Assembly (NCBI RefSeq): GCF_018398425.1
Contig: NZ_JADPMV010000001.1
Span: 62,001-126,000, forward strand
DNA length: 64,000 nt
From: Pseudomonas lalucatii
Lineage (GTDB): Bacteria > Pseudomonadota > Gammaproteobacteria > Pseudomonadales > Pseudomonadaceae
Direction: 5' to 3'
The notes beneath the pieces were generated by a model. It did no database searches, was not told the DNA's origin, and saw nothing but the letters and a program-made list of their open reading frames with translations. Numbering within the stretch: the stretch's first letter is position 1; each line of letters starts with the position of its first letter. The translations under genes were made by a program, and so were the position numbers. Positions 1 to 64,000 of the stretch are shown in pieces.

Positions 1-1
1 C

Positions 2-103
2 GAGTCGATCGACGAGCGGGTCGCGTATTTCGCCGAGGTGGAGCGCGAGGCGATCCTCACGCCGGACAAGGAGTTCCGCTTCCACAGCGGCGTCGCTGCC
101 TAA
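2..103 (+). CDS. C-terminal end of an unidentified protein (partial)
   Basis: An open frame enters from the left edge and ends at TAA 101-103, leaving 33 residues ending FRFHSGVAA. The strong third-position GC bias and the lack of any competing frame suggest a real gene tail. The fragment is rich in acidic residues and has no recognisable motif. Its start lies outside the window and I do not recognise the family. It converges on the MFS gene at 159-1373, with a GC-rich hairpin-prone spacer between them. Confidence 0.5.
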   Translation, partial: ESIDERVAYFAEVEREAILTPDKEFRFHSGVAA

Positions 104-158
104 GCCGCATCGAAGAGGGCTGCCACCGGGTGTGCCGGCGGCAGCTAGCGGGCTGCCG

Positions 159-1373
159 TCAGAAGGCGCCGGCCGTTGGCGGGATGATCGGCAGCACCTT
201 GCGGTTGCCGCGCAGGATGACGATGGCCAGGGCCACCAGCAGCAGGGAGGCGGCCGTCAGCACGAAGAACACGTCGTGCAGCGAGCCGGTGGTCTCGCGG
301 ATATAGCCGGCCAGGAGGTTGCCCAGGGTGCCGCCCAGGCCGAAGGTCACCATGCAGATGCCGCTGATCTGCATGGTCGCGGTCGAGGAATAGTGCTGGT
401 TGACCCAGCCGGCGACGATGCCCCACATCGGGAAATACATCAGGCCGTAGCCGAAGCCGGCGACCAGGGCGAACCTGCCCGGATCGAGGATGAACGCCAG
501 CAGGCCCAGGGCGAAACCGCTGAAGATCACCATCAGTGCGGTGCCATGGCCCCGGCGGTCGGCCAGCTTGCCGGTGATGAAGCCCGCCACCATGCCCGTG
601 CCGCCCACCGTCGCCCAGGTATAGCCGCCCAGGGCCGCGGGCAGGCTGAGCTCATCCAGATAGGTATTGAGCCAGTAGGAGAACGGCATGGTGGTGAAGC
701 CCACCAGCAGGCAGATCAGGCAGGCGAACAGCGCGGTGCGCTCGCCGATGATGGTGGCGAACAGCTTCGACGTGGGGATCGCGGCGTCGACCGGAGCGGG
801 GCCGGCGGTCGGGCAGGCGGGTGCGCTCTTCAGGTCGCGCAGCATGTGCCAGGTCAGGGCCACCACCAGCAGGCCGAACAGCCCGGCGACCTGCCAGCTG
901 GCCTGCCAGCCGAGCAACGGCACCACCACCAGGATCAGCAGGCCGTTGAGGGCGTAGCCCCAGGCCGTGCCGCTGGAGGCGCAGGACAGGTAGGTCGAGC
1001 GCTGCTCGGCGCGGGCGCAGCGGCTGACGATCTCGACGATGCAGCCCCAGCTGATCGCCGCGCTGGCGGCCAGGCAGGTCAGGGTCAGGGTGATCAGCAG
1101 CGGATCGCGCAACTGCGACATGCACAGCAGCAGGGCGCTGCTGAAGATGCCGGTCAGCAGGGCCAGGCGGCCGGTGCCGAGACGATGGCCGACCAGGCCG
1201 AGCAGCATGGCCCCGCCCAGATAGGCCAGCTGGGTCAGGGCGCCGATGGTCGCCAGCTGCCAGGCGCTGATGTCGATGGACTCGCGCATGAAGGGCATCA
1301 GGGCGGCAAACAGGAACATGCCAAAGCCGTGGCTGACGATCTGGTTCATGCCGAAGGTGGTGGGCATCCGCAT
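159..1373 (-). CDS. MFS transporter
   Basis: The 404-residue protein is very hydrophobic, with about 12 predicted membrane segments in two halves separated by a polar loop near residues 185-210. That is the layout of a major facilitator superfamily secondary transporter of the inner membrane. The loop after TM2 (VGHRLGTGRLAL) and the matching one in the second half (GKLADRRGHGTAL) correspond to the conserved MFS loop 2-3 motif. The N-terminus lacks a signal peptide, as usual. It is divergent from a LysR regulator gene about 120 bp away, the classic arrangement in which the regulator controls the exporter or importer. The substrate cannot be told from sequence; the YbfB/YjiJ-like branch is a possibility but not established. 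Confidence 0.85.
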   Translation of the reverse strand: MRMPTTFGMNQIVSHGFGMFLFAALMPFMRESIDISAWQLATIGALTQLAYLGGAMLLGLVGHRLGTGRLALLTGIFSSALLLCMSQLRDPLLITLTLTCLAASAAISWGCIVEIVSRCARAEQRSTYLSCASSGTAWGYALNGLLILVVVPLLGWQASWQVAGLFGLLVVALTWHMLRDLKSAPACPTAGPAPVDAAIPTSKLFATIIGERTALFACLICLLVGFTTMPFSYWLNTYLDELSLPAALGGYTWATVGGTGMVAGFITGKLADRRGHGTALMVIFSGFALGLLAFILDPGRFALVAGFGYGLMYFPMWGIVAGWVNQHYSSTATMQISGICMVTFGLGGTLGNLLAGYIRETTGSLHDVFFVLTAASLLLVALAIVILRGNRKVLPIIPPTAGAF

Positions 1374-1493
1374 TGATTCAGGCTCCGAGGCAGCTCGCAG
1401 GGGTGAGCTGGATGCTGGCCAAAATAGAGGCTTGTCAGCGTTCAGGAAAACGATAAATATTGATCACTGCTTTCAATAAGGTTGAATTCTGTG

Positions 1494-2372
1494 ATGCGTG
1501 ACCTGCCCATAGCCTTGCTGCGCACCTTCGTGGTGGTCGCCGAGACGCTCAACCTGACCACCGCGGCGGCGCGCCTGCACCGCGCGCCCTCGACCATCAG
1601 CATGCAGCTCGGCCGCCTGGAGGAACTGGTCTCGGCCGAACTGCTGCAGCGCGGCCAGTACGGCGTCAGGCTGACCCCGGCTGGCGAGCAGCTGAAGTCC
1701 TGCGCCCCGCAGCTGTTGAACCTGCATGACCGCATCCTCGGTACCTTCCAGCATGCCGAGGTGGGGGGCCAGGTGCGCTTCGGCACCCACGACCAGTACG
1801 CCACCCGCAGCCTCACGCCGCTGCTGGAGGCCTTCGTGTTGAGCTATCCCGAGGCCAGCCTGGAGGTGGTCTGCGACCATCGTCCCGAACACCTGGCGGC
1901 GCTGGTGGCCGATGGCAAGTTGGACCTGGCCCTGGTGGAGATGCCGGCCTCGTCCACGGGCGGCCGCCGGCTGTTTCGCGACGAGCTGGTGTGGGTGGGC
2001 GCCGAGGCCCACTCGACCCATGAGCGCGCGCCCTTGCCGTTGGCGGTGTTCGTCGAGGGCTGTTACCACCGGGCCTCTGCGGACAAGGCCCTGGCCGGGG
2101 CGCAGATTCCCTACCGCGTCGCCTTCACCAGCCAGAGCCGCGCCGGGGTGCTGGCGGCGGTGCGTGCCGGGATAGGCGTGGGCATCATCCCGCGCTCGAC
2201 CCTGGAGCCGGGGCTGCGGGTAATAGAGGAAGGCTTGCCGCCCTTGCCGGGCACGGACATCACCCTGTTCGTCGCCGAGCAGGTCAACGAGGCGACCCTG
2301 CGCCTGGCGCAGACCATAGAGGCGAGCCCGCAATACCGGCGCTACGAGCGCCAGGTCGCGCTGCAGCGCTAG
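1494..2372 (+). CDS. LysR-family transcriptional regulator
   Basis: This 292-residue protein has an N-terminal winged helix-turn-helix (residues about 5-62; LLRTFVVVAETLNLTTAAARL, then STISMQLGRLE) and a periplasmic-binding-protein-like effector domain from about residue 90. Start codons at TTG 1482, GTG 1491 and ATG 1494 are all in frame. AAGG at 1478-1481 spaces best with 1491 or 1494, and the usual LysR start (MRDLPIALLRTF) fits 1494. It is transcribed away from the MFS transporter, so the roughly 120 bp spacer probably holds the operators of both. The inducer is unknown. It ends 9 bp from the end of the convergent lpxH. Confidence 0.88.
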   Translation: MRDLPIALLRTFVVVAETLNLTTAAARLHRAPSTISMQLGRLEELVSAELLQRGQYGVRLTPAGEQLKSCAPQLLNLHDRILGTFQHAEVGGQVRFGTHDQYATRSLTPLLEAFVLSYPEASLEVVCDHRPEHLAALVADGKLDLALVEMPASSTGGRRLFRDELVWVGAEAHSTHERAPLPLAVFVEGCYHRASADKALAGAQIPYRVAFTSQSRAGVLAAVRAGIGVGIIPRSTLEPGLRVIEEGLPPLPGTDITLFVAEQVNEATLRLAQTIEASPQYRRYERQVALQR

Positions 2373-2381
2373 GCGCGCGGC

Positions 2382-3104
2382 TCAGGCGAGGGGGAAGGGG
2401 GCCAGCGTCCAGCCTTGGCCGTCGATCTGCAGGGCCCAGCCCTGCTTGTCCCAGTCGCCCAGCACGATGCGCCGCGCCGGCTGGCCGGCCACCTGCAGTG
2501 CATGCTCCGCCGGGCGGTGGGTATGGCCGTGGATCAGCGTGCGCACGCCTTGGGCGGCCATGACCCGCGGCACCTCGCTGGGGGTGACGTCGACGATGGC
2601 GCTGGCCTTCATGGCGGTCTGGCTGCGGCTTTCCTTGCGCAGCTTGCGCGCCAGCTTGTGCCGGGTAGCCAGGGGCAGGTGGCGCAGGATGAACAGGCTC
2701 AGCGGATTGCGCAGCCAGCGGCGCAGGCGCATGTAGGCCTCATCCTGGGTGCACAGGCTGTCGCCGTGCATCAGCAGGACCTGTTCGCCGGCCAGTTCGA
2801 CCCGGCTCGGGTCGTTCAGCAGGGTGCAGCCGGCCTCGCGGCAGAACGCCCGGCCCAACAGGAAGTCGCGATTACCGTGCATCAGGAAGATGCGCGTGCC
2901 GGCGTCGCTCAACTGGCGCAGGGCCTGGGCAACGGAGCGCTGGAAGGGGCTGATGGCATCGTCGCCGATCCACACCTCGAAGAAGTCGCCGAGGATGTAC
3001 AGCGCCTCGGCCTGGCTGGCGCGGGTCTGCAGGAAATGCAGAAACGCCCGGCTGATGTCCGGGCGCTCCTCTTCAAGATGCAGGTCGGAGATCAGTAGGA
3101 TCAC
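2382..3104 (-). CDS. lpxH: UDP-2,3-diacylglucosamine diphosphatase LpxH
   Basis: LpxH hydrolyses UDP-2,3-diacylglucosamine to lipid X plus UMP, the fourth step of lipid A synthesis, at the inner face of the inner membrane. The 240 residues match the family length. All calcineurin-like metallophosphoesterase motifs are present in order: SDLHL (residues 6-10), [21 protein letters not shown] and HGHTHRP, which supply the dinuclear metal ligands. The gene overlaps the 3' end of ppiB by 4 bp on the same strand, so the two are probably co-transcribed. The same pairing is found in other Pseudomonas genomes. Confidence 0.97.
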
Positions 3105-3595
3105 TCAACGATCTCGGCACGCTCGATGATCACGTCGTCGACCGGCACGTCCTGGTGGCCGGACTTCATGGTGGTGGCCACGCCCTTGATCTTCTCGACC
3201 ACGTCCATGCCTTCGCTCACTTCGCCGAATACCGCATAGCCCCAGCCCTGCACGGTCGGTGCGCTGTGGTCGAGGAAGGTGTTGTCGGCGACGTTGATGA
3301 AGAACTGCGCGGAGGCCGAGTGCGGTTCCATGGTACGGGCCATGGCGACGGTGCCGACCTTGTTGGAGACGCCGTTGTTGGCTTCGTTCTTGATCGGCGC
3401 GCGGGTCGGCTTCTGCTGCATGCCCGGCTCGAAGCCGCCGCCCTGGATCATGAAGTTGCTGATCACGCGGTGGAACACGGTGTTGTCGTAGTGGCCGGCC
3501 TTCACGTATTCCTTGAAGTTGGCCACGGTTTCCGGGGCCTTGTCTTCGAACAGCTTGAGGGTGATGACGCCGTGGTTGGTGTGCAGCTTGATCAT
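3101..3595 (-). CDS. ppiB: Cytoplasmic peptidyl-prolyl cis-trans isomerase B (cyclophilin)
   Basis: The 164-residue cyclophilin catalyses cis-trans isomerisation of Xaa-Pro bonds during folding. The catalytic and substrate-pocket signature is visible: [13 protein letters not shown] around residues 42-54 (catalytic Arg in FHR) and SASAQFFIN around residues 93-101. There is no signal peptide, so this is the cytoplasmic PpiB rather than the periplasmic PpiA. It is the first gene of a ppiB-lpxH unit (4 bp overlap) and is divergent from glnS across a spacer of about 120 bp. Confidence 0.96.
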
Positions 3596-3714
3596 GTGAG
3601 ATTCGCTCTGTCGAGAAATTCGAAGGCCTGTCAGGGGGTTGACAGCTTCGGCTATGATAAGCGCTTTGTTTTAGCCGGCCTACCCTGCGCCGCACCTGCA
3701 TGATCAAGGACCCC

Positions 3715-5385
3715 ATGAGCAAGCCAGAGACTCCCGCCGCCACGAACTTTCTGCGTCCCATCGTCCAGGCCGACCTGGATTCGGGCAAGCACACGAAGAT
3801 CATCACCCGTTTCCCGCCGGAGCCCAATGGTTACCTGCACATCGGCCATGCCAAGTCGATCTGCCTGAACTTCGGCCTGGCCAAGGAGTTCGGCGGCGAG
3901 TGCAACCTGCGCTTCGACGACACCAACCCGGCCAAGGAAGACCAGGAATACATCGACGCGATCAAGAGCGACGTGCAGTGGCTGGGCTTCCAGTGGGCCG
4001 GCCAGGAGCACTACGCCTCCGATTACTTCGACCAGCTGCACGACTGGGCCGTCGCGCTGATCGAGGCGGGCAAGGCCTACGTCTGCGACCTGTCGCCGGA
4101 GCAGGCTCGCGAGTACCGCGGCAACCTCACCGAGCCGGGCAAGAACAGCCCGTTCCGCGAGCGTAGCGTGGAGGAGAACCTCGACCTGTTCGCCCGCATG
4201 AAGGCCGGCGAGTTCCCCGACGGCGCCCGCGCCCTGCGCGCGAAGATCGACATGGCCTCGCCGAACATGAACCTGCGCGACCCGATCCTCTACCGCATTC
4301 GCCACGCCCATCACCACCAGACCGGCGACAAGTGGTGCATCTACCCCAGCTACGACTTCACCCATGGCCAGTCGGACGCCATCGAGGGCATCACCCATTC
4401 GATCTGCACCCTGGAGTTCGAGGACCATCGTCCGCTGTACGAGTGGTTCCTGGCCAACCTGCCGGTGCCGGCGCAGCCGCGCCAGTACGAGTTCGCCCGC
4501 CTCAACCTGAACTACACCATCACCAGCAAGCGCAAGCTCAAGCAGCTGGTCGATGAGCAGCATGTCGAGGGCTGGGACGATCCGCGCATGTCGACCCTGT
4601 CCGGCTACCGCCGCCGCGGCTACACCCCGGCCTCGATCCGCACCTTCTGCGACATGATCGGCGTCAACCGCGCCGGCGGCGTGGTGGACATCGGCATGCT
4701 CGAGTTCGCCATCCGCGAGGACCTCGACGCCAATGCCGCCCGCGCCATGTGCGTGCTCAAGCCGCTCAAGGTGGTGATCAGCAACTACCCCGAGGGCCAG
4801 GTGGAAAACCTCGAGCTGCCCCGCCATCCCAAGCAGGACATGGGCGTGCGCGTGCTGCCGTTCAGCCGCGAGCTCTACATCGACGCCAGCGACTTCGAGG
4901 AAGTCCCGCCGGCCGGCTTCAAGCGCCTGGTGCCGGGCGGCGAAGTACGCCTGCGCGGCAGCTACGTGATCCGCGCCGACGAGGCGATCAAGGATGCCGA
5001 CGGCAATATCGTCGAACTGCGCTGCAGCTACGACGAGAACACCCTGGGCAAGAACCCCGAGGGCCGCAAGGTCAAGGGCGTGATCCACTGGGTGCCGGCC
5101 GCCGAGAGCGTCGAGTGCGAAGTGCGCCTGTACGACCGGTTGTTCCGTTCGGCCAATCCGGAGAAGGTGGAGGAGGGCGCCAGCTTCCTCGACAACATCA
5201 ATCCAGAATCGTTGACTGTGCTCAAGGGCTGCCGCGCCGAGCCGTCGCTGGCCCAGGCGCAGCCCGAAGAGCGCTTCCAGTTCGAGCGCGAGGGCTATTT
5301 CTGCGCCGACCTCAAGGACAGCCAGCCGGGCGCCCCGGTGTTCAACCGCACCGTGACCCTGCGCGACTCCTGGGGAGGCCAATAA
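3715..5385 (+). CDS. glnS: Glutaminyl-tRNA synthetase
   Basis: GlnRS charges tRNA-Gln with glutamine using ATP in the cytoplasm. The 556-residue protein carries the class I HIGH motif (HIGHAKS, near residue 45), the GlnRS-type FDDTNPAKE segment, and the KMSKS equivalent SKRKL near residue 270, followed by the C-terminal anticodon-binding beta barrels. An upstream ATG at 3700 is in frame. The ATG at 3715 is preferred because AAGGA precedes it at proper spacing and the family begins MSKP. Its stop codon overlaps the cysS start by one base, so the two synthetase genes form an operon. Confidence 0.97.
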
Positions 5386-6770
5386 TGGCGCTGTCGATCT
5401 ACAACACCCTGAGCAAGACCAAGGACGTCTTCAAGCCGCTGGTGGACAACCAGGTGCGCATGTACGTGTGCGGCATGACCGTCTACGACTTCTGCCACAT
5501 CGGCCATGCGCGGGTGATGGTGGCCTTCGACGTGATCGCCCGCTGGCTGCGCCATAGCGGCTATCAGCTCAACTACGTGCGCAACATCACCGACATCGAC
5601 GACAAGATCATCAAGCGTGCCCAGGAAAACGGCGAGCCGTTCGAGGCCCTGGTCGAGCGCATGATCGCCGCCATGCACGAGGACGAAGCCCGCCTGGCGG
5701 TGCTGCGTCCGGACCAGGAGCCCCGCGCCACCGGCCATATCGCCGGCATGCACCAGATGATCCAGACCCTGATCGACAAGGGCTTCGCCTACGCCCCGGG
5801 CAACGGCGACGTCTACTACCGGGTCGGCAAGTTCGTCGGCTACGGCAAGCTGTCGAGGAAGAAGATCGAGGACCTGCGGGTCGGCGCCCGTATCGAGGTC
5901 GACGAGTCCAAGCAAGACCCGCTGGACTTCGTCCTGTGGAAGGGCGCCAAGCCCGGCGAGCCGAGCTGGGATTCGCCCTGGGGCAAGGGCCGGCCGGGCT
6001 GGCACATCGAGTGCTCGGTGATGTCCACCTGCTGCCTGGGCGAGACCTTCGACATCCACGGCGGCGGCCCGGACCTGGTGTTCCCCCACCACGAGAACGA
6101 GATCGCGCAGAGCGAGGCGGCCACCGGCAAGCTCTACGCCAAGGCCTGGATGCACGCCGGCGCGGTGCGGGTGGACGGCGAGAAGATGTCCAAGAGCCTG
6201 GGCAACTTCTTCACCATCCGCGAGGTGCTGGAAAAGTACCACCCCGAGGTGGTGCGCTACCTGCTGGTCGCCAGCCACTACCGCAGCCCGATCAACTATT
6301 CCGAGGACAGCCTCAAGGAAGCCAAGGGCGCCCTGGAGCGTTTCTACCATGCCCTGCGCGGCCTGCCCGAGGTGGCGCCGGTCGGCGGCGAGGCCTTCGC
6401 CCTGCGCTTCAGTGCGGCCATGGACGACGACTTCAACTCCCCGGAAGCCTGCGCCGTGCTGTTCGAGATGGCGCGCGAGGTCAACCGCCTGCGCGACGCC
6501 GACCTGCCGGCCGCCGCCGGCCTGGCCGCGCGCCTGAAGCAACTGGCCGGGCTGCTCGGCGTGCTGCAACTGGAGGCGGACGCCTTCCTCCAGGCCGGCG
6601 CCGGAGGCAAGGTGGACGCCGCCGAGGTGGAAGCCCTGATCGCCGCCCGCCTGCAGGCCCGCGCCGAGAAGAACTGGGGCGAGTCCGACCGCATCCGCGA
6701 CCAGCTCGGCGCCATGGGCGTGGTGCTGGAGGACGGCAAGGGCGGCACGACCTGGCGCCTGGCCGAGTAG
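5385..6770 (+). CDS. cysS: Cysteinyl-tRNA synthetase
   Basis: CysRS (461 residues) attaches cysteine to tRNA-Cys. Zn-binding and catalytic motifs are visible: VCGMTVYD near residue 27 (first Zn cysteine), HIGHARV near 37, ECSVMS with a Zn-ligand cysteine near 209, HHENE with the His/Glu ligands near 234-238, and KMSKSLGNF near 266. The C-terminal DALR-like helical domain follows. The ATG overlaps the glnS stop by one base, and the frame upstream of that ATG is only the shadow of glnS. A strong intrinsic terminator follows the stop codon, marking the end of the glnS-cysS operon. Confidence 0.97.
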
Positions 6771-6792
6771 GCCGAGCCCCCGCCAGCAACGA

Positions 6793-6815
6793 GGCCGCCG
6801 GAACGCGGCCTTTTT
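6793..6815 (+). terminator. Intrinsic terminator of glnS-cysS
   Basis: GGCCGC and GCGGCC are separated by a six-base loop and followed by TTTTT. It lies 22 bp after the cysS stop and marks the left boundary of the helicase-glp insert. Confidence 0.85.
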
Positions 6816-6929
6816 GTTGGTCGTTCTTCGGCCGTTGCCGGTAGCGGGGGCGGGGCCGACGGTCCCGGTTCCTGCAATGGCAACACATGGTTCAACGGCC
6901 TATACGGCCTATCGAGTGGAACACGGCGA

Positions 6930-8888
6930 ATGTTGTCAGCTGTCAGGCGTTACAAGGTGCTGGTCTCCGACGCCCTGGTGCGCTGCTTTCCCCGCACCAC
7001 GGCGTACCTGCGCGGCGAGAGCGCCGCAGGCCCGGGCGCACCAGGAGCCAAGGGGCCGGCGCGGCCGAAGCAGGGCGGTGCCGGCAAGGTGCAAGGCGCC
7101 GCTGCGCGCAAGCCCGCCAAACCCCGCGGCACGTCGAAGAAGGCGCCCACTGCAGGGATCTATGGCCGCGCCGGGATGAAGGTCGAGGAGCATCAGGTCC
7201 AGGCGATGCGCGAGAAAGTGGCCCAGGCCGTGGCCGCGGGGCTGATCGGTCCGCCGTCGGACGAGCAATGGGCGATGATCCTCAGCGATCGTCCCCTGAC
7301 CCGGATCTTTGCCGGGGCGGGCTCGGGGAAGTCCACGACGCTGGTGCTGCGGGTGGTGTTCATGCTGGCGCACCTGGGGATCGACCCGGCTCGCCTGACG
7401 GTGATCTCCTTTACCAATGCATCCTGCGCCGAGTTGCGCGCGCAATTGCGCCGGGTGCTGCGGGTCTGGCAGTACCCCTTCGATGACGCGGCGGCGCGGC
7501 GCTGCGTGCGTACCTTCCATTCGGCCATGGCCGCGCTGGCCAGGGAGGTGCTGGGCACGCCGCTCTGGTTCGAACAGCTGGACGACAAGGGGGCGGCGCA
7601 GGAGCCGGACAACCCGCTGGCGGCGTCGCGGCTGCGGCCGGCCCAGCGGCGCCTGCTGCAGCAGGCCTATCAGCGCTGCTACGACGAGGAGGCGCAGTTC
7701 CGGCTGCGGGTGCATGCCTTGCTCGGTCTGCCGGAGCCGGTGCCGGGCGCCCCGGTGGCGAAGGCGCCGCTGGACGGCTACAGGCTGGATGGCGAGTTCA
7801 CCCCCGTGCCGCTGTTCGAGGCCTTCTACGCCCAGGCCGGATTCATGCAGAGCATCGCTATAGAGCTGGACCGGATGCGTCCCGAGACGCTGGCTGGCAC
7901 GGGCCGCGAACGCCTGTTCGTCGAGGCCCTGCTGCAGTTCTGGCGCGTCTTCGAGGCCTGCCTGGCCGAGCGAGGGCTGATGACCTTCGATGGCGCCTTC
8001 CTGCGCCTGACCCGGATGTTCGAGGCGGGCGGCACTGCCACCTCCAGCGCGCCGCTGGCCCCGCTCGGCCATCTGCTGATCGATGAGTTCCAGGATATTT
8101 CGCCGCAGATCGTCCGATGGCTGCGCGCCGTGCACGGCAACCTGGCGCGCCAGGGCGAGGCGGTGAGCCTGATGGCGATCGGCGACGACTGGCAGTCCAT
8201 CTACGGCTGGCGGGGCAGCTCCCCCGAGCTGTTCATGGAATTCGACCGCCACTTCCCGAGCCGCGGCCGGGCGAATCGCAGCCAGGTATTGCTGCTGGCC
8301 ACCAACTACCGGTCGGTCGCGCCGGTGCTGCGCGATGCGGAACTGGTGCTCGATGCCGTCGCGGTCAAGCAGGCCAAGTCGAGCATGGCCTTCCGGGCCG
8401 TGCGTCCCGGCGATCACGGCGTCAGGTTGCAGACGGGCTTCGACATCAAGCAGCACCTGCCCAGGCTGCTGCGGGAGATCGAGGCGCAGTGCGCCGCGGT
8501 GGCCAGCCGCGGCACGGCCGAGCGCACCGCGGTGCTGGTGTTGAGCCGGCGCAACGAGCCGCTACGCGCGATCAAGGCCGCGCTGGACAGCCACCTGTCG
8601 GTCAAGGCCTACAGTATCCACCGGGCCAAGGGCTTGCAGGCCGAGGTGGCGATCATCGTCGACGACTGCGCCGCGCCGCAGACGCACCCTCTGCGCAATG
8701 CGCTCTATGCCTATTCGGGGTTGTTCCGCAACAGCTACGACCAGGCCATGCAGGACGAGAGTCTGCGCCTGGCCTATGTGGCTATTACCCGCGGGGTGAG
8801 CCGGGTCGTCTGGTTCACGCGCAGGCCCCAGGGCGCGACGCAGCTGTTGGCGAGCAGGGCCGGCCGGCAGGGGCGCGAGGCCTGCTGA
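6930..8888 (+). CDS. UvrD/Rep-type superfamily 1 DNA helicase
   Basis: This 652-residue ATP-dependent helicase-like protein shows the SF1A motifs in order: Walker A (AGAGSGKST, near residue 132), motif Ia (ISFTNAS), motif II as DEFQD near 387, motif III (GDDWQSIYGWRG) near 418, motif IV (NYRS), motif V (HRAKGLQAE) near 563, and motif VI (AYVAITRG) near 620. Residues 20-80 are a low-complexity Ala/Pro/Lys/Gly stretch, so the true start could be a later ATG such as 7176. No RecB-type nuclease domain is present, so it is not an AddA/RecB homologue. It lies alone between the cysS terminator and a convergent sigma-54 activator, with only 10 bp between the two stops. Its role (repair, or part of an acquired function) cannot be decided from sequence. 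Confidence 0.85.
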   Translation: MLSAVRRYKVLVSDALVRCFPRTTAYLRGESAAGPGAPGAKGPARPKQGGAGKVQGAAARKPAKPRGTSKKAPTAGIYGRAGMKVEEHQVQAMREKVAQAVAAGLIGPPSDEQWAMILSDRPLTRIFAGAGSGKSTTLVLRVVFMLAHLGIDPARLTVISFTNASCAELRAQLRRVLRVWQYPFDDAAARRCVRTFHSAMAALAREVLGTPLWFEQLDDKGAAQEPDNPLAASRLRPAQRRLLQQAYQRCYDEEAQFRLRVHALLGLPEPVPGAPVAKAPLDGYRLDGEFTPVPLFEAFYAQAGFMQSIAIELDRMRPETLAGTGRERLFVEALLQFWRVFEACLAERGLMTFDGAFLRLTRMFEAGGTATSSAPLAPLGHLLIDEFQDISPQIVRWLRAVHGNLARQGEAVSLMAIGDDWQSIYGWRGSSPELFMEFDRHFPSRGRANRSQVLLLATNYRSVAPVLRDAELVLDAVAVKQAKSSMAFRAVRPGDHGVRLQTGFDIKQHLPRLLREIEAQCAAVASRGTAERTAVLVLSRRNEPLRAIKAALDSHLSVKAYSIHRAKGLQAEVAIIVDDCAAPQTHPLRNALYAYSGLFRNSYDQAMQDESLRLAYVAITRGVSRVVWFTRRPQGATQLLASRAGRQGREAC

Positions 8889-8898
8889 GGCCGCGTGG

Positions 8899-10764
8899 CT
8901 AGGGTTTCAGGCCCTGCGCGCGCAGGCGCTTGTACAGGGTATTGCGGCTGACACCGAGGCGCCGGGCCAGGTGCGAGATGTTGCCGGCGCAGGCCTGGTA
9001 CTGGCTGGCCAGGTCATGGTCGCCGGCGCCGTCCGCCGGGCCGTGCCGAGGGCGGACGACACCTGGTTCGGGGCGTCCGGCCAGGTCGGCGAAGAAATCG
9101 TCGGGCAGGTGCTCGGCCCGGATCGGCTGGTCCTCGGCCATGGCCAGGGCAACCTGCAGCACGCTGCCGAGCTGGCGCAGGTTGCCGGGCCAGGGGTGGC
9201 GCTCGAACAGCTCCAGCACCTCGCGACTCAGTCCCGCCCCTTGCCCGACCTCGCGATGCTGATCCCACAGGCGCTGGAACAGGGCCTGCTTGTCGCTGCG
9301 TTCGCGCAGCGGCGGCAGTTCCAGGTTGAGGCCGCTGATGCGGTAGTAGAGGTCCTGGCGGAACAGGCCGCCGTCGACGTCCTGGCGCAGCGGGCGGTTG
9401 GTGGCGGAGATCAGGCGGATATCCACCGGGTACAGCTCGCTGCTGCCCAGGGGCTGCACACAGCGCTCCTGCAGCACCCGCAGCAGGCGGGCCTGCACCC
9501 GTAGCGGCATGTCGCCGATCTCGTCGAGGAACAGCGTGCCCTTGTGGGCCTTGCGGATCAGGCCGATGCTGCCTTTCTGACTGGCACCGGTGAACGCCCC
9601 CTTCTCGTAGCCGAACAGTTCGGACTCCACCAATTCGGCGGGGATGGCCGCACAATTGACCGCGATCAACGCCTGGCCGGCACGGGAGCTGGCCTGGTGC
9701 AGGGCCTTGACGAAGACTTCCTTGCCGACCCCGGTCTCGCCGTGGACGAGTATCGGGATGTCCTTCTCCAGCAGGCGCTCGGCCTGGCGCACGGCCTTGG
9801 CCACCCGCGGGTCGCCGAGGTCGATCGCCTCCAGGGTCAGCGCCTGGGCGCTATTCGCCGGGCTCGGCGGTGGTGCGGGGCGAAAGTCCCGGGCCTGGAT
9901 CGCCGCCGGTTGCTGCGGGCGCTTGAGCAGGCCGTGGAAGCGATAGCGGCCGGCGGCGCGCAGGGCGAAGGGCAGGCCCTCGGGCTGGTTGAGCAGCTGG
10001 CGCAAGGGCACACCGAACAGGCTTTCCAGCGTCACCCGCGACAGGCTGATGCCCAGCAGGGTGTCGGCGCGGCGGTTGGCGGACACCACCAGGCCGGTCT
10101 CGTCGAAGATCAGTAGGCCGGCCCACTGGCTCTCCAGGTTGTTCAGCCCGGTATTGAAGATCAGCTGGAAGTAGCGGCCCTGGAACAGGTTGAGGATCAG
10201 GCGGTTCTCCACCGACTGGCTCATCATCTTGACCATGCCCAGGGTGTGGGAGGGCGGCAGGTAGCTGTCGCTGGAGACGTCCAGCACGCCGATCATCTGT
10301 CGCTGGGCGTCGAAGATCGGCGAGGCCGAACCGGTCATGAAGCGATTGGCCTTGAGGAAGTGCTCGTCGTGCTGGATATGCACGGCCTGGGTGCTGCTCA
10401 GGGCGGTGCCTATGGCGTTGGTCCCGGCATGCCGCTCCAGCCAGCGGGCGCCGGCGACGAAACCGGACGCCAGGGCCGGCTCGACGAAGCGCCGGTCGCC
10501 CCAGGACTGCAGCAGCTGGCCCTGGCTGTCGGCCAGCATGATCAGGCAGTTGGAGTTGGCGAGGATGTTCTCGTAGTAGGGCAGCACCTCCCTGTGGGTG
10601 GTCTGCACCAGGAACTGCTGCCTGTCCAGCAGGGCCGACACCTCGCCGTCCGGGGGGCGGGAAAAGTCCGGGGCGCTGTGGTGGGACAGCCCGTGCTCGC
10701 GGCAACGGGCCCAGGAGTCCTGGATGATGGTCGCGTGGGGAAGCGCTTGGGCGGCATCCTTCAT
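8899..10764 (-). CDS. Sigma-54-dependent activator (AcoR-like, GAF-PAS-AAA-Fis)
   Basis: This 621-residue bacterial enhancer-binding protein has an N-terminal GAF-like sensory region (about residues 70-200), a PAS-like segment (about 205-260), a sigma-54 interaction AAA+ domain (about 310-540) and a C-terminal Fis-type HTH (SHLARRLGVSRNTLYKRL). The AAA+ domain is complete: Walker A GETGVGKE, the GAFTGA loop that contacts sigma-54, Walker B LFLDEIGDM, and an arginine-finger region. It is transcribed away from the glp transporter operon, whose upstream region carries a matching -24/-12 promoter and many TGTTC repeats. It is therefore the likely activator of that operon. The ligand sensed by the GAF domain is unknown; an alcohol or polyol is plausible from context. 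Confidence 0.9.
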   Translation of the reverse strand: MKDAAQALPHATIIQDSWARCREHGLSHHSAPDFSRPPDGEVSALLDRQQFLVQTTHREVLPYYENILANSNCLIMLADSQGQLLQSWGDRRFVEPALASGFVAGARWLERHAGTNAIGTALSSTQAVHIQHDEHFLKANRFMTGSASPIFDAQRQMIGVLDVSSDSYLPPSHTLGMVKMMSQSVENRLILNLFQGRYFQLIFNTGLNNLESQWAGLLIFDETGLVVSANRRADTLLGISLSRVTLESLFGVPLRQLLNQPEGLPFALRAAGRYRFHGLLKRPQQPAAIQARDFRPAPPPSPANSAQALTLEAIDLGDPRVAKAVRQAERLLEKDIPILVHGETGVGKEVFVKALHQASSRAGQALIAVNCAAIPAELVESELFGYEKGAFTGASQKGSIGLIRKAHKGTLFLDEIGDMPLRVQARLLRVLQERCVQPLGSSELYPVDIRLISATNRPLRQDVDGGLFRQDLYYRISGLNLELPPLRERSDKQALFQRLWDQHREVGQGAGLSREVLELFERHPWPGNLRQLGSVLQVALAMAEDQPIRAEHLPDDFFADLAGRPEPGVVRPRHGPADGAGDHDLASQYQACAGNISHLARRLGVSRNTLYKRLRAQGLKP

Positions 10765-10785
10765 AAGGTGGTCCGATCACCTGCG

Positions 10786-10950
10786 TGTTGTTCTTGTTCT
10801 TGTTCGGTCGGCGAGTGGATGTTCGCCGCCGTTGTTCTCGGTGCAGGATGTTGTTCGCCGCTGTTCATTGTCAACGCCCGGCGTGTTCAGTTGTTCAGGT
10901 TGAACAGTGGTCAGCGGTTCGATCGAGCCCTGGTCTGGCGGCGGTTTGTT
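10786..10950 (+). promoter_or_regulatory. Cluster of TGTTC repeats, probable activator binding field
   Basis: About ten copies of TGTTC and one GAACA lie between the divergent activator gene and the glp operon. A perfect inverted repeat TGTTCA-GGT-TGAACA occupies 10892-10906, and a weaker partner begins at 10862. The cluster is roughly 60-220 bp upstream of the predicted sigma-54 promoter, the normal place for enhancer sites. Assignment to the adjacent activator is an inference from position. Confidence 0.6.
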
Positions 10951-11007
10951 CGATAAAAGCCTTTTTATTCAATGGCCTGCAGGAGGTGTCGGGGAGGCGG
11001 GGGAAAG

Positions 11008-11023
11008 TGGCACGGATGTCGCT
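11008..11023 (+). promoter_or_regulatory. Sigma-54 (-24/-12) promoter of the glp operon
   Basis: TGGCACGGATGTCGCT has GG (11009-11010) and GC (11021-11022) separated by exactly ten bases, and matches TGGCAC-N5-TTGC except for one T to C in the -12 element. Transcription would start near 11034, about 44 bp before the glpS ATG. The divergent gene is a sigma-54 activator, which supports the call. Confidence 0.8.
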
Positions 11024-11077
11024 AAGTCATGGCGAGGCGGTTCATACCGCAGGACATAACAAGAATAAGGGCACGCC

Positions 11078-12171
<1,094 letters not shown>

Positions 12172-12172
<1 letters not shown>

Positions 12173-13280
12173 TGGCCGAGATACGCTTGCATAACCTGGC
12201 CCACAGCTACAGCCGCACGCCGGCGGGCCCCCAGGACTACGCGATTCGCGAGATGAACCACGTCTGGGAGCAGGGTGGGGCCTATGCCTTGCTCGGTCCC
12301 TCCGGCTGCGGCAAGTCGACCCTGCTGAACATCATCTCCGGATTGCTCAGCCCCTCGGAGGGGCAGGTGCTGTTCGATGCCAAGGAGGTCAACCGGCTGC
12401 CCCCGGAGCAGCGCAACATCGCCCAGGTTTTCCAGTTTCCGGTGGTCTACGACACCATGACGGTGTTCGACAACCTGGCTTTCCCGCTGCGCAACCAGGG
12501 CCTGGCCGAAGCCAAGGTGCTGAGCAAGGTGCATGAGATCGCCGAGGTGCTCGACCTGCACCCGCTGCTGCACAAGAAGGCGCGCAACCTGACCGCAGAC
12601 GAGAAGCAGAAGGTCTCCATGGGCCGCGGCCTGGTGCGCGACGATGTGTCGGCGATCCTCTTCGACGAGCCGCTGACGGTGATCGACCCCCACCTGAAGT
12701 GGAAGCTGCGGCGCAAGCTCAAGCAGATCCACGAGCAGTTCAACATCACCATGGTCTATGTCACCCACGACCAGCTGGAGGCCTCGACCTTCGCCGACAA
12801 GATCGCGGTGATGTACGGCGGCCAGATCGTCCAGTTCGGCACGCCGCGGGAGCTGTTCGAACGCCCCAGCCACACCTTCGTCGGCTATTTCATCGGCAGC
12901 CCGGGGATGAACCTGATCGAGGTCGAGCGCTGCCCCGGTGGGGTGCGCTTCGGTGCCATCGAGTTGCCGCTGGCCGATGCCCTCAACCGGCGCCTGACCG
13001 AGTGCCCGGACAAGCGCCTGCAGGCCGGCATCCGCCCGGAGTTCGTGCACGTCTGGGAGGGCCCCTACGAGGGGGCTTTCTGCAGTGAGGTGGTACATGT
13101 GGAGGACCTGGGCACCTACAAGATCCTCACCCTGCGCCTGGGCGAGCAGCTGCTCAAGGCGCGCCTGCAGGAGGACCAGCAGGTGCCGCACAGGCAGGCG
13201 TACATCAGCTTCCCGGCGCAGTGGCTGCTGCTCTACGCCGACGACGTGCTGGTCGACAGCGCACAGGCGGAGGAGCGGGC

Positions 13281-13284
<4 letters not shown>
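12172..13284 (+). CDS. glpT: Glycerol-type ABC importer ATPase GlpT
   Basis: The second nucleotide-binding subunit has 370 residues. Walker A is GPSGCGKST (near 42), Walker B is LFDEP (near 165) and the switch loop is the canonical VTHDQLEA (near 198). The ABC signature is degenerate: TADEKQKV replaces LSGGQ (near 141). This complements the defect in GlpS, so only the interface made of the GlpT Walker/H-loop and the GlpS signature should be a canonical ATP site. A TOBE-like regulatory region occupies the last third. The ATG overlaps the glpS stop (TGATG) and the 3' end overlaps glpP by 4 bp, indicating translational coupling. This GlpT is an ATPase, unrelated to the glycerol-3-phosphate antiporter of the same name. 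Confidence 0.88.
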
Positions 13285-14147
<863 letters not shown>

Positions 14148-14155
14148 GGTCGACC

Positions 14156-14956
<801 letters not shown>

Positions 14957-14966
14957 GGAGAGGACT

Positions 14967-15239
14967 ATGGAGTGGATGGCTTGGACCCTGCCGACGGGGC
15001 TGTTCTTCGGCGCCATCGCCCTGACCCTGGTGGGCATGACGGCCTGGGAATTGCGTTCGCCCAGCGTGGAGCGCAAGGGCTTCCTGCCGATTGCCACCAC
15101 CCGCGGCGATCGCCTGTTCATCGGTCTGCTCGGCAGCGCCTACCTGCATCTGCTGGTGGTCGGCGCGACCGACTGGAGTGTCTGGACGGCCTCGTTGCTG
15201 TCCCTGTTGTGGCTGCTTGCAGTGATGCGCTGGGGCTAA
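14967..15239 (+). CDS. Small membrane protein of the glycerol ABC operon (DUF2160-like)
   Basis: The 90-residue protein is mostly membrane: hydrophobic helices at about residues 6-25, 53-70 and 72-88, with a short basic loop (SPSVERKGFLP) between the first two. A good AAGGAGAGG ribosome binding site (14955-14963) sets the ATG at 14967, 11 bp after glpQ. Proteins of this size and place recur in GlpSTPQ operons and are filed as DUF2160. Their biochemical role is unknown, and accessory or assembly functions in transport are plausible. Confidence 0.8.
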   Translation: MEWMAWTLPTGLFFGAIALTLVGMTAWELRSPSVERKGFLPIATTRGDRLFIGLLGSAYLHLLVVGATDWSVWTASLLSLLWLLAVMRWG

Positions 15240-15330
15240 TCCGCGGCGCTGGCCTCGTCCCGCCGGTGGGTTTCGGCGGTGCAGGGCGCAGACCGTGCTG
15301 CCTCTTATAAAAACTGAGATGGAGGTCTCC

Positions 15331-17073
<1,743 letters not shown>

Positions 17074-17091
17074 GCGCTGGTCGGGCAAATG

Positions 17092-17119
17092 AAAAACGGC
17101 ACCCTGGGGTGCCGTTTTT
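17092..17119. terminator. Bidirectional intrinsic terminator between glpV and folD
   Basis: AAAAACGGCACC and GGTGCCGTTTTT form a near-perfect 12 bp stem with flanking A and T runs. It serves the plus-strand glp operon and the minus-strand folD, and marks the right edge of the insert between cysS and folD. Confidence 0.9.
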
Positions 17120-17137
17120 CATGCGCGCAAGATGGCC

Positions 17138-17992
17138 TCAGTCGTGCAGGTGCTCCGCCGCGTGCAGGGTGTTCTCCAGCAGGCCGGCGCGGGTCATGGG
17201 GCCGACGCCGCCCGGTACCGGGGTGATCCAGGCGGCACGGGGCAGGGCGGTCTCGTGCACCACGTCGCCGATCAGCTTGCCGTCGTCCTGGCGGTTGATG
17301 CCGACGTCGATGACGATGGCGCCTTCCTTGATCCACTCGCCCTTGACCAGTCCCGGCTTGCCGGCGGCCACCACCACGATGTCGGCCTGGCCGACATGCT
17401 GCGGCAGGTCCTTGGTGAAGCGGTGGGTGATGGTGACGGTGCAGCCGCCGAGCAGCAGCTCCATGGCCATCGGCCGGCCGACTATGTTCGAGGCCCCCAC
17501 GACCACGGCATGCAGCCCGTAGAGGTCCACGCCGGTGCTCTGCAGCAGGGTCATGATGCCCTTCGGGGTGCAGGGCCGCAGCAAGGGCATGCGTTGGGCC
17601 AGGCGGCCGATGTTGTAGGGGTGGAAGCCATCGACGTCCTTGTCGGGACGGATGCGCTCCAGGAGCAAGGAGGCGTCCATGTGTTCCGGCAGGGGCAGTT
17701 GCACCAGAATGCCGTCGATGCTCGGGTCTTCATTCAGGCGGTCGATCAGTGCCAGGAGCTCCGCTTGGCTGGTGCTGGCCGGCAGGTCGTAGGCCTGGGA
17801 GAGGAAGCCCACTTCTTCACAGTCTTTGCGCTTGTGCGCGACATAGACCTGAGAGGCAGGGTCGCTGCCGACCAGGATCACCGCCAGGCCGGGGGCCCGC
17901 AGGCCCTGCTGGCATCGCTCGGCGACCCGTTGGGCGATCTGCTGGCGGAGGCTGGCGGCGATCGCTTTGCCGTCGATCAGTTGTGCGGTCAT
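17138..17992 (-). CDS. folD: Bifunctional methylenetetrahydrofolate dehydrogenase/cyclohydrolase
   Basis: FolD (284 residues) interconverts 5,10-methylene-THF and 10-formyl-THF with NADP in the cytoplasm, feeding purine and fMet-tRNA synthesis. Visible signatures are [14 protein letters not shown] (with the catalytic Lys, near residue 50-63), [12 protein letters not shown] (near 95) and the Rossmann nucleotide-binding stretch [14 protein letters not shown] (near 164). Length and motifs are standard. It faces away from the tRNA cluster; about 270 bp of non-coding DNA separates them. Confidence 0.97.
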
Positions 17993-18125
17993 TGCGCTAG
18001 ATTAACCATTGGAAAGGATAGGGAGAGGACGGGCATTCTCGCATGGCGAGGTGGCACGGCAAAGGCGCCGGTCCAGGATTTTCCCGTAACCCCTTTATCT
18101 CACTGAACTTTTTTTGAAATTAGTG

Positions 18126-18152
18126 TTGACGCCCCATGGGCGCCTCTATAAC
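18126..18152 (+). promoter_or_regulatory. Probable tRNA-operon promoter
   Basis: TTGACG (18126-18131) and TATAAC (18147-18152) are separated by 15 bases and followed by a GC-rich discriminator (GCGCCCCGC). These features are typical of stringently controlled stable-RNA promoters. It lies about 110 bp upstream of tRNA-Arg. Confidence 0.6.
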
Positions 18153-18263
18153 ATGCGCCCCGCTTGTCGAGCACAGCCAGTCGCTGGGTAAGACGGCAAA
18201 CGCAGGGGTCGCAAGGCCTCCGCCGAAGCCGAAAGCTTTAAGTCTGCGCTTGCAGATGGATAG

Positions 18264-18340
18264 GCGCCCGTAGCTCAGCTGGATAGAGCATCCGCCTTCT
18301 AAGCGGATGGTCGCAGGTTCGAGTCCTGCCGGGCGTGCCA
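18264..18340 (+). tRNA. tRNA-Arg (anticodon TCT)
   Basis: The 77-base cloverleaf has acceptor GCGCCCG pairing with CGGGCGT, a D-arm AGCTCAGCTGGATAGAGC, an anticodon stem with TCT in loop CTTCTAA, a GGTTCGAGTCC T-arm, and an encoded CCA. It decodes AGA/AGG, rare codons in this GC-rich genome. Confidence 0.97.
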
Positions 18341-18374
18341 TTTGGCAGTCTTGGCACAAGCAAAATGCAATATG

Positions 18375-18450
18375 GTGGGCGTAGCTCAGTTGGTAGAGCA
18401 CAGGATTGTGGCTCCTGGTGTCGTGGGTTCGATTCCCATCGTCCACCCCA
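18375..18450 (+). tRNA. tRNA-His (anticodon GTG)
   Basis: The cloverleaf has anticodon loop TTGTGGC, T-arm GGGTTCGATTCCC and an encoded CCA. G at 18374 would be the extra G-1 that histidyl-tRNA synthetase recognises, pairing with the discriminator C. It lies 34 bp after tRNA-Arg and is followed by a strong terminator. Confidence 0.97.
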
Positions 18451-18460
18451 TATTCCAGAA

Positions 18461-18490
18461 CGCCAGGCCGAAAGCCTGGCGTTTTTGTTT
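18461..18490 (+). terminator. Intrinsic terminator between tRNA-His and tRNA-Leu
   Basis: CGCCAGGC, loop CGAAA, GCCTGGCG, then TTTTTGTTT. This perfect 8 bp stem and T-run should end the Arg-His transcript. TATAGT at 18491-18496, 8 bp before tRNA-Leu, could be the -10 of a separate Leu promoter, although no good -35 is seen. Confidence 0.85.
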
Positions 18491-18504
18491 TATAGTCTGA
18501 CCAC

Positions 18505-18589
18505 GCGGACGTGGTGAAATTGGTAGACACACCAGATTTAGGTTCTGGCGCCGCAAGGTGTGAGAGTTCGAGTCTCTCCGTCCGCACCA
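18505..18589 (+). tRNA. tRNA-Leu (anticodon TAG)
   Basis: This 85-base class II tRNA has a long variable arm (GGCGCCGCAAGGTGT region), anticodon loop ATTTAGG, acceptor GCGGACG pairing with CGTCCGC, and an encoded ACCA end. It closely resembles enterobacterial leuW. Confidence 0.97.
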
Positions 18590-18713
18590 TCTACTTCCCC
18601 TCCCGATTGCCGCCTGCATCTAGGGTGACTTCTGCAAATTGACCCTCTAGAATGCATGCCCTTGATCTGGGGCCGGAAACGGCCGGCTTATGTCTGTGCA
18701 ACGAGGAATATCC

Positions 18714-20024
18714 ATGCAAGTTTCTGTTGAAAGCACTTCTGCTCTTGAGCGCCGCATGACCGTCGGCGTTCCCGTCGAGCGCATCGAGACTGAAGTCAAC
18801 AAGCGTCTGCAGCAGACTGCCCGTCGTGCCAAGGTTCCCGGTTTCCGTCCCGGCAAAGTGCCGATGAGCGTGATCCGTCAGCGCTACGAAGCCTCTGCGC
18901 GCCAGGAAGCCCTGGGCGACCTGATCCAGGAGACCTTCTATGAGGCCGTGGTCGAGCAGAAGCTGAACCCGGCTGGCGCTCCGGCCGTCGAGCCGAAGCC
19001 GTTCGAGAAGGGCAAGGATCTGGAATACGTCGCCACCTTCGAGGTGTTCCCGGAGTTTCAGGTGCAGGGCTTCGAGTCCATCGCCATCGAGCGCCTGCAG
19101 GCCGAGGTGGCTGATGCCGACCTGGACAACATGCTGGACATCCTGCGCAAGCAGAACACCCGCTTCGAGGCCGTCGAGCGCGCCGCCGAAAGCGGCGATC
19201 AGCTGAACATCGACTTCGTCGGCAAGATCGACGGCGAAGCCTTCGCCGGCGGCTCGGCCAAGGGCACCCAGCTGGTGCTGGGCTCCGGTCGCATGATCCC
19301 GGGCTTCGAAGACGCCCTGGTCGGCGCCAAGGCCGGTGAAGAGCGCGTGATCAACCCGACTTTCCCCGAGGACTACCAGAACCTGGACCTGGCCGGCAAA
19401 GTGGCCGAGTTCAGCGTCACGGTAAACGGCGTCTCCGCTCCGCAGCTGCCCGAGCTGAACGAAGAGTTCTTCGCCCAGTTCGGCGTCAAGGACGGCGGCC
19501 TGGAAGGCTTCCGCGCCGAGGTGCGCAAGAACATGGAGCGCGAACTGCGCCAGGCCATCAAGTCCAAGGTGAAGAACCAGGTGATGGACGGCCTGCTGGC
19601 GGCCAACCCGATCGAAGTGCCGAAGGCGCTGCTGGGTAACGAAGTCAATCGTCTGCGCGTGCAGGCGGTCCAGCAGTTCGGTGGCAACATCAAGCCGGAA
19701 CAGCTGCCGGCCGAGCTGTTCGAAGAGCAGGCCAAGCGTCGCGTGGTGCTTGGCCTGATCGTCGCCGAGGTGGTCAAGCAGTTCGAACTCAAGCCCGACG
19801 AAGAGCGCGTGCGTGAGTTGATCCAGGAGATGGCGTCGGCCTACCAGGAGCCCGAGCAGGTCGTGGCCTGGTACTACAAGAACGACCAGCAGATGAACGA
19901 AGTGCGTTCGGTTGTGCTGGAAGAACAAGTTGTAGATACTGTTTTGCAGAAGGCCAACGTGACCGATAAAGCGGTCTCTTACGAAGAAGCTGTCAAGCCG
20001 GCGGAAGCGCCCAAAGCCGACTGA
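18714..20024 (+). CDS. tig: Trigger factor
   Basis: Trigger factor (436 residues) binds the ribosome exit tunnel and shields nascent chains. The ribosome-docking signature is GFRPGKVP (near residue 43), followed by the FKBP-type PPIase domain (about 155-245, with [20 protein letters not shown]) and the helical C-terminal arms. The start is set at 18714 (MQVSVE) with GAGG upstream; the in-frame codon at 18690 lacks a good site. It heads the tig-clpP-clpX-lon-hupB block, a conserved protein quality-control neighbourhood. Confidence 0.97.
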
Positions 20025-20047
20025 TTCTTTACCTCGTTCGAACACGC

Positions 20048-20075
20048 CATAAGCCAGCCTCCGCGCTGGCTTATG
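20048..20075 (+). terminator. Hairpin between tig and clpP
   Basis: CATAAGCCAGC and GCTGGCTTATG form a perfect 11 bp stem around CTCCGC. The following CGTATTTG is a weak T-tract, so this may be a partial terminator or an mRNA-end stabiliser. Confidence 0.6.
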
Positions 20076-20115
20076 CGTATTTGTGACATGACTATTTAGG
20101 GAGCGAGTGCAAGAC

Positions 20116-20757
20116 ATGTCCCGCAATCCTTTTATGCAACACATGCCTGACATCCAGGCGGCCGGCGGCCTGGTGCCGATGGTGATCGAGCAGTCGGCCC
20201 GCGGCGAGCGCGCCTACGACATCTATTCGCGTTTGCTCAAGGAGCGCGTGATCTTCCTGATCGGTCCTGTCGAGGACTACATGGCCAACCTGGTCGCGGC
20301 CCAGTTGCTGTTCCTCGAGGCCGAGAACCCGGACAAGGACATCCACCTGTACATCAACTCGCCGGGCGGCTCGGTGACCGCTGGGATGTCGATCTACGAC
20401 ACCATGCAGTTCATCAAGCCCGACGTGTCGACCATTTGCATCGGCCAGGCCTGCAGCATGGGCGCCTTGCTGCTGGCCGGCGGCGCCGCGGGCAAGCGTT
20501 ACTGCCTGCCGCACTCGCGGATGATGATCCACCAGCCGCTGGGCGGCTTCCAGGGCCAGGCCTCGGACATCGAGATCCATGCCCGGGAGATCCTGACCAT
20601 TCGCGAGCGGCTGAACAAGATCCTCGCCGACCACACCGGCCAGCCGATCGAAGTGATCGCCCGCGACACCGACCGCGACAATTTCATGAGCGGTGAGGAT
20701 GCGGTCAAGTATCGCCTGATCGATCAGGTGCTGAGCAAGCGTCAACTGGCGGGCTAA
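20116..20757 (+). CDS. clpP: ATP-dependent Clp protease proteolytic subunit ClpP
   Basis: ClpP (213 residues) forms the 14-subunit serine protease chamber that works with ClpX or ClpA. The catalytic triad is readable: Ser in GQACSMGA (near 110), His in MMIHQPLGG (near 135) and Asp in ARDTDRD (near 184). GTG 20107 is in frame upstream, but ATG 20116 (MSRNPFMQ) matches the family N-terminus and has GGGAGCGAG before it. It is followed by clpX, its partner ATPase, after about 110 bp. Confidence 0.97.
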
Positions 20758-20798
20758 GCGGCTTGCGTATGGGGCGACTGGATTGTTCCAGCCGCCGC

Positions 20799-20818
20799 GC
20801 GGGCTTGAAAACGCCCGC
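20799..20818 (+). terminator. Weak hairpin after clpP
   Basis: GCGGGC, loop TTGAAAAC, GCCCGC, followed by ATTTGCC. The T-tract is poor. Read-through into clpX is likely, giving uneven clpP and clpX levels. Confidence 0.45.
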
Positions 20819-20865
20819 ATTTGCCTTCATCTTGTGTTTCAAGCCTACCGTATTGGATTGATCGA

Positions 20866-22146
20866 ATGACTGATACCCGCAACGGCGAGGACAACGGCAA
20901 GCTGCTTTATTGCTCCTTCTGCGGCAAGAGCCAGCACGAAGTACGCAAATTGATTGCCGGGCCCTCTGTCTTTATCTGCGACGAGTGCGTCGACCTGTGC
21001 AACGACATCATCCGCGAGGAGGTGCAGGAAGCCCAGGCCGAGAGCAGCGCGCACAAGTTGCCTGCGCCCAAGGAGATCAGCACCATCCTGGATCAGTATG
21101 TGATCGGTCAGGAGCGTGCGAAGAAGGTCCTCTCGGTAGCGGTGTACAACCACTACAAGCGCCTCAACCAGCGCGACAAGAAGGACGACGTCGAGCTGGG
21201 CAAGAGCAACATCCTGCTGATCGGTCCCACCGGCTCGGGCAAGACCCTGCTGGCCGAGACCCTGGCGCGCCTGCTCAATGTGCCGTTCACCATCGCCGAT
21301 GCCACCACCCTGACCGAAGCGGGTTACGTCGGGGAAGATGTCGAGAACATCATCCAGAAGCTGCTGCAGAAGTGCGACTACGATGTCGAGAAGGCCCAGA
21401 TGGGCATCGTCTACATCGACGAGATCGATAAGATTTCGCGCAAGTCCGACAACCCGTCGATCACCCGCGACGTGTCGGGCGAGGGCGTGCAGCAGGCGCT
21501 GCTGAAGCTGATCGAGGGCACCGTCGCCTCGGTTCCGCCCCAGGGCGGTCGCAAGCACCCGCAGCAGGAATTCCTGCAGGTCGACACGCGCAACATCCTG
21601 TTCATCTGCGGCGGCGCGTTCTCCGGCCTCGAGAAGGTCATTCAGGGGCGCTCGACCAAGGGCGGCATCGGCTTCAATGCCGAGGTGCGCAGCAAGGACC
21701 TGGGCAAGAAGGTCGGCGAATCGCTGCGCGAGGTCGAGCCGGATGACCTGGTGAAGTTCGGCCTGATTCCCGAGTTCGTCGGCCGCCTGCCGGTCATCGC
21801 GACCCTCGAGGAGCTGGACGAGGCTGCCTTGATGCAGATCCTCACCGAGCCGAAGAACGCCCTGACCAAGCAGTATGCCAAGCTGTTCGAGATGGAGGGC
21901 GTGGAGCTGGAGTTCCGTCCGGACGCGCTGAAAGCCGTCTCGAACAAGGCCCTGGAGCGCAAGACCGGCGCCCGTGGCCTGCGCTCGATCCTCGAAGGCA
22001 TCCTGCTCGACACCATGTACGAGATCCCTTCGCAGTCGGAAGTGAGCAAGGTGGTGATCGACGAAAGCGTGATCGACGGTTCGTCCAAGCCGCTGCTGAT
22101 ATACGAAAACAGCGAGCCGCCCGCCAAGGCAGCGCCCGACGCGTGA
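20866..22146 (+). CDS. clpX: ATP-dependent Clp protease ATP-binding subunit ClpX
   Basis: ClpX (426 residues) unfolds tagged substrates and feeds them to ClpP. The N-terminal zinc-binding domain has four cysteines (CSFC and CDEC, residues about 15-41). The AAA+ module carries Walker A GPTGSGKT (near 119), Walker B VYIDEIDK (near 182), a pore-loop region, and sensor/arginine motifs including the GLIPEFVGR segment. The ClpP-docking IGF-type loop region is near 268, where IGF occurs in [10 protein letters not shown] strong terminator follows. Confidence 0.97.
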
Positions 22147-22160
22147 CCGTTACATCCTGA

Positions 22161-22190
22161 ATGCAAAGGGGCCTGCGGGCCCCTTTGCAT
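22161..22190 (+). terminator. Intrinsic terminator of clpX
   Basis: ATGCAAAGGGGCC, loop TGCG, GGCCCCTTTGCAT forms a perfect 13 bp stem, 14 bp after the clpX stop. It separates clpX from the independently promoted lon. Confidence 0.85.
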
Positions 22191-22204
22191 TTCCAGGGCT
22201 AGCG

Positions 22205-22233
22205 CTTGTTTTTTGCTGGGGCTACCCCCATCT
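22205..22233 (+). promoter_or_regulatory. Sigma-32-type heat-shock promoter of lon
   Basis: CTTGTTT (22205-22211), a 14-base spacer, and CCCCATCT (22226-22233) resemble the sigma-32 consensus CTTGAAA-N11-16-CCCCATNT. It lies about 60 bp upstream of the lon ATG. Heat-shock control of lon is established in enterobacteria, which supports the reading. Confidence 0.75.
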
Positions 22234-22291
22234 TAGGGCCAAGGGTACTCCCATCTGTTTACGGCCGTATGGCCGCCGTAGAGCCGAAATC

Positions 22292-24688
22292 ATGAAGACA
22301 ACCATCGAATTGCCTCTCCTGCCGCTGCGCGATGTCGTGGTCTATCCGCACATGGTGATCCCGCTTTTCGTCGGGCGCGAGAAATCCATCGAAGCCCTGG
22401 AGGCAGCGATGACAGGGGAGAAGCAGATCCTGCTGCTCGCCCAGAAGAACCCCGCGGATGACGATCCGGGCGAGGAGGGGCTCTACCGGGTCGGTACCGT
22501 GGCGACTGTTCTCCAGCTGCTGAAACTGCCGGACGGCACGGTCAAGGTGCTGGTCGAGGGCGAGCAGCGTGGCGAGATCGAGCGGTTCATCGAGGCCGAT
22601 AGCCATTGCCGCGCCGAAGTGCAGTTGCTCGACGAGGTCGAAGCCGCCGAGCGCGAGTCGGAAGTATTCGTGCGCAGCCTGCTCAGCCAGTTCGAGCAGT
22701 ACGTGCAGCTCGGCAAGAAGGTGCCGGCCGAGGTGCTGTCGTCGTTGAACAGCATCGATGAGCCGAGCCGCCTGGTCGACACCATGGCCGCGCACATGGC
22801 GTTGAAGATCGAGCAGAAGCAGGAAATCCTCGAGATCACCGATCTGTCGGCCCGGGTCGAGCATGTGCTGGCCCTGCTGGACGCGGAGATCGACCTGCTG
22901 CAGGTCGAGAAGCGCATCCGTGGCCGGGTGAAGAAGCAGATGGAGCGCAGTCAGCGCGAGTACTACCTGAACGAGCAGATGAAGGCCATTCAGAAGGAGC
23001 TCGGCGACATCGACGAGGGCCACAGCGAGCTGGACGAGCTGAAGAAGCGCATCGAGAACGCCGGCCTGAGCAAGGAAGCCTACGACAAGGCGCAGACCGA
23101 GCTGAACAAGCTCAAGCAGATGTCGCCGATGTCGGCCGAGGCCACCGTGGTGCGCTCCTATATCGACTGGCTGGTGAACGTGCCGTGGAAGGCCCACAGT
23201 AAGGTGCGCCTGGACCTGGCGCGGGCCGAGGCGATTCTCAACGCCGACCATTACGGCCTGGAAGAGGTCAAGGAGCGCATCCTCGAGTACCTCGCCGTGC
23301 AGAAGCGGGTGAAGAAGATCAAGGGCCCTGTGCTTTGCCTGGTCGGGCCGCCGGGGGTGGGCAAGACCTCCCTGGCCGAGTCCATCGCCCATTCGACCAA
23401 TCGCAAGTTCGTGCGCATGGCCCTGGGCGGCGTGCGCGACGAGGCGGAGATCCGCGGTCACCGCCGTACCTATATCGGCTCCATGCCGGGGCGGCTGATC
23501 CAGAAGATGACCAAGGTGGGCGTGCGCAACCCGCTGTTCCTGCTCGACGAGATCGACAAGATGGGCCAGGACATGCGCGGCGATCCCGCCTCGGCGCTGC
23601 TCGAGGTGCTCGATCCGGAGCAGAACCACAATTTCAACGATCACTACCTGGAGGTCGATTACGACCTGTCCGACGTGATGTTCCTCTGCACCGCCAACTC
23701 CATGAACATTCCGGCGCCCTTGCTGGACCGCATGGAGGTGATTCGCCTGCCCGGTTACACCGAGGACGAGAAGGTCAATATCGCCATCAAGTACCTGGCG
23801 CCCAAGCAGATCCAGGTCAACGGCCTGAAGAAGGGCGAGCTGGCGTTCGAGGAGGCGGCGATTCGCGACATCATTCGTTACTACACCCGTGAGGCCGGGG
23901 TGCGCAGCCTGGAGCGGCAGATCGCCAAAGTCTGCCGCCGGGCGGTGAAGGAGCATACCCGGCAGAAGCGCTTCGAGGTGCTGGTCACGGCGGAGTCGCT
24001 GGAGCACTTCCTCGGCGTGCGCAAGCATCGCTATGGCCTGGCCGAGCAGGAGGACCAGATCGGTCAGGTGACCGGGCTGGCCTGGACCCAGGTGGGCGGC
24101 GAGTTGCTGACCATCGAGGCCGCGGTGGTGCCCGGCAAGGGCCAGTTGATCAAGACCGGCTCCCTGGGCGATGTGATGGTCGAATCGATCACCGCCGCGC
24201 AGACCGTGGTGCGCAGCCGTGCCAAGAGCCTCGGCGTGGCCCTGGACTTCTACGAAAAGCGTGACATTCACATCCATATGCCCGAGGGGGCGACGCCCAA
24301 GGACGGTCCCAGTGCGGGGGTCGGCATGTGCACCGCGTTGGTCTCGGCCTTGACCCAGATTCCGGTACGTGCGGATGTGGCCATGACCGGTGAGATCACC
24401 CTGCGTGGTCAGGTTCTGGCGATCGGCGGGTTAAAAGAAAAACTGCTGGCGGCTCACCGGGGCGGAATCAAAACCGTGATCATTCCCGAAGAAAATGTCC
24501 GCGACTTGAAAGAAATTCCCGAAAACATAAAGCAAGACCTGCAGATTAAACCTGTTAAATGGATTGACGAGGTCCTGCAAATTGCGCTGCAATACGCCCC
24601 GGAGCCCTTGTCCGATGCGGCTCCTGAGCTGGTTGCAAAGGATGAGAAGCGCGAGTCTGATTCCAAGGAGCGAATCAGCACGCATTAG
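22292..24688 (+). CDS. lon: ATP-dependent protease La (Lon)
   Basis: Lon (798 residues) is a homo-oligomeric AAA+ serine protease that degrades misfolded and regulatory proteins. The N-terminal substrate-binding LON domain (about 8-200) is followed by the AAA+ module with Walker A GPPGVGKT (near 354) and Walker [10 protein letters not shown] (near 418). The protease domain has the Ser-Lys dyad: Ser in [10 protein letters not shown] (near 677) and Lys in [14 protein letters not shown] (near 720). Length is typical. Codon usage becomes AT-richer over the last 80 codons but the frame is intact. Confidence 0.97.
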
Positions 24689-24701
24689 CCGGGGGGCTTT
24701 C

Positions 24702-24731
24702 TTGACACAATTTTAGAGCCCTTGTTATAAA
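24702..24731 (+). promoter_or_regulatory. Strong sigma-70 promoter of hupB
   Basis: A consensus TTGACA (24702-24707) and TTATAA/TATAAA (24725-24731), spaced 17-18 bases, lie in an AT-rich region about 95 bp before the hupB start. This suits a very abundant protein. Confidence 0.85.
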
Positions 24732-24824
24732 GCGGCTCTTATTGTGTCTGCAGGCCGCCCAGCACCCGCTTTGCTTACACTAAAAATCAAGAAACAAACT
24801 CAACAGAAATTAAGGGGACTTAGA

Positions 24825-25097
24825 GTGAACAAGTCGGAACTGATCGATGCTATCGCTGCATCTGCTGATATCCCGAAAGCTGTTGCTGGCCGCGCGCTGG
24901 ACGCAGTGATTGAATCCGTCACTGGCGCTCTCAAGGCTGGTGACTCCGTCGTACTGGTAGGTTTCGGTACCTTTGCTGTCAAAGAGCGCGCCGCTCGCAC
25001 TGGCCGCAACCCGCAGACCGGTAAGCCGATCAGCATCGCCGCCGCTAAGATCCCTGGCTTCAAAGCTGGCAAGGCACTGAAAGACGCCGTCAACTAA
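24825..25097 (+). CDS. hupB: DNA-binding protein HU-beta
   Basis: HU-beta (90 residues) is a small nucleoid protein that bends DNA non-specifically. The sequence has the DNABII signature around residues 46-65 ([21 protein letters not shown]) with the beta-arm residues RNPQTG. The GTG at 24825 gives the normal N-terminus ([17 protein letters not shown]) with AAGGGG at 24812-24817; upstream in-frame codons lie in the leader. Codon use is highly optimised. The stop codon lies inside a hairpin. Confidence 0.97.
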
Positions 25098-25105
25098 GCG
25101 TCTTT
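25080..25105 (+). terminator. Hairpin spanning the hupB stop codon
   Basis: AAAGACGC and GCGTCTTT form a perfect 8 bp stem around a 10-base loop that contains the TAA. The stem-end TCTTT is only a short T-tract. Terminator or transcript-stabilising hairpin. Confidence 0.5.
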
Positions 25106-25149
25106 CGGGCCTAGCCCTACCAGGTCGGCTGCGAGGTCGATCTGGCAGC

Positions 25150-25225
25150 GGAGGGGAGAGGCGGTCGGTGAGAATTCCGGTCGGTCATGCAGGGTTCGCG
25201 GGTTCGGGCCCTATCCGCTCCGCCA
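25150..25225 (+). pseudogene. Decayed tRNA-Asp (GTC) gene
   Basis: This 76-base stretch lines up end to end with a bacterial tRNA-Asp: GGAG start, GGTNGGTNAGAAT D-arm, GGTCGGTCA around the GTC anticodon, GGGTTCG T-loop, and ATCCGCTCCGCCA acceptor end with encoded CCA. Several essential features are lost. The universally conserved U33 is G, the anticodon stem has a G-A mismatch, the T-stem has a C-A mismatch, the conserved A58 is G, and one acceptor pair is G-G. It is followed by a perfect terminator, as intact tRNA genes are. It is probably a remnant of a tRNA copy between hupB and ppiD. Confidence 0.7.
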
Positions 25226-25233
25226 GTTACGCG

Positions 25234-25257
25234 AAGGCGCATCCCCGGATGCGCCTT
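25234..25257 (+). terminator. Intrinsic terminator after the tRNA-Asp remnant
   Basis: AAGGCGCATCC, loop CC, GGATGCGCCTT, then TCTTCT. The perfect 11 bp stem sits 8 bp past the CCA end of the decayed tRNA and precedes ppiD. Confidence 0.85.
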
Positions 25258-25324
25258 TCTTCTATCCGGATATTACCCACACTGCACGGCTGCGTTTTTT
25301 TTATACAGTCGTTCTGGGGGACGC

Positions 25325-27190
25325 ATGCTGCAGAACATCAGGGACAATTCACAGGGGTGGATTGCCAAAACCATTATCGGTCTTATCGTCGTGTTACTGG
25401 CGCTGACCGGTGTCGAGGCCGTGTTCACCGGCACCAGCAACAGCCAGAACGCTGCCGAGGTGAACGGCGAGAAGGTCAGCTTGAATCAGCTGGGGCAGGC
25501 GGTCGAGATGCAGCGTCGCCAGCTGCTGCAGCAGCTCGGCAAGGACTTCGATGCCTCCTTGCTGGATGAGAAGCTGCTGCGCGAGGCGGCGCTCAACGGG
25601 CTGATCGAGCGGACCCTGCTGCTGCAGGCGGCGGCGGATGCCGATTTCGCCTTCTCGGAGCAGGCGCTCGATCAGCTGATCCTGCAGACGCCGGAGTTTC
25701 AGGTGGACGGCAAGTTCAACGCCGACCGTTTCGACCAGGTGATCCGCCAGCTGGGTTATAGCCGCCTGCAGTTCCGCCAGATGCTGGCCCAGGAAATGCT
25801 CATCGGCCAGCTGCGTGCGGGGCTGGCGGGCAGTGGTTTCGTTACCGATGCGCAGATCGAGGCGTTCGCCCGTCTGGAGCGGCAGACCCGTGACTTCGCC
25901 ACCCAGCGCGTGCCGGCCGATACCGCCGCCGTGCAGTTGAGCGACGACGACGTCAAGGCCTACTACGAGGCCCAGGCCAGTCAGTTCATGAGTCCGGAGC
26001 AGGTGGTTCTGGAGTATCTCGAGCTGAAGAAGGACGCCTTCTTCGACCAGGTCGAGGTGGCCGAGGAAGACCTGCAGAGCGCCTATCAGAACGAGATCGC
26101 CAACCTGGCCGAACAACGCCGTGCCGCGCACATCCTGGTCGAGGTGGGCGACTCGCTGAGCGACGAGCAGGCCAAGGCCAAGCTCGAAGAGGCCCAGAAG
26201 CGGTTGCAGCAGGGCGAGGATTTCGCCGCATTGGCCAAGGAACTCTCCGATGACCCGGGCTCGGCGGCCGAGGGCGGTGATCTGGGTTATGCGGGGCAGG
26301 GTGTATACGACCCTGCCTTCGAGGGCGCCCTGTATGCCTTGGGCGAGGGCGAGGTCTCCGCACCGGTGCGCAGCGAGTTCGGCTGGCACCTGATCAAGCT
26401 GCTCGGCGTGCAGGCCCCCGAGGTGCCCAGCTTCGACAGCCTGAAAGACAAGCTGGTGCGCGAGCTGAAGGCGCGGCAGGTGGAGCAGCGCTTCGTCGAA
26501 GTCGCCAAGCAACTGGAGGACCTGGCGTTCGAGGCCTCGGACCTGGTCCAGCCTGCGCAGGAGCTGGGGCTGGAGGTGCAAACCACCGCTGCCTTCGGCC
26601 GTGAAGGCGGCGAAGGCCTGGCCGCCAACCGCCAGGTCGTGCAGGCGGCCTTCAGTGCCGAAGTGCTGGAAGACGGTAGCAACAGCGCGAGCCTCGAGCT
26701 CGATCCGAGCACCGTCGTGGTGGTGCGGGTCAAGGAGCACAGAAAGCCAGAGCGGCTGGCCCTTGAGCAGGTCAAGGAGAGCATTCGTGCGCACCTGATC
26801 CGGGTCCGCGCCAGCGAGGCGGCGAAGGCCCAGGGTGAGGAACTGCTGGCGGCCTTGCGCGATGGCAAGGCGCCGGCCGAGCGGGCTGAAGAATGGCAGG
26901 TGGTCGAAGCGGCCACGCGCAGCCAGGACAGCGTCGAGCCGCTCGTGCTGCAGGCGCTGTTCCGCATGCCCAAGCCGCGCGAGGCCGGGCAGCCGACCTT
27001 CGCCGGCGTCGGCCTGGACAGTGGCGACTTCGTGGTGATTCGCCTCAATGGCGTGAGCGAGCCGCAGGAGGCCTTGGCCGAGGAAGAGAAGGGCATGTAC
27101 CGGCGCTTCCTGGCCTCGCGCAGTGGTCAGCAGGACTTCGCGGCCTTCCGCAAGCAGCTGGAAGCGCAGGCGGATATCGAGCGCTTCTGA
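25325..27190 (+). CDS. ppiD: Periplasmic folding chaperone PpiD (SurA-N/parvulin)
   Basis: PpiD (621 residues) is an inner-membrane-anchored periplasmic chaperone that helps outer-membrane and secreted proteins leave the Sec translocon. One N-terminal transmembrane helix (about residues 14-34, KTIIGLIVVLLALTGVEAVF) is followed by a SurA_N-like chaperone domain and a parvulin domain (about 265-355, with AAHILVEVG and DDPGSAAEGGDLGYAGQG). The ATG at 25325 with the GGGGG-rich upstream site gives the expected start. A bidirectional terminator separates it from fabI. Confidence 0.95.
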   Translation: MLQNIRDNSQGWIAKTIIGLIVVLLALTGVEAVFTGTSNSQNAAEVNGEKVSLNQLGQAVEMQRRQLLQQLGKDFDASLLDEKLLREAALNGLIERTLLLQAAADADFAFSEQALDQLILQTPEFQVDGKFNADRFDQVIRQLGYSRLQFRQMLAQEMLIGQLRAGLAGSGFVTDAQIEAFARLERQTRDFATQRVPADTAAVQLSDDDVKAYYEAQASQFMSPEQVVLEYLELKKDAFFDQVEVAEEDLQSAYQNEIANLAEQRRAAHILVEVGDSLSDEQAKAKLEEAQKRLQQGEDFAALAKELSDDPGSAAEGGDLGYAGQGVYDPAFEGALYALGEGEVSAPVRSEFGWHLIKLLGVQAPEVPSFDSLKDKLVRELKARQVEQRFVEVAKQLEDLAFEASDLVQPAQELGLEVQTTAAFGREGGEGLAANRQVVQAAFSAEVLEDGSNSASLELDPSTVVVVRVKEHRKPERLALEQVKESIRAHLIRVRASEAAKAQGEELLAALRDGKAPAERAEEWQVVEAATRSQDSVEPLVLQALFRMPKPREAGQPTFAGVGLDSGDFVVIRLNGVSEPQEALAEEEKGMYRRFLASRSGQQDFAAFRKQLEAQADIERF

Positions 27191-27200
27191 TAGCGACCAG

Positions 27201-27236
27201 CAATAAAAAAGCCCGCGTTAGCGGGCTTTTTTATTG
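27201..27236. terminator. Bidirectional terminator between ppiD and fabI
   Basis: CAATAAAAAAGCCCGC, loop GTTA, GCGGGCTTTTTTATTG. The perfect stem with A and T runs on both sides serves the two convergent genes. Confidence 0.93.
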
Positions 27237-27251
27237 TCGGCACCGGGCCGA

Positions 27252-28046
27252 TCAGTCTTCCATGGCGCCCATGGCGGTGGTGTTGAAGCCGCCGTCGACG
27301 TACATGATCTCGCCGCTGACGCCCGAGGCCAGGTCGGAGCAGAGGAAGGCGCCGGCATTGCCGACTTCCTCGATGGTCACGTTACGGCGCAGTGGGGTCT
27401 GCTTCTCGTTGGCAGCGAGCATCTTGCGGAAGCTGGCAATGCCGCTGGCCGCGAGGGTGCGGATGGGGCCGGCGGAGATGGCGTTGACGCGAGTGCCTTC
27501 CGGGCCGAGGCTGGCGGCCAGGTAGCGCACGCCGGCTTCCAGGCTGGCCTTGGCCATGCCCATCACGTTGTAGTTGGGCATGGTGCGCTCGGCGCCCAGG
27601 TAGGAGAGGGTCAGCAGGCTGCCGTTGCGACCCTTCATCAGCTCGCGACCGGCCTTGGCCAGGGCGACGAAGCTGTAGGCGCTGATGTCGTGAGCGATCT
27701 TGAAGCCTTCGCGGGTGGTGACGTCGGTGAAGTCGCCGTTGAGCTGGTCGCCCGGGGCGAAGCCGACCGAGTGGACGATGCAGTCCAGGCCGTCCCACTT
27801 CTTGCTCAGGGCCTCGAACACGCTGGCGATCTCGTCATCGTTGGCCACATCGCAAGGGAAGCACAGCTCGGGACCCGAGCCCCAGCCGGCGGCGAATTCT
27901 TCGACCCGACCCTTGAGCTTCTCGTTCTGATAGGTGAAGGCCAGTTCGGCGCCCTCGCGGTGCATGGCCGCGGCGATGCCCGAGGCGATGGACAGTTTGC
28001 TGGCAACGCCAACGATCAGTACGCGCTTACCGCTTAGAAAACCCAT
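27252..28046 (-). CDS. fabI: Enoyl-[acyl-carrier-protein] reductase (NADH) FabI
   Basis: FabI (264 residues) reduces trans-2-enoyl-ACP at the end of each fatty-acid elongation cycle and is the target of triclosan. Visible are the divergent SDR cofactor motif [14 protein letters not shown] (near residue 13-26) and the catalytic Tyr-X6-Tyr-X6-Lys set in [19 protein letters not shown] (Y146, Y156, K163 by family numbering). It starts 29 bp after the end of nppD on the same strand, so it may receive read-through from the npp operon. Confidence 0.97.
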
Positions 28047-28075
28047 GTGTCTCTTCCTCTTCCTACTTTCAAGGA

Positions 28076-29689
28076 TTAGTCGGCAGCTGCTGGAGCCAGA
28101 AAGGCTGCCTCCAGCAGCTGCCGAGTGTAAATATGTTGCGGTGCGGCGAAGATCTTCTCCGCTGCCCCCTGTTCCACCACTTGCCCTTCCTTGACCACGA
28201 TCAGCTGGTGGCTCAGTGCCCGAACCACGGCCAGGTCGTGGCTGATAAACAGGTACGTCAGGTTGTGCTTGATCTGCAGCGCGCGCAGCAACTCGACGAC
28301 CTGGCGCTGAACCGTGCGATCGAGCGCCGAGGTGGGCTCGTCCAGCAGTATCAGCGCCGGTTTCAACACCAGTGCCCGGGCGATGGCGATCCGTTGCCGT
28401 TGCCCGCCGGAAAACTCGTGGGGGTAGCGGTGCCGGGTTTCCGGGTCCAGGTCTACCTCCAGGAGCGCGTCGATGATCGCTTGTTCCTGTTCCGCCGGCG
28501 TGCCCATGCGATGGATATGCAGGCCCTCACCGACGATCTGGCCCACCGACATGCGTGGGCTCAGGCTGCCGAAGGGGTCCTGGAACACCACCTGCATCTG
28601 CCGGCGCAACGGGCGCACGGCGTGCTGCGACAGTCCCTGCAGTGCCTCGCCCCGGAAGCGAATGGCGCCCTGGCTGCCGAGCAGGCGCAGGATTGCCAGG
28701 CCCAGGGTCGACTTGCCGGAACCGCTTTCGCCGACTATGCCCAGGGTCTGGCCCCGGGGCAGGCTGAAGCTGATCCCGTCCACCGCCTTGACGTGGTCGA
28801 CGGTGCGCCGCAGCAGCCCCTTCTTGATCGGGAACCACACGCGCAGGTCGTCGACCTCCAGCAGCGGTTCGCCGGCAGCGACTGCCACCGGGTCGCCACT
28901 GGGCTCGGCACCGAGCAGTTCCTGGGTATAGGGATGCTGCGGCGCATGGAACAATTTTTCACACGACGCTTGTTCGACGATCTTTCCGCTCTGCATGACA
29001 CATACGCGATGGGCAATTCGCCGCACCAGGTTGAGGTCGTGGCTGATCAGCAGCAGGGCCATGCCGAGGCGGGCCTGCAGGTCCTTGAGCAGTTCGAGGA
29101 TTTTCAGCTGCACGGTGACGTCGAGGGCGGTGGTCGGTTCGTCGGCGATCAGCAGTTCCGGCTCGTTGGCCAGGGCCATGGCGATCATCACCCGCTGGCG
29201 CTGGCCGCCGGACAGCTCGTGGGGATAGGCCTTGAGGCGCTTGTGCGGCTCGGGAATGCCGACCAGCTCCAGCAGCTCCAGGGTGCGCTCGGTGGCGGCC
29301 GTACCGCTCAGGCCCTTGTGCAGCGCGAGCACCTCGTTGATCTGCTTCTCGATGCTGTGCAGCGGATTGAGCGAGGTCATGGGCTCCTGGAAGACCATGG
29401 CGATGCGATCGCCGCGCAGGGCGCGCAGGCGGTTCTCGTCGAGTGTGAGCAGGTCTTCGCCGTTGTAGTGGATGCTGCCGCTCGGGTGCCGGGCCAGGGG
29501 GTAGGGCAGCAGGCGCAGGATCGAGTGGGCGGTGACCGACTTGCCGGAGCCGCTCTCGCCGACCAGGGCCAGGGTCTCGCCGCGCTGGATGGAGAAGCTG
29601 ACGCCTTCGACCACGCGCTGCTTCTGCTCGCCGGTGACGAACTCGACGGCCAGGTCGCGGACCTCGATCAGGGGGGCGGAGTCGTTCAT
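28076..29689 (-). CDS. nppD: Peptide ABC importer, duplicated ATP-binding protein NppD (YejF-like)
   Basis: The 537-residue protein contains two ABC ATPase domains in tandem. The first has Walker A GESGSGKS (near 42), LSGGQRQR (near 160) and DEP. The second has Walker A GESGSGKS (near 322), FSGGQRQR and DEP. A C-terminal oligopeptide-type extension follows the second domain. It powers uptake through NppB/NppC. The start at 29689 (MNDSAPL) has AAGGA at good spacing inside the nppC end. In P. aeruginosa the orthologous NppA1A2BCD system imports peptidyl-nucleoside antibiotics; E. coli YejABEF imports microcin C. The normal substrates are probably peptides. Confidence 0.93.
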
Positions 29690-29690
29690 C

Positions 29691-30710
29691 TCATTTCCTT
29701 GGGTCGAAGGCATCGCGGGCGGCTTCGCCGATGAACACCAGCAGGCTCAGCATGATCGCCAGCACGGCGAAGGCGCTGATGCCGAGCCAGGGCGCCTGCA
29801 GGTTGGCCTTGCCCTGGGCGACCAGCTCGCCGAGCGACGGCGCGCCGGGGGGCAGGCCGAAGCCGAGGAAATCCAGGGCGGTGAGGGTGCCGATCGCGCC
29901 GGTGAGGATGAAGGGCATGAAGGTCATGGTCGAGACCATGGCGTTGGGCAGGATGTGGTGGAACATGATGGCGCCGTTCTCCATGCCCAGGGCGCGGGCG
30001 GCGCGCACGTACTCCAGGTTGCGCCCGCGGAGGAACTCGGCGCGCACCACATCGACCAGGCTCATCCAGGAGAACAGCAGCATGATGCCCAGCAGCCACC
30101 AGAAGTTCGGCTGCACGAAGCTGGCCAGGATGATCAGCAGGTAGAGCACCGGCAGGCCGGACCAGACCTCGAGGAAGCGCTGGCCGAGCAGGTCGACCCA
30201 GCCGCCGTAGAAGCCCTGCAGGGCGCCGGCGAACACCCCGATGATGGAGCTGAGCACGGTCAGGGTCACGGCGAACAGCACCGAGATGCGGAAGCCGTAG
30301 ATCACCCGTGCCAGCACGTCGCGGCCCTGGTCGTCGGTGCCCAGCCAGTTGGCCGCGGACGGCGGCGCAGGGGCCGGCACCTCCAGGTCGTAGTTGATGC
30401 TCGAATAGCTGAAGGGGATCGGCGGCCACAGCATCCAGCCGTTCTTCTCGGCGATCAGGCCCTGGATGTAGGGACTCTTGTAGTTGGCCTGCAGCGGGAA
30501 CTCGCCGCCGAAGGTGGTCTCCGGATAGCGCTTGAGCACCGGAAAGTACCACTGGTCGTCGTACTGCACGACCAGGGGCTTGTCGTTGGCGATCAGCTCG
30601 GCGCCCAGGGTCAGGACGAACAGCGCCAGGAAGATCCACAGCGACCACCAGCCCCGCTTGTGCGCCTTGAACCGCTCGAAACGCCGCTGATTGATAGGGG
30701 ACAGGGCCAT
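29691..30710 (-). CDS. nppC: Peptide ABC importer permease NppC (YejE-like)
   Basis: This 339-residue inner-membrane permease of the DppC/OppC class has an N-terminal helix (about 22-42), a long periplasmic segment typical of YejE (about 45-135) and five further helices. The EAA-type cytoplasmic loop is near residues 235-255 (EYVRAARALGMENGAIMFHHILPN). The stop is one base from the nppD ATG and it starts one base after nppB ends, so the operon is tightly coupled. Confidence 0.93.
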   Translation of the reverse strand: MALSPINQRRFERFKAHKRGWWSLWIFLALFVLTLGAELIANDKPLVVQYDDQWYFPVLKRYPETTFGGEFPLQANYKSPYIQGLIAEKNGWMLWPPIPFSYSSINYDLEVPAPAPPSAANWLGTDDQGRDVLARVIYGFRISVLFAVTLTVLSSIIGVFAGALQGFYGGWVDLLGQRFLEVWSGLPVLYLLIILASFVQPNFWWLLGIMLLFSWMSLVDVVRAEFLRGRNLEYVRAARALGMENGAIMFHHILPNAMVSTMTFMPFILTGAIGTLTALDFLGFGLPPGAPSLGELVAQGKANLQAPWLGISAFAVLAIMLSLLVFIGEAARDAFDPRK

Positions 30711-30711
30711 C

Positions 30712-31785
30712 TCAATGCTCCCGGCTTTCGAAGTCGATGCGCGGATCGACCAGGGTGTAGGTGAGGTCGCCGATCAGTTTCAACACCAGTCCCAGGAGGG
30801 TGAAGATGAACAGGGTGCCGAACACCACGGGGTAGTCGCGGTTGATCGCCGCCTCGAAGCTCATCAGGCCGAGGCCGTCGAGGGAGAAGATCACCTCGAT
30901 CAGCAGGGAGCCGGTGAAGAAGATGCCGATCAGCGCCGAAGGGAAGCCGGCGATGATGATGAGCATGGCGTTGCGGAACACATGGCCGTAGAGCACGCCG
31001 TTCTTCGACAGGCCCTTGGCCCGGGCGGTGACCACGTACTGCTTGTTGATCTCGTCGAGGAAGCTGTTCTTGGTCAGCAGGGTCAGGGTGGCGAAGTTGC
31101 CGATCACCAGGGCGGTGACCGGCAGGGCCAGGTGCCAGAAGTAGTCGAGGATCTTGCCGCCGAGGCTGAGCTCGTCGAAGTTGTTCGAGGTCAGCCCGCG
31201 CAGGGGGAACCAGTCGAAGTAGCTGCCGCCGGCGAACAGCACGATTAGCAGGATGGCGAACAGGAACGCCGGAATGGCGTAGCCGACGATGATCGCCGAG
31301 CTGGTCCAGACGTCGAAGGCGCTGCCGTGGCGCACGGCTTTGGCGATGCCCAGGGGAATGGACACCAGGTACATGATCAGGGTGCTCCACAGGCCGAGGG
31401 AGACCGACACCGGCATCTTCTCGACGATCAGGTCGATCACCTGCGCGTCGCGGAAGAAGCTCTCGCCGAAATCCAGGCTGGCGTAGTTCTTCAGCATGAT
31501 CCAGAAGCGTTCCGGCGCCGGCTTGTCGAAGCCGTACAGACGCTCGATTTCGGCGATCAGCTCCGGGTCCAGACCCTGGGCGCCGCGGTAGTTGGAGCCG
31601 GCCACGGCCACCTCGGCGCCGCCGCCGGCGATGCGGCTGGTGGCGCCCTCGAAGCCTTCCAGCTGGGCGATCATCTGCTCCACCGGGCCGCCGGGGGCGG
31701 CCTGGATGATGATGAAGTTGAGCAGCAGGATACCGAACAGGGTGGGGATGATCAGCAACAGGCGGCGGACGATATAGGCCAGCAT
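30712..31785 (-). CDS. nppB: Peptide ABC importer permease NppB (YejB-like)
   Basis: The 357-residue DppB-class permease has a first helix starting at residue 1 ([19 protein letters not shown], the classic permease N-terminus), a periplasmic insert, and an EAA loop near 255-275 ([23 protein letters not shown]). It forms the transmembrane pore with NppC. It abuts nppA2 upstream and nppC downstream with only 1 bp at each junction. Confidence 0.93.
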
Positions 31786-31786
31786 G

Positions 31787-33631
31787 CTAGCGCTCCGTGC
31801 TCGCCGCGTCGGCGTCGGTCGCCTTCGGGGCCTGTGGCAGTTCGCGGAACCACCAGGTGTTCAGGCCGATGTCGTAGAGCGGGGTGACCTTGGGGTGGGC
31901 CAGGTGGTTCCAGTAGGCCACGCGCCAGGTCTTGATGTGCCAGTTGGGGATGACGTAGTGGCCCCACAGCAGCACCCGGTCCAGGGCGCGGGTGTGGTCG
32001 ATCAGGCTCTGCCTGGAGTCGGCGTTGATCAGGCCGTCGACCAGCTGGTCGATCGCCGGGTCCTTGAGGCCGATGTAGTTGCGGCTGCCCGGCTTGTCGG
32101 CGCTGCTGGAGTGCCAGTACTCGCGTTGCTCGTTGCCCGGCGAATTGGACTGGCCGAAGCCGCTGACGATCAGGTCGAAATCCCGCGAACGCAGGCGATT
32201 GATGTACTGGGAGACATCCACCCGGCGGATCACCAGCTCCATGCCGAGGTCGGCCAGGTTGCGCTTGAAGGGCAGCAGCACCCGTTCGAACTCCGGCTGG
32301 GCGAGGAGGAACTCGAAACTCACCGGCGTGCCCGTGGCGTCCAGCATATGATCGCCCTCGACCCGCCAGCCGGCCTCCTGCAGCAGCTGGTAGGCGCGGC
32401 GCTGCTGCTCGCGGATGATGCCGCTGGCATCGGTAACCGGCAGGCTGAACGCGTCGGTGAAGACCTCGGGGGGGATCTGCTCGCGCAGCGGTTCGAGAAT
32501 CTTCAGCTCCGCCTCGCCGGGCAGGCCACTGGAGGCCAGCTCAGAGTTGTCGAAGTAGCTGTGGGTACGGCTGTAGGCGCCGTTGAACAGCTGCTTGTTG
32601 GCCCATTCGAAGTCGAACAGCAGGCCGAGGGCCTCGCGCACCCGGCGGTCCTGGAACAGCGGGCGGCGCAGATTGAAGATGAAGCCCTGCATGCCGGTGG
32701 GGTTGTGGTTGTCGATCTCTTCCTTGATCAACTGGCCGTTGGCCACGGCGGAGGTGTCGTAGGCGGTCGCCCAGTTCTTCGCACTGCTCTCCAGCCAATA
32801 GTCGAACTGCCCGGCCTTGAGCGCCTCCAGGGCCACGGTGTTGTCGCGGTAGTAGTCGATGCGCATGCGCTCGAAGTTGTAGAAGCCGCGGTTCACCGGC
32901 AGGTCCTTGCCCCACCAGTCCTCGACCCGCGCATAGGTAATGGAGCGCCCGGCCTGCACCTCGGCGACCCGGTAGGGGCCGCTGCCCAGGGGGATCTCCA
33001 GGTTGCCCTTGGCGAACTCGCGCTCGGCCCACCAGTGCTTGGGCAGTACCGGCAGCTGACCGAGGATCAGCGGCAGTTCACGGTTGCCGGCGTGCTTGAA
33101 GACGAAGCGCACCTGGCGCGGGCCTTCGATCTCGACCCGCTCGACGTCGGCGTAGTAGGCCCGGTACAGCGGCGCGCCATCCTTCATCAGGGTCTCGAAG
33201 GTGAACTTGACGTCCTCTGCGGTCACCGGCTGGCCGTCATGAAAGCGCGCCTCGGCGCGCAGGTAGAAGCGGACCCAGGCGTTGTCCGGGGCCTTCTCCA
33301 TCTTCTCGGCCAGCAGGCCGTATTCGGTGAAGGGCTCGTCCAGGCTGTGGCGGGTCAGGGTGTCGTAGATCAGGCCGATGTCGTCGGCGGCCACGCCCTT
33401 GCTGATGAAGGGATTGAGGCTGTCGAAACCGCCGAAGCCGGACTGGCGCAGGGTGCCGCCCTTCGGCGCATCCGGGTTCACGTAGTCGAAATGCCGATAG
33501 TCGGCAGGGTACTTGGGCGCCTCGTCGTACAGGGTCAGCGCGTGTTGTGGCGCCGCCTGGCCGATAGCGGCCAGAGCCGACAGCAGCAGGCCGCTGCCGC
33601 GGACGAGGAGGGCGCGCAGGGAATGGGTCAT
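31787..33631 (-). CDS. nppA2: Periplasmic peptide-binding protein NppA2 (YejA-like)
   Basis: The product is a 614-residue SBP_bac_5 family binding protein. The ATG at 33631 overlaps the stop of nppA1 (ATGA) and gives a signal peptide with core [10 protein letters not shown] and cleavage after GQA, leaving [11 protein letters not shown] at the mature N-terminus. The conserved opening block of the family is present ([15 protein letters not shown]). A longer upstream frame in the same phase is only shadow coding inside nppA1. Two adjacent binding proteins sharing one transporter is the P. aeruginosa Npp arrangement. Confidence 0.93.
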
Positions 33632-35460
33632 CGAGCGGTCTCCGAGGATTTCAGCCACCAGGTGCGCAGGCCCAGGGTGTAGGGCGGCGTGGCGACGAAG
33701 GCGAAGCGGTTCCAGTACGCCAGGCGGTGATGGCTGATATACCAGTTGGGAATGGTGTAGTGCTGCCACAGCAGCACCCGGTCCAGGGCGCGGGTCGCGG
33801 CCACCTGCTGGTCGCGGGTCTTGGCCGCCAGCAGCTTGTCGAGCAGGGCGTCGACCACCGGATGGTCGATGCCCGCGTAGTTCTTGCCGCCCTTGATCTT
33901 GGCCTGGCTGGAATGGAAGTACAGCCACTGCTCCAGGCCGGGGCTGAGGGTTTGCGGCAGGGTCAGCAGGATCATGTCGAAGTCGAACTGGTCCAGGCGC
34001 TGTTTGTACTGGGCGCGATCGACGGTGCGCAGGTTGGCCTCTATGCCGATGCGCGCCAGGTTTTCGGCATAGGGCTGGAGGATGCGTTCCAGCCTGGGGT
34101 TGACCAGCAGAATCTCGAAGCGCAACGGCTGGCCATCGTCGTTGAGCAGGTGCTGGCCGCTGGGTTTCCAGCCGGCCTCGCCCAGCAGCTGCAAGGCGCG
34201 CCGCAGGGTGTCCCGGGGAATGCCGCGGCCGTTGGTCTGCGGCATCTTGAATGGCTCGGTGAACAGTCGCGCCGGCAGTTGCTTGCGGTACGGCGACAGC
34301 AGCAGCCACTCGGCGCCCTTGGGCTTGCCGGTGGCGGAGAATTCGCTGTTCGGGTAATAGCTCTGGGCCCGGGTGTAGGCGCTGTTGAAGAGGGCGCGGT
34401 TGGTCCATTCGAAGTCGAACATCAGGCCGATGGCTTCGCGCACCTTGCGCTCGGCGAAGGTCGCGCGGCGCGTGTTCATGAACAGCGCCTGGGTCTGGGT
34501 GGGGATCTGGTGGGGGATCTCCGCGCGGACCACCTCACCGCGCTCCACGGCCGGAAAGCGGTAGCCGCTGGCCCAGTTCTTCGCCTGATGCTCGATATAG
34601 AAGTCGAACTCGCCGGCCTTGAACGCCTCGAAGGCCACATGGCTGTCGCGGTAGAACTCCACCTCGACCCGGTCGAAGTTGTACTTGCCGCGGTTGATCG
34701 GCAGCGCCTCGCCCCACCAGTCCTTGACTCGCTCGAAGACCAGGCTGCGGCCCGGGCTCACCTGGGTGATGCGATAGGGCCCGCTGCCCAGCGGCGGCTC
34801 GAAGGTGGTGGCCTTGAAGTCGCGGTCTTTCCAGTAGTGCTGGGGCAGCACCGGCAGTTCGCCCAGGCGCAGGATCAGCAGCGGATTGCCCGAGCGCTTG
34901 AAGACGAAGCGCACGCGGTGGCGGTTGAGGATGTCGACCCGCTTGACCTCCTGCAGATGGGTGCGGTACTGCGGATGCCCCTCCTTGAGCAGCGTGCGGT
35001 AGGAGAACGCCACGTCATAGGCGGTGATCGGCTTGCCGTCGTGGAAGCGCGCCTGCGGCCGCAGGTTGAATACCACCCAGCTGCGGTCCTCGCTGTACTC
35101 GACCGACCTGGCGATCAGGCCGTAGCTCGAGGCCGGCTCGTCCCCGGAGGGGTCGTAGGAGTCGGTGCCGGCCATCAGCGGTTCGTTGAGGCCGGTGATG
35201 CCGTACTGCAGGAAGTTGGCCGTGGAGATCGGGCTGGTGCCCTTGAGGGCGTAGGCGTTGAGCGTATCGAAGGAGCCCAGCGCCATCATCCGCACGGTGC
35301 CGCCCTTGGGGGCGTCGGGGTTGACCCAGTCGAAGTGGCTGAAGCTGGCGGGGTACTTGAGTACGCCGAATTGCGCATAGCCATGGCTTTCGCGGATGGC
35401 GGCCCAGGTCGGCAGGCAGATGGCCAGGCCGAGGAGTAGCGAGAGGAGGGGACGTATCAA
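33628..35460 (-). CDS. nppA1: Periplasmic peptide-binding protein NppA1 (YejA-like)
   Basis: This 610-residue SBP_bac_5 family protein resembles NppA2 throughout ([15 protein letters not shown] opening; LGSGPYRI and WWGEALPINRG central motifs). There is no ATG ahead of the signal peptide. The best start is TTG at 35460, giving MIRPLLSLLLGLAICLPTWA with cleavage after TWA. It is the first gene of the npp operon (A1-A2-B-C-D, then fabI). Its promoter would lie between it and the divergent HDOD gene. Confidence 0.9.
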   Translation of the reverse strand: MIRPLLSLLLGLAICLPTWAAIRESHGYAQFGVLKYPASFSHFDWVNPDAPKGGTVRMMALGSFDTLNAYALKGTSPISTANFLQYGITGLNEPLMAGTDSYDPSGDEPASSYGLIARSVEYSEDRSWVVFNLRPQARFHDGKPITAYDVAFSYRTLLKEGHPQYRTHLQEVKRVDILNRHRVRFVFKRSGNPLLILRLGELPVLPQHYWKDRDFKATTFEPPLGSGPYRITQVSPGRSLVFERVKDWWGEALPINRGKYNFDRVEVEFYRDSHVAFEAFKAGEFDFYIEHQAKNWASGYRFPAVERGEVVRAEIPHQIPTQTQALFMNTRRATFAERKVREAIGLMFDFEWTNRALFNSAYTRAQSYYPNSEFSATGKPKGAEWLLLSPYRKQLPARLFTEPFKMPQTNGRGIPRDTLRRALQLLGEAGWKPSGQHLLNDDGQPLRFEILLVNPRLERILQPYAENLARIGIEANLRTVDRAQYKQRLDQFDFDMILLTLPQTLSPGLEQWLYFHSSQAKIKGGKNYAGIDHPVVDALLDKLLAAKTRDQQVAATRALDRVLLWQHYTIPNWYISHHRLAYWNRFAFVATPPYTLGLRTWWLKSSETAR

Positions 35461-35603
35461 GTGAAATATCCGATCCGTGGCGGCTTTTGGGCTTCTTGTC
35501 CGGTACAGTAACAGCTTGTATCCGCTGGAAAAAGACCGGGCCTGAGGGCAGGACGCGGACGCCTTTCGACGACACTTGGACAACTCATAGCGGGGCCTCG
35601 AAC

Positions 35604-37049
35604 TTGGATACACGTAGCCATGGTTTGCAGTCGTGGATAGAGCGCTTGAGCGAGGCGGAGTTGCCCGCGCTGGCCGCGGTGGTGCAGGACCTGCATCGCC
35701 TGGCGCAGGAGGAGAGCGCCTCGGTCAAGCAGCTGGCCGACGTGCTGCTGCGCGACGCCTCCCTCACCTCCAAGGTCCTGCGTGTCGGCAACAGCGCATA
35801 CTACAACCCTTCGCAGGAAAGCATCCGGACTATCTCGCGGGCCATCGTGCTGATCGGTTTCGACAACGTGCGCCTGATCGGCCTGGCGGTGAGCCTGATC
35901 GACGGCCTGCTGACCCGGGCACCCCGCGAGCAGTTGCAGGCGTTGCTGGCTCGTTCCTTTCACGCCGCGGTGCAGGCGCGCAACATCGCCGGCTACGTGC
36001 TGTCCCGGCACCAGGAAGAAGTCTTTATCGCCGCGCTGCTGTTCCACCTGGGCGAACTGGCGTTCTGGGGGGGCGGTGGCGAGCAGGCAAATGAGCTGGC
36101 CGGCGCCCTGGCGCAGCCGGGCGTCGATGAGGAGGCGGCGGTGCGCGCCGTGCTCGGCACCAGCTTTCGCCAGTTGAGCCAGGGCCTGGTCAAGGCCTGG
36201 AATCTCGGCGAAATCGCCAGTCTGGCCCATGGCAGCGCCAACCAGAACGATCCGGCGGTGTATGCGGTCAACCTCGGCACGCGGATCAGCGAGGCCGCCC
36301 TGGAGGGCTGGGACTCGCCGGCCATGGAACGCCTGGTGGGGCAGCTGGCCGCATTCGTCGGGGTGACCCGGGAGGAGGCCATGCAGCAGGTGTTGGCCAG
36401 TGCCGAAGAGGCGGTCAGGGTGGCCGTCACCTTCGGCGCCGGCAAGCTCTGCAGCCTGATTCCCAACACCGACCCCGAGCAGATCCGCCTGCAGCAGGAA
36501 CAGCGCCGGGCGCGCCTGCTGCAGCCCGACCTGCAGCTGCTGCAGGCGGCGCTGCAGGAACTCGGGCAGATGGCGGTGCGGCGCGGTGAGGTCGGCTCGA
36601 TTCTCGATACCCTGCTCGAGGGCCTGCACCGCGGTGCCGGGCTGGAGCGGGTGATGCTGGCGGTGCTGGCCGACGGCCAGAGTCGTTTTCGCGCCAAGCG
36701 GGTGACCGGCGAGGGCACCGCCGGCTGGCTGAGCGACTTCGAGCTGCCGTTCGATCCGGCCGCGCAGAGCCATATCTTCGGCTATGTGCTGCGCCACCGG
36801 GAGGCGCTGTGGATGGGCGTGCCGGCCAGCTATGGCCTCAGCGACCTGGTGACCCAGGCAATGCGCGAGAAGCTTGGCCAGGGAATGTTCTTCATCGCCC
36901 CGTTGCTGGCAGGCAAGCGCGAGATAGGTGTGCTCTACGCCGACAGCCGGGTATCCGGGCGGGCCCTGAGCCATGAGCAGTTCGTCGCCTTCCAGCGTTT
37001 CGCCCTGCTCGCCGGGCGCTGCCTGGAGGCGCTGAGCCGGCGCGGCTGA
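35604..37049 (+). CDS. HDOD-domain signalling protein with C-terminal GAF-like region
   Basis: From a TTG at 35604 the product is 481 residues; an in-frame start as early as 35487 exists, so the N-terminus is uncertain. Residues about 10-205 form an HDOD domain (LPALAAVVQDLHRLAQ opening, then DASLTSKVLRVGNSAYY, which is typical of the family). Residues about 300-480 look like a GAF domain. HDOD proteins resemble HD-phosphohydrolases without catalytic residues and act as adaptors in motility, stress and second-messenger signalling. No GGDEF or EAL module is present. It converges on mltD with adjoining stop codons. Confidence 0.85.
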   Translation: MDTRSHGLQSWIERLSEAELPALAAVVQDLHRLAQEESASVKQLADVLLRDASLTSKVLRVGNSAYYNPSQESIRTISRAIVLIGFDNVRLIGLAVSLIDGLLTRAPREQLQALLARSFHAAVQARNIAGYVLSRHQEEVFIAALLFHLGELAFWGGGGEQANELAGALAQPGVDEEAAVRAVLGTSFRQLSQGLVKAWNLGEIASLAHGSANQNDPAVYAVNLGTRISEAALEGWDSPAMERLVGQLAAFVGVTREEAMQQVLASAEEAVRVAVTFGAGKLCSLIPNTDPEQIRLQQEQRRARLLQPDLQLLQAALQELGQMAVRRGEVGSILDTLLEGLHRGAGLERVMLAVLADGQSRFRAKRVTGEGTAGWLSDFELPFDPAAQSHIFGYVLRHREALWMGVPASYGLSDLVTQAMREKLGQGMFFIAPLLAGKREIGVLYADSRVSGRALSHEQFVAFQRFALLAGRCLEALSRRG

Positions 37050-38597
37050 TCAGCGCGGCAGGTGCAGGGTCAGGGTCTGGCCCGGCTTGAGCGCGCTGCC
37101 GGTGCGCGGGTTCCAGCGCTGCAGGTGCTTCATCTGCACCTTGAAGCGCTTGGCGATCAGGTACAGCGAGTCGCCCTTGCGCACCCGGTACAGGGTCGCG
37201 GTGGTGCCGGCCGAGGTGGCCGGCGCCTGCAGGCGGAGGGTCTGGCCGGCGCGCAGGTCGTGGCCCGCGAGGCGGTTCCAGCGTTGCACATCCTTGACCG
37301 AAACCCGGTGGGTCTTGGCGATCTGCCAGAGACTGTCGCCGTTCTTCACCTTGTAGCTGCGTGGCGTGCCGGCACTGCTGGCGAGCGCCGCGAGCGCCGC
37401 GGGCGCGGCTTGCTGCGCCTGGCTGCTCGGTTGCGCGGGGATGCTCAGCACCTGGCCGATGCGCAGGCGGTTGCTGCTGAGGCGGTTGATCTCCTTGAGG
37501 GTGCGTACCGTGAGCTGGTGGCGATTGGCGATGGCGTGCAGGCTGTCGCCGGAGCGCACGCGATACTGCTGCCAGTCGACCAGCTCCTGGGGCTTGATCA
37601 GGGCCAGGTTGGCGGTGAGCATCTCCGCCTTGTCGGTCGGCACCAGCAGGTGCTGCGGGCCGTCCAGGGTGATGCGCCGCTTGAAGGCCGGGTTGAGCTG
37701 GAACAGCTCGTCCTCGTCGAGATCGGCCATGGCCGCCACGCGCGACAGGTCCATGCGCTGCTTGAGCTCGACCTTCTCGAAGTAGGGCTCGTTGGCGATG
37801 GGGCCGAGGCTGACGCCATAGGCCTGCGGGCTCATGATCACCTGGGACAGGGCGAGCAGCTTGGGCACGTAGTTGCGCGTCTCGTTCGGCAGCGCCAGGT
37901 TCCAGTAGTCGGTCGGCAGGCCGAGCTGCTGGTTGCGCTCGATGGCGCGGCTGACCCGGCCTTCGCCGGCATTGTAGGCGGCCAGGGCCAGCAGCCAGTC
38001 GCCGTTGAACATCTGGTGCAGGCGCGACAGGTAGTTCATCGCCGCGTTGGTCGAGGCCAGCACGTCGCGGCGGCCGTCGTACCAGCTGGTCTGGCGCAGG
38101 TTGAAGTGGCGGCCGGTGGAGGGGATGAACTGCCACAGGCCGACGGCGTCGGCCGGCGAATAGGCGAAGGGGTTGTAGGCGCTCTCGATCATCGGCAGCA
38201 GCGCCAGCTCCATCGGCATGCCGCGCTCTTCCAGGCGCTCGACGATGTAATGGATATAGGGGCTGCTGCGCTCGCCGACCTTCTCGACGAAGGAGGGGTT
38301 GCTGACGAACCACAGGCGCTGCTGCTCGATGCGCGGGTTGATGCCGATCTCGTCCTGCAGCTGATAGCCGTCGCGGACCCGCTCCCAGATGTCTTCCGGC
38401 TCGGCGGGCTGGATGTCGGGGGTCAACCATTCGGGCTCCCGCTCCAGACCGATCGCCCGGTCGGTGTCCAGGCCCGGGTCGTCGATGCCGCCGCGGCCCT
38501 GGCAACCGGCCAGGAGCAGCGAGAACATCACCACCAGCGCCGTGGCGCTTCGTGCCAATGCCTTTGAAATCAAGGTCTTGCGTGGTGATAAAGGCAT
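37050..38597 (-). CDS. mltD: Membrane-bound lytic murein transglycosylase D
   Basis: MltD (515 residues) is a lipoprotein that cleaves peptidoglycan glycan strands with 1,6-anhydroMurNAc formation. The lipobox LLAGC is at about residues 28-32. The SLT catalytic domain (about 110-230) has the Glu in IESAYNPFAYSPADAVGLWQF and the later AAYNAGEGRV motif. Three LysM peptidoglycan-binding repeats follow in the C-terminal third (YRVRSGDSLHAIA, YKVKNGDSLWQIA and YRVRKGDSLYLIA). It lies upstream of gloB on the opposite side from the HDOD gene, as in other Pseudomonas. Confidence 0.96.
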   Translation of the reverse strand: MPLSPRKTLISKALARSATALVVMFSLLLAGCQGRGGIDDPGLDTDRAIGLEREPEWLTPDIQPAEPEDIWERVRDGYQLQDEIGINPRIEQQRLWFVSNPSFVEKVGERSSPYIHYIVERLEERGMPMELALLPMIESAYNPFAYSPADAVGLWQFIPSTGRHFNLRQTSWYDGRRDVLASTNAAMNYLSRLHQMFNGDWLLALAAYNAGEGRVSRAIERNQQLGLPTDYWNLALPNETRNYVPKLLALSQVIMSPQAYGVSLGPIANEPYFEKVELKQRMDLSRVAAMADLDEDELFQLNPAFKRRITLDGPQHLLVPTDKAEMLTANLALIKPQELVDWQQYRVRSGDSLHAIANRHQLTVRTLKEINRLSSNRLRIGQVLSIPAQPSSQAQQAAPAALAALASSAGTPRSYKVKNGDSLWQIAKTHRVSVKDVQRWNRLAGHDLRAGQTLRLQAPATSAGTTATLYRVRKGDSLYLIAKRFKVQMKHLQRWNPRTGSALKPGQTLTLHLPR

Positions 38598-38626
38598 TGG
38601 TCGGCGCGCACTTCCCAGGCAAAAGA

Positions 38627-38650
38627 GCGGGGGATTCTAGAAACCCCCGC
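38627..38650 (-). terminator. Intrinsic terminator of gloB
   Basis: Read on the minus strand: GCGGGGG, ten-base loop, CCCCCGC, then TCTTTTGCC. It is placed 50 bp after the gloB stop and just before mltD. Confidence 0.75.
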
Positions 38651-38698
38651 CCGCCAGGGTCAAGTTCGCGGCGAACCTTTTGCGCGCGCGTCGAGCTT

Positions 38699-39472
38699 TT
38701 AGAAGCCGTCCTTCCAGGCGCGCAGGCTGGCGAAGACCTCGCTGGGCGAGCGTGCCCGGTGGCCTTCGCGCGTGTCGATGCGGGCCTGCACCGAGGCCTC
38801 GCCGCTGCGCAGGAAGGGGTTGGTGGCCTGTTCCAGGGCCAGGCTGGACGGGAGGCTGATGCGCCCGGCCTGGCGCCAGGCCGCGACCTGTTCCAGGCGC
38901 TGGGCGACCTGCGGGTTGTCCGGCTCGACCGCCTGGGCGAAGCGCAGGTTGCTCAGGGTGTACTCATGGGTGCAGTACACCCGGGTCGCGGCGGGCAGCG
39001 CCGCCAGGCGGCTGAGCGAGTCATGCATCTGCTGCGGAGTGCCTTCGAACAGGCGACCGCAGCCGGCGGCGAACAGGGTGTCGCCGCAGAACAGCCAGTG
39101 CTGCTCGGCCTGGTAGTAGGCGATATGGCCGAGGGTGTGGCCGGGGACCTCGAGGATGGCGAAGCTGTGGCCGAGCACCTCGACCCGGTCGCCTTCGCTC
39201 AGGGCCAGGTCGCGGGCGGGAATCTGCTCCTTGGCCGGGCCGAGCACGCGGGCACCGCTCGTCGCTTTCAGTCGCTCCACGCCGCCGACATGGTCATGGT
39301 GGTGGTGGGTGACCAGGATGTCGCTCAGTTGCCAGTCCGGGTGCTCGGCCAGCCAGGCCAGCACCGGCGCCGCGTCGCCGGGGTCGACGACCGCGCAGCG
39401 GCGTGTCGCGGCGTCTTGCAGCAACCAGATATAGTTGTCGGTAAAGGCGGGGAGGGCGTCGATCTTGATCAT
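38699..39472 (-). CDS. gloB: Hydroxyacylglutathione hydrolase (glyoxalase II)
   Basis: GloB (257 residues) hydrolyses S-D-lactoylglutathione to D-lactate and glutathione in the methylglyoxal detoxification path. The metallo-beta-lactamase metal motif is THHHHDH near residue 52-58, with further ligands in PGHTLGH, FCGDTLF and CTHEYT. The ATG at 39472 ([10 protein letters not shown]) is the family start; an in-frame codon at 39496 is less likely. It is divergent from the methyltransferase gene across 75 bp. Confidence 0.96.
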
Positions 39473-39547
39473 GGTGTGGGTCGCTAAGCGGTTCACAAAG
39501 GTGCATCTTAGGCCTCAATGGCACTGACGGCTACGCAGGCAAACCTT

Positions 39548-40309
39548 ATGTCCGATCATCCTTTCGCTCAGGCCGATGCCGACTGGCTCTCGCTGATCGG
39601 CAAGGCACGTAATTGGTTCAACGGCCCCTATGGCCAGCTGCTGCTGGTCGAGGAGCGGCGCCTGCTGGAGGACGAGCTGGCGCGCTTCTTCGGCGGTTAC
39701 CTGGTGCATTACGGCCCATCGGCCCAGGCGGTCCCGGGCGCCACCCAGATCCAGCGCAGCGTGCGCCTCGGCGCGCCGTTCAAGGGCGTGGAGATCGTCT
39801 GCGAGGAGCAGGCCTGGCCGCTCGGCGAGCACGCGGCGGACCTGGTGCTGCTGCAGCATGGCCTGGACTTCAGCCTGTCGCCCCACGGCCTGCTGCGCGA
39901 GGCGGCGCGCAGCGTCAGGCCCGGGGGGCACCTGGTGGTGATCGGCATCAACCCCATGAGCGCCTGGGGCGTGCGCCACCTGTTCAGCCGCGACGCCCTG
40001 CGCCAGGCCCGCTGCATCGCACCGACCCGGGTCTGCGACTGGCTGCACCTGCTGGGCTTCGCGCTGGAGAAACGCCGCTTCGGATGCTATCGTCCGCCGC
40101 TTGCTTCGCGTGCCTGGCAGGCGCGCCTGGCGCCGCTGGAGGCCTGGGGCGATGCCTGGCAAGTGCCCGGCGGCGGCTTCTACCTGCTGGTGGCGCGCAA
40201 GCTGGTGGTCGGCCTGCGGCCATTGCGCCAGAGCCAGCGCGCGCCCATGGGCAAGCTGGTGCCCATGCCGGTGGCCAAGGTCAGCCGGCGCGATTCCGAA
40301 CAGCGCTAG
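39548..40309 (+). CDS. Class I SAM-dependent methyltransferase
   Basis: The 253-residue protein carries a Methyltransf_11-like core: an acidic [11 protein letters not shown] segment (near 97), then [22 protein letters not shown] (near 115-135), the usual post-motif region of SAM methyltransferases. The glycine-rich motif I is poorly conserved, so activity is not certain. The start at 39548 ([13 protein letters not shown]) is preferred over 39518 by resemblance to Pseudomonas relatives. It sits between gloB and rnhA at a conserved place, but its substrate is unknown. Confidence 0.85.
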
Positions 40310-40361
40310 ACCAGCGGCCCCAGAGCCTGCCGGGCGACATTTACCGAGAGAAAGGCTGTGC

Positions 40362-40814
40362 ATGTCTGAACAAGTCGAGATTTACACCGATGGCGCCTGC
40401 AAGGGCAATCCGGGCATCGGTGGCTGGGGGGCGTTGCTGGTTTTCAAGGGCGTGGAGAAGGAGCTGTGGGGCGGCGAGGCCGAGACCACCAACAACCGCA
40501 TGGAACTGACTGCGGCGATTCGTGCCCTGGCCGAGCTCAAGCGGGCCTGCGAGGTGCGCCTGGTCACCGATTCGCAGTACGTCATGCAGGGCATTCAGGA
40601 CTGGATGCCGAACTGGAAGAAACGCGGCTGGAAGACCGCCGCCAAGCAGCCGGTGAAGAATGCCGACCTGTGGCAGCAGCTGGATGAGCAGGTCAATCGC
40701 CACAACGTGACCTGGCAGTGGGTGCGCGGCCATACCGGCCATCCGGGCAACGAGCGGGCCGACCTGCTGGCCAACCGTGGCGTCGAAGAAGTGAGGGGCT
40801 TGAAGCGTGCGTAG
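40362..40814 (+). CDS. rnhA: Ribonuclease HI
   Basis: RNase HI (150 residues) cleaves the RNA strand of RNA-DNA hybrids, removing R-loops and primers. The catalytic DEDD carboxylates are visible: D in [13 protein letters not shown] in NNRMELTA, D in VTDSQYV and D in NERADLLA. The basic handle region (WKKRGWKT) is present. It overlaps dnaQ by 8 bp, the conserved rnhA-dnaQ pairing, though here both are on the same strand, whereas in E. coli they diverge. Confidence 0.97.
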
Positions 40815-41550
40815 CATCGTTCTGGATACCGAAACCACCGGCATGCCGGTCACCGATGGCCACCGCATCATCGAGATCGGCTGCGTCGAACTGGAAGGCC
40901 GGCGCCTGACCGGCCGGCATTTCCACGTCTACCTGCAGCCGGACCGCGAGATCGACGAAGGCGCCATCGCGGTGCACGGCATCACCAACGAGTTCCTGCA
41001 GGACAAGCCGCGCTTCAAGGACGTCGCCGAGGAGTTCTTCGAGTTCATCAAGGGCGCCCAGCTGATCATCCACAACGCGGCGTTCGACGTGGGCTTCATC
41101 AACAACGAGTTCGCCCTGCTGGGGCAGCAGGATCGCGCGGAGATCGCTGACCACTGCGCGATCCTCGATACCCTGCTGATGGCCCGCGAGCGCCACCCGG
41201 GCCAGCGCAACAACCTCGACGCACTGTGCAAGCGCTACGACGTCGACAACTCCGGCCGCGACCTGCACGGCGCCTTGCTCGACGCCGAGATTCTCGCCGA
41301 CGTCTACCTGGCGATGACCGGCGGGCAGACCCACCTGTCCCTGGCCGGCGATGGCTCCGAAGGCGACAGCAGCGGTCGCCGGCAGCCCACCCCGATCCGC
41401 CGCCTGCCGGCCGAGCGCACCCGCACCCCGGTGATCCGCGCCAGCGAGGAAGAACTGGCCGAGCATGCCGCGCGCCTGGCGGTGATCGAGAAGTCGGCCG
41501 GTGCGCCGCCGCTGTGGCTGCAGCTGGAGCAGGCGACAGCCGAGCAGTAG
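40807..41550 (+). CDS. dnaQ: DNA polymerase III epsilon subunit (3'-5' proofreading exonuclease)
   Basis: Epsilon (247 residues) proofreads for the replicative polymerase core. Exo I (VLDTETTGM, near residue 5), Exo II ([10 protein letters not shown], near 98) and Exo III-epsilon ([14 protein letters not shown], near 155, with catalytic His) are intact. The C-terminal tail after about 185 is the flexible alpha-binding segment. It starts at GTG 40807 inside the rnhA end, so translation is coupled. A terminator follows. Confidence 0.97.
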
Positions 41551-41602
41551 GGGGCCGTTCAGGCCGTGCACACCAAGCGCTCCCTGCCAGGGGGGCGCCC
41601 AT

Positions 41603-41640
41603 GAAAAAGCCCCGAGGCCTTGCAGCCTCGGGGCTTTTTC
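41603..41640. terminator. Bidirectional terminator between dnaQ and amaB
   Basis: GAAAAAGCCCCGAGGC, loop CTTGCA, GCCTCGGGGCTTTTTC. The long perfect stem with A and T runs serves convergent dnaQ and amaB. Confidence 0.93.
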
Positions 41641-41658
41641 GTTCCGGCCTGGCGCGTG

Positions 41659-43149
41659 TCAGTCGAACACGATGCCCTGGGCCAGCGGCAACTCGCGGGA
41701 GTAGTTGACCGTGTTGGTCTGCCGGCGCATGTAGGCCTTCCAGGCATCGGAGCCGGACTCGCGGCCGCCGCCGGTCTCCTTCTCGCCGCCGAAGGCGCCG
41801 CCGATCTCCGCACCGCTGGTGCCGATGTTGACGTTGGCGATGCCGCAGTCGCTGCCGGCGGCACTCTGGAACTGCTCGGCCTCGCGCATATCGGTGGTGA
41901 AGATGCACGACGACAGGCCCTGGGGGACCTCGTTGTTCAGGCGCAGGGCCTGGTCGAAGTCGCTGTAGCTCATCACGTAGAGGATCGGCGCGAAGGTCTC
42001 GTGGCGCACCACCTCGCTCTGCGCCGGCATCTCGACGATGGCCGGGCTGACGTAGTAGGCGTTCGGGAACTGCTCGGCCAGCTGACGCTCGCCGCCGAAC
42101 ACCTGGCCGCCCTCGGCGCGGGCCTTGTCCAGCGCCGCCTGCATGGCCTCGAAGCTGTGCTTGTCGATCAGCGGGCCGACCAGGTTGCCCTGCAGCGGGT
42201 GGCCGATGCGCACCTTGCTGTAGGCGACCTTGAGGCGGGCGACGATCTCGTCCTTGACCGACTCGTGGGCGATCAGCCGGCGCAGGGTGGTGCAGCGCTG
42301 GCCGGCGGTGCCGACCGCACCGAACAGGATGGCCCGCACGGCCATGTCCAGGTCGGCGCTGGGGGCCAGGATCATGGCGTTGTTGCCGCCCAGCTCGAGG
42401 ATGCTGCGGGCGAAGCGCGCCGCCACCTTGGGCGCCACCTCGCGGCCCATGCGGGTGCTGCCGGTGGCGCTGATCAGCGCCACGCGCGGGTCTTCCACCA
42501 GGGCGTCGCCGGCTTCGCGGTCGCCGATGATCAGCTGGCTGAGGCCCTCGGGGGCGTCGCCGAAGGCGGCCAGCGCCTGCTCGAACAGTGCCTGGCAGGC
42601 CAGGGCGGTCAGCGGGGTCTTCTCCGACGGCTTCCACAGCACCGCGTCGCCGCAGACCAGGGCCAGGGTGGTGTTCCAGGCCCAGACCGCCACCGGGAAG
42701 TTGAAGGCGCTGATGACGCCGACCACGCCGAGCGGCTGCCAGGTCTCGCGCATGTGGTGGCCCGGACGCTCGGAGGCGATGGTCAGGCCGTAGAGCTGGC
42801 GCGACAGGCCGACGGCGAAGTCGCAGATGTCGATCATCTCCTGCACTTCGCCCAGGCCTTCCTGGGTGATCTTGCCGGCTTCCCAGGACACCAGCTCGCC
42901 GAGGTCGGCCTTGTGCTTGCGCAGCACCTCGCCGAACAGGCGGATCAGCTCGCCACGGCGCGGCGCCGGCACGCTGCGCCAGGCCAGGAAGGCCTGCTCG
43001 GCGCGGGCGATCTTGGCCTGCACGGCGGCGCGGTCCTCGAGGCTGACCGAAGCGATCTGGCTGCCGTCGATCGGGGTGTGTACCGGGTAGTTGCCATTCT
43101 CCACTGCGTGGGCGCTAACCCCGAGGCGGCTCAGAAGTCCGTCAACCAT
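41659..43149 (-). CDS. amaB: L-2-aminoadipate semialdehyde/piperidine-6-carboxylate dehydrogenase AmaB
   Basis: AmaB (496 residues, ALDH7 family) oxidises 2-aminoadipate 6-semialdehyde, in equilibrium with piperidine-6-carboxylate, to L-2-aminoadipate with NAD(P) in the lysine (pipecolate) catabolic route. The aldehyde dehydrogenase catalytic Glu lies in LELGGNNA (near 265) and the Cys in GTAGQRCTTLRR (near 299), with NAFNFPVAVW-type cofactor motifs upstream. The start at 43149 (MVDGLLSRLGV) has GGAGAG upstream. It is divergent from a LysR gene, as in P. putida. Its neighbours supply steps before and after it, so it may also serve hydroxylysine breakdown. Confidence 0.93.
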   Translation of the reverse strand: MVDGLLSRLGVSAHAVENGNYPVHTPIDGSQIASVSLEDRAAVQAKIARAEQAFLAWRSVPAPRRGELIRLFGEVLRKHKADLGELVSWEAGKITQEGLGEVQEMIDICDFAVGLSRQLYGLTIASERPGHHMRETWQPLGVVGVISAFNFPVAVWAWNTTLALVCGDAVLWKPSEKTPLTALACQALFEQALAAFGDAPEGLSQLIIGDREAGDALVEDPRVALISATGSTRMGREVAPKVAARFARSILELGGNNAMILAPSADLDMAVRAILFGAVGTAGQRCTTLRRLIAHESVKDEIVARLKVAYSKVRIGHPLQGNLVGPLIDKHSFEAMQAALDKARAEGGQVFGGERQLAEQFPNAYYVSPAIVEMPAQSEVVRHETFAPILYVMSYSDFDQALRLNNEVPQGLSSCIFTTDMREAEQFQSAAGSDCGIANVNIGTSGAEIGGAFGGEKETGGGRESGSDAWKAYMRRQTNTVNYSRELPLAQGIVFD

Positions 43150-43303
43150 GGCTCTCTCCTGTATCTGGTCGTGGTTGAAAATTATGCTCGGGGTCAGTAT
43201 TAATCCTCCGCCTGGAGGGCAGCAAGCGAGCATTATTCGCCATGTCATTCCTTGGATTCATCGATTGGCCCATTCGCCGCCCTCAGCCTTCGCGAGATTT
43301 CCC

Positions 43304-44215
43304 ATGTCCAAACGCCTGATGCCGTCCATGGCCGCCCTGCAGTGCTTCGAGGCGGTGGCGCGCCACCTGAGCTTCACCCGCGCGGCCGAGGAGCTGTTCC
43401 TCACCCAGAGCGCGGTGAGCAAGCAGGTGGCGCAGCTCGAGGAGATGCTCCAGCACCTGCTGTTCCGCCGCATCCGCCGGCGCCTGCAGCTGACCCCGGC
43501 CGGCTCGCTGTACCTGACCGAGGTGAACAAGATCCTCAAGCAGGTGGAGATGTCCACCCACTACATCCTCTCCTACGGCGGCGAGACCGAGGTGCTCAAG
43601 GTGGCCACCCAACCGACCTTCGGCGCGCGCTGGCTGATCCCGCACCTCAAGGGCTTCGGCGCGGCCAACCCGAACATCCACCTGGATATCCGCAACGAAC
43701 TGGAACCCTTCGACCTGGTCCAGGCGCGGGCCGACGTGGTGTTCTTCTTCGGCCAGGGCACCTGGCCGGGGGCCGAATGCATCGAGCTGTTCGGCGAGCA
43801 GATGGTGCCGGTGTGCGCCCCGGACATCCTTCCCGCCGAGCCGCTGGTCAGCGCCCTGCAGCTCAGCGAGCGGGTGCTGCTGCAGTGCGCCTCGCGCCCC
43901 GAGGCCTGGCACGAGTGGTTCCAGGCCCAGGGCCTGCAGACCGAGCACAGCTACCACGGCCCGCGCTTCGAGACCTTCTACATGTGCATCCGCGCCGCCC
44001 AGTCCGGCTGCGGCGTGGCGCTGGTGCCGCGCTTTCTGGTGGAGGACGAACTGGCCGAGGGCAAGCTGGTGATTCCCTGGGACCACCCCCTGGCCAGCAG
44101 CGGCCGGCACTTTCTCGCCTACGCCGAGCACGCCGCCGAGGTGCCGAAGATCCGCGCCTTCGTCCGTTGGATCGAGGAGCAGGTGCGTCGCGAGTACGGC
44201 GCCGCCGGCCGCTGA
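43304..44215 (+). CDS. LysR-family regulator (GcvA-like), probable regulator of lysine catabolism
   Basis: The 303-residue protein has an N-terminal wHTH (residues about 8-66: ALQCFEAVARHLSFTRAAEELFLTQSAVSKQV) and a PBP2-type effector domain. It reads like the GcvA/AmpR subgroup. It is divergent from amaB across 154 bp and upstream of the aminotransferase-ydiJ genes. In P. putida a LysR gene also adjoins amaB. The co-inducer is unknown; 2-aminoadipate or a cyclic lysine intermediate is a reasonable guess. The 194 bp after it, up to the aminotransferase, contain a T8 run at 44266-44273 but no clear hairpin. Confidence 0.88.
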   Translation: MSKRLMPSMAALQCFEAVARHLSFTRAAEELFLTQSAVSKQVAQLEEMLQHLLFRRIRRRLQLTPAGSLYLTEVNKILKQVEMSTHYILSYGGETEVLKVATQPTFGARWLIPHLKGFGAANPNIHLDIRNELEPFDLVQARADVVFFFGQGTWPGAECIELFGEQMVPVCAPDILPAEPLVSALQLSERVLLQCASRPEAWHEWFQAQGLQTEHSYHGPRFETFYMCIRAAQSGCGVALVPRFLVEDELAEGKLVIPWDHPLASSGRHFLAYAEHAAEVPKIRAFVRWIEEQVRREYGAAGR

Positions 44216-44409
44216 GCCGTGCCCGGGCGGCGCTGACTCGGAAAAAAAGGAATAACTGACGCGTTTTTTTTCGTTTGTAGGCCGGCTTCCTCTCTCGCTT
44301 TCATAGTGGCCCCGCCCAACCGGCCAAGAGGACGCCCCATGCCTGCCCGCGAGAATGCCAGCCAACGCCCATCGACCTGCCGCCGCGACCGCGCCGCGGG
44401 AGCCCGCCC

Positions 44410-45660
44410 ATGAGCCAGGCGCCGATCAGCAATGCCCTGGGCATCGTCCACCCCATCAGCCTCAGCCACGGCCGCAACGCCGAGGTCTGGGACGTCTCGG
44501 GCAAGCGCTATATCGACTTCGTCGGCGGCATCGGCGTGCTCAACCTGGGCCACTGCCACCCGCAGGTCGTCGCGGCGGTACGCGAGCAGGCCGGCAAGCT
44601 GACCCACTCGGCCTTCAACGCCGTGCCCCACGAGGGCTACGGCCGCCTGATGGAGGCCCTGGCGCGCTTCGTGCCGGTCAGCTACCCGCTGTCCGGCATG
44701 CTCACCAACAGCGGCGCCGAGGCGGCGGAGAACGCACTCAAGCTGGTGCGCGCGGCGACCGGGCGCACGGCGGTGATCGCCTTCGACGGCGGCTTCCACG
44801 GGCGCACCCTGGCCACCCTCAACCTCAACGGCAAGGTGGCGCCCTACAAGCAGAAGGTCGGCGTGCTGCCGGGGCCGGTGTACCACCTGCCGTACCCCAG
44901 TGCCGACAACGGCGTCAGCCGCGAACAGGCCCTGGCGGCCATGGAGCGGCTGTTCAGCGTGGAGATCGACCGCGCCGAGGTGGCCTGCTTCATCGTCGAG
45001 CCGGTGCAGGGCGAGGGCGGCTTCCAGGCCCTGGATGCGGCCTTCGCCCAGGACCTGCGGCGCTTCTGCGATGCCCACGGCATCCTGCTGATCATCGACG
45101 AGATCCAGTCCGGCTTCGGCCGCAGCGGCCAGCGCTTCGCCTTCAGCCGCCTGGGCATCGAGCCGGACCTGCTGCTGCTGGGCAAGAGCATGGCCGGCGG
45201 CCTGCCCCTGGCGGCGGTGGTCGGCCGCCGCGAACTGATGGATGCGCTGCCCAAGGGCGGCCTCGGCGGCACCTACTCGGGCAACCCGATCGCCTGCGCC
45301 GCCGCCCTGGCGACCCTGGAGGCGATGAGCGACAGCAACCTGGCGACCTGGGGCGAGCTGCAGGAAAGCACCATCCTCGCCCGCTACACCAGCTGGCAGC
45401 AGGCGCCCTGGGCGGCTGCCATCGGCCGCCTGAGCGGGGTCGGCGCCATGCGCGGCATCGAGCTGCGCAGCGCCACGGGCGGCCCCGGCAGCGAGCGCCT
45501 GGCCAGCCTGCTGGCCGCTGCCCGCGAGCAGGGCCTGCTGCTGATGCCCAGCGGCCAGCACCGGCACATCATCCGCCTGCTGGCGCCGCTGACCACCGAG
45601 CGGGCGATTCTCGACGAGGGCTTCGACCTCTTCGAGCATTGTCTGGCGCGGCTGGGCTGA
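44410..45660 (+). CDS. Class-III aminotransferase, probable L-2-aminoadipate aminotransferase
   Basis: This PLP enzyme (416 residues, fold type I, GabT/ArgD-like) moves an amino group to 2-oxoglutarate. Typical motifs are NSGAEAAENALKLVRA (near 97), FHGRTLATL (near 129), IIDEIQSGFGRSG (near 228) and the PLP lysine in LLGKSMAGGLPLAAV (near 259). Alone it would be called a 4-aminobutyrate aminotransferase. Its place between amaB/LysR and a D-2-hydroxyglutarate dehydrogenase, and the presence of hglS in the window, point to 2-aminoadipate as substrate (product 2-oxoadipate). It ends 4 bp before ydiJ. Confidence 0.85.
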   Translation: MSQAPISNALGIVHPISLSHGRNAEVWDVSGKRYIDFVGGIGVLNLGHCHPQVVAAVREQAGKLTHSAFNAVPHEGYGRLMEALARFVPVSYPLSGMLTNSGAEAAENALKLVRAATGRTAVIAFDGGFHGRTLATLNLNGKVAPYKQKVGVLPGPVYHLPYPSADNGVSREQALAAMERLFSVEIDRAEVACFIVEPVQGEGGFQALDAAFAQDLRRFCDAHGILLIIDEIQSGFGRSGQRFAFSRLGIEPDLLLLGKSMAGGLPLAAVVGRRELMDALPKGGLGGTYSGNPIACAAALATLEAMSDSNLATWGELQESTILARYTSWQQAPWAAAIGRLSGVGAMRGIELRSATGGPGSERLASLLAAAREQGLLLMPSGQHRHIIRLLAPLTTERAILDEGFDLFEHCLARLG

Positions 45661-45664
45661 GCCG

Positions 45665-48600
45665 ATGATCGCCCGCCTGCCGCCACCGGCACCGCCAGCC
45701 GCGCGCTATCGCGAGTTTCTCGAAGCCCTGGTGGCCGCCGGCTTCCAGGGTGAGATCGCCGTCGATCACGCCACCCGCACCGTGCTGGCCACCGACAACT
45801 CGATCTACCAGCGCCTGCCCCAGGCCGCGGTGTTCCCCCGCGACGCGGCGGACGTGCAACGCCTGGCGCGGCTGGCCGGCGAGGCGCGCTTTCGCCAGGT
45901 GACCCTGACCCCGCGCGGCGGCGGCACCGGCACCAACGGCCAGTCCCTGAGCGACGGCCTGCTGGTGGACCTGTCGCGGCATATGAATCGCATCCTCGAG
46001 ATCGATGTCGCGGGGCGCTGGGCGCGGGTGCAGGCCGGGGTGGTCAAGGACCAGCTCAATGCCGCGCTCCGGCCCCACGGGCTGTTCTTCGCCCCGGAGC
46101 TGTCCACCTCCAGCCGCGCCACCCTGGGCGGCATGATCAACACCGACGCCAGCGGCCAGGGCAGCTGCACCTACGGCAAGACCCGCGACCACGTGCTGGA
46201 GCTGCACAGCCTGCTGCTCGGCGGCGAGGCCCTGCACAGCCGGGCGCTGGACGCCGCCGAGCTGGCCGCCGCGTGCGCCCGCGGCGACCGCGTCGGCGCC
46301 GTGTACCGCTGCGCCCGCGCCATCGCCGACGAGCAGGCCGCGCTGATCGCCGCGCGCTTCCCGCCGCTGAACCGCTGCCTGACCGGCTACGACCTGGCCC
46401 ACCTGCGCGAGGCGGACGGCCGCTTCAACCTCAACAGCCTGCTGTGCGGCGCCGAGGGCTCCCTCGGCCTGGTGGTGGAGGCCAAGCTCAACCTGCTGCC
46501 GATTCCGCGCCACAGCCTGCTGCTCAACGTGCGCTACGCCAGCTTCATGGACGCCCTGGGCGATGCCCGGGCGCTGATGGCCCGGGCGCCGCTGTCGATC
46601 GAGACGGTGGACTCGCGGGTGCTGCAACTGGCCATGCAGGACATCGTCTGGCATGGCGTGGCCGAGTACTTTCCCGATGACCCGCAGCGCCCGACCCTGG
46701 GCATCAACCTGATCGAGTTCTGTGGCGACGACGAGGACGAGCTGGCGCAGCGGGTCGCGGCCTTCATCGAGCACCTGCGCATCGATCGCTCGGTCGAGCG
46801 CCTGGGCCATACCCTGGCCCGGGGCGCCGCGGCGGTGGCGCGGGTCTATGCCATGCGCAAGCGCGCCGTGGGCCTGCTCGGCAACGTGGCGGGGGAGGCG
46901 CGGCCGCAGCCCTTCGTCGAGGATTGCGCGGTGCCGCCCGAGCGGCTGCCGGCCTTCATCGCCGAGTTCCGCGCGCTGCTCGACGGCCATGGCCTGGCCT
47001 ACGGCATGTTCGGCCACGTCGATGCCGGCGTGCTGCACGTGCGCCCGGCCCTGGACATGAAGGATGCCGCCCAGGCCGCCCTGGTGCGGCCGCTCAGCGA
47101 TGCCGTGGCGGCGCTCACCCGCAAGTACGGCGGGCTGCTCTGGGGCGAGCACGGCAAGGGCCTGCGCTCGGCCTACGCGCCGCAGTTCTTCGGCGAGCTG
47201 TACCCGGCGCTGCAGGCGCTGAAGGCGGCGTTCGACCCGCACAACCAGCTCAATCCGGGCAAGATCGCCACGCCCCTGGGCGCCGACGCGCACCTGCTGG
47301 CAGTCGATGAGGTGCCGCTGCGCGGCGAGTTCGACCGGCAGATCGATGCGCGCATCTGGCGCAGCTACCAGGGCGGGCTGCACTGCAACGGCAACGGTGC
47401 CTGCTACAACCACGACCCCGACGACGCCATGTGCCCCTCGTGGAAGGCCACGCGCCGGCGCGAGCAGTCGCCCAAGGGCCGCGCCGCGCTGATCCGCGAA
47501 TGGCTGCGCCTGCAGGGCGAGCAGGGCGTCGACGTGCTGGCCAGCGCCGAGGCCATCCGCGCCGGCCGGGGGCCTGGGCTGTGGCGGCGGCTGCGCAACA
47601 GCCAGGGGCGCAGCCGCGACCAGGCGGATTTCTCCCACGAGGTCTACGACGCCATGGCCGGCTGCCTGGCGTGCAAGTCCTGCGCCGGGCAGTGCCCGGT
47701 CAAGGTCGACGTGCCGGAGTTCCGCGCACGCTTTCTCGAGCTGTACCACGGCCGCTACCTGCGCCCGGCCAAGGACTACCTGATCGGCTCCCTGGAATTC
47801 AGCCTGCCGTACCTGGCCCGCGTGCCGGGCCTGTACAACGCGCTGCTGGCGGCGCGGCCCGTGCGCCACCTGCTGCAGCGCGCCGGGCTGGTCGACAGCC
47901 CGCCGTTCAGCCGCCTGGACCTCGCCCCGGTGCTGGCCCGCTGGCGGGTGCGCACGGCCACCCCGGCGGCGCTGGCGGCCCTGACCGCGGAGCAGCGTCG
48001 GCGCAGCGTGGTGCTGGTGCAGGACGCCTTCACCCGCTACTTCGAGACGCCGCTGCTGGCCGACTGGATCGAGCTGATCGGCCGCCTGGGCTACGCCGTC
48101 TACCTGGCGCCCTACGCCGCCAACGGCAAGCCGCTGCAGGTGCAGGGCTTTCTCGGCGCCTTCGCCAGGGTGGCCCGGCGCAGCGCCGCCCGGCTGCGCG
48201 CCCTGGCCGAGCAGGGCGTGCCCCTGGTCGGTCTGGACCCGGCCATGACCCTGGTCTACCGCCAGGAATACCCCAAGCTGCTCGGCGCCGAGGCCTGCCC
48301 GAACGTGGCCCTGCCCCAGGAATGGCTGGCCCGGGTGCTGCCCGCCACGCCGGCCTGGGCCGGCGACGGCGGCGAGACCTACCAGCTGCTCGACCACTGC
48401 ACCGAGAAGAGCAACGCGCCGGCCGCCAGCGCCCTGTGGGCCGAGCTGTTCCGGCGTTGCGGCCTGGGCCTGGAGCAGCCGCCCAGCGGCTGCTGCGGCA
48501 TGGCCGGCACCTATGGCCACGAGCGCCGCAACCTGGCCACGTCCCGGGCCATCTACCGGCTGTCCTGGGCGCCCCGGGTGCAGGCCGGGGCCGGGGCAGG

Positions 48601-48721
48601 GCGCCTGCTGGCCAGCGGCTATTCCTGCCGCAGCCAGGTCAAGCGCCTGGACCAGCAGGCGCTGGCCCACCCGCTGCAGGCGCTGCTGGCGCAACTGCGC
48701 CGCTTCCAGGCTGGCCAATAG
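45665..48721 (+). CDS. ydiJ: FAD/iron-sulfur D-2-hydroxyglutarate dehydrogenase (YdiJ-type)
   Basis: The 1018-residue oxidoreductase has an FAD_binding_4 domain at about 50-250 (TLTPRGGGTGTNGQSL pyrophosphate loop), an FAD-oxidase C-terminal domain at about 270-530, and an iron-sulfur module with cysteines in CNGNGACYN (near 575) and GCLACKSCAGQCPVKVDV (near 665). A CCG-type heterodisulfide-reductase-like tail follows (GCCGMAGTYGHE, near 940). E. coli YdiJ of the same architecture oxidises D-2-hydroxyglutarate to 2-oxoglutarate. That product is what HglS makes, so the gene plausibly completes the lysine route. The start is 4 bp after the aminotransferase stop. Confidence 0.88.
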   Translation: MIARLPPPAPPAARYREFLEALVAAGFQGEIAVDHATRTVLATDNSIYQRLPQAAVFPRDAADVQRLARLAGEARFRQVTLTPRGGGTGTNGQSLSDGLLVDLSRHMNRILEIDVAGRWARVQAGVVKDQLNAALRPHGLFFAPELSTSSRATLGGMINTDASGQGSCTYGKTRDHVLELHSLLLGGEALHSRALDAAELAAACARGDRVGAVYRCARAIADEQAALIAARFPPLNRCLTGYDLAHLREADGRFNLNSLLCGAEGSLGLVVEAKLNLLPIPRHSLLLNVRYASFMDALGDARALMARAPLSIETVDSRVLQLAMQDIVWHGVAEYFPDDPQRPTLGINLIEFCGDDEDELAQRVAAFIEHLRIDRSVERLGHTLARGAAAVARVYAMRKRAVGLLGNVAGEARPQPFVEDCAVPPERLPAFIAEFRALLDGHGLAYGMFGHVDAGVLHVRPALDMKDAAQAALVRPLSDAVAALTRKYGGLLWGEHGKGLRSAYAPQFFGELYPALQALKAAFDPHNQLNPGKIATPLGADAHLLAVDEVPLRGEFDRQIDARIWRSYQGGLHCNGNGACYNHDPDDAMCPSWKATRRREQSPKGRAALIREWLRLQGEQGVDVLASAEAIRAGRGPGLWRRLRNSQGRSRDQADFSHEVYDAMAGCLACKSCAGQCPVKVDVPEFRARFLELYHGRYLRPAKDYLIGSLEFSLPYLARVPGLYNALLAARPVRHLLQRAGLVDSPPFSRLDLAPVLARWRVRTATPAALAALTAEQRRRSVVLVQDAFTRYFETPLLADWIELIGRLGYAVYLAPYAANGKPLQVQGFLGAFARVARRSAARLRALAEQGVPLVGLDPAMTLVYRQEYPKLLGAEACPNVALPQEWLARVLPATPAWAGDGGETYQLLDHCTEKSNAPAASALWAELFRRCGLGLEQPPSGCCGMAGTYGHERRNLATSRAIYRLSWAPRVQAGAGAGRLLASGYSCRSQVKRLDQQALAHPLQALLAQLRRFQAGQ

Positions 48722-48770
48722 CCGGCGCGGGCCTGTGCCTCGGGCGCGCCGGCGGCAGTCCAGTTAATTC

Positions 48771-48796
48771 AGGCGCGGCCGGCCGAGCGGCCGCGC
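48771..48796 (+). other. Strong GC-rich hairpin before the DUF3422 gene
   Basis: GGCGCGGCCG and CGGCCGCGCC form a perfect 10 bp stem around GCCGAG, without a T-tract. Possible mRNA stabiliser or attenuator between ydiJ and the next gene. Confidence 0.5.
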
Positions 48797-48816
48797 CCCT
48801 GTCCCGGAGCCCCCTG

Positions 48817-50049
48817 ATGCACCCGCTGAGAGAGAGCCTGCACGAAGAGCTGCACGCGCGGCCGTCGATCTACTTCGACGGCCCGGCCCACGTCTACCAC
48901 TTCGCCCTGCTGGACCACGGCCAGTCGCTGGAGGGCATCGTCCGCCGCCTCGACGAGCTGGCCGACAACCCCGGCCGCGGCGTGCAGCGCCACGGCCTGC
49001 TGCGCATCGCCGGCCACCCCTTCAAGTGGGAGCGCCACAGCGAGTTCCTCTCGCTGACCTGGGTGGTGCCGCTGCAGCCCGGCGACAGCCGCTGGGCCGA
49101 GTTGCCGCAACCGCTGCGCGGCCTGCTCGACGCCCACCGCGAGCTGATCATCAACGCCCTGGTGATCCTCGTGGAAAACCAGCAGGACGCCGCCCAGGCC
49201 CCGGCCGGCTACGGCTTCAAGGACCCGGCCGGCTCCCACATCGGCGGCGGCGACGCCACGGTGTGGAGCGACTTCCGCCTCTCGGCCCAGGGCTTCAACC
49301 GCCTGCTGCTGGTCAACCGCGGCCTCAACGCCTACCGCCTGGGGCGCATGATCCGCCGCCTGGTGGAGATCGAGACCTACCGCATGCTGGCCTCCCTGGG
49401 CCTGCCGGCGGCCCAGGAACTCGACACCACCCTGCAGGAGCTGGACCGCGAGCTGATCCGCATCGCCGAGGGCAACGCCTGCGCCGACAGCGCCCAGGCC
49501 AAGGCCCTGCTCGATGGCCTCACCGCCCTGTCGGCGCGGCTGATGCGCTGCTCGGCGAGCAACCGGCCGCGCTTCAGCGCCACCGCCGCCTATGCGCAGA
49601 TCGTCTTCGAGCGCATCGCCGAACTGCGCGAGAGCCACGTCGGCGAGCATCAGCGCCTCGGCGTGTTTCTCGAGCGACGCTTCAAACCCAGCGTGCGCTA
49701 CTGCGCCGCCACCGAACAGCGCCTCGACCGCCTGGCCGCCGGCATCGCCAACCTCGGCGAACTGCTGCAGGCCAAGGCCCAGGTGGAAGTGGAGGAGCAG
49801 AACTCGAAGATCCTCGCAAGCCTCAACGCCCGCACCCACACCCAGCTGAAGATCCAGAAGGCGGTGGAGGGCTTCTCGCTGATCGCCATCAGCTACTACC
49901 TGATCGGCCTGCTGAAGATGACCCTGGAGGGCCTGGGGGCTTTGGGCTCGCCGCTGTCCGGCAAGGTGCTGTTCGCCCTGCTGGCGCCGCTGTTCCTGCT
50001 GACCCTGGTGCTGCTGGCGCGGCGCCTCAAGCAGGCGGCGCGGCACTAG
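48817..50049 (+). CDS. DUF3422 family membrane protein
   Basis: The 410-residue protein opens with HPLRESLHEELHARPSIYF, the characteristic start of DUF3422. A soluble N-terminal region is followed by long helical segments (about 190-340) and two C-terminal membrane helices (about 350-370 and 385-402) ending in a basic tail. The function is unknown. It follows ydiJ by 95 bp on the same strand and may be co-transcribed, so a link to amino-acid catabolism is possible but only positional. Confidence 0.85.
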   Translation: MHPLRESLHEELHARPSIYFDGPAHVYHFALLDHGQSLEGIVRRLDELADNPGRGVQRHGLLRIAGHPFKWERHSEFLSLTWVVPLQPGDSRWAELPQPLRGLLDAHRELIINALVILVENQQDAAQAPAGYGFKDPAGSHIGGGDATVWSDFRLSAQGFNRLLLVNRGLNAYRLGRMIRRLVEIETYRMLASLGLPAAQELDTTLQELDRELIRIAEGNACADSAQAKALLDGLTALSARLMRCSASNRPRFSATAAYAQIVFERIAELRESHVGEHQRLGVFLERRFKPSVRYCAATEQRLDRLAAGIANLGELLQAKAQVEVEEQNSKILASLNARTHTQLKIQKAVEGFSLIAISYYLIGLLKMTLEGLGALGSPLSGKVLFALLAPLFLLTLVLLARRLKQAARH

Positions 50050-50151
50050 GTTCTATACGAAAAGTGCCCGCGCTCGACGATTTTTCGTACAGAGCCCGGG
50101 GCAGGGCGGCTAGTGCCGCTGGGCACTTGCGGTCCCGCGGCGCGGAGAAAA

Positions 50152-50172
50152 CCCGCCGGAGCACCCGGCGGG
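50152..50172 (-). terminator. Terminator of the minus-strand two-gene operon
   Basis: On the minus strand CCCGCCGG, loop, CCGGCGGG is followed by TTTTCTCC. It lies about 28 bp after the stop of the 98-residue gene. It could also slow plus-strand read-through from the DUF3422 gene. Confidence 0.75.
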
Positions 50173-50199
50173 CTGTTCGTGCGCAGGTCGACGGCCGGC

Positions 50200-50496
50200 C
50201 TACAGCTGCAGGCAGGTCTTCCTGGCCTGGTGATTGCCGCCGAACGGCGAACACAGGCGCTGATGTACCCGGCTGAGGAAGCCGATCTCGAACGCCCGGC
50301 GCTGCGCCCCAGGGGGCAGCGCGTCGCGCTCGATGATCAGGTTGGCCCACAGCCAGCCGCTGTCGTCGTTGCTCAACCAGGCCTGGGCGCTGGCCACGCC
50401 CCGCTCGAAGGCCTCGTGGCAGTTCACCGGCCACTTGATGATCGCGCCGCGATGGCCGTCGTGGGTTGGCAGATGGCTGGTGCAGGGTCTATTCAT
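50200..50496 (-). CDS. Small protein, possibly QslA-like
   Basis: This is a 98-residue soluble protein. Its pattern (an early WPVNCHEAFERGVASAQAWL helix, a central LPPGAQRRAFEIGFLSRVHQRL helix) resembles my recollection of the QslA family of small quorum-sensing anti-activators in Pseudomonas. I cannot confirm this without a search. It overlaps the preceding 91-residue gene by 8 bp, so the two are translationally coupled. The operon has been separated from its leader by an IS element. Confidence 0.55.
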   Translation of the reverse strand: MNRPCTSHLPTHDGHRGAIIKWPVNCHEAFERGVASAQAWLSNDDSGWLWANLIIERDALPPGAQRRAFEIGFLSRVHQRLCSPFGGNHQARKTCLQL

Positions 50497-50764
50497 CGCC
50501 AGCCCTCCCGTGGGCCTGGGCCAACGAGCGGCGGTACAGCACCAGCACCTCGTTCAGCAGCGCGCGGGCGCTGTCGCAGGCCTCATGCAGCGGCCTCGCG
50601 CCGGGGTTGGACGCCTCCATGCGCGCCAGGATGGCGAACAGCCTATGTAGCATCGCCACCCGTATCTCGGCCGCCGCCTGGAAATGGCAGCCCTGGCCAT
50701 CGGGGCAATCGAGTGGTGCGCAGCGTTTGGGGAAGGGAACGACAACGGCGTTTAATCTAGTCAT
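50489..50764 (-). CDS. Small hypothetical protein, first gene of the C4-linked operon
   Basis: The 91-residue protein has a Pro/Cys-containing N-terminus (LNAVVVPFPKRCAPLDCPDGQGC) and a helical remainder. I do not recognise the family. The ATG at 50764 is now only 2 bp from the end of an IS3 element. Its original ribosome binding site (GGAGG) sits on the far side of the element at about 52010 and would have been 6 bases upstream. In the present state the gene lacks any visible ribosome binding site or promoter of its own unless the IS supplies an outward one. Confidence 0.65.
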   Translation of the reverse strand: MTRLNAVVVPFPKRCAPLDCPDGQGCHFQAAAEIRVAMLHRLFAILARMEASNPGARPLHEACDSARALLNEVLVLYRRSLAQAHGRAGDE

Positions 50765-50830
50765 GATGTAGTGGTCTACTGATCCCGGACACCGATTTAG
50801 GCGAAAATCCTCGCCATTAAGAGGTGTCCG

Positions 50831-51993
<1,163 letters not shown>

Positions 51994-52001
51994 CCACTAC
52001 A

Positions 52002-52081
52002 TGACGCACCTCCAGGCAGGAGGCGAACGACAAGACGAACAGCCCAAGGTGGAGCCCTTGGGTAAAAGGTGGATAGCGCAT
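52002..52081 (-). pseudogene. Leader ORF of the C4-controlled operon, cut by the IS
   Basis: On the minus strand an ATG at 52081 opens a hydrophobic leader peptide (MRYPPFTQGLHLGLFVLSF..., 27 residues to the IS edge). In the uninterrupted DNA it would end at a TAG overlapping the ATG of the 91-residue gene (ATGACTAG), with that gene's GGAGG inside the leader end. This indicates translational coupling. The IS now replaces the last codons, and the frame runs 10 residues into the element. Confidence 0.65.
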
Positions 52082-52090
52082 TTTCCTTAT

Positions 52091-52113
52091 GCTCCTTCGT
52101 GTATTTAAGGAGC
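52091..52113 (-). promoter_or_regulatory. Hairpin sequestering the leader ribosome binding site
   Basis: On the minus strand GCTCCTT, loop AAATACACG, AAGGAGC forms a 7 bp stem. The right arm holds the AAGGAG ribosome binding site of the leader ORF, and the loop/arm segment CACGAAGGA is also the predicted target of the C4 RNA. Confidence 0.7.
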
Positions 52114-52142
52114 CGTCACCCCACCTTCTCACGGGTAAGGGT

Positions 52143-52217
52143 GGCGGACCGTGCAAGGGTGAGAAACCGGCCACGAAGGACACCGGCCAGGCCGAAGCCT
52201 GCCTCGCACGGCCCGCC
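52143..52217 (-). ncRNA. C4-type antisense RNA
   Basis: On the minus strand GGCGGGCCGTGC and GCACGGTCCGCC close a 12 bp stem (one G-U pair). It encloses the hairpin CAGGC-TTCG-GCCTG and further unpaired segments, the layout of the C4 antisense RNA family first known from phages P1 and P7. Two single-stranded segments match sequences downstream in the same transcript. TCCTTCGTG (plus-strand 52172-52180) is complementary to CACGAAGGA at the leader ribosome binding site (52093-52101). TTCTCAC (52159-52165) is complementary to GTGAGAA (52126-52132). This is the C4 mechanism of blocking leader translation. Confidence 0.8.
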
Positions 52218-52235
52218 ATAACTGCACGAGAAAAC

Positions 52236-52260
52236 AGCAGGCACAAAAAAAGCGCCTGCT
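52236..52260. other. Hairpin upstream of the C4 RNA
   Basis: AGCAGGCAC, A7, GCGCCTGCT forms a 9 bp stem with one G-T pair. It may terminate transcription entering from the cassette side, or overlap the C4 promoter; the sequence does not decide. Confidence 0.45.
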
Positions 52261-52308
52261 CTCGGCTATGGCGCTACCGCGCCTTCGTGGAGATCGGGTT
52301 CTCACGCC

Positions 52309-52332
52309 CGGTCACGGGATTGACCGTGACCG
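52309..52332. other. Perfect 9 bp inverted repeat
   Basis: CGGTCACGG, loop GATTGA, CCGTGACCG. It lies in non-coding DNA between the C4 RNA and the cassette array. A further hairpin or operator role is unknown. Confidence 0.45.
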
Positions 52333-52639
52333 GCGCACTCTAGCCCGGCGCCATGTGCAGGGCAAGCCCGAAGCAAGAAGGGCGTTTCGCCGCCACAACT
52401 TGTGCCGGCATTCCCCATTCGGGTAGCTTCAACCCAACGCAATGACGCACCCCGCAGGCAGGACGCCGGTTAGCTTTCCCCTGCTTGCATAGACCGTTTT
52501 CAACGGAGCCATCCGCCGATGAAAAAATGGCATGCCAACGCTTGCCCCTGGCTACCAATGCGCTCCCCTTGGTGCATAGCACCCCATCGCCCCCTGCTAC
52601 AAGCCGAAAGCCTCAAGATAGAGAGGGTGTTCTGGCGAC
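52333..52639. other. Non-coding stretch without recognised features
   Basis: Short open frames on both strands lack ribosome binding sites and family resemblance. I see no convincing gene, promoter or repeat between the 52309 inverted repeat and the paired hairpins at 52640. The composition falls toward AT near the cassette boundary. Confidence 0.5.
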
Positions 52640-52689
52640 GGTGGGGAATGTTACCCACCAAGTGGTGCGTTTAAACGCACCATTTGGTG
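52640..52689. repeat. Overlapping hairpins with a 34 bp palindrome before the first cassette
   Basis: GGTGGG/CCCACC (52640-52659, loop of 8) overlaps a long palindrome at 52656-52689 centred on TTTAAA, whose arms ACCAAGTGGTGCGTTT and AAACGCACCATTTGGT differ at one position. The two folds share bases and are mutually exclusive. It lies just before the boundary core of cassette 1 and could be an attenuator, an operator or a modified recombination site. Confidence 0.6.
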
Positions 52690-52699
52690 CCTAATTTTA

Positions 52700-52707
52700 G
52701 TTATGCC
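52700..52707 (+). other. Left boundary core of cassette 1 (GTTATGCC)
   Basis: GTTATGCC fits the integron crossover core (G/TTRRRY-like). It is the exact reverse complement of GGCATAAC at 53607-53614, at the end of the same cassette, as expected for the two halves of one attC in its circular form. Confidence 0.7.
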
Positions 52708-52740
52708 TCTCTTTAATCCGGCACCAAGGAACTGCTATTC

Positions 52741-53613
52741 ATGCCAATCTTTATAAGCTATTCACATGAAAATAAAGAGTTCGTTGACAAACTTGCTATG
52801 CAACTCGTGCATAGAAATGTGAGCGTATGGCTTGACCGGTGGGAGCTAAGTATTGGCGACTCAATAATTGACAAGGTGCAAGAAGCTGTTGATGGCGCGA
52901 GCGCCTTGCTTGTAATTATGTCTAAGGCTTCAATCTCTTCAGAGTGGTGCAAAAGAGAGCTTTCATCAGGATTCCTAAGAGAGCTCGAAGAGAAAAGAGT
53001 AGTTGTAATGCCAGTTTTGCTAGAGGATTGCGACATACCACTCTTTGCAAGAGGGAAACTGTATGCAGATTTTAGAAAAAACTTTGACGATGGTTTAAGA
53101 ACAGTAGTGGAAGGTGTCGCCAAAGTAACAAATCCATTTTTATCCCGAGCAAAAGAACCCGAGTACCATGTTGGCTGGTCAATCGACTGGGGAGATGTTA
53201 ATGGGCTATTTGCAATAATTCTCAACTTTGTTGAGCAAGCCCAAAACCAGCCATACACATGCCTTACCAATATCGAAATACTAGCATCACCAATCGCCAC
53301 CATTAAATATGAATCAACCAAGAAGTCGCAAGGCGAAGAGCATGCTAGAGCTTACATTATAAAATTAATAAACGAACATTTCCAAAGCCAGCCAGAACTT
53401 CGCCCGCTATTAGTAACAGAAAGAGAAAAAGTCGAACGATTGACCGTTAATGGGCCAGATACAGGCGAGGAATATCTCCTGCGAATTGGTGCTCGACGCC
53501 TTGGTGAGGATACTGGCAGAGATATATTGGTTAATACAACAAAACTTATTCTTCAATCATATCGGCACATGGAGGCGGTTCTAAAACAACCGCAACACCG
53601 AAATAAGGCATAA
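52741..53613 (+). CDS. TIR-domain protein carried on an integron-type cassette
   Basis: This 290-residue protein has an N-terminal TIR domain (residues about 1-135): FISYSHENKEFVDKLA opening, SVWLDRWELSIGDS box, and the SEWCKREL segment containing the WCxxE glutamate that is catalytic in TIR NAD-hydrolases. The C-terminal half (about 140-290) has no family I recognise and may sense or oligomerise. The gene is AT-rich compared with the neighbouring core genes, a sign of recent acquisition. Only 33 bases separate the cassette boundary from the ATG, and the TAA stop lies inside the attC core, both usual for cassettes. Bacterial TIR proteins often act in anti-phage defence; that role here is inferred. 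Confidence 0.88.
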   Translation: MPIFISYSHENKEFVDKLAMQLVHRNVSVWLDRWELSIGDSIIDKVQEAVDGASALLVIMSKASISSEWCKRELSSGFLRELEEKRVVVMPVLLEDCDIPLFARGKLYADFRKNFDDGLRTVVEGVAKVTNPFLSRAKEPEYHVGWSIDWGDVNGLFAIILNFVEQAQNQPYTCLTNIEILASPIATIKYESTKKSQGEEHARAYIIKLINEHFQSQPELRPLLVTEREKVERLTVNGPDTGEEYLLRIGARRLGEDTGRDILVNTTKLILQSYRHMEAVLKQPQHRNKA

Positions 53614-53646
53614 CAACTGGTATATGGACGCTCCTCACAAGCAGGA

Positions 53647-53834
53647 GTAATAGGGGACAGACCACGATTCTTCCGATCTCGTCTAATCTTTTGGCGTCAT
53701 TCCATGGAAAAGGAGTTTCCATATGCCGCGTCGAGCGCGGGTAATAGGGGACAGACCACGATTCTTCCGATCTCGTCTAATCTTTTGGCGTCATTCCATG
53801 GAAAAGGAGTTTCCATATGCCGCGTCGAGCGCGT
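53647..53834 (+). repeat. Tandem duplication of 93-94 bp
   Basis: Positions 53647-53739 and 53741-53833 are identical, with a period of 94. The unit covers the left repeat of the element through the first codons of the transposase (ATGCCGCGTCGAGCGCG), so the first copy leaves a second truncated start. Only the second copy leads into the full reading frame. Confidence 0.95.
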
Positions 53835-54515
53835 GTGCTACTACCGGGAGTCACGTTGCACCTGGTTCAGCGGGGGAACAATCGTTCGGCCTGTTTCTTC
53901 GCCGAGGAAGATTACTTGTTCTATTTGGAGCACCTTGCAGATCAAGCAAGAAAGCACGACTGCGCGATCCATGCTTGGTGTCTGATGACCAACCATGTTC
54001 ATCTGCTGTTGACCCCGGCCAAGACGGAAAGCGCCGGAATGCTGATGAAGGGGCTTGGCCAGCGCTATGTGCAATACATTAATCGTACGTATCGTCGCAG
54101 CGGCACGCTGTGGGAAGGTCGCTTCCGCTCCTGCTTGATGCAGGAGGAAAGTTATGTGCTGGCTTGCTATCGATACATTGAGATGAACCCGGTACGGGCC
54201 GGAATGGTGGAGCATCCGGCGGAATATCGCTGGTCGAGTTATCGGGTGAATGCCCAGGCCGAGCAATCGGCATTGATCAAGCGACATTCCTTGTACCAAG
54301 CGTTGGGTGAGGCGGATGGGGCACGGGCTGAGACCTATCGTGAGCTGTTTCGGCATCAGCTTGATCCTGGCTTGGTGGATCAGATCCGTTCAGTCACCAA
54401 CGGGAACTATGCGCTTGGCAGTCCAAGGTTTGCGGCAGAGGTGGAGCGCGTGCTGGGGCGGAGGGTGATCCGCGGAAAGCCAGGGAGACCGAAACAAGCT
54501 GCTGAGGCTGACTGA
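53817..54515 (+). CDS. REP-associated tyrosine transposase (Y1_Tnp family)
   Basis: The 232-residue HUH-type single-strand transposase has the HUH motif HVHLLL near residue 61 and the catalytic Tyr in ACYRYIEMNPVRAGMV near 118-131. The conserved opening is PRRARVLLPGVTLHLVQRGNN. The ATG at 53817 has AAAAGGAG at good spacing (in the second copy of a tandem duplication). Such enzymes process REP-like hairpins, and the flanking AATAGGGGACAG inverted repeats are the likely substrate. The reading frame is intact. Confidence 0.92.
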   Translation: MPRRARVLLPGVTLHLVQRGNNRSACFFAEEDYLFYLEHLADQARKHDCAIHAWCLMTNHVHLLLTPAKTESAGMLMKGLGQRYVQYINRTYRRSGTLWEGRFRSCLMQEESYVLACYRYIEMNPVRAGMVEHPAEYRWSSYRVNAQAEQSALIKRHSLYQALGEADGARAETYRELFRHQLDPGLVDQIRSVTNGNYALGSPRFAAEVERVLGRRVIRGKPGRPKQAAEAD

Positions 54516-54743
54516 AACTGTGGTCTGTCCCCTATTGTTCATCCCCTATTGTTTATGTCCCCTATTGTTCTATTGTTGCGGTCCCCTATTGTTGCGCTCT
54601 CCCAGTGAACAGTCACCACCGATTTCGGTATAGAACCGTGGTGCGGGGAGCGTCCATTACAGCACTCAAATCGCTCGCTTCGTTCACTGGTGCGGGCTAA
54701 AGCTAGTCCCGGTGAGCGTTAGAAACAGGAGGAATCCAAGTAC

Positions 54744-55151
54744 ATGAAACAGAATCTAAAAGGCCAGTGCCTCTGCGGTAATGTGAAATTTGAGCTGTCC
54801 GATGATTTCAAGGCTTTTTACCAATGCCATTGCGCTCAATGCCAACGGCTCACGGGCAGCGCATTTGCGTCGAATATCTTTACTCGCCCCGACAACATCG
54901 AGTGGACATCGGGTAAAGCGGACGTTTCTCATTATGAGCACCCGACAAGAGAGTTTTCCAAAGCATTCTGCAGGGTTTGTGGCTCTGCTGTGCCATTTGT
55001 CAACAAGAGCAGGACGTCGCTGATCGTGCCTGCCGGTTCTTTGCTTGACAAGCCAAGCATTTCGCCGCAGGCAAACATCTTTGCCGCCGAGGAGGCGCAT
55101 TGGTTGGCCGATGGTTTGAAGGCTCGCCGGTTTGAAGGCTTTCCCGAGTGA
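54744..55151 (+). CDS. GFA-family (CENP-V/glutathione-dependent formaldehyde-activating-like) zinc protein, cassette 2
   Basis: The 135-residue protein carries the paired zinc motifs of the family: GQCLCGNVKFEL (near 8-19), CHCAQCQRLTGSAFAS (near 29-44) and FCRVCGSAVPF (near 76-86). GFA-like proteins bind zinc through these cysteines; only some are formaldehyde/glutathione enzymes, and the role of this one is unknown. It lies in a cassette bounded by GTTAGAA (54718) and CTCTAAC (55156). A second, true gfa gene lies at the right end of the window, so this is not a copy of it. Confidence 0.88.
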   Translation: MKQNLKGQCLCGNVKFELSDDFKAFYQCHCAQCQRLTGSAFASNIFTRPDNIEWTSGKADVSHYEHPTREFSKAFCRVCGSAVPFVNKSRTSLIVPAGSLLDKPSISPQANIFAAEEAHWLADGLKARRFEGFPE

Positions 55152-55155
55152 AAGC

Positions 55156-55255
55156 CTCTAACAAGTCGATGCGTTCGGGCAGGGTCAAGCTGTCGTTTTG
55201 TTGAAAGCCCAACAAGGCAGCCATATTGTCTATGCCGCTTGTTGCGGCGTTATGT
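55156..55255 (+). repeat. attC-like site of cassette 2
   Basis: R'' CTCTAAC (55156-55162) and R' GTTATGT (55249-55255) bracket 100 bp. TAAC-AA-GTCG pairs with CGGC-GTTA, with two unpaired bases on one side as in attC sites. The interior folds as GCTGTC...TTGTTG / CAACAA...GGCAGC. R'' matches the start of its own cassette (TCTAAC against GTTAGA). Confidence 0.7.
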
Positions 55256-55280
55256 CCCACCGTTAACCAAGGAAGGTGTC

Positions 55281-55604
55281 ATGAGAAAAGCAGTATTGCC
55301 ATTGGTCGTGTTGCTGGCATTTACAGCCTACACGGCATTTGCGATGTCGCAGGCCGAGCAGTCGCTTATCCAGTTCGGCATGGAGCTGATGTCTAGCCTG
55401 GATACTGCGCAGGTTGTGATTGATCTCTACATCCTGGCCGCGCTTGCTTGCATTTGGATGTATCAAGATAACAGGGCGCGCGGCAAGCCAATTGTCGCCG
55501 TGGCTCCGTATATTCTGATTACTGCGATTTTCGTATCTGTTGGCCCGCTGCTCTATCTGGTCATGAAGTGTCTTTCGAAGGACTCCAGTGCGGGTGAAAC
55601 ATAA
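55281..55604 (+). CDS. Small membrane protein (DUF2834-like), cassette 3
   Basis: The 107-residue protein has a signal-like first helix (residues about 4-21), a second helix around VVIDLYILAALACIWMYQD (near 45-63, with the Asp and Trp-Met-x-x-Asp pattern of DUF2834) and a third at about 73-97. AAGGAAGG sets the ATG at 55281. The TAA stop is inside the attC core ACATAAC (55599-55605), which is the exact inverse of the cassette's own left core GTTATGT. The function is unknown. Confidence 0.8.
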   Translation: MRKAVLPLVVLLAFTAYTAFAMSQAEQSLIQFGMELMSSLDTAQVVIDLYILAALACIWMYQDNRARGKPIVAVAPYILITAIFVSVGPLLYLVMKCLSKDSSAGET

Positions 55605-55605
55605 C
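55599..55605 (+). other. Left core (R'') of the attC of cassette 3
   Basis: ACATAAC is the reverse complement of GTTATGT at 55249-55255. No convincing partner right core (GTTRRRY) is found in the next 300 bp, so the last attC appears degenerate or truncated. Confidence 0.6.
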
Positions 55606-56008
55606 AAGGTTTATATGGAATACCCGCCGCAGGCGGTGAGCACTAGCTTGTTCAAGCACTGCCGCCAGTGCGGTTGTATGAGTGGGCCTTGTGCGGCGCC
55701 AGTCGCCGCTGAAGCGCCGCGCGGGGCAGCATGGCGCCCGGCGGGTGCGCAGCAGCTTGTTTTAGCCGATGCGCGTCGCTGTTTGAGCCTCGTCTTTTAT
55801 TGCGAGTGGTTTTGATGGCATAGGGCTGAGTGCTTTGATACTTGCTTTATATCGGCATGCGGCAGTGGCAATAGGAAATTGGCGGCTTTTATTACCAAGT
55901 CATCAGGTTAATAAATGGCGTCTATACTGCTGTTTGGTTGTGGGGTGATCAATAAATTTCGATTAAACAATATAGGCAGCCAGTTGGGCGGCATAAGGAT
56001 CGGCAAGC
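55606..56008. other. Non-coding stretch after the last cassette
   Basis: The first part (to about 55780) is GC-rich and full of short inverted repeats such as CCGCCGCAGGCGG and GGCGCCAGTCGCC, possibly the remains of attC 3. The rest, up to the MscS gene, is AT-rich and probably carries that gene's promoter. I see no gene. Confidence 0.5.
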
Positions 56009-57337
56009 ATGCTATTGGATAATCTCGACGCGCGAATCGAGCAGGCTGCCGACAAGGTGGCTGAGGTGCTGTTCCAGCCGGAGACCTATACCCAGGTCGG
56101 CATCGTCCTGGCGATTTACGCCGTCGCCTGGCTTATCGCCAATCGCATCCGCAGGTATGCGCCCATCCTCGATGCCCGCTACGAGGCGGCGGCGGTGCAT
56201 CCCGTGCGCAAGTTCGTCAGCAAGTTGGGCGCGCTGATCTTTCCGCTGGTCGCCATCCTGATGTTGCGGGTATCCGTCGAGGTGAGCGAGAACCTGTTGG
56301 ATCAGGGCTGGCTGGTGCAGGCGGCGCTGACCATTTCCATCCTGCTGATCTTCTACTCGATCATCCGTAATTTCATCCGCAACAAGTTCCTCGCCGTGGC
56401 CTTCAGGTGGCTGGGCATTCCGCTGTTGTTCCTGCACCTGGTCGGTCTGCTGGACGGCTTGATCGCGATACTCGAATCCATCTCGGTCAACCTCGGCAAT
56501 ATCGAGATTTCGGTCTACGGCATCGCCCGGGTCGCCATCTTCGGTTCGATCCTGTTCTGGCTCGGCCGTGTCAGCAGCCGGACCGGGCGCGATTTCATCT
56601 CCCACCAGGAGAACCTGGACGTGCGCACGCGGGAGGTGGCCGCGAAGCTGTTCGAGGTGGCGATCTTCTTCTTCATCTTCCTGCTGCTGCTGCAGATCAT
56701 GGGCATCAACCTCACCACGCTCGCGGTGTTCGGCGGCGCGCTGGGCGTGGGCCTGGGCTTCGGCTTGCAGGCGATTGCCTCCAACTTCATTTCCGGGATC
56801 ATCATCCTGATGGATCGCTCGGTGTCGATTGGCGACTATGTGGAGCTCGAGGACGGCCGCACCGGCATCGTGCGCGAGCTGAACATGCGCTCGACGACGC
56901 TGGAAACCTTCGACGGCAAGGACATCGTGGTGCCGAACGAGAAGTTCATCGCCGAGATCTTCACCAACTGGACGCACAAGGACAAAAGCCAGCGCTATCG
57001 CGTGGACTTTTCGGTTTCCTATAACTCCGATGTCAGGAAGCTGGTGGAGATCATCAAGCAGGTGGTGGCCAGCCACCCGCAGGTATTCAGCGGCGAGGAC
57101 GTGCCGTTCGAGGAGCGTCCCGACTGCGAGATCGACAGCTTCGGCGACTCCGGCATCAACATGTTCGTGGAGTTCTGGATGGAAGGGGTGGACGACGGCA
57201 AGAACCGCGTAGGTGGCGACCTGCTGCTGATGATCCTGGAGGCCCTGCAGGAACACGGCTTCGAAATACCCTTCCCGCAGCGGGAGGTGCGCATCCTCGA
57301 GAAGCAGGCACCGGCCAGGGGCAAGCGGGGCGCCTGA
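56009..57337 (+). CDS. MscS-family mechanosensitive channel
   Basis: The 442-residue inner-membrane protein has about five membrane segments, ending in the pore-lining MscS TM3 region with a glycine/alanine-rich helix (TLAVFGGALGVGLGFGLQAIASNFISG, quoted in part, near 233-258). The beta domain follows (GDYVELEDGRTGIVRELNMRS) and then the C-terminal alpha/beta cage. Such channels open on hypo-osmotic stress. It lies between the cassette array and hglS on the same strand. A functional link to catabolism is not evident. Confidence 0.9.
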   Translation: MLLDNLDARIEQAADKVAEVLFQPETYTQVGIVLAIYAVAWLIANRIRRYAPILDARYEAAAVHPVRKFVSKLGALIFPLVAILMLRVSVEVSENLLDQGWLVQAALTISILLIFYSIIRNFIRNKFLAVAFRWLGIPLLFLHLVGLLDGLIAILESISVNLGNIEISVYGIARVAIFGSILFWLGRVSSRTGRDFISHQENLDVRTREVAAKLFEVAIFFFIFLLLLQIMGINLTTLAVFGGALGVGLGFGLQAIASNFISGIIILMDRSVSIGDYVELEDGRTGIVRELNMRSTTLETFDGKDIVVPNEKFIAEIFTNWTHKDKSQRYRVDFSVSYNSDVRKLVEIIKQVVASHPQVFSGEDVPFEERPDCEIDSFGDSGINMFVEFWMEGVDDGKNRVGGDLLLMILEALQEHGFEIPFPQREVRILEKQAPARGKRGA

Positions 57338-57522
57338 GCGGCTCCCGGGCCGTGTCGCCGGGCCGGTTACGCTTGCGTATTCCGCTGGTTTTGGATTCTC
57401 CAGGGGAATGAACAGCAGAGGATTAGTCGTTTGAAAGCGCCTATTGCGCTCGCCAGAATGACTCCCATGAATGGCTGGAATAGCAGCCACCCTGTCCTGG
57501 CGATGCAAGGAGTCGTGTTCCC

Positions 57523-58944
57523 ATGAGCGTTCAAGCTGCCGCTAACCCGGATGCGCTGGTTAGCCCCGATGAGATCCGCGCGCAGTTCTCCCGCGCCATG
57601 TCGGCCATGTACCAGGCCGAGGTGCCGTTGTACGGCACGTTGCTGGCGCTGGTCGGCGAGGTCAACCGCGCTGCCCTGGCGCGCGAACCGCAGCTGGCCG
57701 AGCAGCTGCGCACCACCGGGGAGATCGGCCGCCTGGACATGGAGCGCCACGGCGCCATCCGCCTGGGCACTGCCGCCGAGCTGGCCACCATGCGCCGCCT
57801 GTTCGCGGTGATGGGCATGCAGCCGGTGGGCTACTACGACCTGGCCAGCGCCGGGGTGCCGGTGCACTCCACGGCCTTTCGCGCCACCCACGAAGCGGCC
57901 TTGCAGCACAGCCCGTTCCGCGTGTTCACCTCGTTGTTGCGCCTGGAGCTGATCGAGAATGTCGAGCTGCGCGAGCTGGCCCGCGGCATTCTGGCGCGGC
58001 GCAACATCTTCACCCCGCGCGCCCTGCAGCTGATCGAGCGGGCCGAGGCGGCCGGCGGCCTGACTGCGGCCGAGGCCGAGGAGTTCGTCCAGCAGGCCCT
58101 GGAGACCTTCCGCTGGCACCGCGAGGCGACGGTGAGCGCCGCGCTGTACCAGCAGCTGAGCGCGCAGCACAAGCTGATCGCCGATGTGGTGGCGTTCAAG
58201 GGGCCGCACATCAACCACCTGACCCCGCGCACCCTGGATATCGACGCGGTGCAGGCCGGCATGCCGGGCCGCGGCATCAACCCCAAGGCGGTGATCGAGG
58301 GCCCGCCACCGCGGCGCTGCCCGATCCTGCTGCGCCAGACCAGTTTCAAGGCCCTGCAGGAGCCGGTGACCTTCGTCGAGGCGGACGGCGGCGGCGCGCT
58401 GGGCAGCCACACCGCGCGCTTCGGCGAGATCGAGCAGCGCGGCGTGGCCCTGACGCCCAAGGGCCGTGCCCTGTACGACCAGTTGCTCGAGGCCACCCGG
58501 GCAATCGCCGGCGGCGCGCCGAACGAGGAGGGCGCGGCGGCCTACATGGCCACCCTGAGCCAGCAGTTCGAGGCCTTCCCGGACGACTACCCCAGCCTGC
58601 GCCGGCAGCAGCTGGCCTACTTCCGCTACTTCGTCACCGAGCAGGGCCTGGCGGCCAAGGGGCGTGGCGAACTGGCGGCGAATCTGGAGGGGCTGCTGGC
58701 CGCCGGCCATGTGCGGTGCGAGCCTTTGGTGTACGAGGACTTCCTGCCGGTCAGCGCCGCCGGCATCTTCCAGTCCAATCTGGGCGACAACGCCCGCGAC
58801 AGCTATGGCCAGAGCGCCAACCGCGAGGCCTTCGAGCACGACCTGGGCGCGCCGGTGCTGGACGAACTGGCGTTGTACGCCGAAACCCAGCAGCGCTCGC
58901 TGGCGCAATGCGCCGAGGCCCTGGGCCTGGCGGCGCTCGCCTGA
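57523..58944 (+). CDS. hglS: 2-oxoadipate dioxygenase/decarboxylase HglS (DUF1338, YdcJ)
   Basis: HglS (473 residues) is an Fe(II) enzyme that converts 2-oxoadipate to D-2-hydroxyglutarate with O2 and loss of CO2, a step of D-lysine catabolism in P. putida. The sequence has the DUF1338 hallmarks: an early PVHSTAFRATHEAAL block, AFKGPHINHLTPRTLDID with the metal-binding His residues near 227-237, and YEDFLPVSAAGIFQSNL near 405. In P. putida the gene neighbours amaB and LysR. Here an accessory insert of about 6 kb and other genes separate them. It is followed 33 bp later by the kinase-lyase fusion gene. Confidence 0.93.
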   Translation: MSVQAAANPDALVSPDEIRAQFSRAMSAMYQAEVPLYGTLLALVGEVNRAALAREPQLAEQLRTTGEIGRLDMERHGAIRLGTAAELATMRRLFAVMGMQPVGYYDLASAGVPVHSTAFRATHEAALQHSPFRVFTSLLRLELIENVELRELARGILARRNIFTPRALQLIERAEAAGGLTAAEAEEFVQQALETFRWHREATVSAALYQQLSAQHKLIADVVAFKGPHINHLTPRTLDIDAVQAGMPGRGINPKAVIEGPPPRRCPILLRQTSFKALQEPVTFVEADGGGALGSHTARFGEIEQRGVALTPKGRALYDQLLEATRAIAGGAPNEEGAAAYMATLSQQFEAFPDDYPSLRRQQLAYFRYFVTEQGLAAKGRGELAANLEGLLAAGHVRCEPLVYEDFLPVSAAGIFQSNLGDNARDSYGQSANREAFEHDLGAPVLDELALYAETQQRSLAQCAEALGLAALA

Positions 58945-58977
58945 ACCCGGGCCGGCCCACTCATGAAGGATGACGCA

Positions 58978-61900
58978 ATGAACGATCAGCACGCCCTGAC
59001 CGACTCGGCCCGGCTCGCCGCACTCCTGGCCGCTCACTACGGCCTGGAGGGGGACTGCGAAGCGCTGCCCGGCGAGCATGACCTCAATTACCGGGTGCGC
59101 GCCGCGGACGGCCAGCAGTACCTGCTGAAGCTGCATGGCGCGGACGGCCAGCCGCAGGTGCTGGCGATGCAGGTGGCGGTGCTCGAGCACCTGGCCAGCG
59201 TAGCGCCGCAGCTGCCGCTGTCGCGGCAGTTGCCCAGCCGGCAGGGCGCCATCCTCAACGCCGTGGAGCTGCGCGGGCCGCGCCAGGCGCGCCTGCTGAG
59301 CTGGCTGGACGGCACGCTGTGGGCCAAGGCGCCGGTGCATACGGCGGCAAGCTGCGCCAGCCTCGGCCGCCTGCTGGGCGAGCTGGACCTGGCGCTGCAG
59401 TCGTTCAGCCATGCCGGCTGCCGACGCGCCTACGACTGGGATATCGGCCGCGCCGAAATCCACCTGGACCACCTGGCGGCGATCGACGATGCGGACAAGC
59501 GTGGCGTGGTGCAGGGCATCCTCGAGCGCTTCGCCCAGGTGGTGAAGCCGGCCCTGGCGGACTGCCCGCGCCAGGTGATCCACAACGACGCCAACGACTA
59601 CAACGTGCTGCTGGACGAGCAGGGCGCGGTGAGCGGCCTGCTCGACTTCGGCGACATGGTGGAGAGCTGGCGGGTCAACGAGCTGGCGGTGGCCTGCGCC
59701 TACGCGCTGCTCGGCGCGGACGACCCCATCGCCGCCATCCTGGCGCTGGTGGAGGCCTACCACGAGGTCAACCCGCTGCTGGCCGGCGAAGTCGAGCAGC
59801 TGTTCGACCTGATCAAGACCCGCTACGCGGTGAGCATCTGCATGGCCGCCAGGCAGATCCGCGCGACGCCGGACAATCCCTACCTGCTGGTCAGCCAGGC
59901 CGATGTGTGGCGCGCGCTGCAGCGTCTGCAGCAGGAGAACCCGCGCCTGGCGACCCTGCGCCTGCGCGATGCCTGCGGCTTCGCCCCGGTGGCCGAGGCC
60001 GCCGCGGTGATGCGCTGGCTGGAGCGCAACGCCCACGACTTCGCCGCGGTGCTGCGCCCGGAGGTGGCCACGCCCAGGGTGCGGGTCTTCGACTTCAGCG
60101 CCGACGGCGCCGATACCGGGGCGATCGAAGGCCTGGACTGCGCCGGCATGCAGGGCTACATCGACGCGCAGATCGCCGCCGCGGGCGCCGATTTCGGCGT
60201 CGGCCGCTACGGCGAGCGGCGGGTGCTGTACAGCAGCGCCGCCTATGCCGGCGCTACGGCGCAGCAGCGGCGCGACACCCACCTGGGCATCGACCTGTTC
60301 GCCCCGGCCGGGGAGGCGGTGCATGCGCCGTTCGCCGGGGTGGTGGCGTGCGTGCACGACGATGCCCAGGACCAGGGCTTCGGCCCGACCCTGCTGCTGG
60401 AGCACCGCAGCGAGTGCGGCGTGCGCTTCTGGACCCTCTACGGCCACCTGTCGCGGGCATCCTGCGCCAAGCTGCGGGTCGGCCAGGCCCTGGCCCGGGG
60501 CGAGGCCTTCGCCCGCCTCGGCGACCGTGGGGAGAACGGCGGCTGGCCGACCCACCTGCATTTTCAGCTGGTCACCGACCATCTCGGCCTGCAGGCCGGC
60601 ATGTACGGCGTCGGCGTGGCACAGCACTGGCAGGTCTGGCGCGCGCTGAGCCCGGACCCCAGCGTGGTGCTCGGCCTGCACGCCCGGTGCGCGGTCACGG
60701 TGGCGCGCGACAAGGACTGGCTGGTGCGCCAACGGCACCGGCGCATCGGCCGCTCCCTGAGCATCGCCTACGGCCACGAGCCGCTGAAGATAGTCGGCGG
60801 CGAGGGCGCCTACCTGATCGACGAGCAGGGCAGGCGCTGGCTGGACATGGTCAACAACGTCTGCCACGTCGGTCACTGCCACCCGCGCGTGGTGCAGGCG
60901 GCCCAGGCGCAGCAGGCGCGGCTCAACACCAACGCGCGCTACCTGCACGACTCGCTGGTGGAATATGCCGAGCGGCTGACCGCCTTGCTGCCCGAGCCGT
61001 TGAACGTGTGCTTCTTCGTCAACTCCGGCAGCGAGGCCAACGACCTGGCGATCCGCCTGGCGCGGGCCTATACCGGCCGGCGCGACCTGATCACGGTCGA
61101 CCATGCCTACCACGGCCACCTGAGCAGCCTGATCGACGTCAGCCCGTACAAGTTCAACGGCCAGGGCGGCGCGGGCAAGCCGGAGCACGTCTGGGTCAGC
61201 GAGTTGCCCGATGCCTACCGCGGGCGCTTCCGCTACGGGCAGGCCGATGCGGGGGCCCGGTACGCCGAGGACGTCGCGCGCCAGATCGACGCCATGGCCG
61301 AGCAGGGGCGCAAGCCGGCGCTGTTCTTCAGCGAGGGCATCCTCGGCACCGGTGGCCAGCTGGTGGCGCCGCCGGGCTACCTGCAGGCGGCCTACGGCCA
61401 TGTGCGGGCCGCCGGCGGCCTGTGCCTGGCCGACGAGGTGCAGGTGGGCTTCGGCCGCGTCGGCAGCCATATGTGGGCCTTCGAGACCCAGGGCGTGGTG
61501 CCGGACATCGTCACCCTGGGCAAGCCCATCGGCAACGGCCACCCGATGGCGGCGGTGATCACCACCGCGGAGATCGCCAACGCCTTCGCCAACGGCATGG
61601 AGTACTTCAATACCTTCGGCGGCAACCCGGTGTCGGCGGAGATCGGCCTGGCGGTGCTCGACGTGATACGCGACGAGCGCCTGATGCACCGCTGCGCGGT
61701 GCTGGGCGAGCAGCTGATGGCGGGCGTGCGCGGGCTGGCGCAGAAGTACCAAATCATCGGCGATGTGCGTGGCATCGGCCTGTTCATCGGCATCGAGCTG
61801 GTGCGCGACCGTCAGACCCTGGAACCGGCGGCCGCGGAGCTGGACTCCATCATCGGCGAGATGAAGCGCGAGCACGGCATCCTGCTGAGCAGCGAAGGGC

Positions 61901-62004
61901 CGCTGCACAACGTGATGAAGATCAAGCCGCCGGCCTGTTTCAGCGCGCAGAACTGCCAGCAGTTCCTCACTGCCCTGGACCGGGTCCTGGCCCGCCTGGC
62001 CTGA
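58978..62004 (+). CDS. Trifunctional APH kinase, M23 peptidase domain and class-III aminotransferase-fold phospho-lyase; probable hydroxylysine kinase/phospho-lyase
   Basis: This 1008-residue three-domain protein starts at ATG 58978, chosen for AAGGA 7 bases upstream; ATG 58963 is also in frame. Residues about 1-350 are an APH-type kinase with [13 protein letters not shown] (catalytic Asp and Asn) and LLDFGD. Residues about 390-560 are an M23/LytM metallopeptidase domain with all metal and catalytic residues: HLGID (near 435), LYGHLS, and HLH (near 526-528). Residues about 580-1008 are a class-III aminotransferase with [22 protein letters not shown] and PLP lysine in LGKPIGNGH (near 849). No signal peptide is present, so it is cytoplasmic. 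Kinase plus this lyase branch matches hydroxylysine (or ethanolamine) phosphorylation followed by phospho-elimination. Confidence 0.88.
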
Positions 62005-62649
62005 ACCCGGCCGGTCCGGCCGCCCGCAATACGGGCGCTGCCGGCTGGGCCGGGGCCGGTGCAATCGACTAACGGTGCTGGCGGGCCCCGACACAGCGAC
62101 CACACTGAAGGGTGAGCCAGAGGCGACAGATTGGCTCGTGCATACCATCGTCGAGCGCTGTTGATCGCCCGCGAGCGCCATGGCGGATGCCCTGTTGCCT
62201 GGGGGCGTCTGCGCAGGCTGGCCTGAGGACGCCGCGGGGTCGATGCCTGGCGATGGTCAATCCGTCCCCCCTCGACCGCCAGCCGACTGACCAGGCACTT
62301 GGGCTACGGCCCTCGGTGCGAGCCGCAGGCTGCACCGCGCTCTTTAATCCTTGACCAGACATACCGGAACAACAACACGCATTCGCCGGGCCCCGGCCCA
62401 TGTAACGGTATTCATCTCCAGCAGGCCTAGTCCGACCGGCCTGTTTTCACGGCAGGCGCCAGCGCCCGCCGGGTTTCAGTCAGTGTCTTTACCACCGTTG
62501 CGTGCCGTGCTCGCAGTACCGGCTGCTGTTGACAGCTCGATGGATCGGGACAGGCACCCGCGACCGCGAGCTGCCCGCCCGAGTCCGGACCCAGGTCATC
62601 TCCTGTCGTCGAGCCGATGCAGATCAAACTCACGCACAGGACGTTCGTT
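62005..62649. other. Non-coding stretch before the universal stress gene
   Basis: About 645 bp. GC-rich inverted repeats just after the fusion gene (CCGGCCGGTCCGGCC region) may end its transcript. Short open frames, including one at 62112-62354, lack ribosome binding sites and family resemblance. I searched for an Anr/Fnr box (TTGAT-N4-ATCAA) before the stress gene and found none. Confidence 0.5.
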
Positions 62650-63654
62650 ATGCAAACTATCCGCAATACCCTCGTGGTGCTGGATGTAACGCAACCCGCA
62701 TCCCAGATACTCAACCGGGCCAAGCTGATCGCCAGCGCGACCCAGTCGCACCTGCATCTGCTGGTGTGCGACAAGCACAACGATCATTCCGCCCTGCTGG
62801 CGCAGACGCAGGAAACCCTGCGCGGCGAGGATTTCAGCGTCAGCGCCGAGCAGGCCTGGCGCGGCAGCGAGCACCGGACCATCATCGCCGCGCAACAGCA
62901 GCAGGGGTGCGGCCTGGTGATCAAGCAACATCAGCGCGACACCCGCCTGAGCAAGAACCTGATTCTCTCCGAGGACTGGAAGCTGTTGCGCTACTGTCCG
63001 GCGCCGGTGCTGATCGTCAGAACCGACAGCCCCTGGCAGGGCGGCCACATCCTCGCGGCCATCGACGCGGGCAACAGCGATGTCGATCATCGCGTCTTGC
63101 ATGCCGGCATCGTCGGCCATGCCCACGACATCGCCAGGATGACCGGCGGGGCCCTGCACCTGATGACGGCACACCCGTGCGCCGAGCTGATGGCGGCCGA
63201 TCCGCTGTTTCGCGTCAAGGACAACATCAAGGCGCTGTACCGCAGCCAGTGCAGGGCGTTGCTGGCGGAGTTCGCGATTGCCGACGACTGCCTGCATATC
63301 GAGGAAGGCCCGGCCGATTCATTGATTCCCGCGGTGGCCAGGCGCCTGGGGGTGGCGCTCACGGTGATCGGCAGCGTCGCCCGCAGCGGCCTGTCCGGTG
63401 CGCTGATCGGCAACACCGCCGAAACCGTCCTCGACAGCCTGGACTGCGACGTGCTGGTGCTCAAGCCGGAGGACATCATCAACCATCTGGAGGAGCTGGC
63501 GGCGCCGCCGAGTGCGGACCTGGACCAGGCGATACACTCCTGGCCCTATAGCCATGCGGCCCGTGGCCAGGCACCGGGCGGGGGCCAGGCCAGGCCTAGC
63601 GAGCAGGACGAGGCGCCCGGGCCGGCTGCCGGGCCCGGAATTCCCGCGCGCTGA
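62650..63654 (+). CDS. Tandem universal stress protein (UspA family)
   Basis: The 334-residue cytoplasmic protein has two Usp domains (about residues 1-130 and 140-285). The ATP-binding G-2x-G-9x-G(S/T) motif is best kept in the second domain (VIGSVARSGLSGALIGNTAE near 241-260). The first ends in LLRYCPAPVLIVR, typical of Usp. The last 45 residues are a low-complexity Gly/Pro/Ala tail. The start at 62650 is preferred over the in-frame ATG at 62617 because AGGA precedes it. E-type tandem Usp proteins serve survival under stress or low oxygen; no regulator site is visible here. Confidence 0.87.
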   Translation: MQTIRNTLVVLDVTQPASQILNRAKLIASATQSHLHLLVCDKHNDHSALLAQTQETLRGEDFSVSAEQAWRGSEHRTIIAAQQQQGCGLVIKQHQRDTRLSKNLILSEDWKLLRYCPAPVLIVRTDSPWQGGHILAAIDAGNSDVDHRVLHAGIVGHAHDIARMTGGALHLMTAHPCAELMAADPLFRVKDNIKALYRSQCRALLAEFAIADDCLHIEEGPADSLIPAVARRLGVALTVIGSVARSGLSGALIGNTAETVLDSLDCDVLVLKPEDIINHLEELAAPPSADLDQAIHSWPYSHAARGQAPGGGQARPSEQDEAPGPAAGPGIPAR

Positions 63655-63661
63655 GAGCGCA

Positions 63662-63680
63662 GCCCGGTCCGTGACCGGGC
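63662..63680. other. Hairpin between the Usp gene and gfa
   Basis: GCCCGGTC, loop CGT, GACCGGGC is a perfect 8 bp stem after the Usp stop, without a clear T-tract. It lies between convergent genes and may act as a weak terminator. Confidence 0.5.
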
Positions 63681-63697
63681 GCCGGCCCCGGCGTGCC

Positions 63698-64000
63698 TCA
63701 GGCCTTCAGCGCGCCTGAGGCTTTGGCCACGTGGGTGGCGATGGCGTCCATCAGCGCGGGCGACAGACAGTCGTAGGGTTCCAGGCCGAGCGCCTTGAGG
63801 CGGGCGCGCACTTCGCCCATGAGCGCCGGATCGGTGCCCGACTCGATGATCGAGGAGACGAAGGCGGCAAACTGCGGGGCGCACCAGCCCTGGTCCGGCG
63901 ACAGTTCGGTGTGGATGAAATCGAGCCCATAGAAGGGATGGGCGCGGTTTTCGATGCGGCCGAACAGGTGCACGCCGCACTGGCGGCAGGCGTGACGCTG
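63698..64000 (-). CDS. gfa: S-(hydroxymethyl)glutathione synthase Gfa, C-terminal part (partial)
   Basis: The open frame runs off the right edge. 100 residues are visible, beginning [28 protein letters not shown]. The CRQC zinc pair, the [18 protein letters not shown] block and [12 protein letters not shown] are highly characteristic of Gfa, which speeds formation of S-hydroxymethylglutathione from formaldehyde and glutathione for the AdhC/FghA detoxification route. An internal Met at 63973 is not the start because the conserved cysteines lie upstream. Its partner genes would be outside the window. Confidence 0.93.

Follow-up and report, generated by a model that had tools for sequence, protein, structure and literature searches.

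A 2-aminoadipate-type lysine degradation locus without AmaA in Pseudomonas lalucatii, with a kinase-M23-phospho-lyase fusion as candidate hydroxylysine entry

Pathway genes of the locus

The window, the whole stretch of 64,000 nucleotides from Pseudomonas lalucatii that was analysed, contains AmaB, a class III transaminase, HglS and YdiJ of the 2-aminoadipate route in one locus, all above their curated NCBIfam cut-offs. The gene amaB (41659–43248, minus strand) encodes an L-piperidine-6-carboxylate (P6C)/2-aminoadipate semialdehyde (AASA) dehydrogenase (NF050084, 833 bits, cut-off 730; PF00171, 5.6e-130). Its start codon is uncertain and a later ATG is possible. Divergent from amaB is a gene for a LysR-family regulator (43304–44215, plus strand) with HTH_1 and LysR_substrate domains, in agreement with the preliminary description, and in 8 of 17 hglS loci examined the gene calls placed a homologue (71–76%) between amaB and the side of hglS. 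It is followed on the plus strand by genes encoding 2-aminoadipate transaminase (AAT, class III; 44410–45660; NF049976, 739 bits, cut-off 650), the D-2-hydroxyglutarate dehydrogenase YdiJ (45665–48721; NF049975, 1534 bits, cut-off 1350) and a DUF3422 protein (48817–50049; PF11902, 1.5e-118), the last of which adjoins pathway genes in G070 and G012 too (tblastn matches).

An insertion region (approximately 50100–54666) with an integrase/rve gene, a TIR gene and an IS200-like transposase, two of these being transposase genes, separates this block from a second one containing hglS (57523–58944, plus strand; 2-oxoadipate dioxygenase/decarboxylase; NF049974, 768 bits, cut-off 550; PF07063, 1.7e-163). 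PADLOC gave just partial TIR matches for the insertion-region gene, and the alignment to the relative G148 breaks at this region. The cluster had earlier been called split, with five route enzymes within 20 kb, and both statements hold, all five being found where they had been placed and passing curated cut-offs. An artefact of misread ORFs was ruled out since the enzyme genes score above their cut-offs. The order amaB-lysR-AAT-hglS resembles that of G018, and AAT-ydiJ-hglS that of G012. Genes of the relatives were called by a simple GC-frame method that misplaced or missed some of them (antisense ORFs over the fusion, an uncalled LysR gene in locus L142 and an uncalled second permease of the transporter in locus L133), and the names relied on come from HMM and BLAST searches.

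The kinase-M23-phospho-lyase fusion

On the strand of hglS, 18–33 bp downstream of it, lies a gene (58963–62004, plus strand) for a kinase-lyase fusion of 1013 aa belonging to PRK06148 (NF004799, 1374 bits, cut-off 1128), a subfamily named 'hypothetical protein' to which the curated model assigns no substrate. The true start is probably the ATG at 58978, preceded by AAGGA (58966–58970); protein P0001 begins at the second ATG. Fusions of kinase and lyase are an older observation, and the family of such bacterial proteins occurs across many phyla and some archaea. PADLOC showed no match for the fusion.

Residue conservation was counted over all 82 fusion loci without a motif filter. In the kinase domain (residues 1–340; 58963–59982, plus strand; PF01636, 1.1e-21), D209, N214, D228, G230 and D231 are kept in 82 loci, F229 in 81 and H207 in 74 (Y in 8), and the catalytic motifs of the APH family, HxD....N and DFG-type, are intact; among solved chains, a homoserine kinase comes closest (4.6e-07). 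The following domain (residues 341–590; 59983–60732, plus strand; PF01551, 2.3e-14) has its Peptidase_M23 match at residues 439–538, between kinase and lyase, and matches M23 structures at 4.6e-05 to 5.9e-05. H440, D444, H495, H531 and H533 are present in 82/82 loci (H495 in 43 of 44 in alignment A1), and the metal ligand motifs of M23, HxxxD and HxH, are formed by H440, D444, H531 and H533, making the domain a putative metallopeptidase. The PLP-dependent phospho-lyase domain (residues 591–1013; 60733–62004, plus strand) has as best solved relative the ethanolamine-phosphate phospho-lyase 6TOR (1.5e-147; Foldseek rank 1, 2.2e-39), the best 50 Foldseek matches listed covering the lyase part only. 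The PLP lysine sits in the stretch GKPxGNGHP, a putative phospho-lyase mark read from alignments and not from a curated rule, in which K854, P855 and G857 are conserved in all 81 covering loci, N858 and G859 in 80 and H860 in 79. The preliminary description had recognised the APH kinase and the class III phospho-lyase, and both domains stand, while its two-part architecture missed the M23 domain between them.

In phylogenetic trees the fusion nests in an alphaproteobacterial clade (SH-aLRT 100 in a set of 20 rows, 88 in one of 19) and groups apart from the fusions of G071 and G083 in the same tree, suggesting that it was horizontally acquired from alphaproteobacteria. The co-occurrence in other genomes that had been proposed as a check proved mostly negative. 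In the flanks and stretches retrieved, AmaB, AAT, YdiJ and HglS were found beside the fusion in none of 80 other fusion loci, none of five loci of the class sample and neither of the two other Pseudomonas fusions (G071, G083). Among 149 genomes of the genus the adjacency of hglS and fusion is common to the window genome and G148 only (coordinates compared by eye), in the latter with the lyase deleted, and is a single lineage event. Of 54 genomes bearing a fusion, 36 have an AmaB above its cut-off, against 1 of 14 controls and 0 of 4 gammaproteobacterial fusion-bearing genomes outside the genus, a profile that lacks a matched background and from which nothing was drawn. The NF004799 profile over the relatives matches ordinary class III aminotransferases everywhere, its cut-off being passed in 1 of 29 genomes.

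Absence of AmaA and a second candidate entry

The usual head of the pathway leads from D-lysine over pipecolate to P6C, the last step being catalysed by AmaA. With an AmaA query verified by NF050086 (733 bits, cut-off 600), AmaA was found at E<=1e-120 in 127 of the 149 genus genomes, and HGLS is matched in 129; both occur in 127, neither in 20, and HGLS without AmaA in two, the window's own genome (G000) and G148. At most 11 AmaA candidates were scored per genome, and every first-look candidate for these two; G148 and G158 were identified as genomes without an AmaA match by elimination, G148 also directly. The HGLS count includes 12 genomes with a short, weaker PF07063 match alone, and with full-length HGLS only there are 115 genomes with both, the same two exceptions and 12 with AmaA but no full-length HGLS. 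In the whole window genome no AmaA ortholog was found at 1e-120 when all 42 candidates were scored (best paralog 1.1e-39, 33%), so that the absence of amaA noted earlier for the window extends genome-wide at ortholog level.

The cluster runs past the window (G000:C1:126637–131592, locus L133). This part holds an amino-acid ABC transporter with best models of the His/Lys/Arg type, none of which reaches its cut-off, as well as genes for an Lrp/AsnC regulator and, 4.5 kb beyond the window and 6.5 kb past the fusion, a lysine-6-dehydrogenase-like protein (L133:4483–5592). The last of these genes encodes about 365 aa with saccharopine-dehydrogenase NADP-binding and C-terminal domains and showed no NCBIfam match at 1e-20. 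At E<=1e-30 it is found in three of the 149 genus genomes, G000, G148 and G070. Of 35 loci with its relatives in the class sample, 33 have a same-strand AmaB homologue (49–67% identity), which lies no more than 248 bp away in 31; the 35 loci were drawn from the 45 other genomes of the class that showed a dehydrogenase-like match and are not a random sample, the ten left out being mostly weaker matches. The missing AmaA, the presence of this gene in both exceptions and its coupling to AmaB argue that lysine probably enters here, and the dehydrogenase-like gene is a better candidate than the kinase-lyase for the main lysine entry.

That the kinase-lyase is the only entry, and the route one for hydroxylysine alone, is very unlikely. 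No candidate for forming AASA other than the fusion was found inside the window, and an AmaA ortholog is missing, but the same locus holds the AmaB-coupled dehydrogenase-like gene, which in G070 stands with a block running AAT-DUF3422-hglS, without insertion region and with no fusion-kinase match at 1e-20. The fusion as sole entry was rejected for the former reason, and the preliminary statement that the kinase-lyase is the entry enzyme, made of the window, is not upheld. The transporter and Lrp genes are also present in the fusion-less G070 and are therefore silent on the fusion substrate here.

In G148 the lyase domain is deleted, most of the DUF3422 gene is lost and no YdiJ match was found at 1e-30 in the whole genome. 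Assembly gaps were rejected as the cause of the deletions (no N, one contig, both sides alignable); an assembly error is unlikely to lie behind them. These losses, the missing AmaA and the transposase and TIR genes splitting the window cluster would suit a decaying locus, a once complete lysine cluster broken by insertions and deletions with the fusion as passenger. Such decay is improbable given that all five enzyme genes are full length and above cut-offs in the window copy, that dN/dS between G000 and G148 is 0.05–0.17 for hglS, mscS, amaB, AAT, LysR and the dehydrogenase-like gene, and that the window kinase domain has 5 changes of its own against 25 in G148, so that the window copy looks constrained. 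The YdiJ loss alone says little, since G083, with AmaA and HGLS, likewise showed no YdiJ match.

Proposed route and comparison with known systems

With moderate confidence the locus is read as one for 2-aminoadipate-type lysine degradation with an exchanged entry, the fusion most likely being a 5-hydroxylysine entry. The tail is of the standard kind, in which AmaB converts AASA/P6C to 2-aminoadipate, the transaminase this to 2-oxoadipate, HglS the latter to D-2-hydroxyglutarate and YdiJ this finally to 2-oxoglutarate. The usual pipecolate head is lost at the AmaA step. L-lysine is predicted to be oxidised to P6C by the lysine-6-dehydrogenase-like protein. Beside this, the kinase-lyase is probably a second entry, in which the kinase would phosphorylate 5-hydroxylysine or a closely similar basic amino acid bearing a hydroxyl group, and the lyase would then eliminate phosphate and ammonia, giving AASA. 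Co-regulation of these genes is likewise predicted. Of the combined route proposed earlier, the complete block from AASA/P6C to 2-oxoglutarate, the lack of AmaA and the kinase-lyase behind hglS thus remain, without the kinase-lyase as the entry.

Hydroxylysine is the best guess for the substrate, and it is opposed by the closest solved relative acting on phosphoethanolamine. The fusion could instead be an amino-alcohol enzyme, converting ethanolamine or 1-amino-2-propanol to an aldehyde and merely placed behind hglS, the locus then serving plain lysine degradation via the dehydrogenase-like enzyme. Besides that structure, the AmaB/HglS neighbourhood absent from the 80 other fusion loci and the older biochemistry of kinase and phospho-lyase routes for amino alcohols in Pseudomonas point in this direction, as does G148, which lost the lyase but keeps amaB, AAT, hglS and the dehydrogenase-like gene constrained (dN/dS 0.06–0.17), so that the lysine part is independent of the lyase. 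We nevertheless hold this alternative to be rather unlikely, since the fusion is placed exactly behind a gene of the route of AASA, the expected hydroxylysine product, and since no other lineage sampled in the genus has HGLS but no AmaA. Furthermore, two separate lineages have a substrate-binding protein of the amino-acid family SBP_bac_3 near the fusion, one at locus L112 on a plasmid of rhizobial origin and one in G071, both with the lysine/arginine/ornithine-binding TIGR01096 as best model, below cut-off.

For the hydroxylysine entry, a kinase-lyase in a defined catabolic locus where the usual entry enzyme is missing gives a sharp prediction of the fusion substrate. If true, it would provide genes for bacterial hydroxylysine breakdown and give a name to a large family whose members are at present labelled just aminotransferase or phosphotransferase. 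The replacement of AmaA by a lysine-6-dehydrogenase-like protein, with the tail kept, would be a clean case of entry-step replacement, and the strictly kept M23 zinc site within a small-molecule enzyme, probably cytosolic, is of interest by itself. Hydroxylysine is a building block of collagen, and it is conceivable, if distinctly improbable, that the fusion is a full entry module in which hydroxylysine in peptide or amide linkage is released by the M23 zinc site and phosphorylated by the kinase, the lyase then handing AASA to AmaB and HglS. In that case this lineage would have, in place of the pipecolate entry, the first bacterial route defined genetically by which a collagen amino acid is turned into 2-oxoglutarate. 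Searches of the open-access literature listed no publication dealing with a hydroxylysine kinase-lyase from bacteria. According to PMC12930750, P. fluorescens degrades 5-hydroxylysine by monooxygenase and racemase pathways, and a kinase route would on that account not be the known pseudomonad one.

Compared with the 2-aminoadipate (pipecolate) branch of Pseudomonas, AmaB, transaminase, HglS and YdiJ belong to the same curated families, whereas the AmaA entry of that branch is lacking and the locus has two other candidates for forming AASA/P6C. The dehydrogenase-like protein resembles the chain 3ABI (PH1688), called an L-lysine 6-dehydrogenase in PMC10413350, in size and saccharopine-dehydrogenase domains, and its strong genetic link to AmaB recalls the pairing with an AASA dehydrogenase; the similarity to 3ABI is just 2e-25, making the activity putative. 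The 970-aa kinase-lyase of G018, assigned to the PRK06149 type by length, differs from the fusion in having no M23 match, and the split kinase/lyase pairs of Pseudomonas that were fetched showed no match to its middle part. In mammals, hydroxylysine is handled by the hydroxylysine kinase HYKK/AGPHD1 and the 5-phosphohydroxylysine phospho-lyase AGXT2L2, which were reportedly found by Veiga-da-Cunha et al. in 2012 via bacterial bi- and trifunctional kinase-lyase proteins. The human comparison here was with 6TOR alone, an ethanolamine-phosphate enzyme. Like the fusion, the mammalian system consists of an APH-type kinase and a class III phospho-lyase, but these are two proteins there and a single one with an additional M23 domain here.

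Pathway genes and the missing AmaA

The five enzymes named in the preliminary description were all borne out in this genome of 4.58 Mb, each exceeding its own NCBIfam cut-off: AmaB (833 against 730), the 2-aminoadipate transaminase (739 against 650), YdiJ (1534 against 1350), HglS (768 against 550) and the kinase-lyase fusion, which is PRK06148 (1374 against 1128), a subfamily titled "hypothetical protein". The LysR gene that had been placed beside amaB is present at 43304–44215, divergent from amaB. The tail of the locus is the established Pseudomonas 2-aminoadipate route, of which the AmaA/AmaB branch and the HglS chemistry are described in PMC12930750 and PMC7286885, respectively. The gene hglS has its 3' end at 58944, on the same strand as the fusion (58963–62004), for which start codons were found at 58963 and 58978, the second being preceded by AAGGA (58966–58970) and used by the homologue P0001 from Pseudomonas benzenivorans. 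With a gap of only 18 or 33 bp on one strand, hglS and the fusion probably form one operon. A DUF3422 gene adjoins transaminase, YdiJ or HglS genes in the window (48817–50049) and in the genus relative G070 (L157:13618-14847) and G012 (L138:10504-11712), and is possibly linked to the 2-aminoadipate route. Between two transposase genes lies a gene for a TIR-domain protein (52741–53613) with low third-position GC (0.37), partially matched by several TIR defence models.

When searching 149 genomes of the genus with an AmaA query above its own curated cut-off (NF050086, 733 against 600), AmaA was matched in 127 (E<=1e-120) and HGLS (PF07063) in 129, 12 of the latter matches being short and weaker. 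Both occurred in 127 genomes, neither in 20, AmaA without HGLS in none and HGLS without AmaA in two, the window's own genome and its nearest relative fetched, G148. With all candidates scored, the best AmaA-like proteins of these two reach 33% and 31% identity, which is paralog level, against 62–100% in AmaA-bearing genomes. Among 17 hglS loci from 16 relatives, hand-picked and not a random draw, amaA, amaB and hglS were called together in nine, in eight of them with lysR in between, while in the remaining loci hglS lies elsewhere or a different part of the block is visible. As read from gene content, the entry enzyme of the lysine locus is exchanged.

A candidate lysine entry gene and the history of the locus

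Past the window (locus L133, 126637–131592 of the contig) follow an amino-acid ABC transporter, an Lrp/AsnC regulator and a divergent gene for a 370-aa dehydrogenase-like protein (130483–131592), and after these an Orn/Lys/Arg-type decarboxylase gene. The best models for the transporter were HisP, a lysine/arginine/ornithine binding protein and ArtQ, all below their respective cut-offs. The 370-aa protein has saccharopine-dehydrogenase domains, no NCBIfam match at 1e-20, and a match (2e-25) to 3ABI, an L-lysine 6-dehydrogenase according to PMC10413350. Its gene was found in three of the 149 genus genomes at E<=1e-30 (the window's own, G148 and G070) and in 46 of 369 genomes of a class sample at 1e-40, the window's own included. 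In 33 of 35 such loci fetched, an AmaB homologue (49–67% identity) lies on the same strand, at most 248 bp away in 31; this is strong guilt by association for conversion of L-lysine to P6C as the candidate activity.

In G070 the order is dnaQ, amaB, lysR, the transaminase gene, DUF3422, hglS, transporter, Lrp, the dehydrogenase-like gene and decarboxylase, with amaA at another place in the genome, no ydiJ within the stretch fetched and no match to the fusion kinase at 1e-20. The arrangement suggests an earlier state of the locus. Since the dehydrogenase-like gene is present there without the fusion, its membership of the locus does not hinge on the fusion, and we infer that the fusion arrived later.

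G148 carries mscS-hglS-fusion over 6.1 kb at 95.7% nucleotide identity to the window. One deletion has taken out ydiJ together with the greater part of the DUF3422 gene, and a second has cut off the lyase domain along the domain boundary (60752–62061 in the window); both look precise (L113:13176-14927, L114), with a stop codon ahead of the lyase junction. No YdiJ match was found in G148 at 1e-30, and the best lyase match elsewhere in it is only 33%. Loss of YdiJ is not special to G148, as G083, with AmaA and HGLS, also gave no match at 1e-30; another D-2-hydroxyglutarate oxidising enzyme may stand in there. With P0001 as outgroup, the kinase domain has 25 own changes in G148 against 5 in the window and the M23 part 6 against 2. 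Between the two genomes, dN/dS, resting on few changes per gene, lay at 0.05–0.17 for hglS, mscS, amaB, the transaminase gene, lysR and the dehydrogenase-like gene; for the M23 part it came to 0.14 and for the kinase to 0.38. From these figures the window fusion looks to be in use and the G148 copy broken, the other compared genes appearing to be kept in both. This evidence works in both directions: the fusion is dispensable to the lysine part.

Domains and origin of the fusion

The fusion had been described as a two-domain kinase-lyase; both domains are present, but the protein has three, with an APH kinase (residues 37–267), a Peptidase_M23 domain (439–538, 2.3e-14, above the cut-off; region 59983–60732) and a class-III aminotransferase domain (607–1009), all from Pfam. 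Conservation was read, with no motif filter, from tblastn alignments of 82 loci, 80 from named genomes (alphaproteobacteria to Chloroflexota and Thorarchaeota) together with G071 and G083. Identical in all 82 were H440, D444, H495, H531 and H533 of M23 and D209, N214, D228, G230 and D231 of the kinase, with H207 in 74 (Y in eight); lyase K854, P855 and G857 are kept in all 81 loci covering them. An AlphaFold2 model from 44 sequences had a mean pLDDT of 86.8. The sole solved chain matched by the kinase part was a homoserine kinase (4.6e-07). No M23 match was found in the 970-aa kinase-lyase of G018, and where kinase and lyase are encoded separately, in the pairs fetched from other Pseudomonas, the middle part matched nothing. 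Fusions of 970–1085 aa without M23 (L118, L130) lie near agmatine deiminase-like genes, in L130 also near an N-carbamoylputrescine amidase-like gene (by eye from the sequence start).

The closest match of the window fusion in a protein search was P0001, full-length and 91% identical, which makes the host probably a Pseudomonas akin to P. benzenivorans. In a tree of 79 proteins, made by a quick method with midpoint root and including 24 rows of unusual letter make-up, both fall inside an alphaproteobacterial clade (SH-aLRT 100 for a 20-row set, 88 for a 19-row set), apart from the G071 and G083 fusions.

Substrate of the fusion and relation to known systems

By a modest balance of probability, the substrate would be hydroxylysine or a closely similar basic amino acid bearing a hydroxyl group. 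The fusion would convert hydroxylysine to AASA, on which AmaB of this locus acts, and that expected product counts in favour, as does the fixed position of the fusion behind hglS in the sole lineage, within the genus sample, that has HGLS but no AmaA. Elsewhere related fusions neighbour LacI, a binding protein, permease and SDR (rhizobial plasmid) or Lrp, a binding protein and permeases (G071); both binding proteins are SBP_bac_3 with TIGR01096 (lysine/arginine/ornithine) as best model, below cut-off, and were also counted in favour. Action on an amino alcohol instead is rather unlikely. Counted against hydroxylysine was that the closest solved enzyme of the lyase, human ethanolamine-phosphate phospho-lyase (6TOR; 1.5e-147, also Foldseek rank 1), handles phosphoethanolamine. 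Co-occurrence in other genomes, proposed in the preliminary description as a check on the combined route, did not hold: AmaB, the transaminase, YdiJ or HglS was near none of 80 fusion loci elsewhere (flanks of at most 10 kb, less on small contigs), none of five in the class sample and neither of those in G071 and G083, which was counted against hydroxylysine. Also counted against it was that P. fluorescens is reported to degrade 5-hydroxylysine by monooxygenase and racemase pathways (Friede and Henderson 1976, as cited in PMC12930750). Of 54 genomes bearing the fusion, 36 have AmaB above its cut-off, a count with no matched background; among gammaproteobacteria outside the genus it is none of four. 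An SDR common to the rhizobial and split-pair neighbourhoods (34% identical) is not accounted for by a plain hydroxylysine route. The split pairs of other Pseudomonas (L121, L122, L123, L124, L126, L129 and others) share as neighbours an SDR, a GntR/FCD regulator and an SBP_bac_8 binding protein, families assigned from L121 only.

In an open-access literature search no report was found of a kinase-lyase in an AmaA-less lysine locus, of an entry swap with a lysine-6-dehydrogenase-like gene or of a strictly kept M23 zinc site in the fusion. The fusion type itself is not new, since bacterial bi- and trifunctional kinase-lyase proteins reportedly served, in a 2012 study, as the clue to human hydroxylysine kinase and two phospho-lyases. 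The locus is real and coherent and represents a variant form of a catabolic system already known; the single bold claim is its putative use of hydroxylysine.
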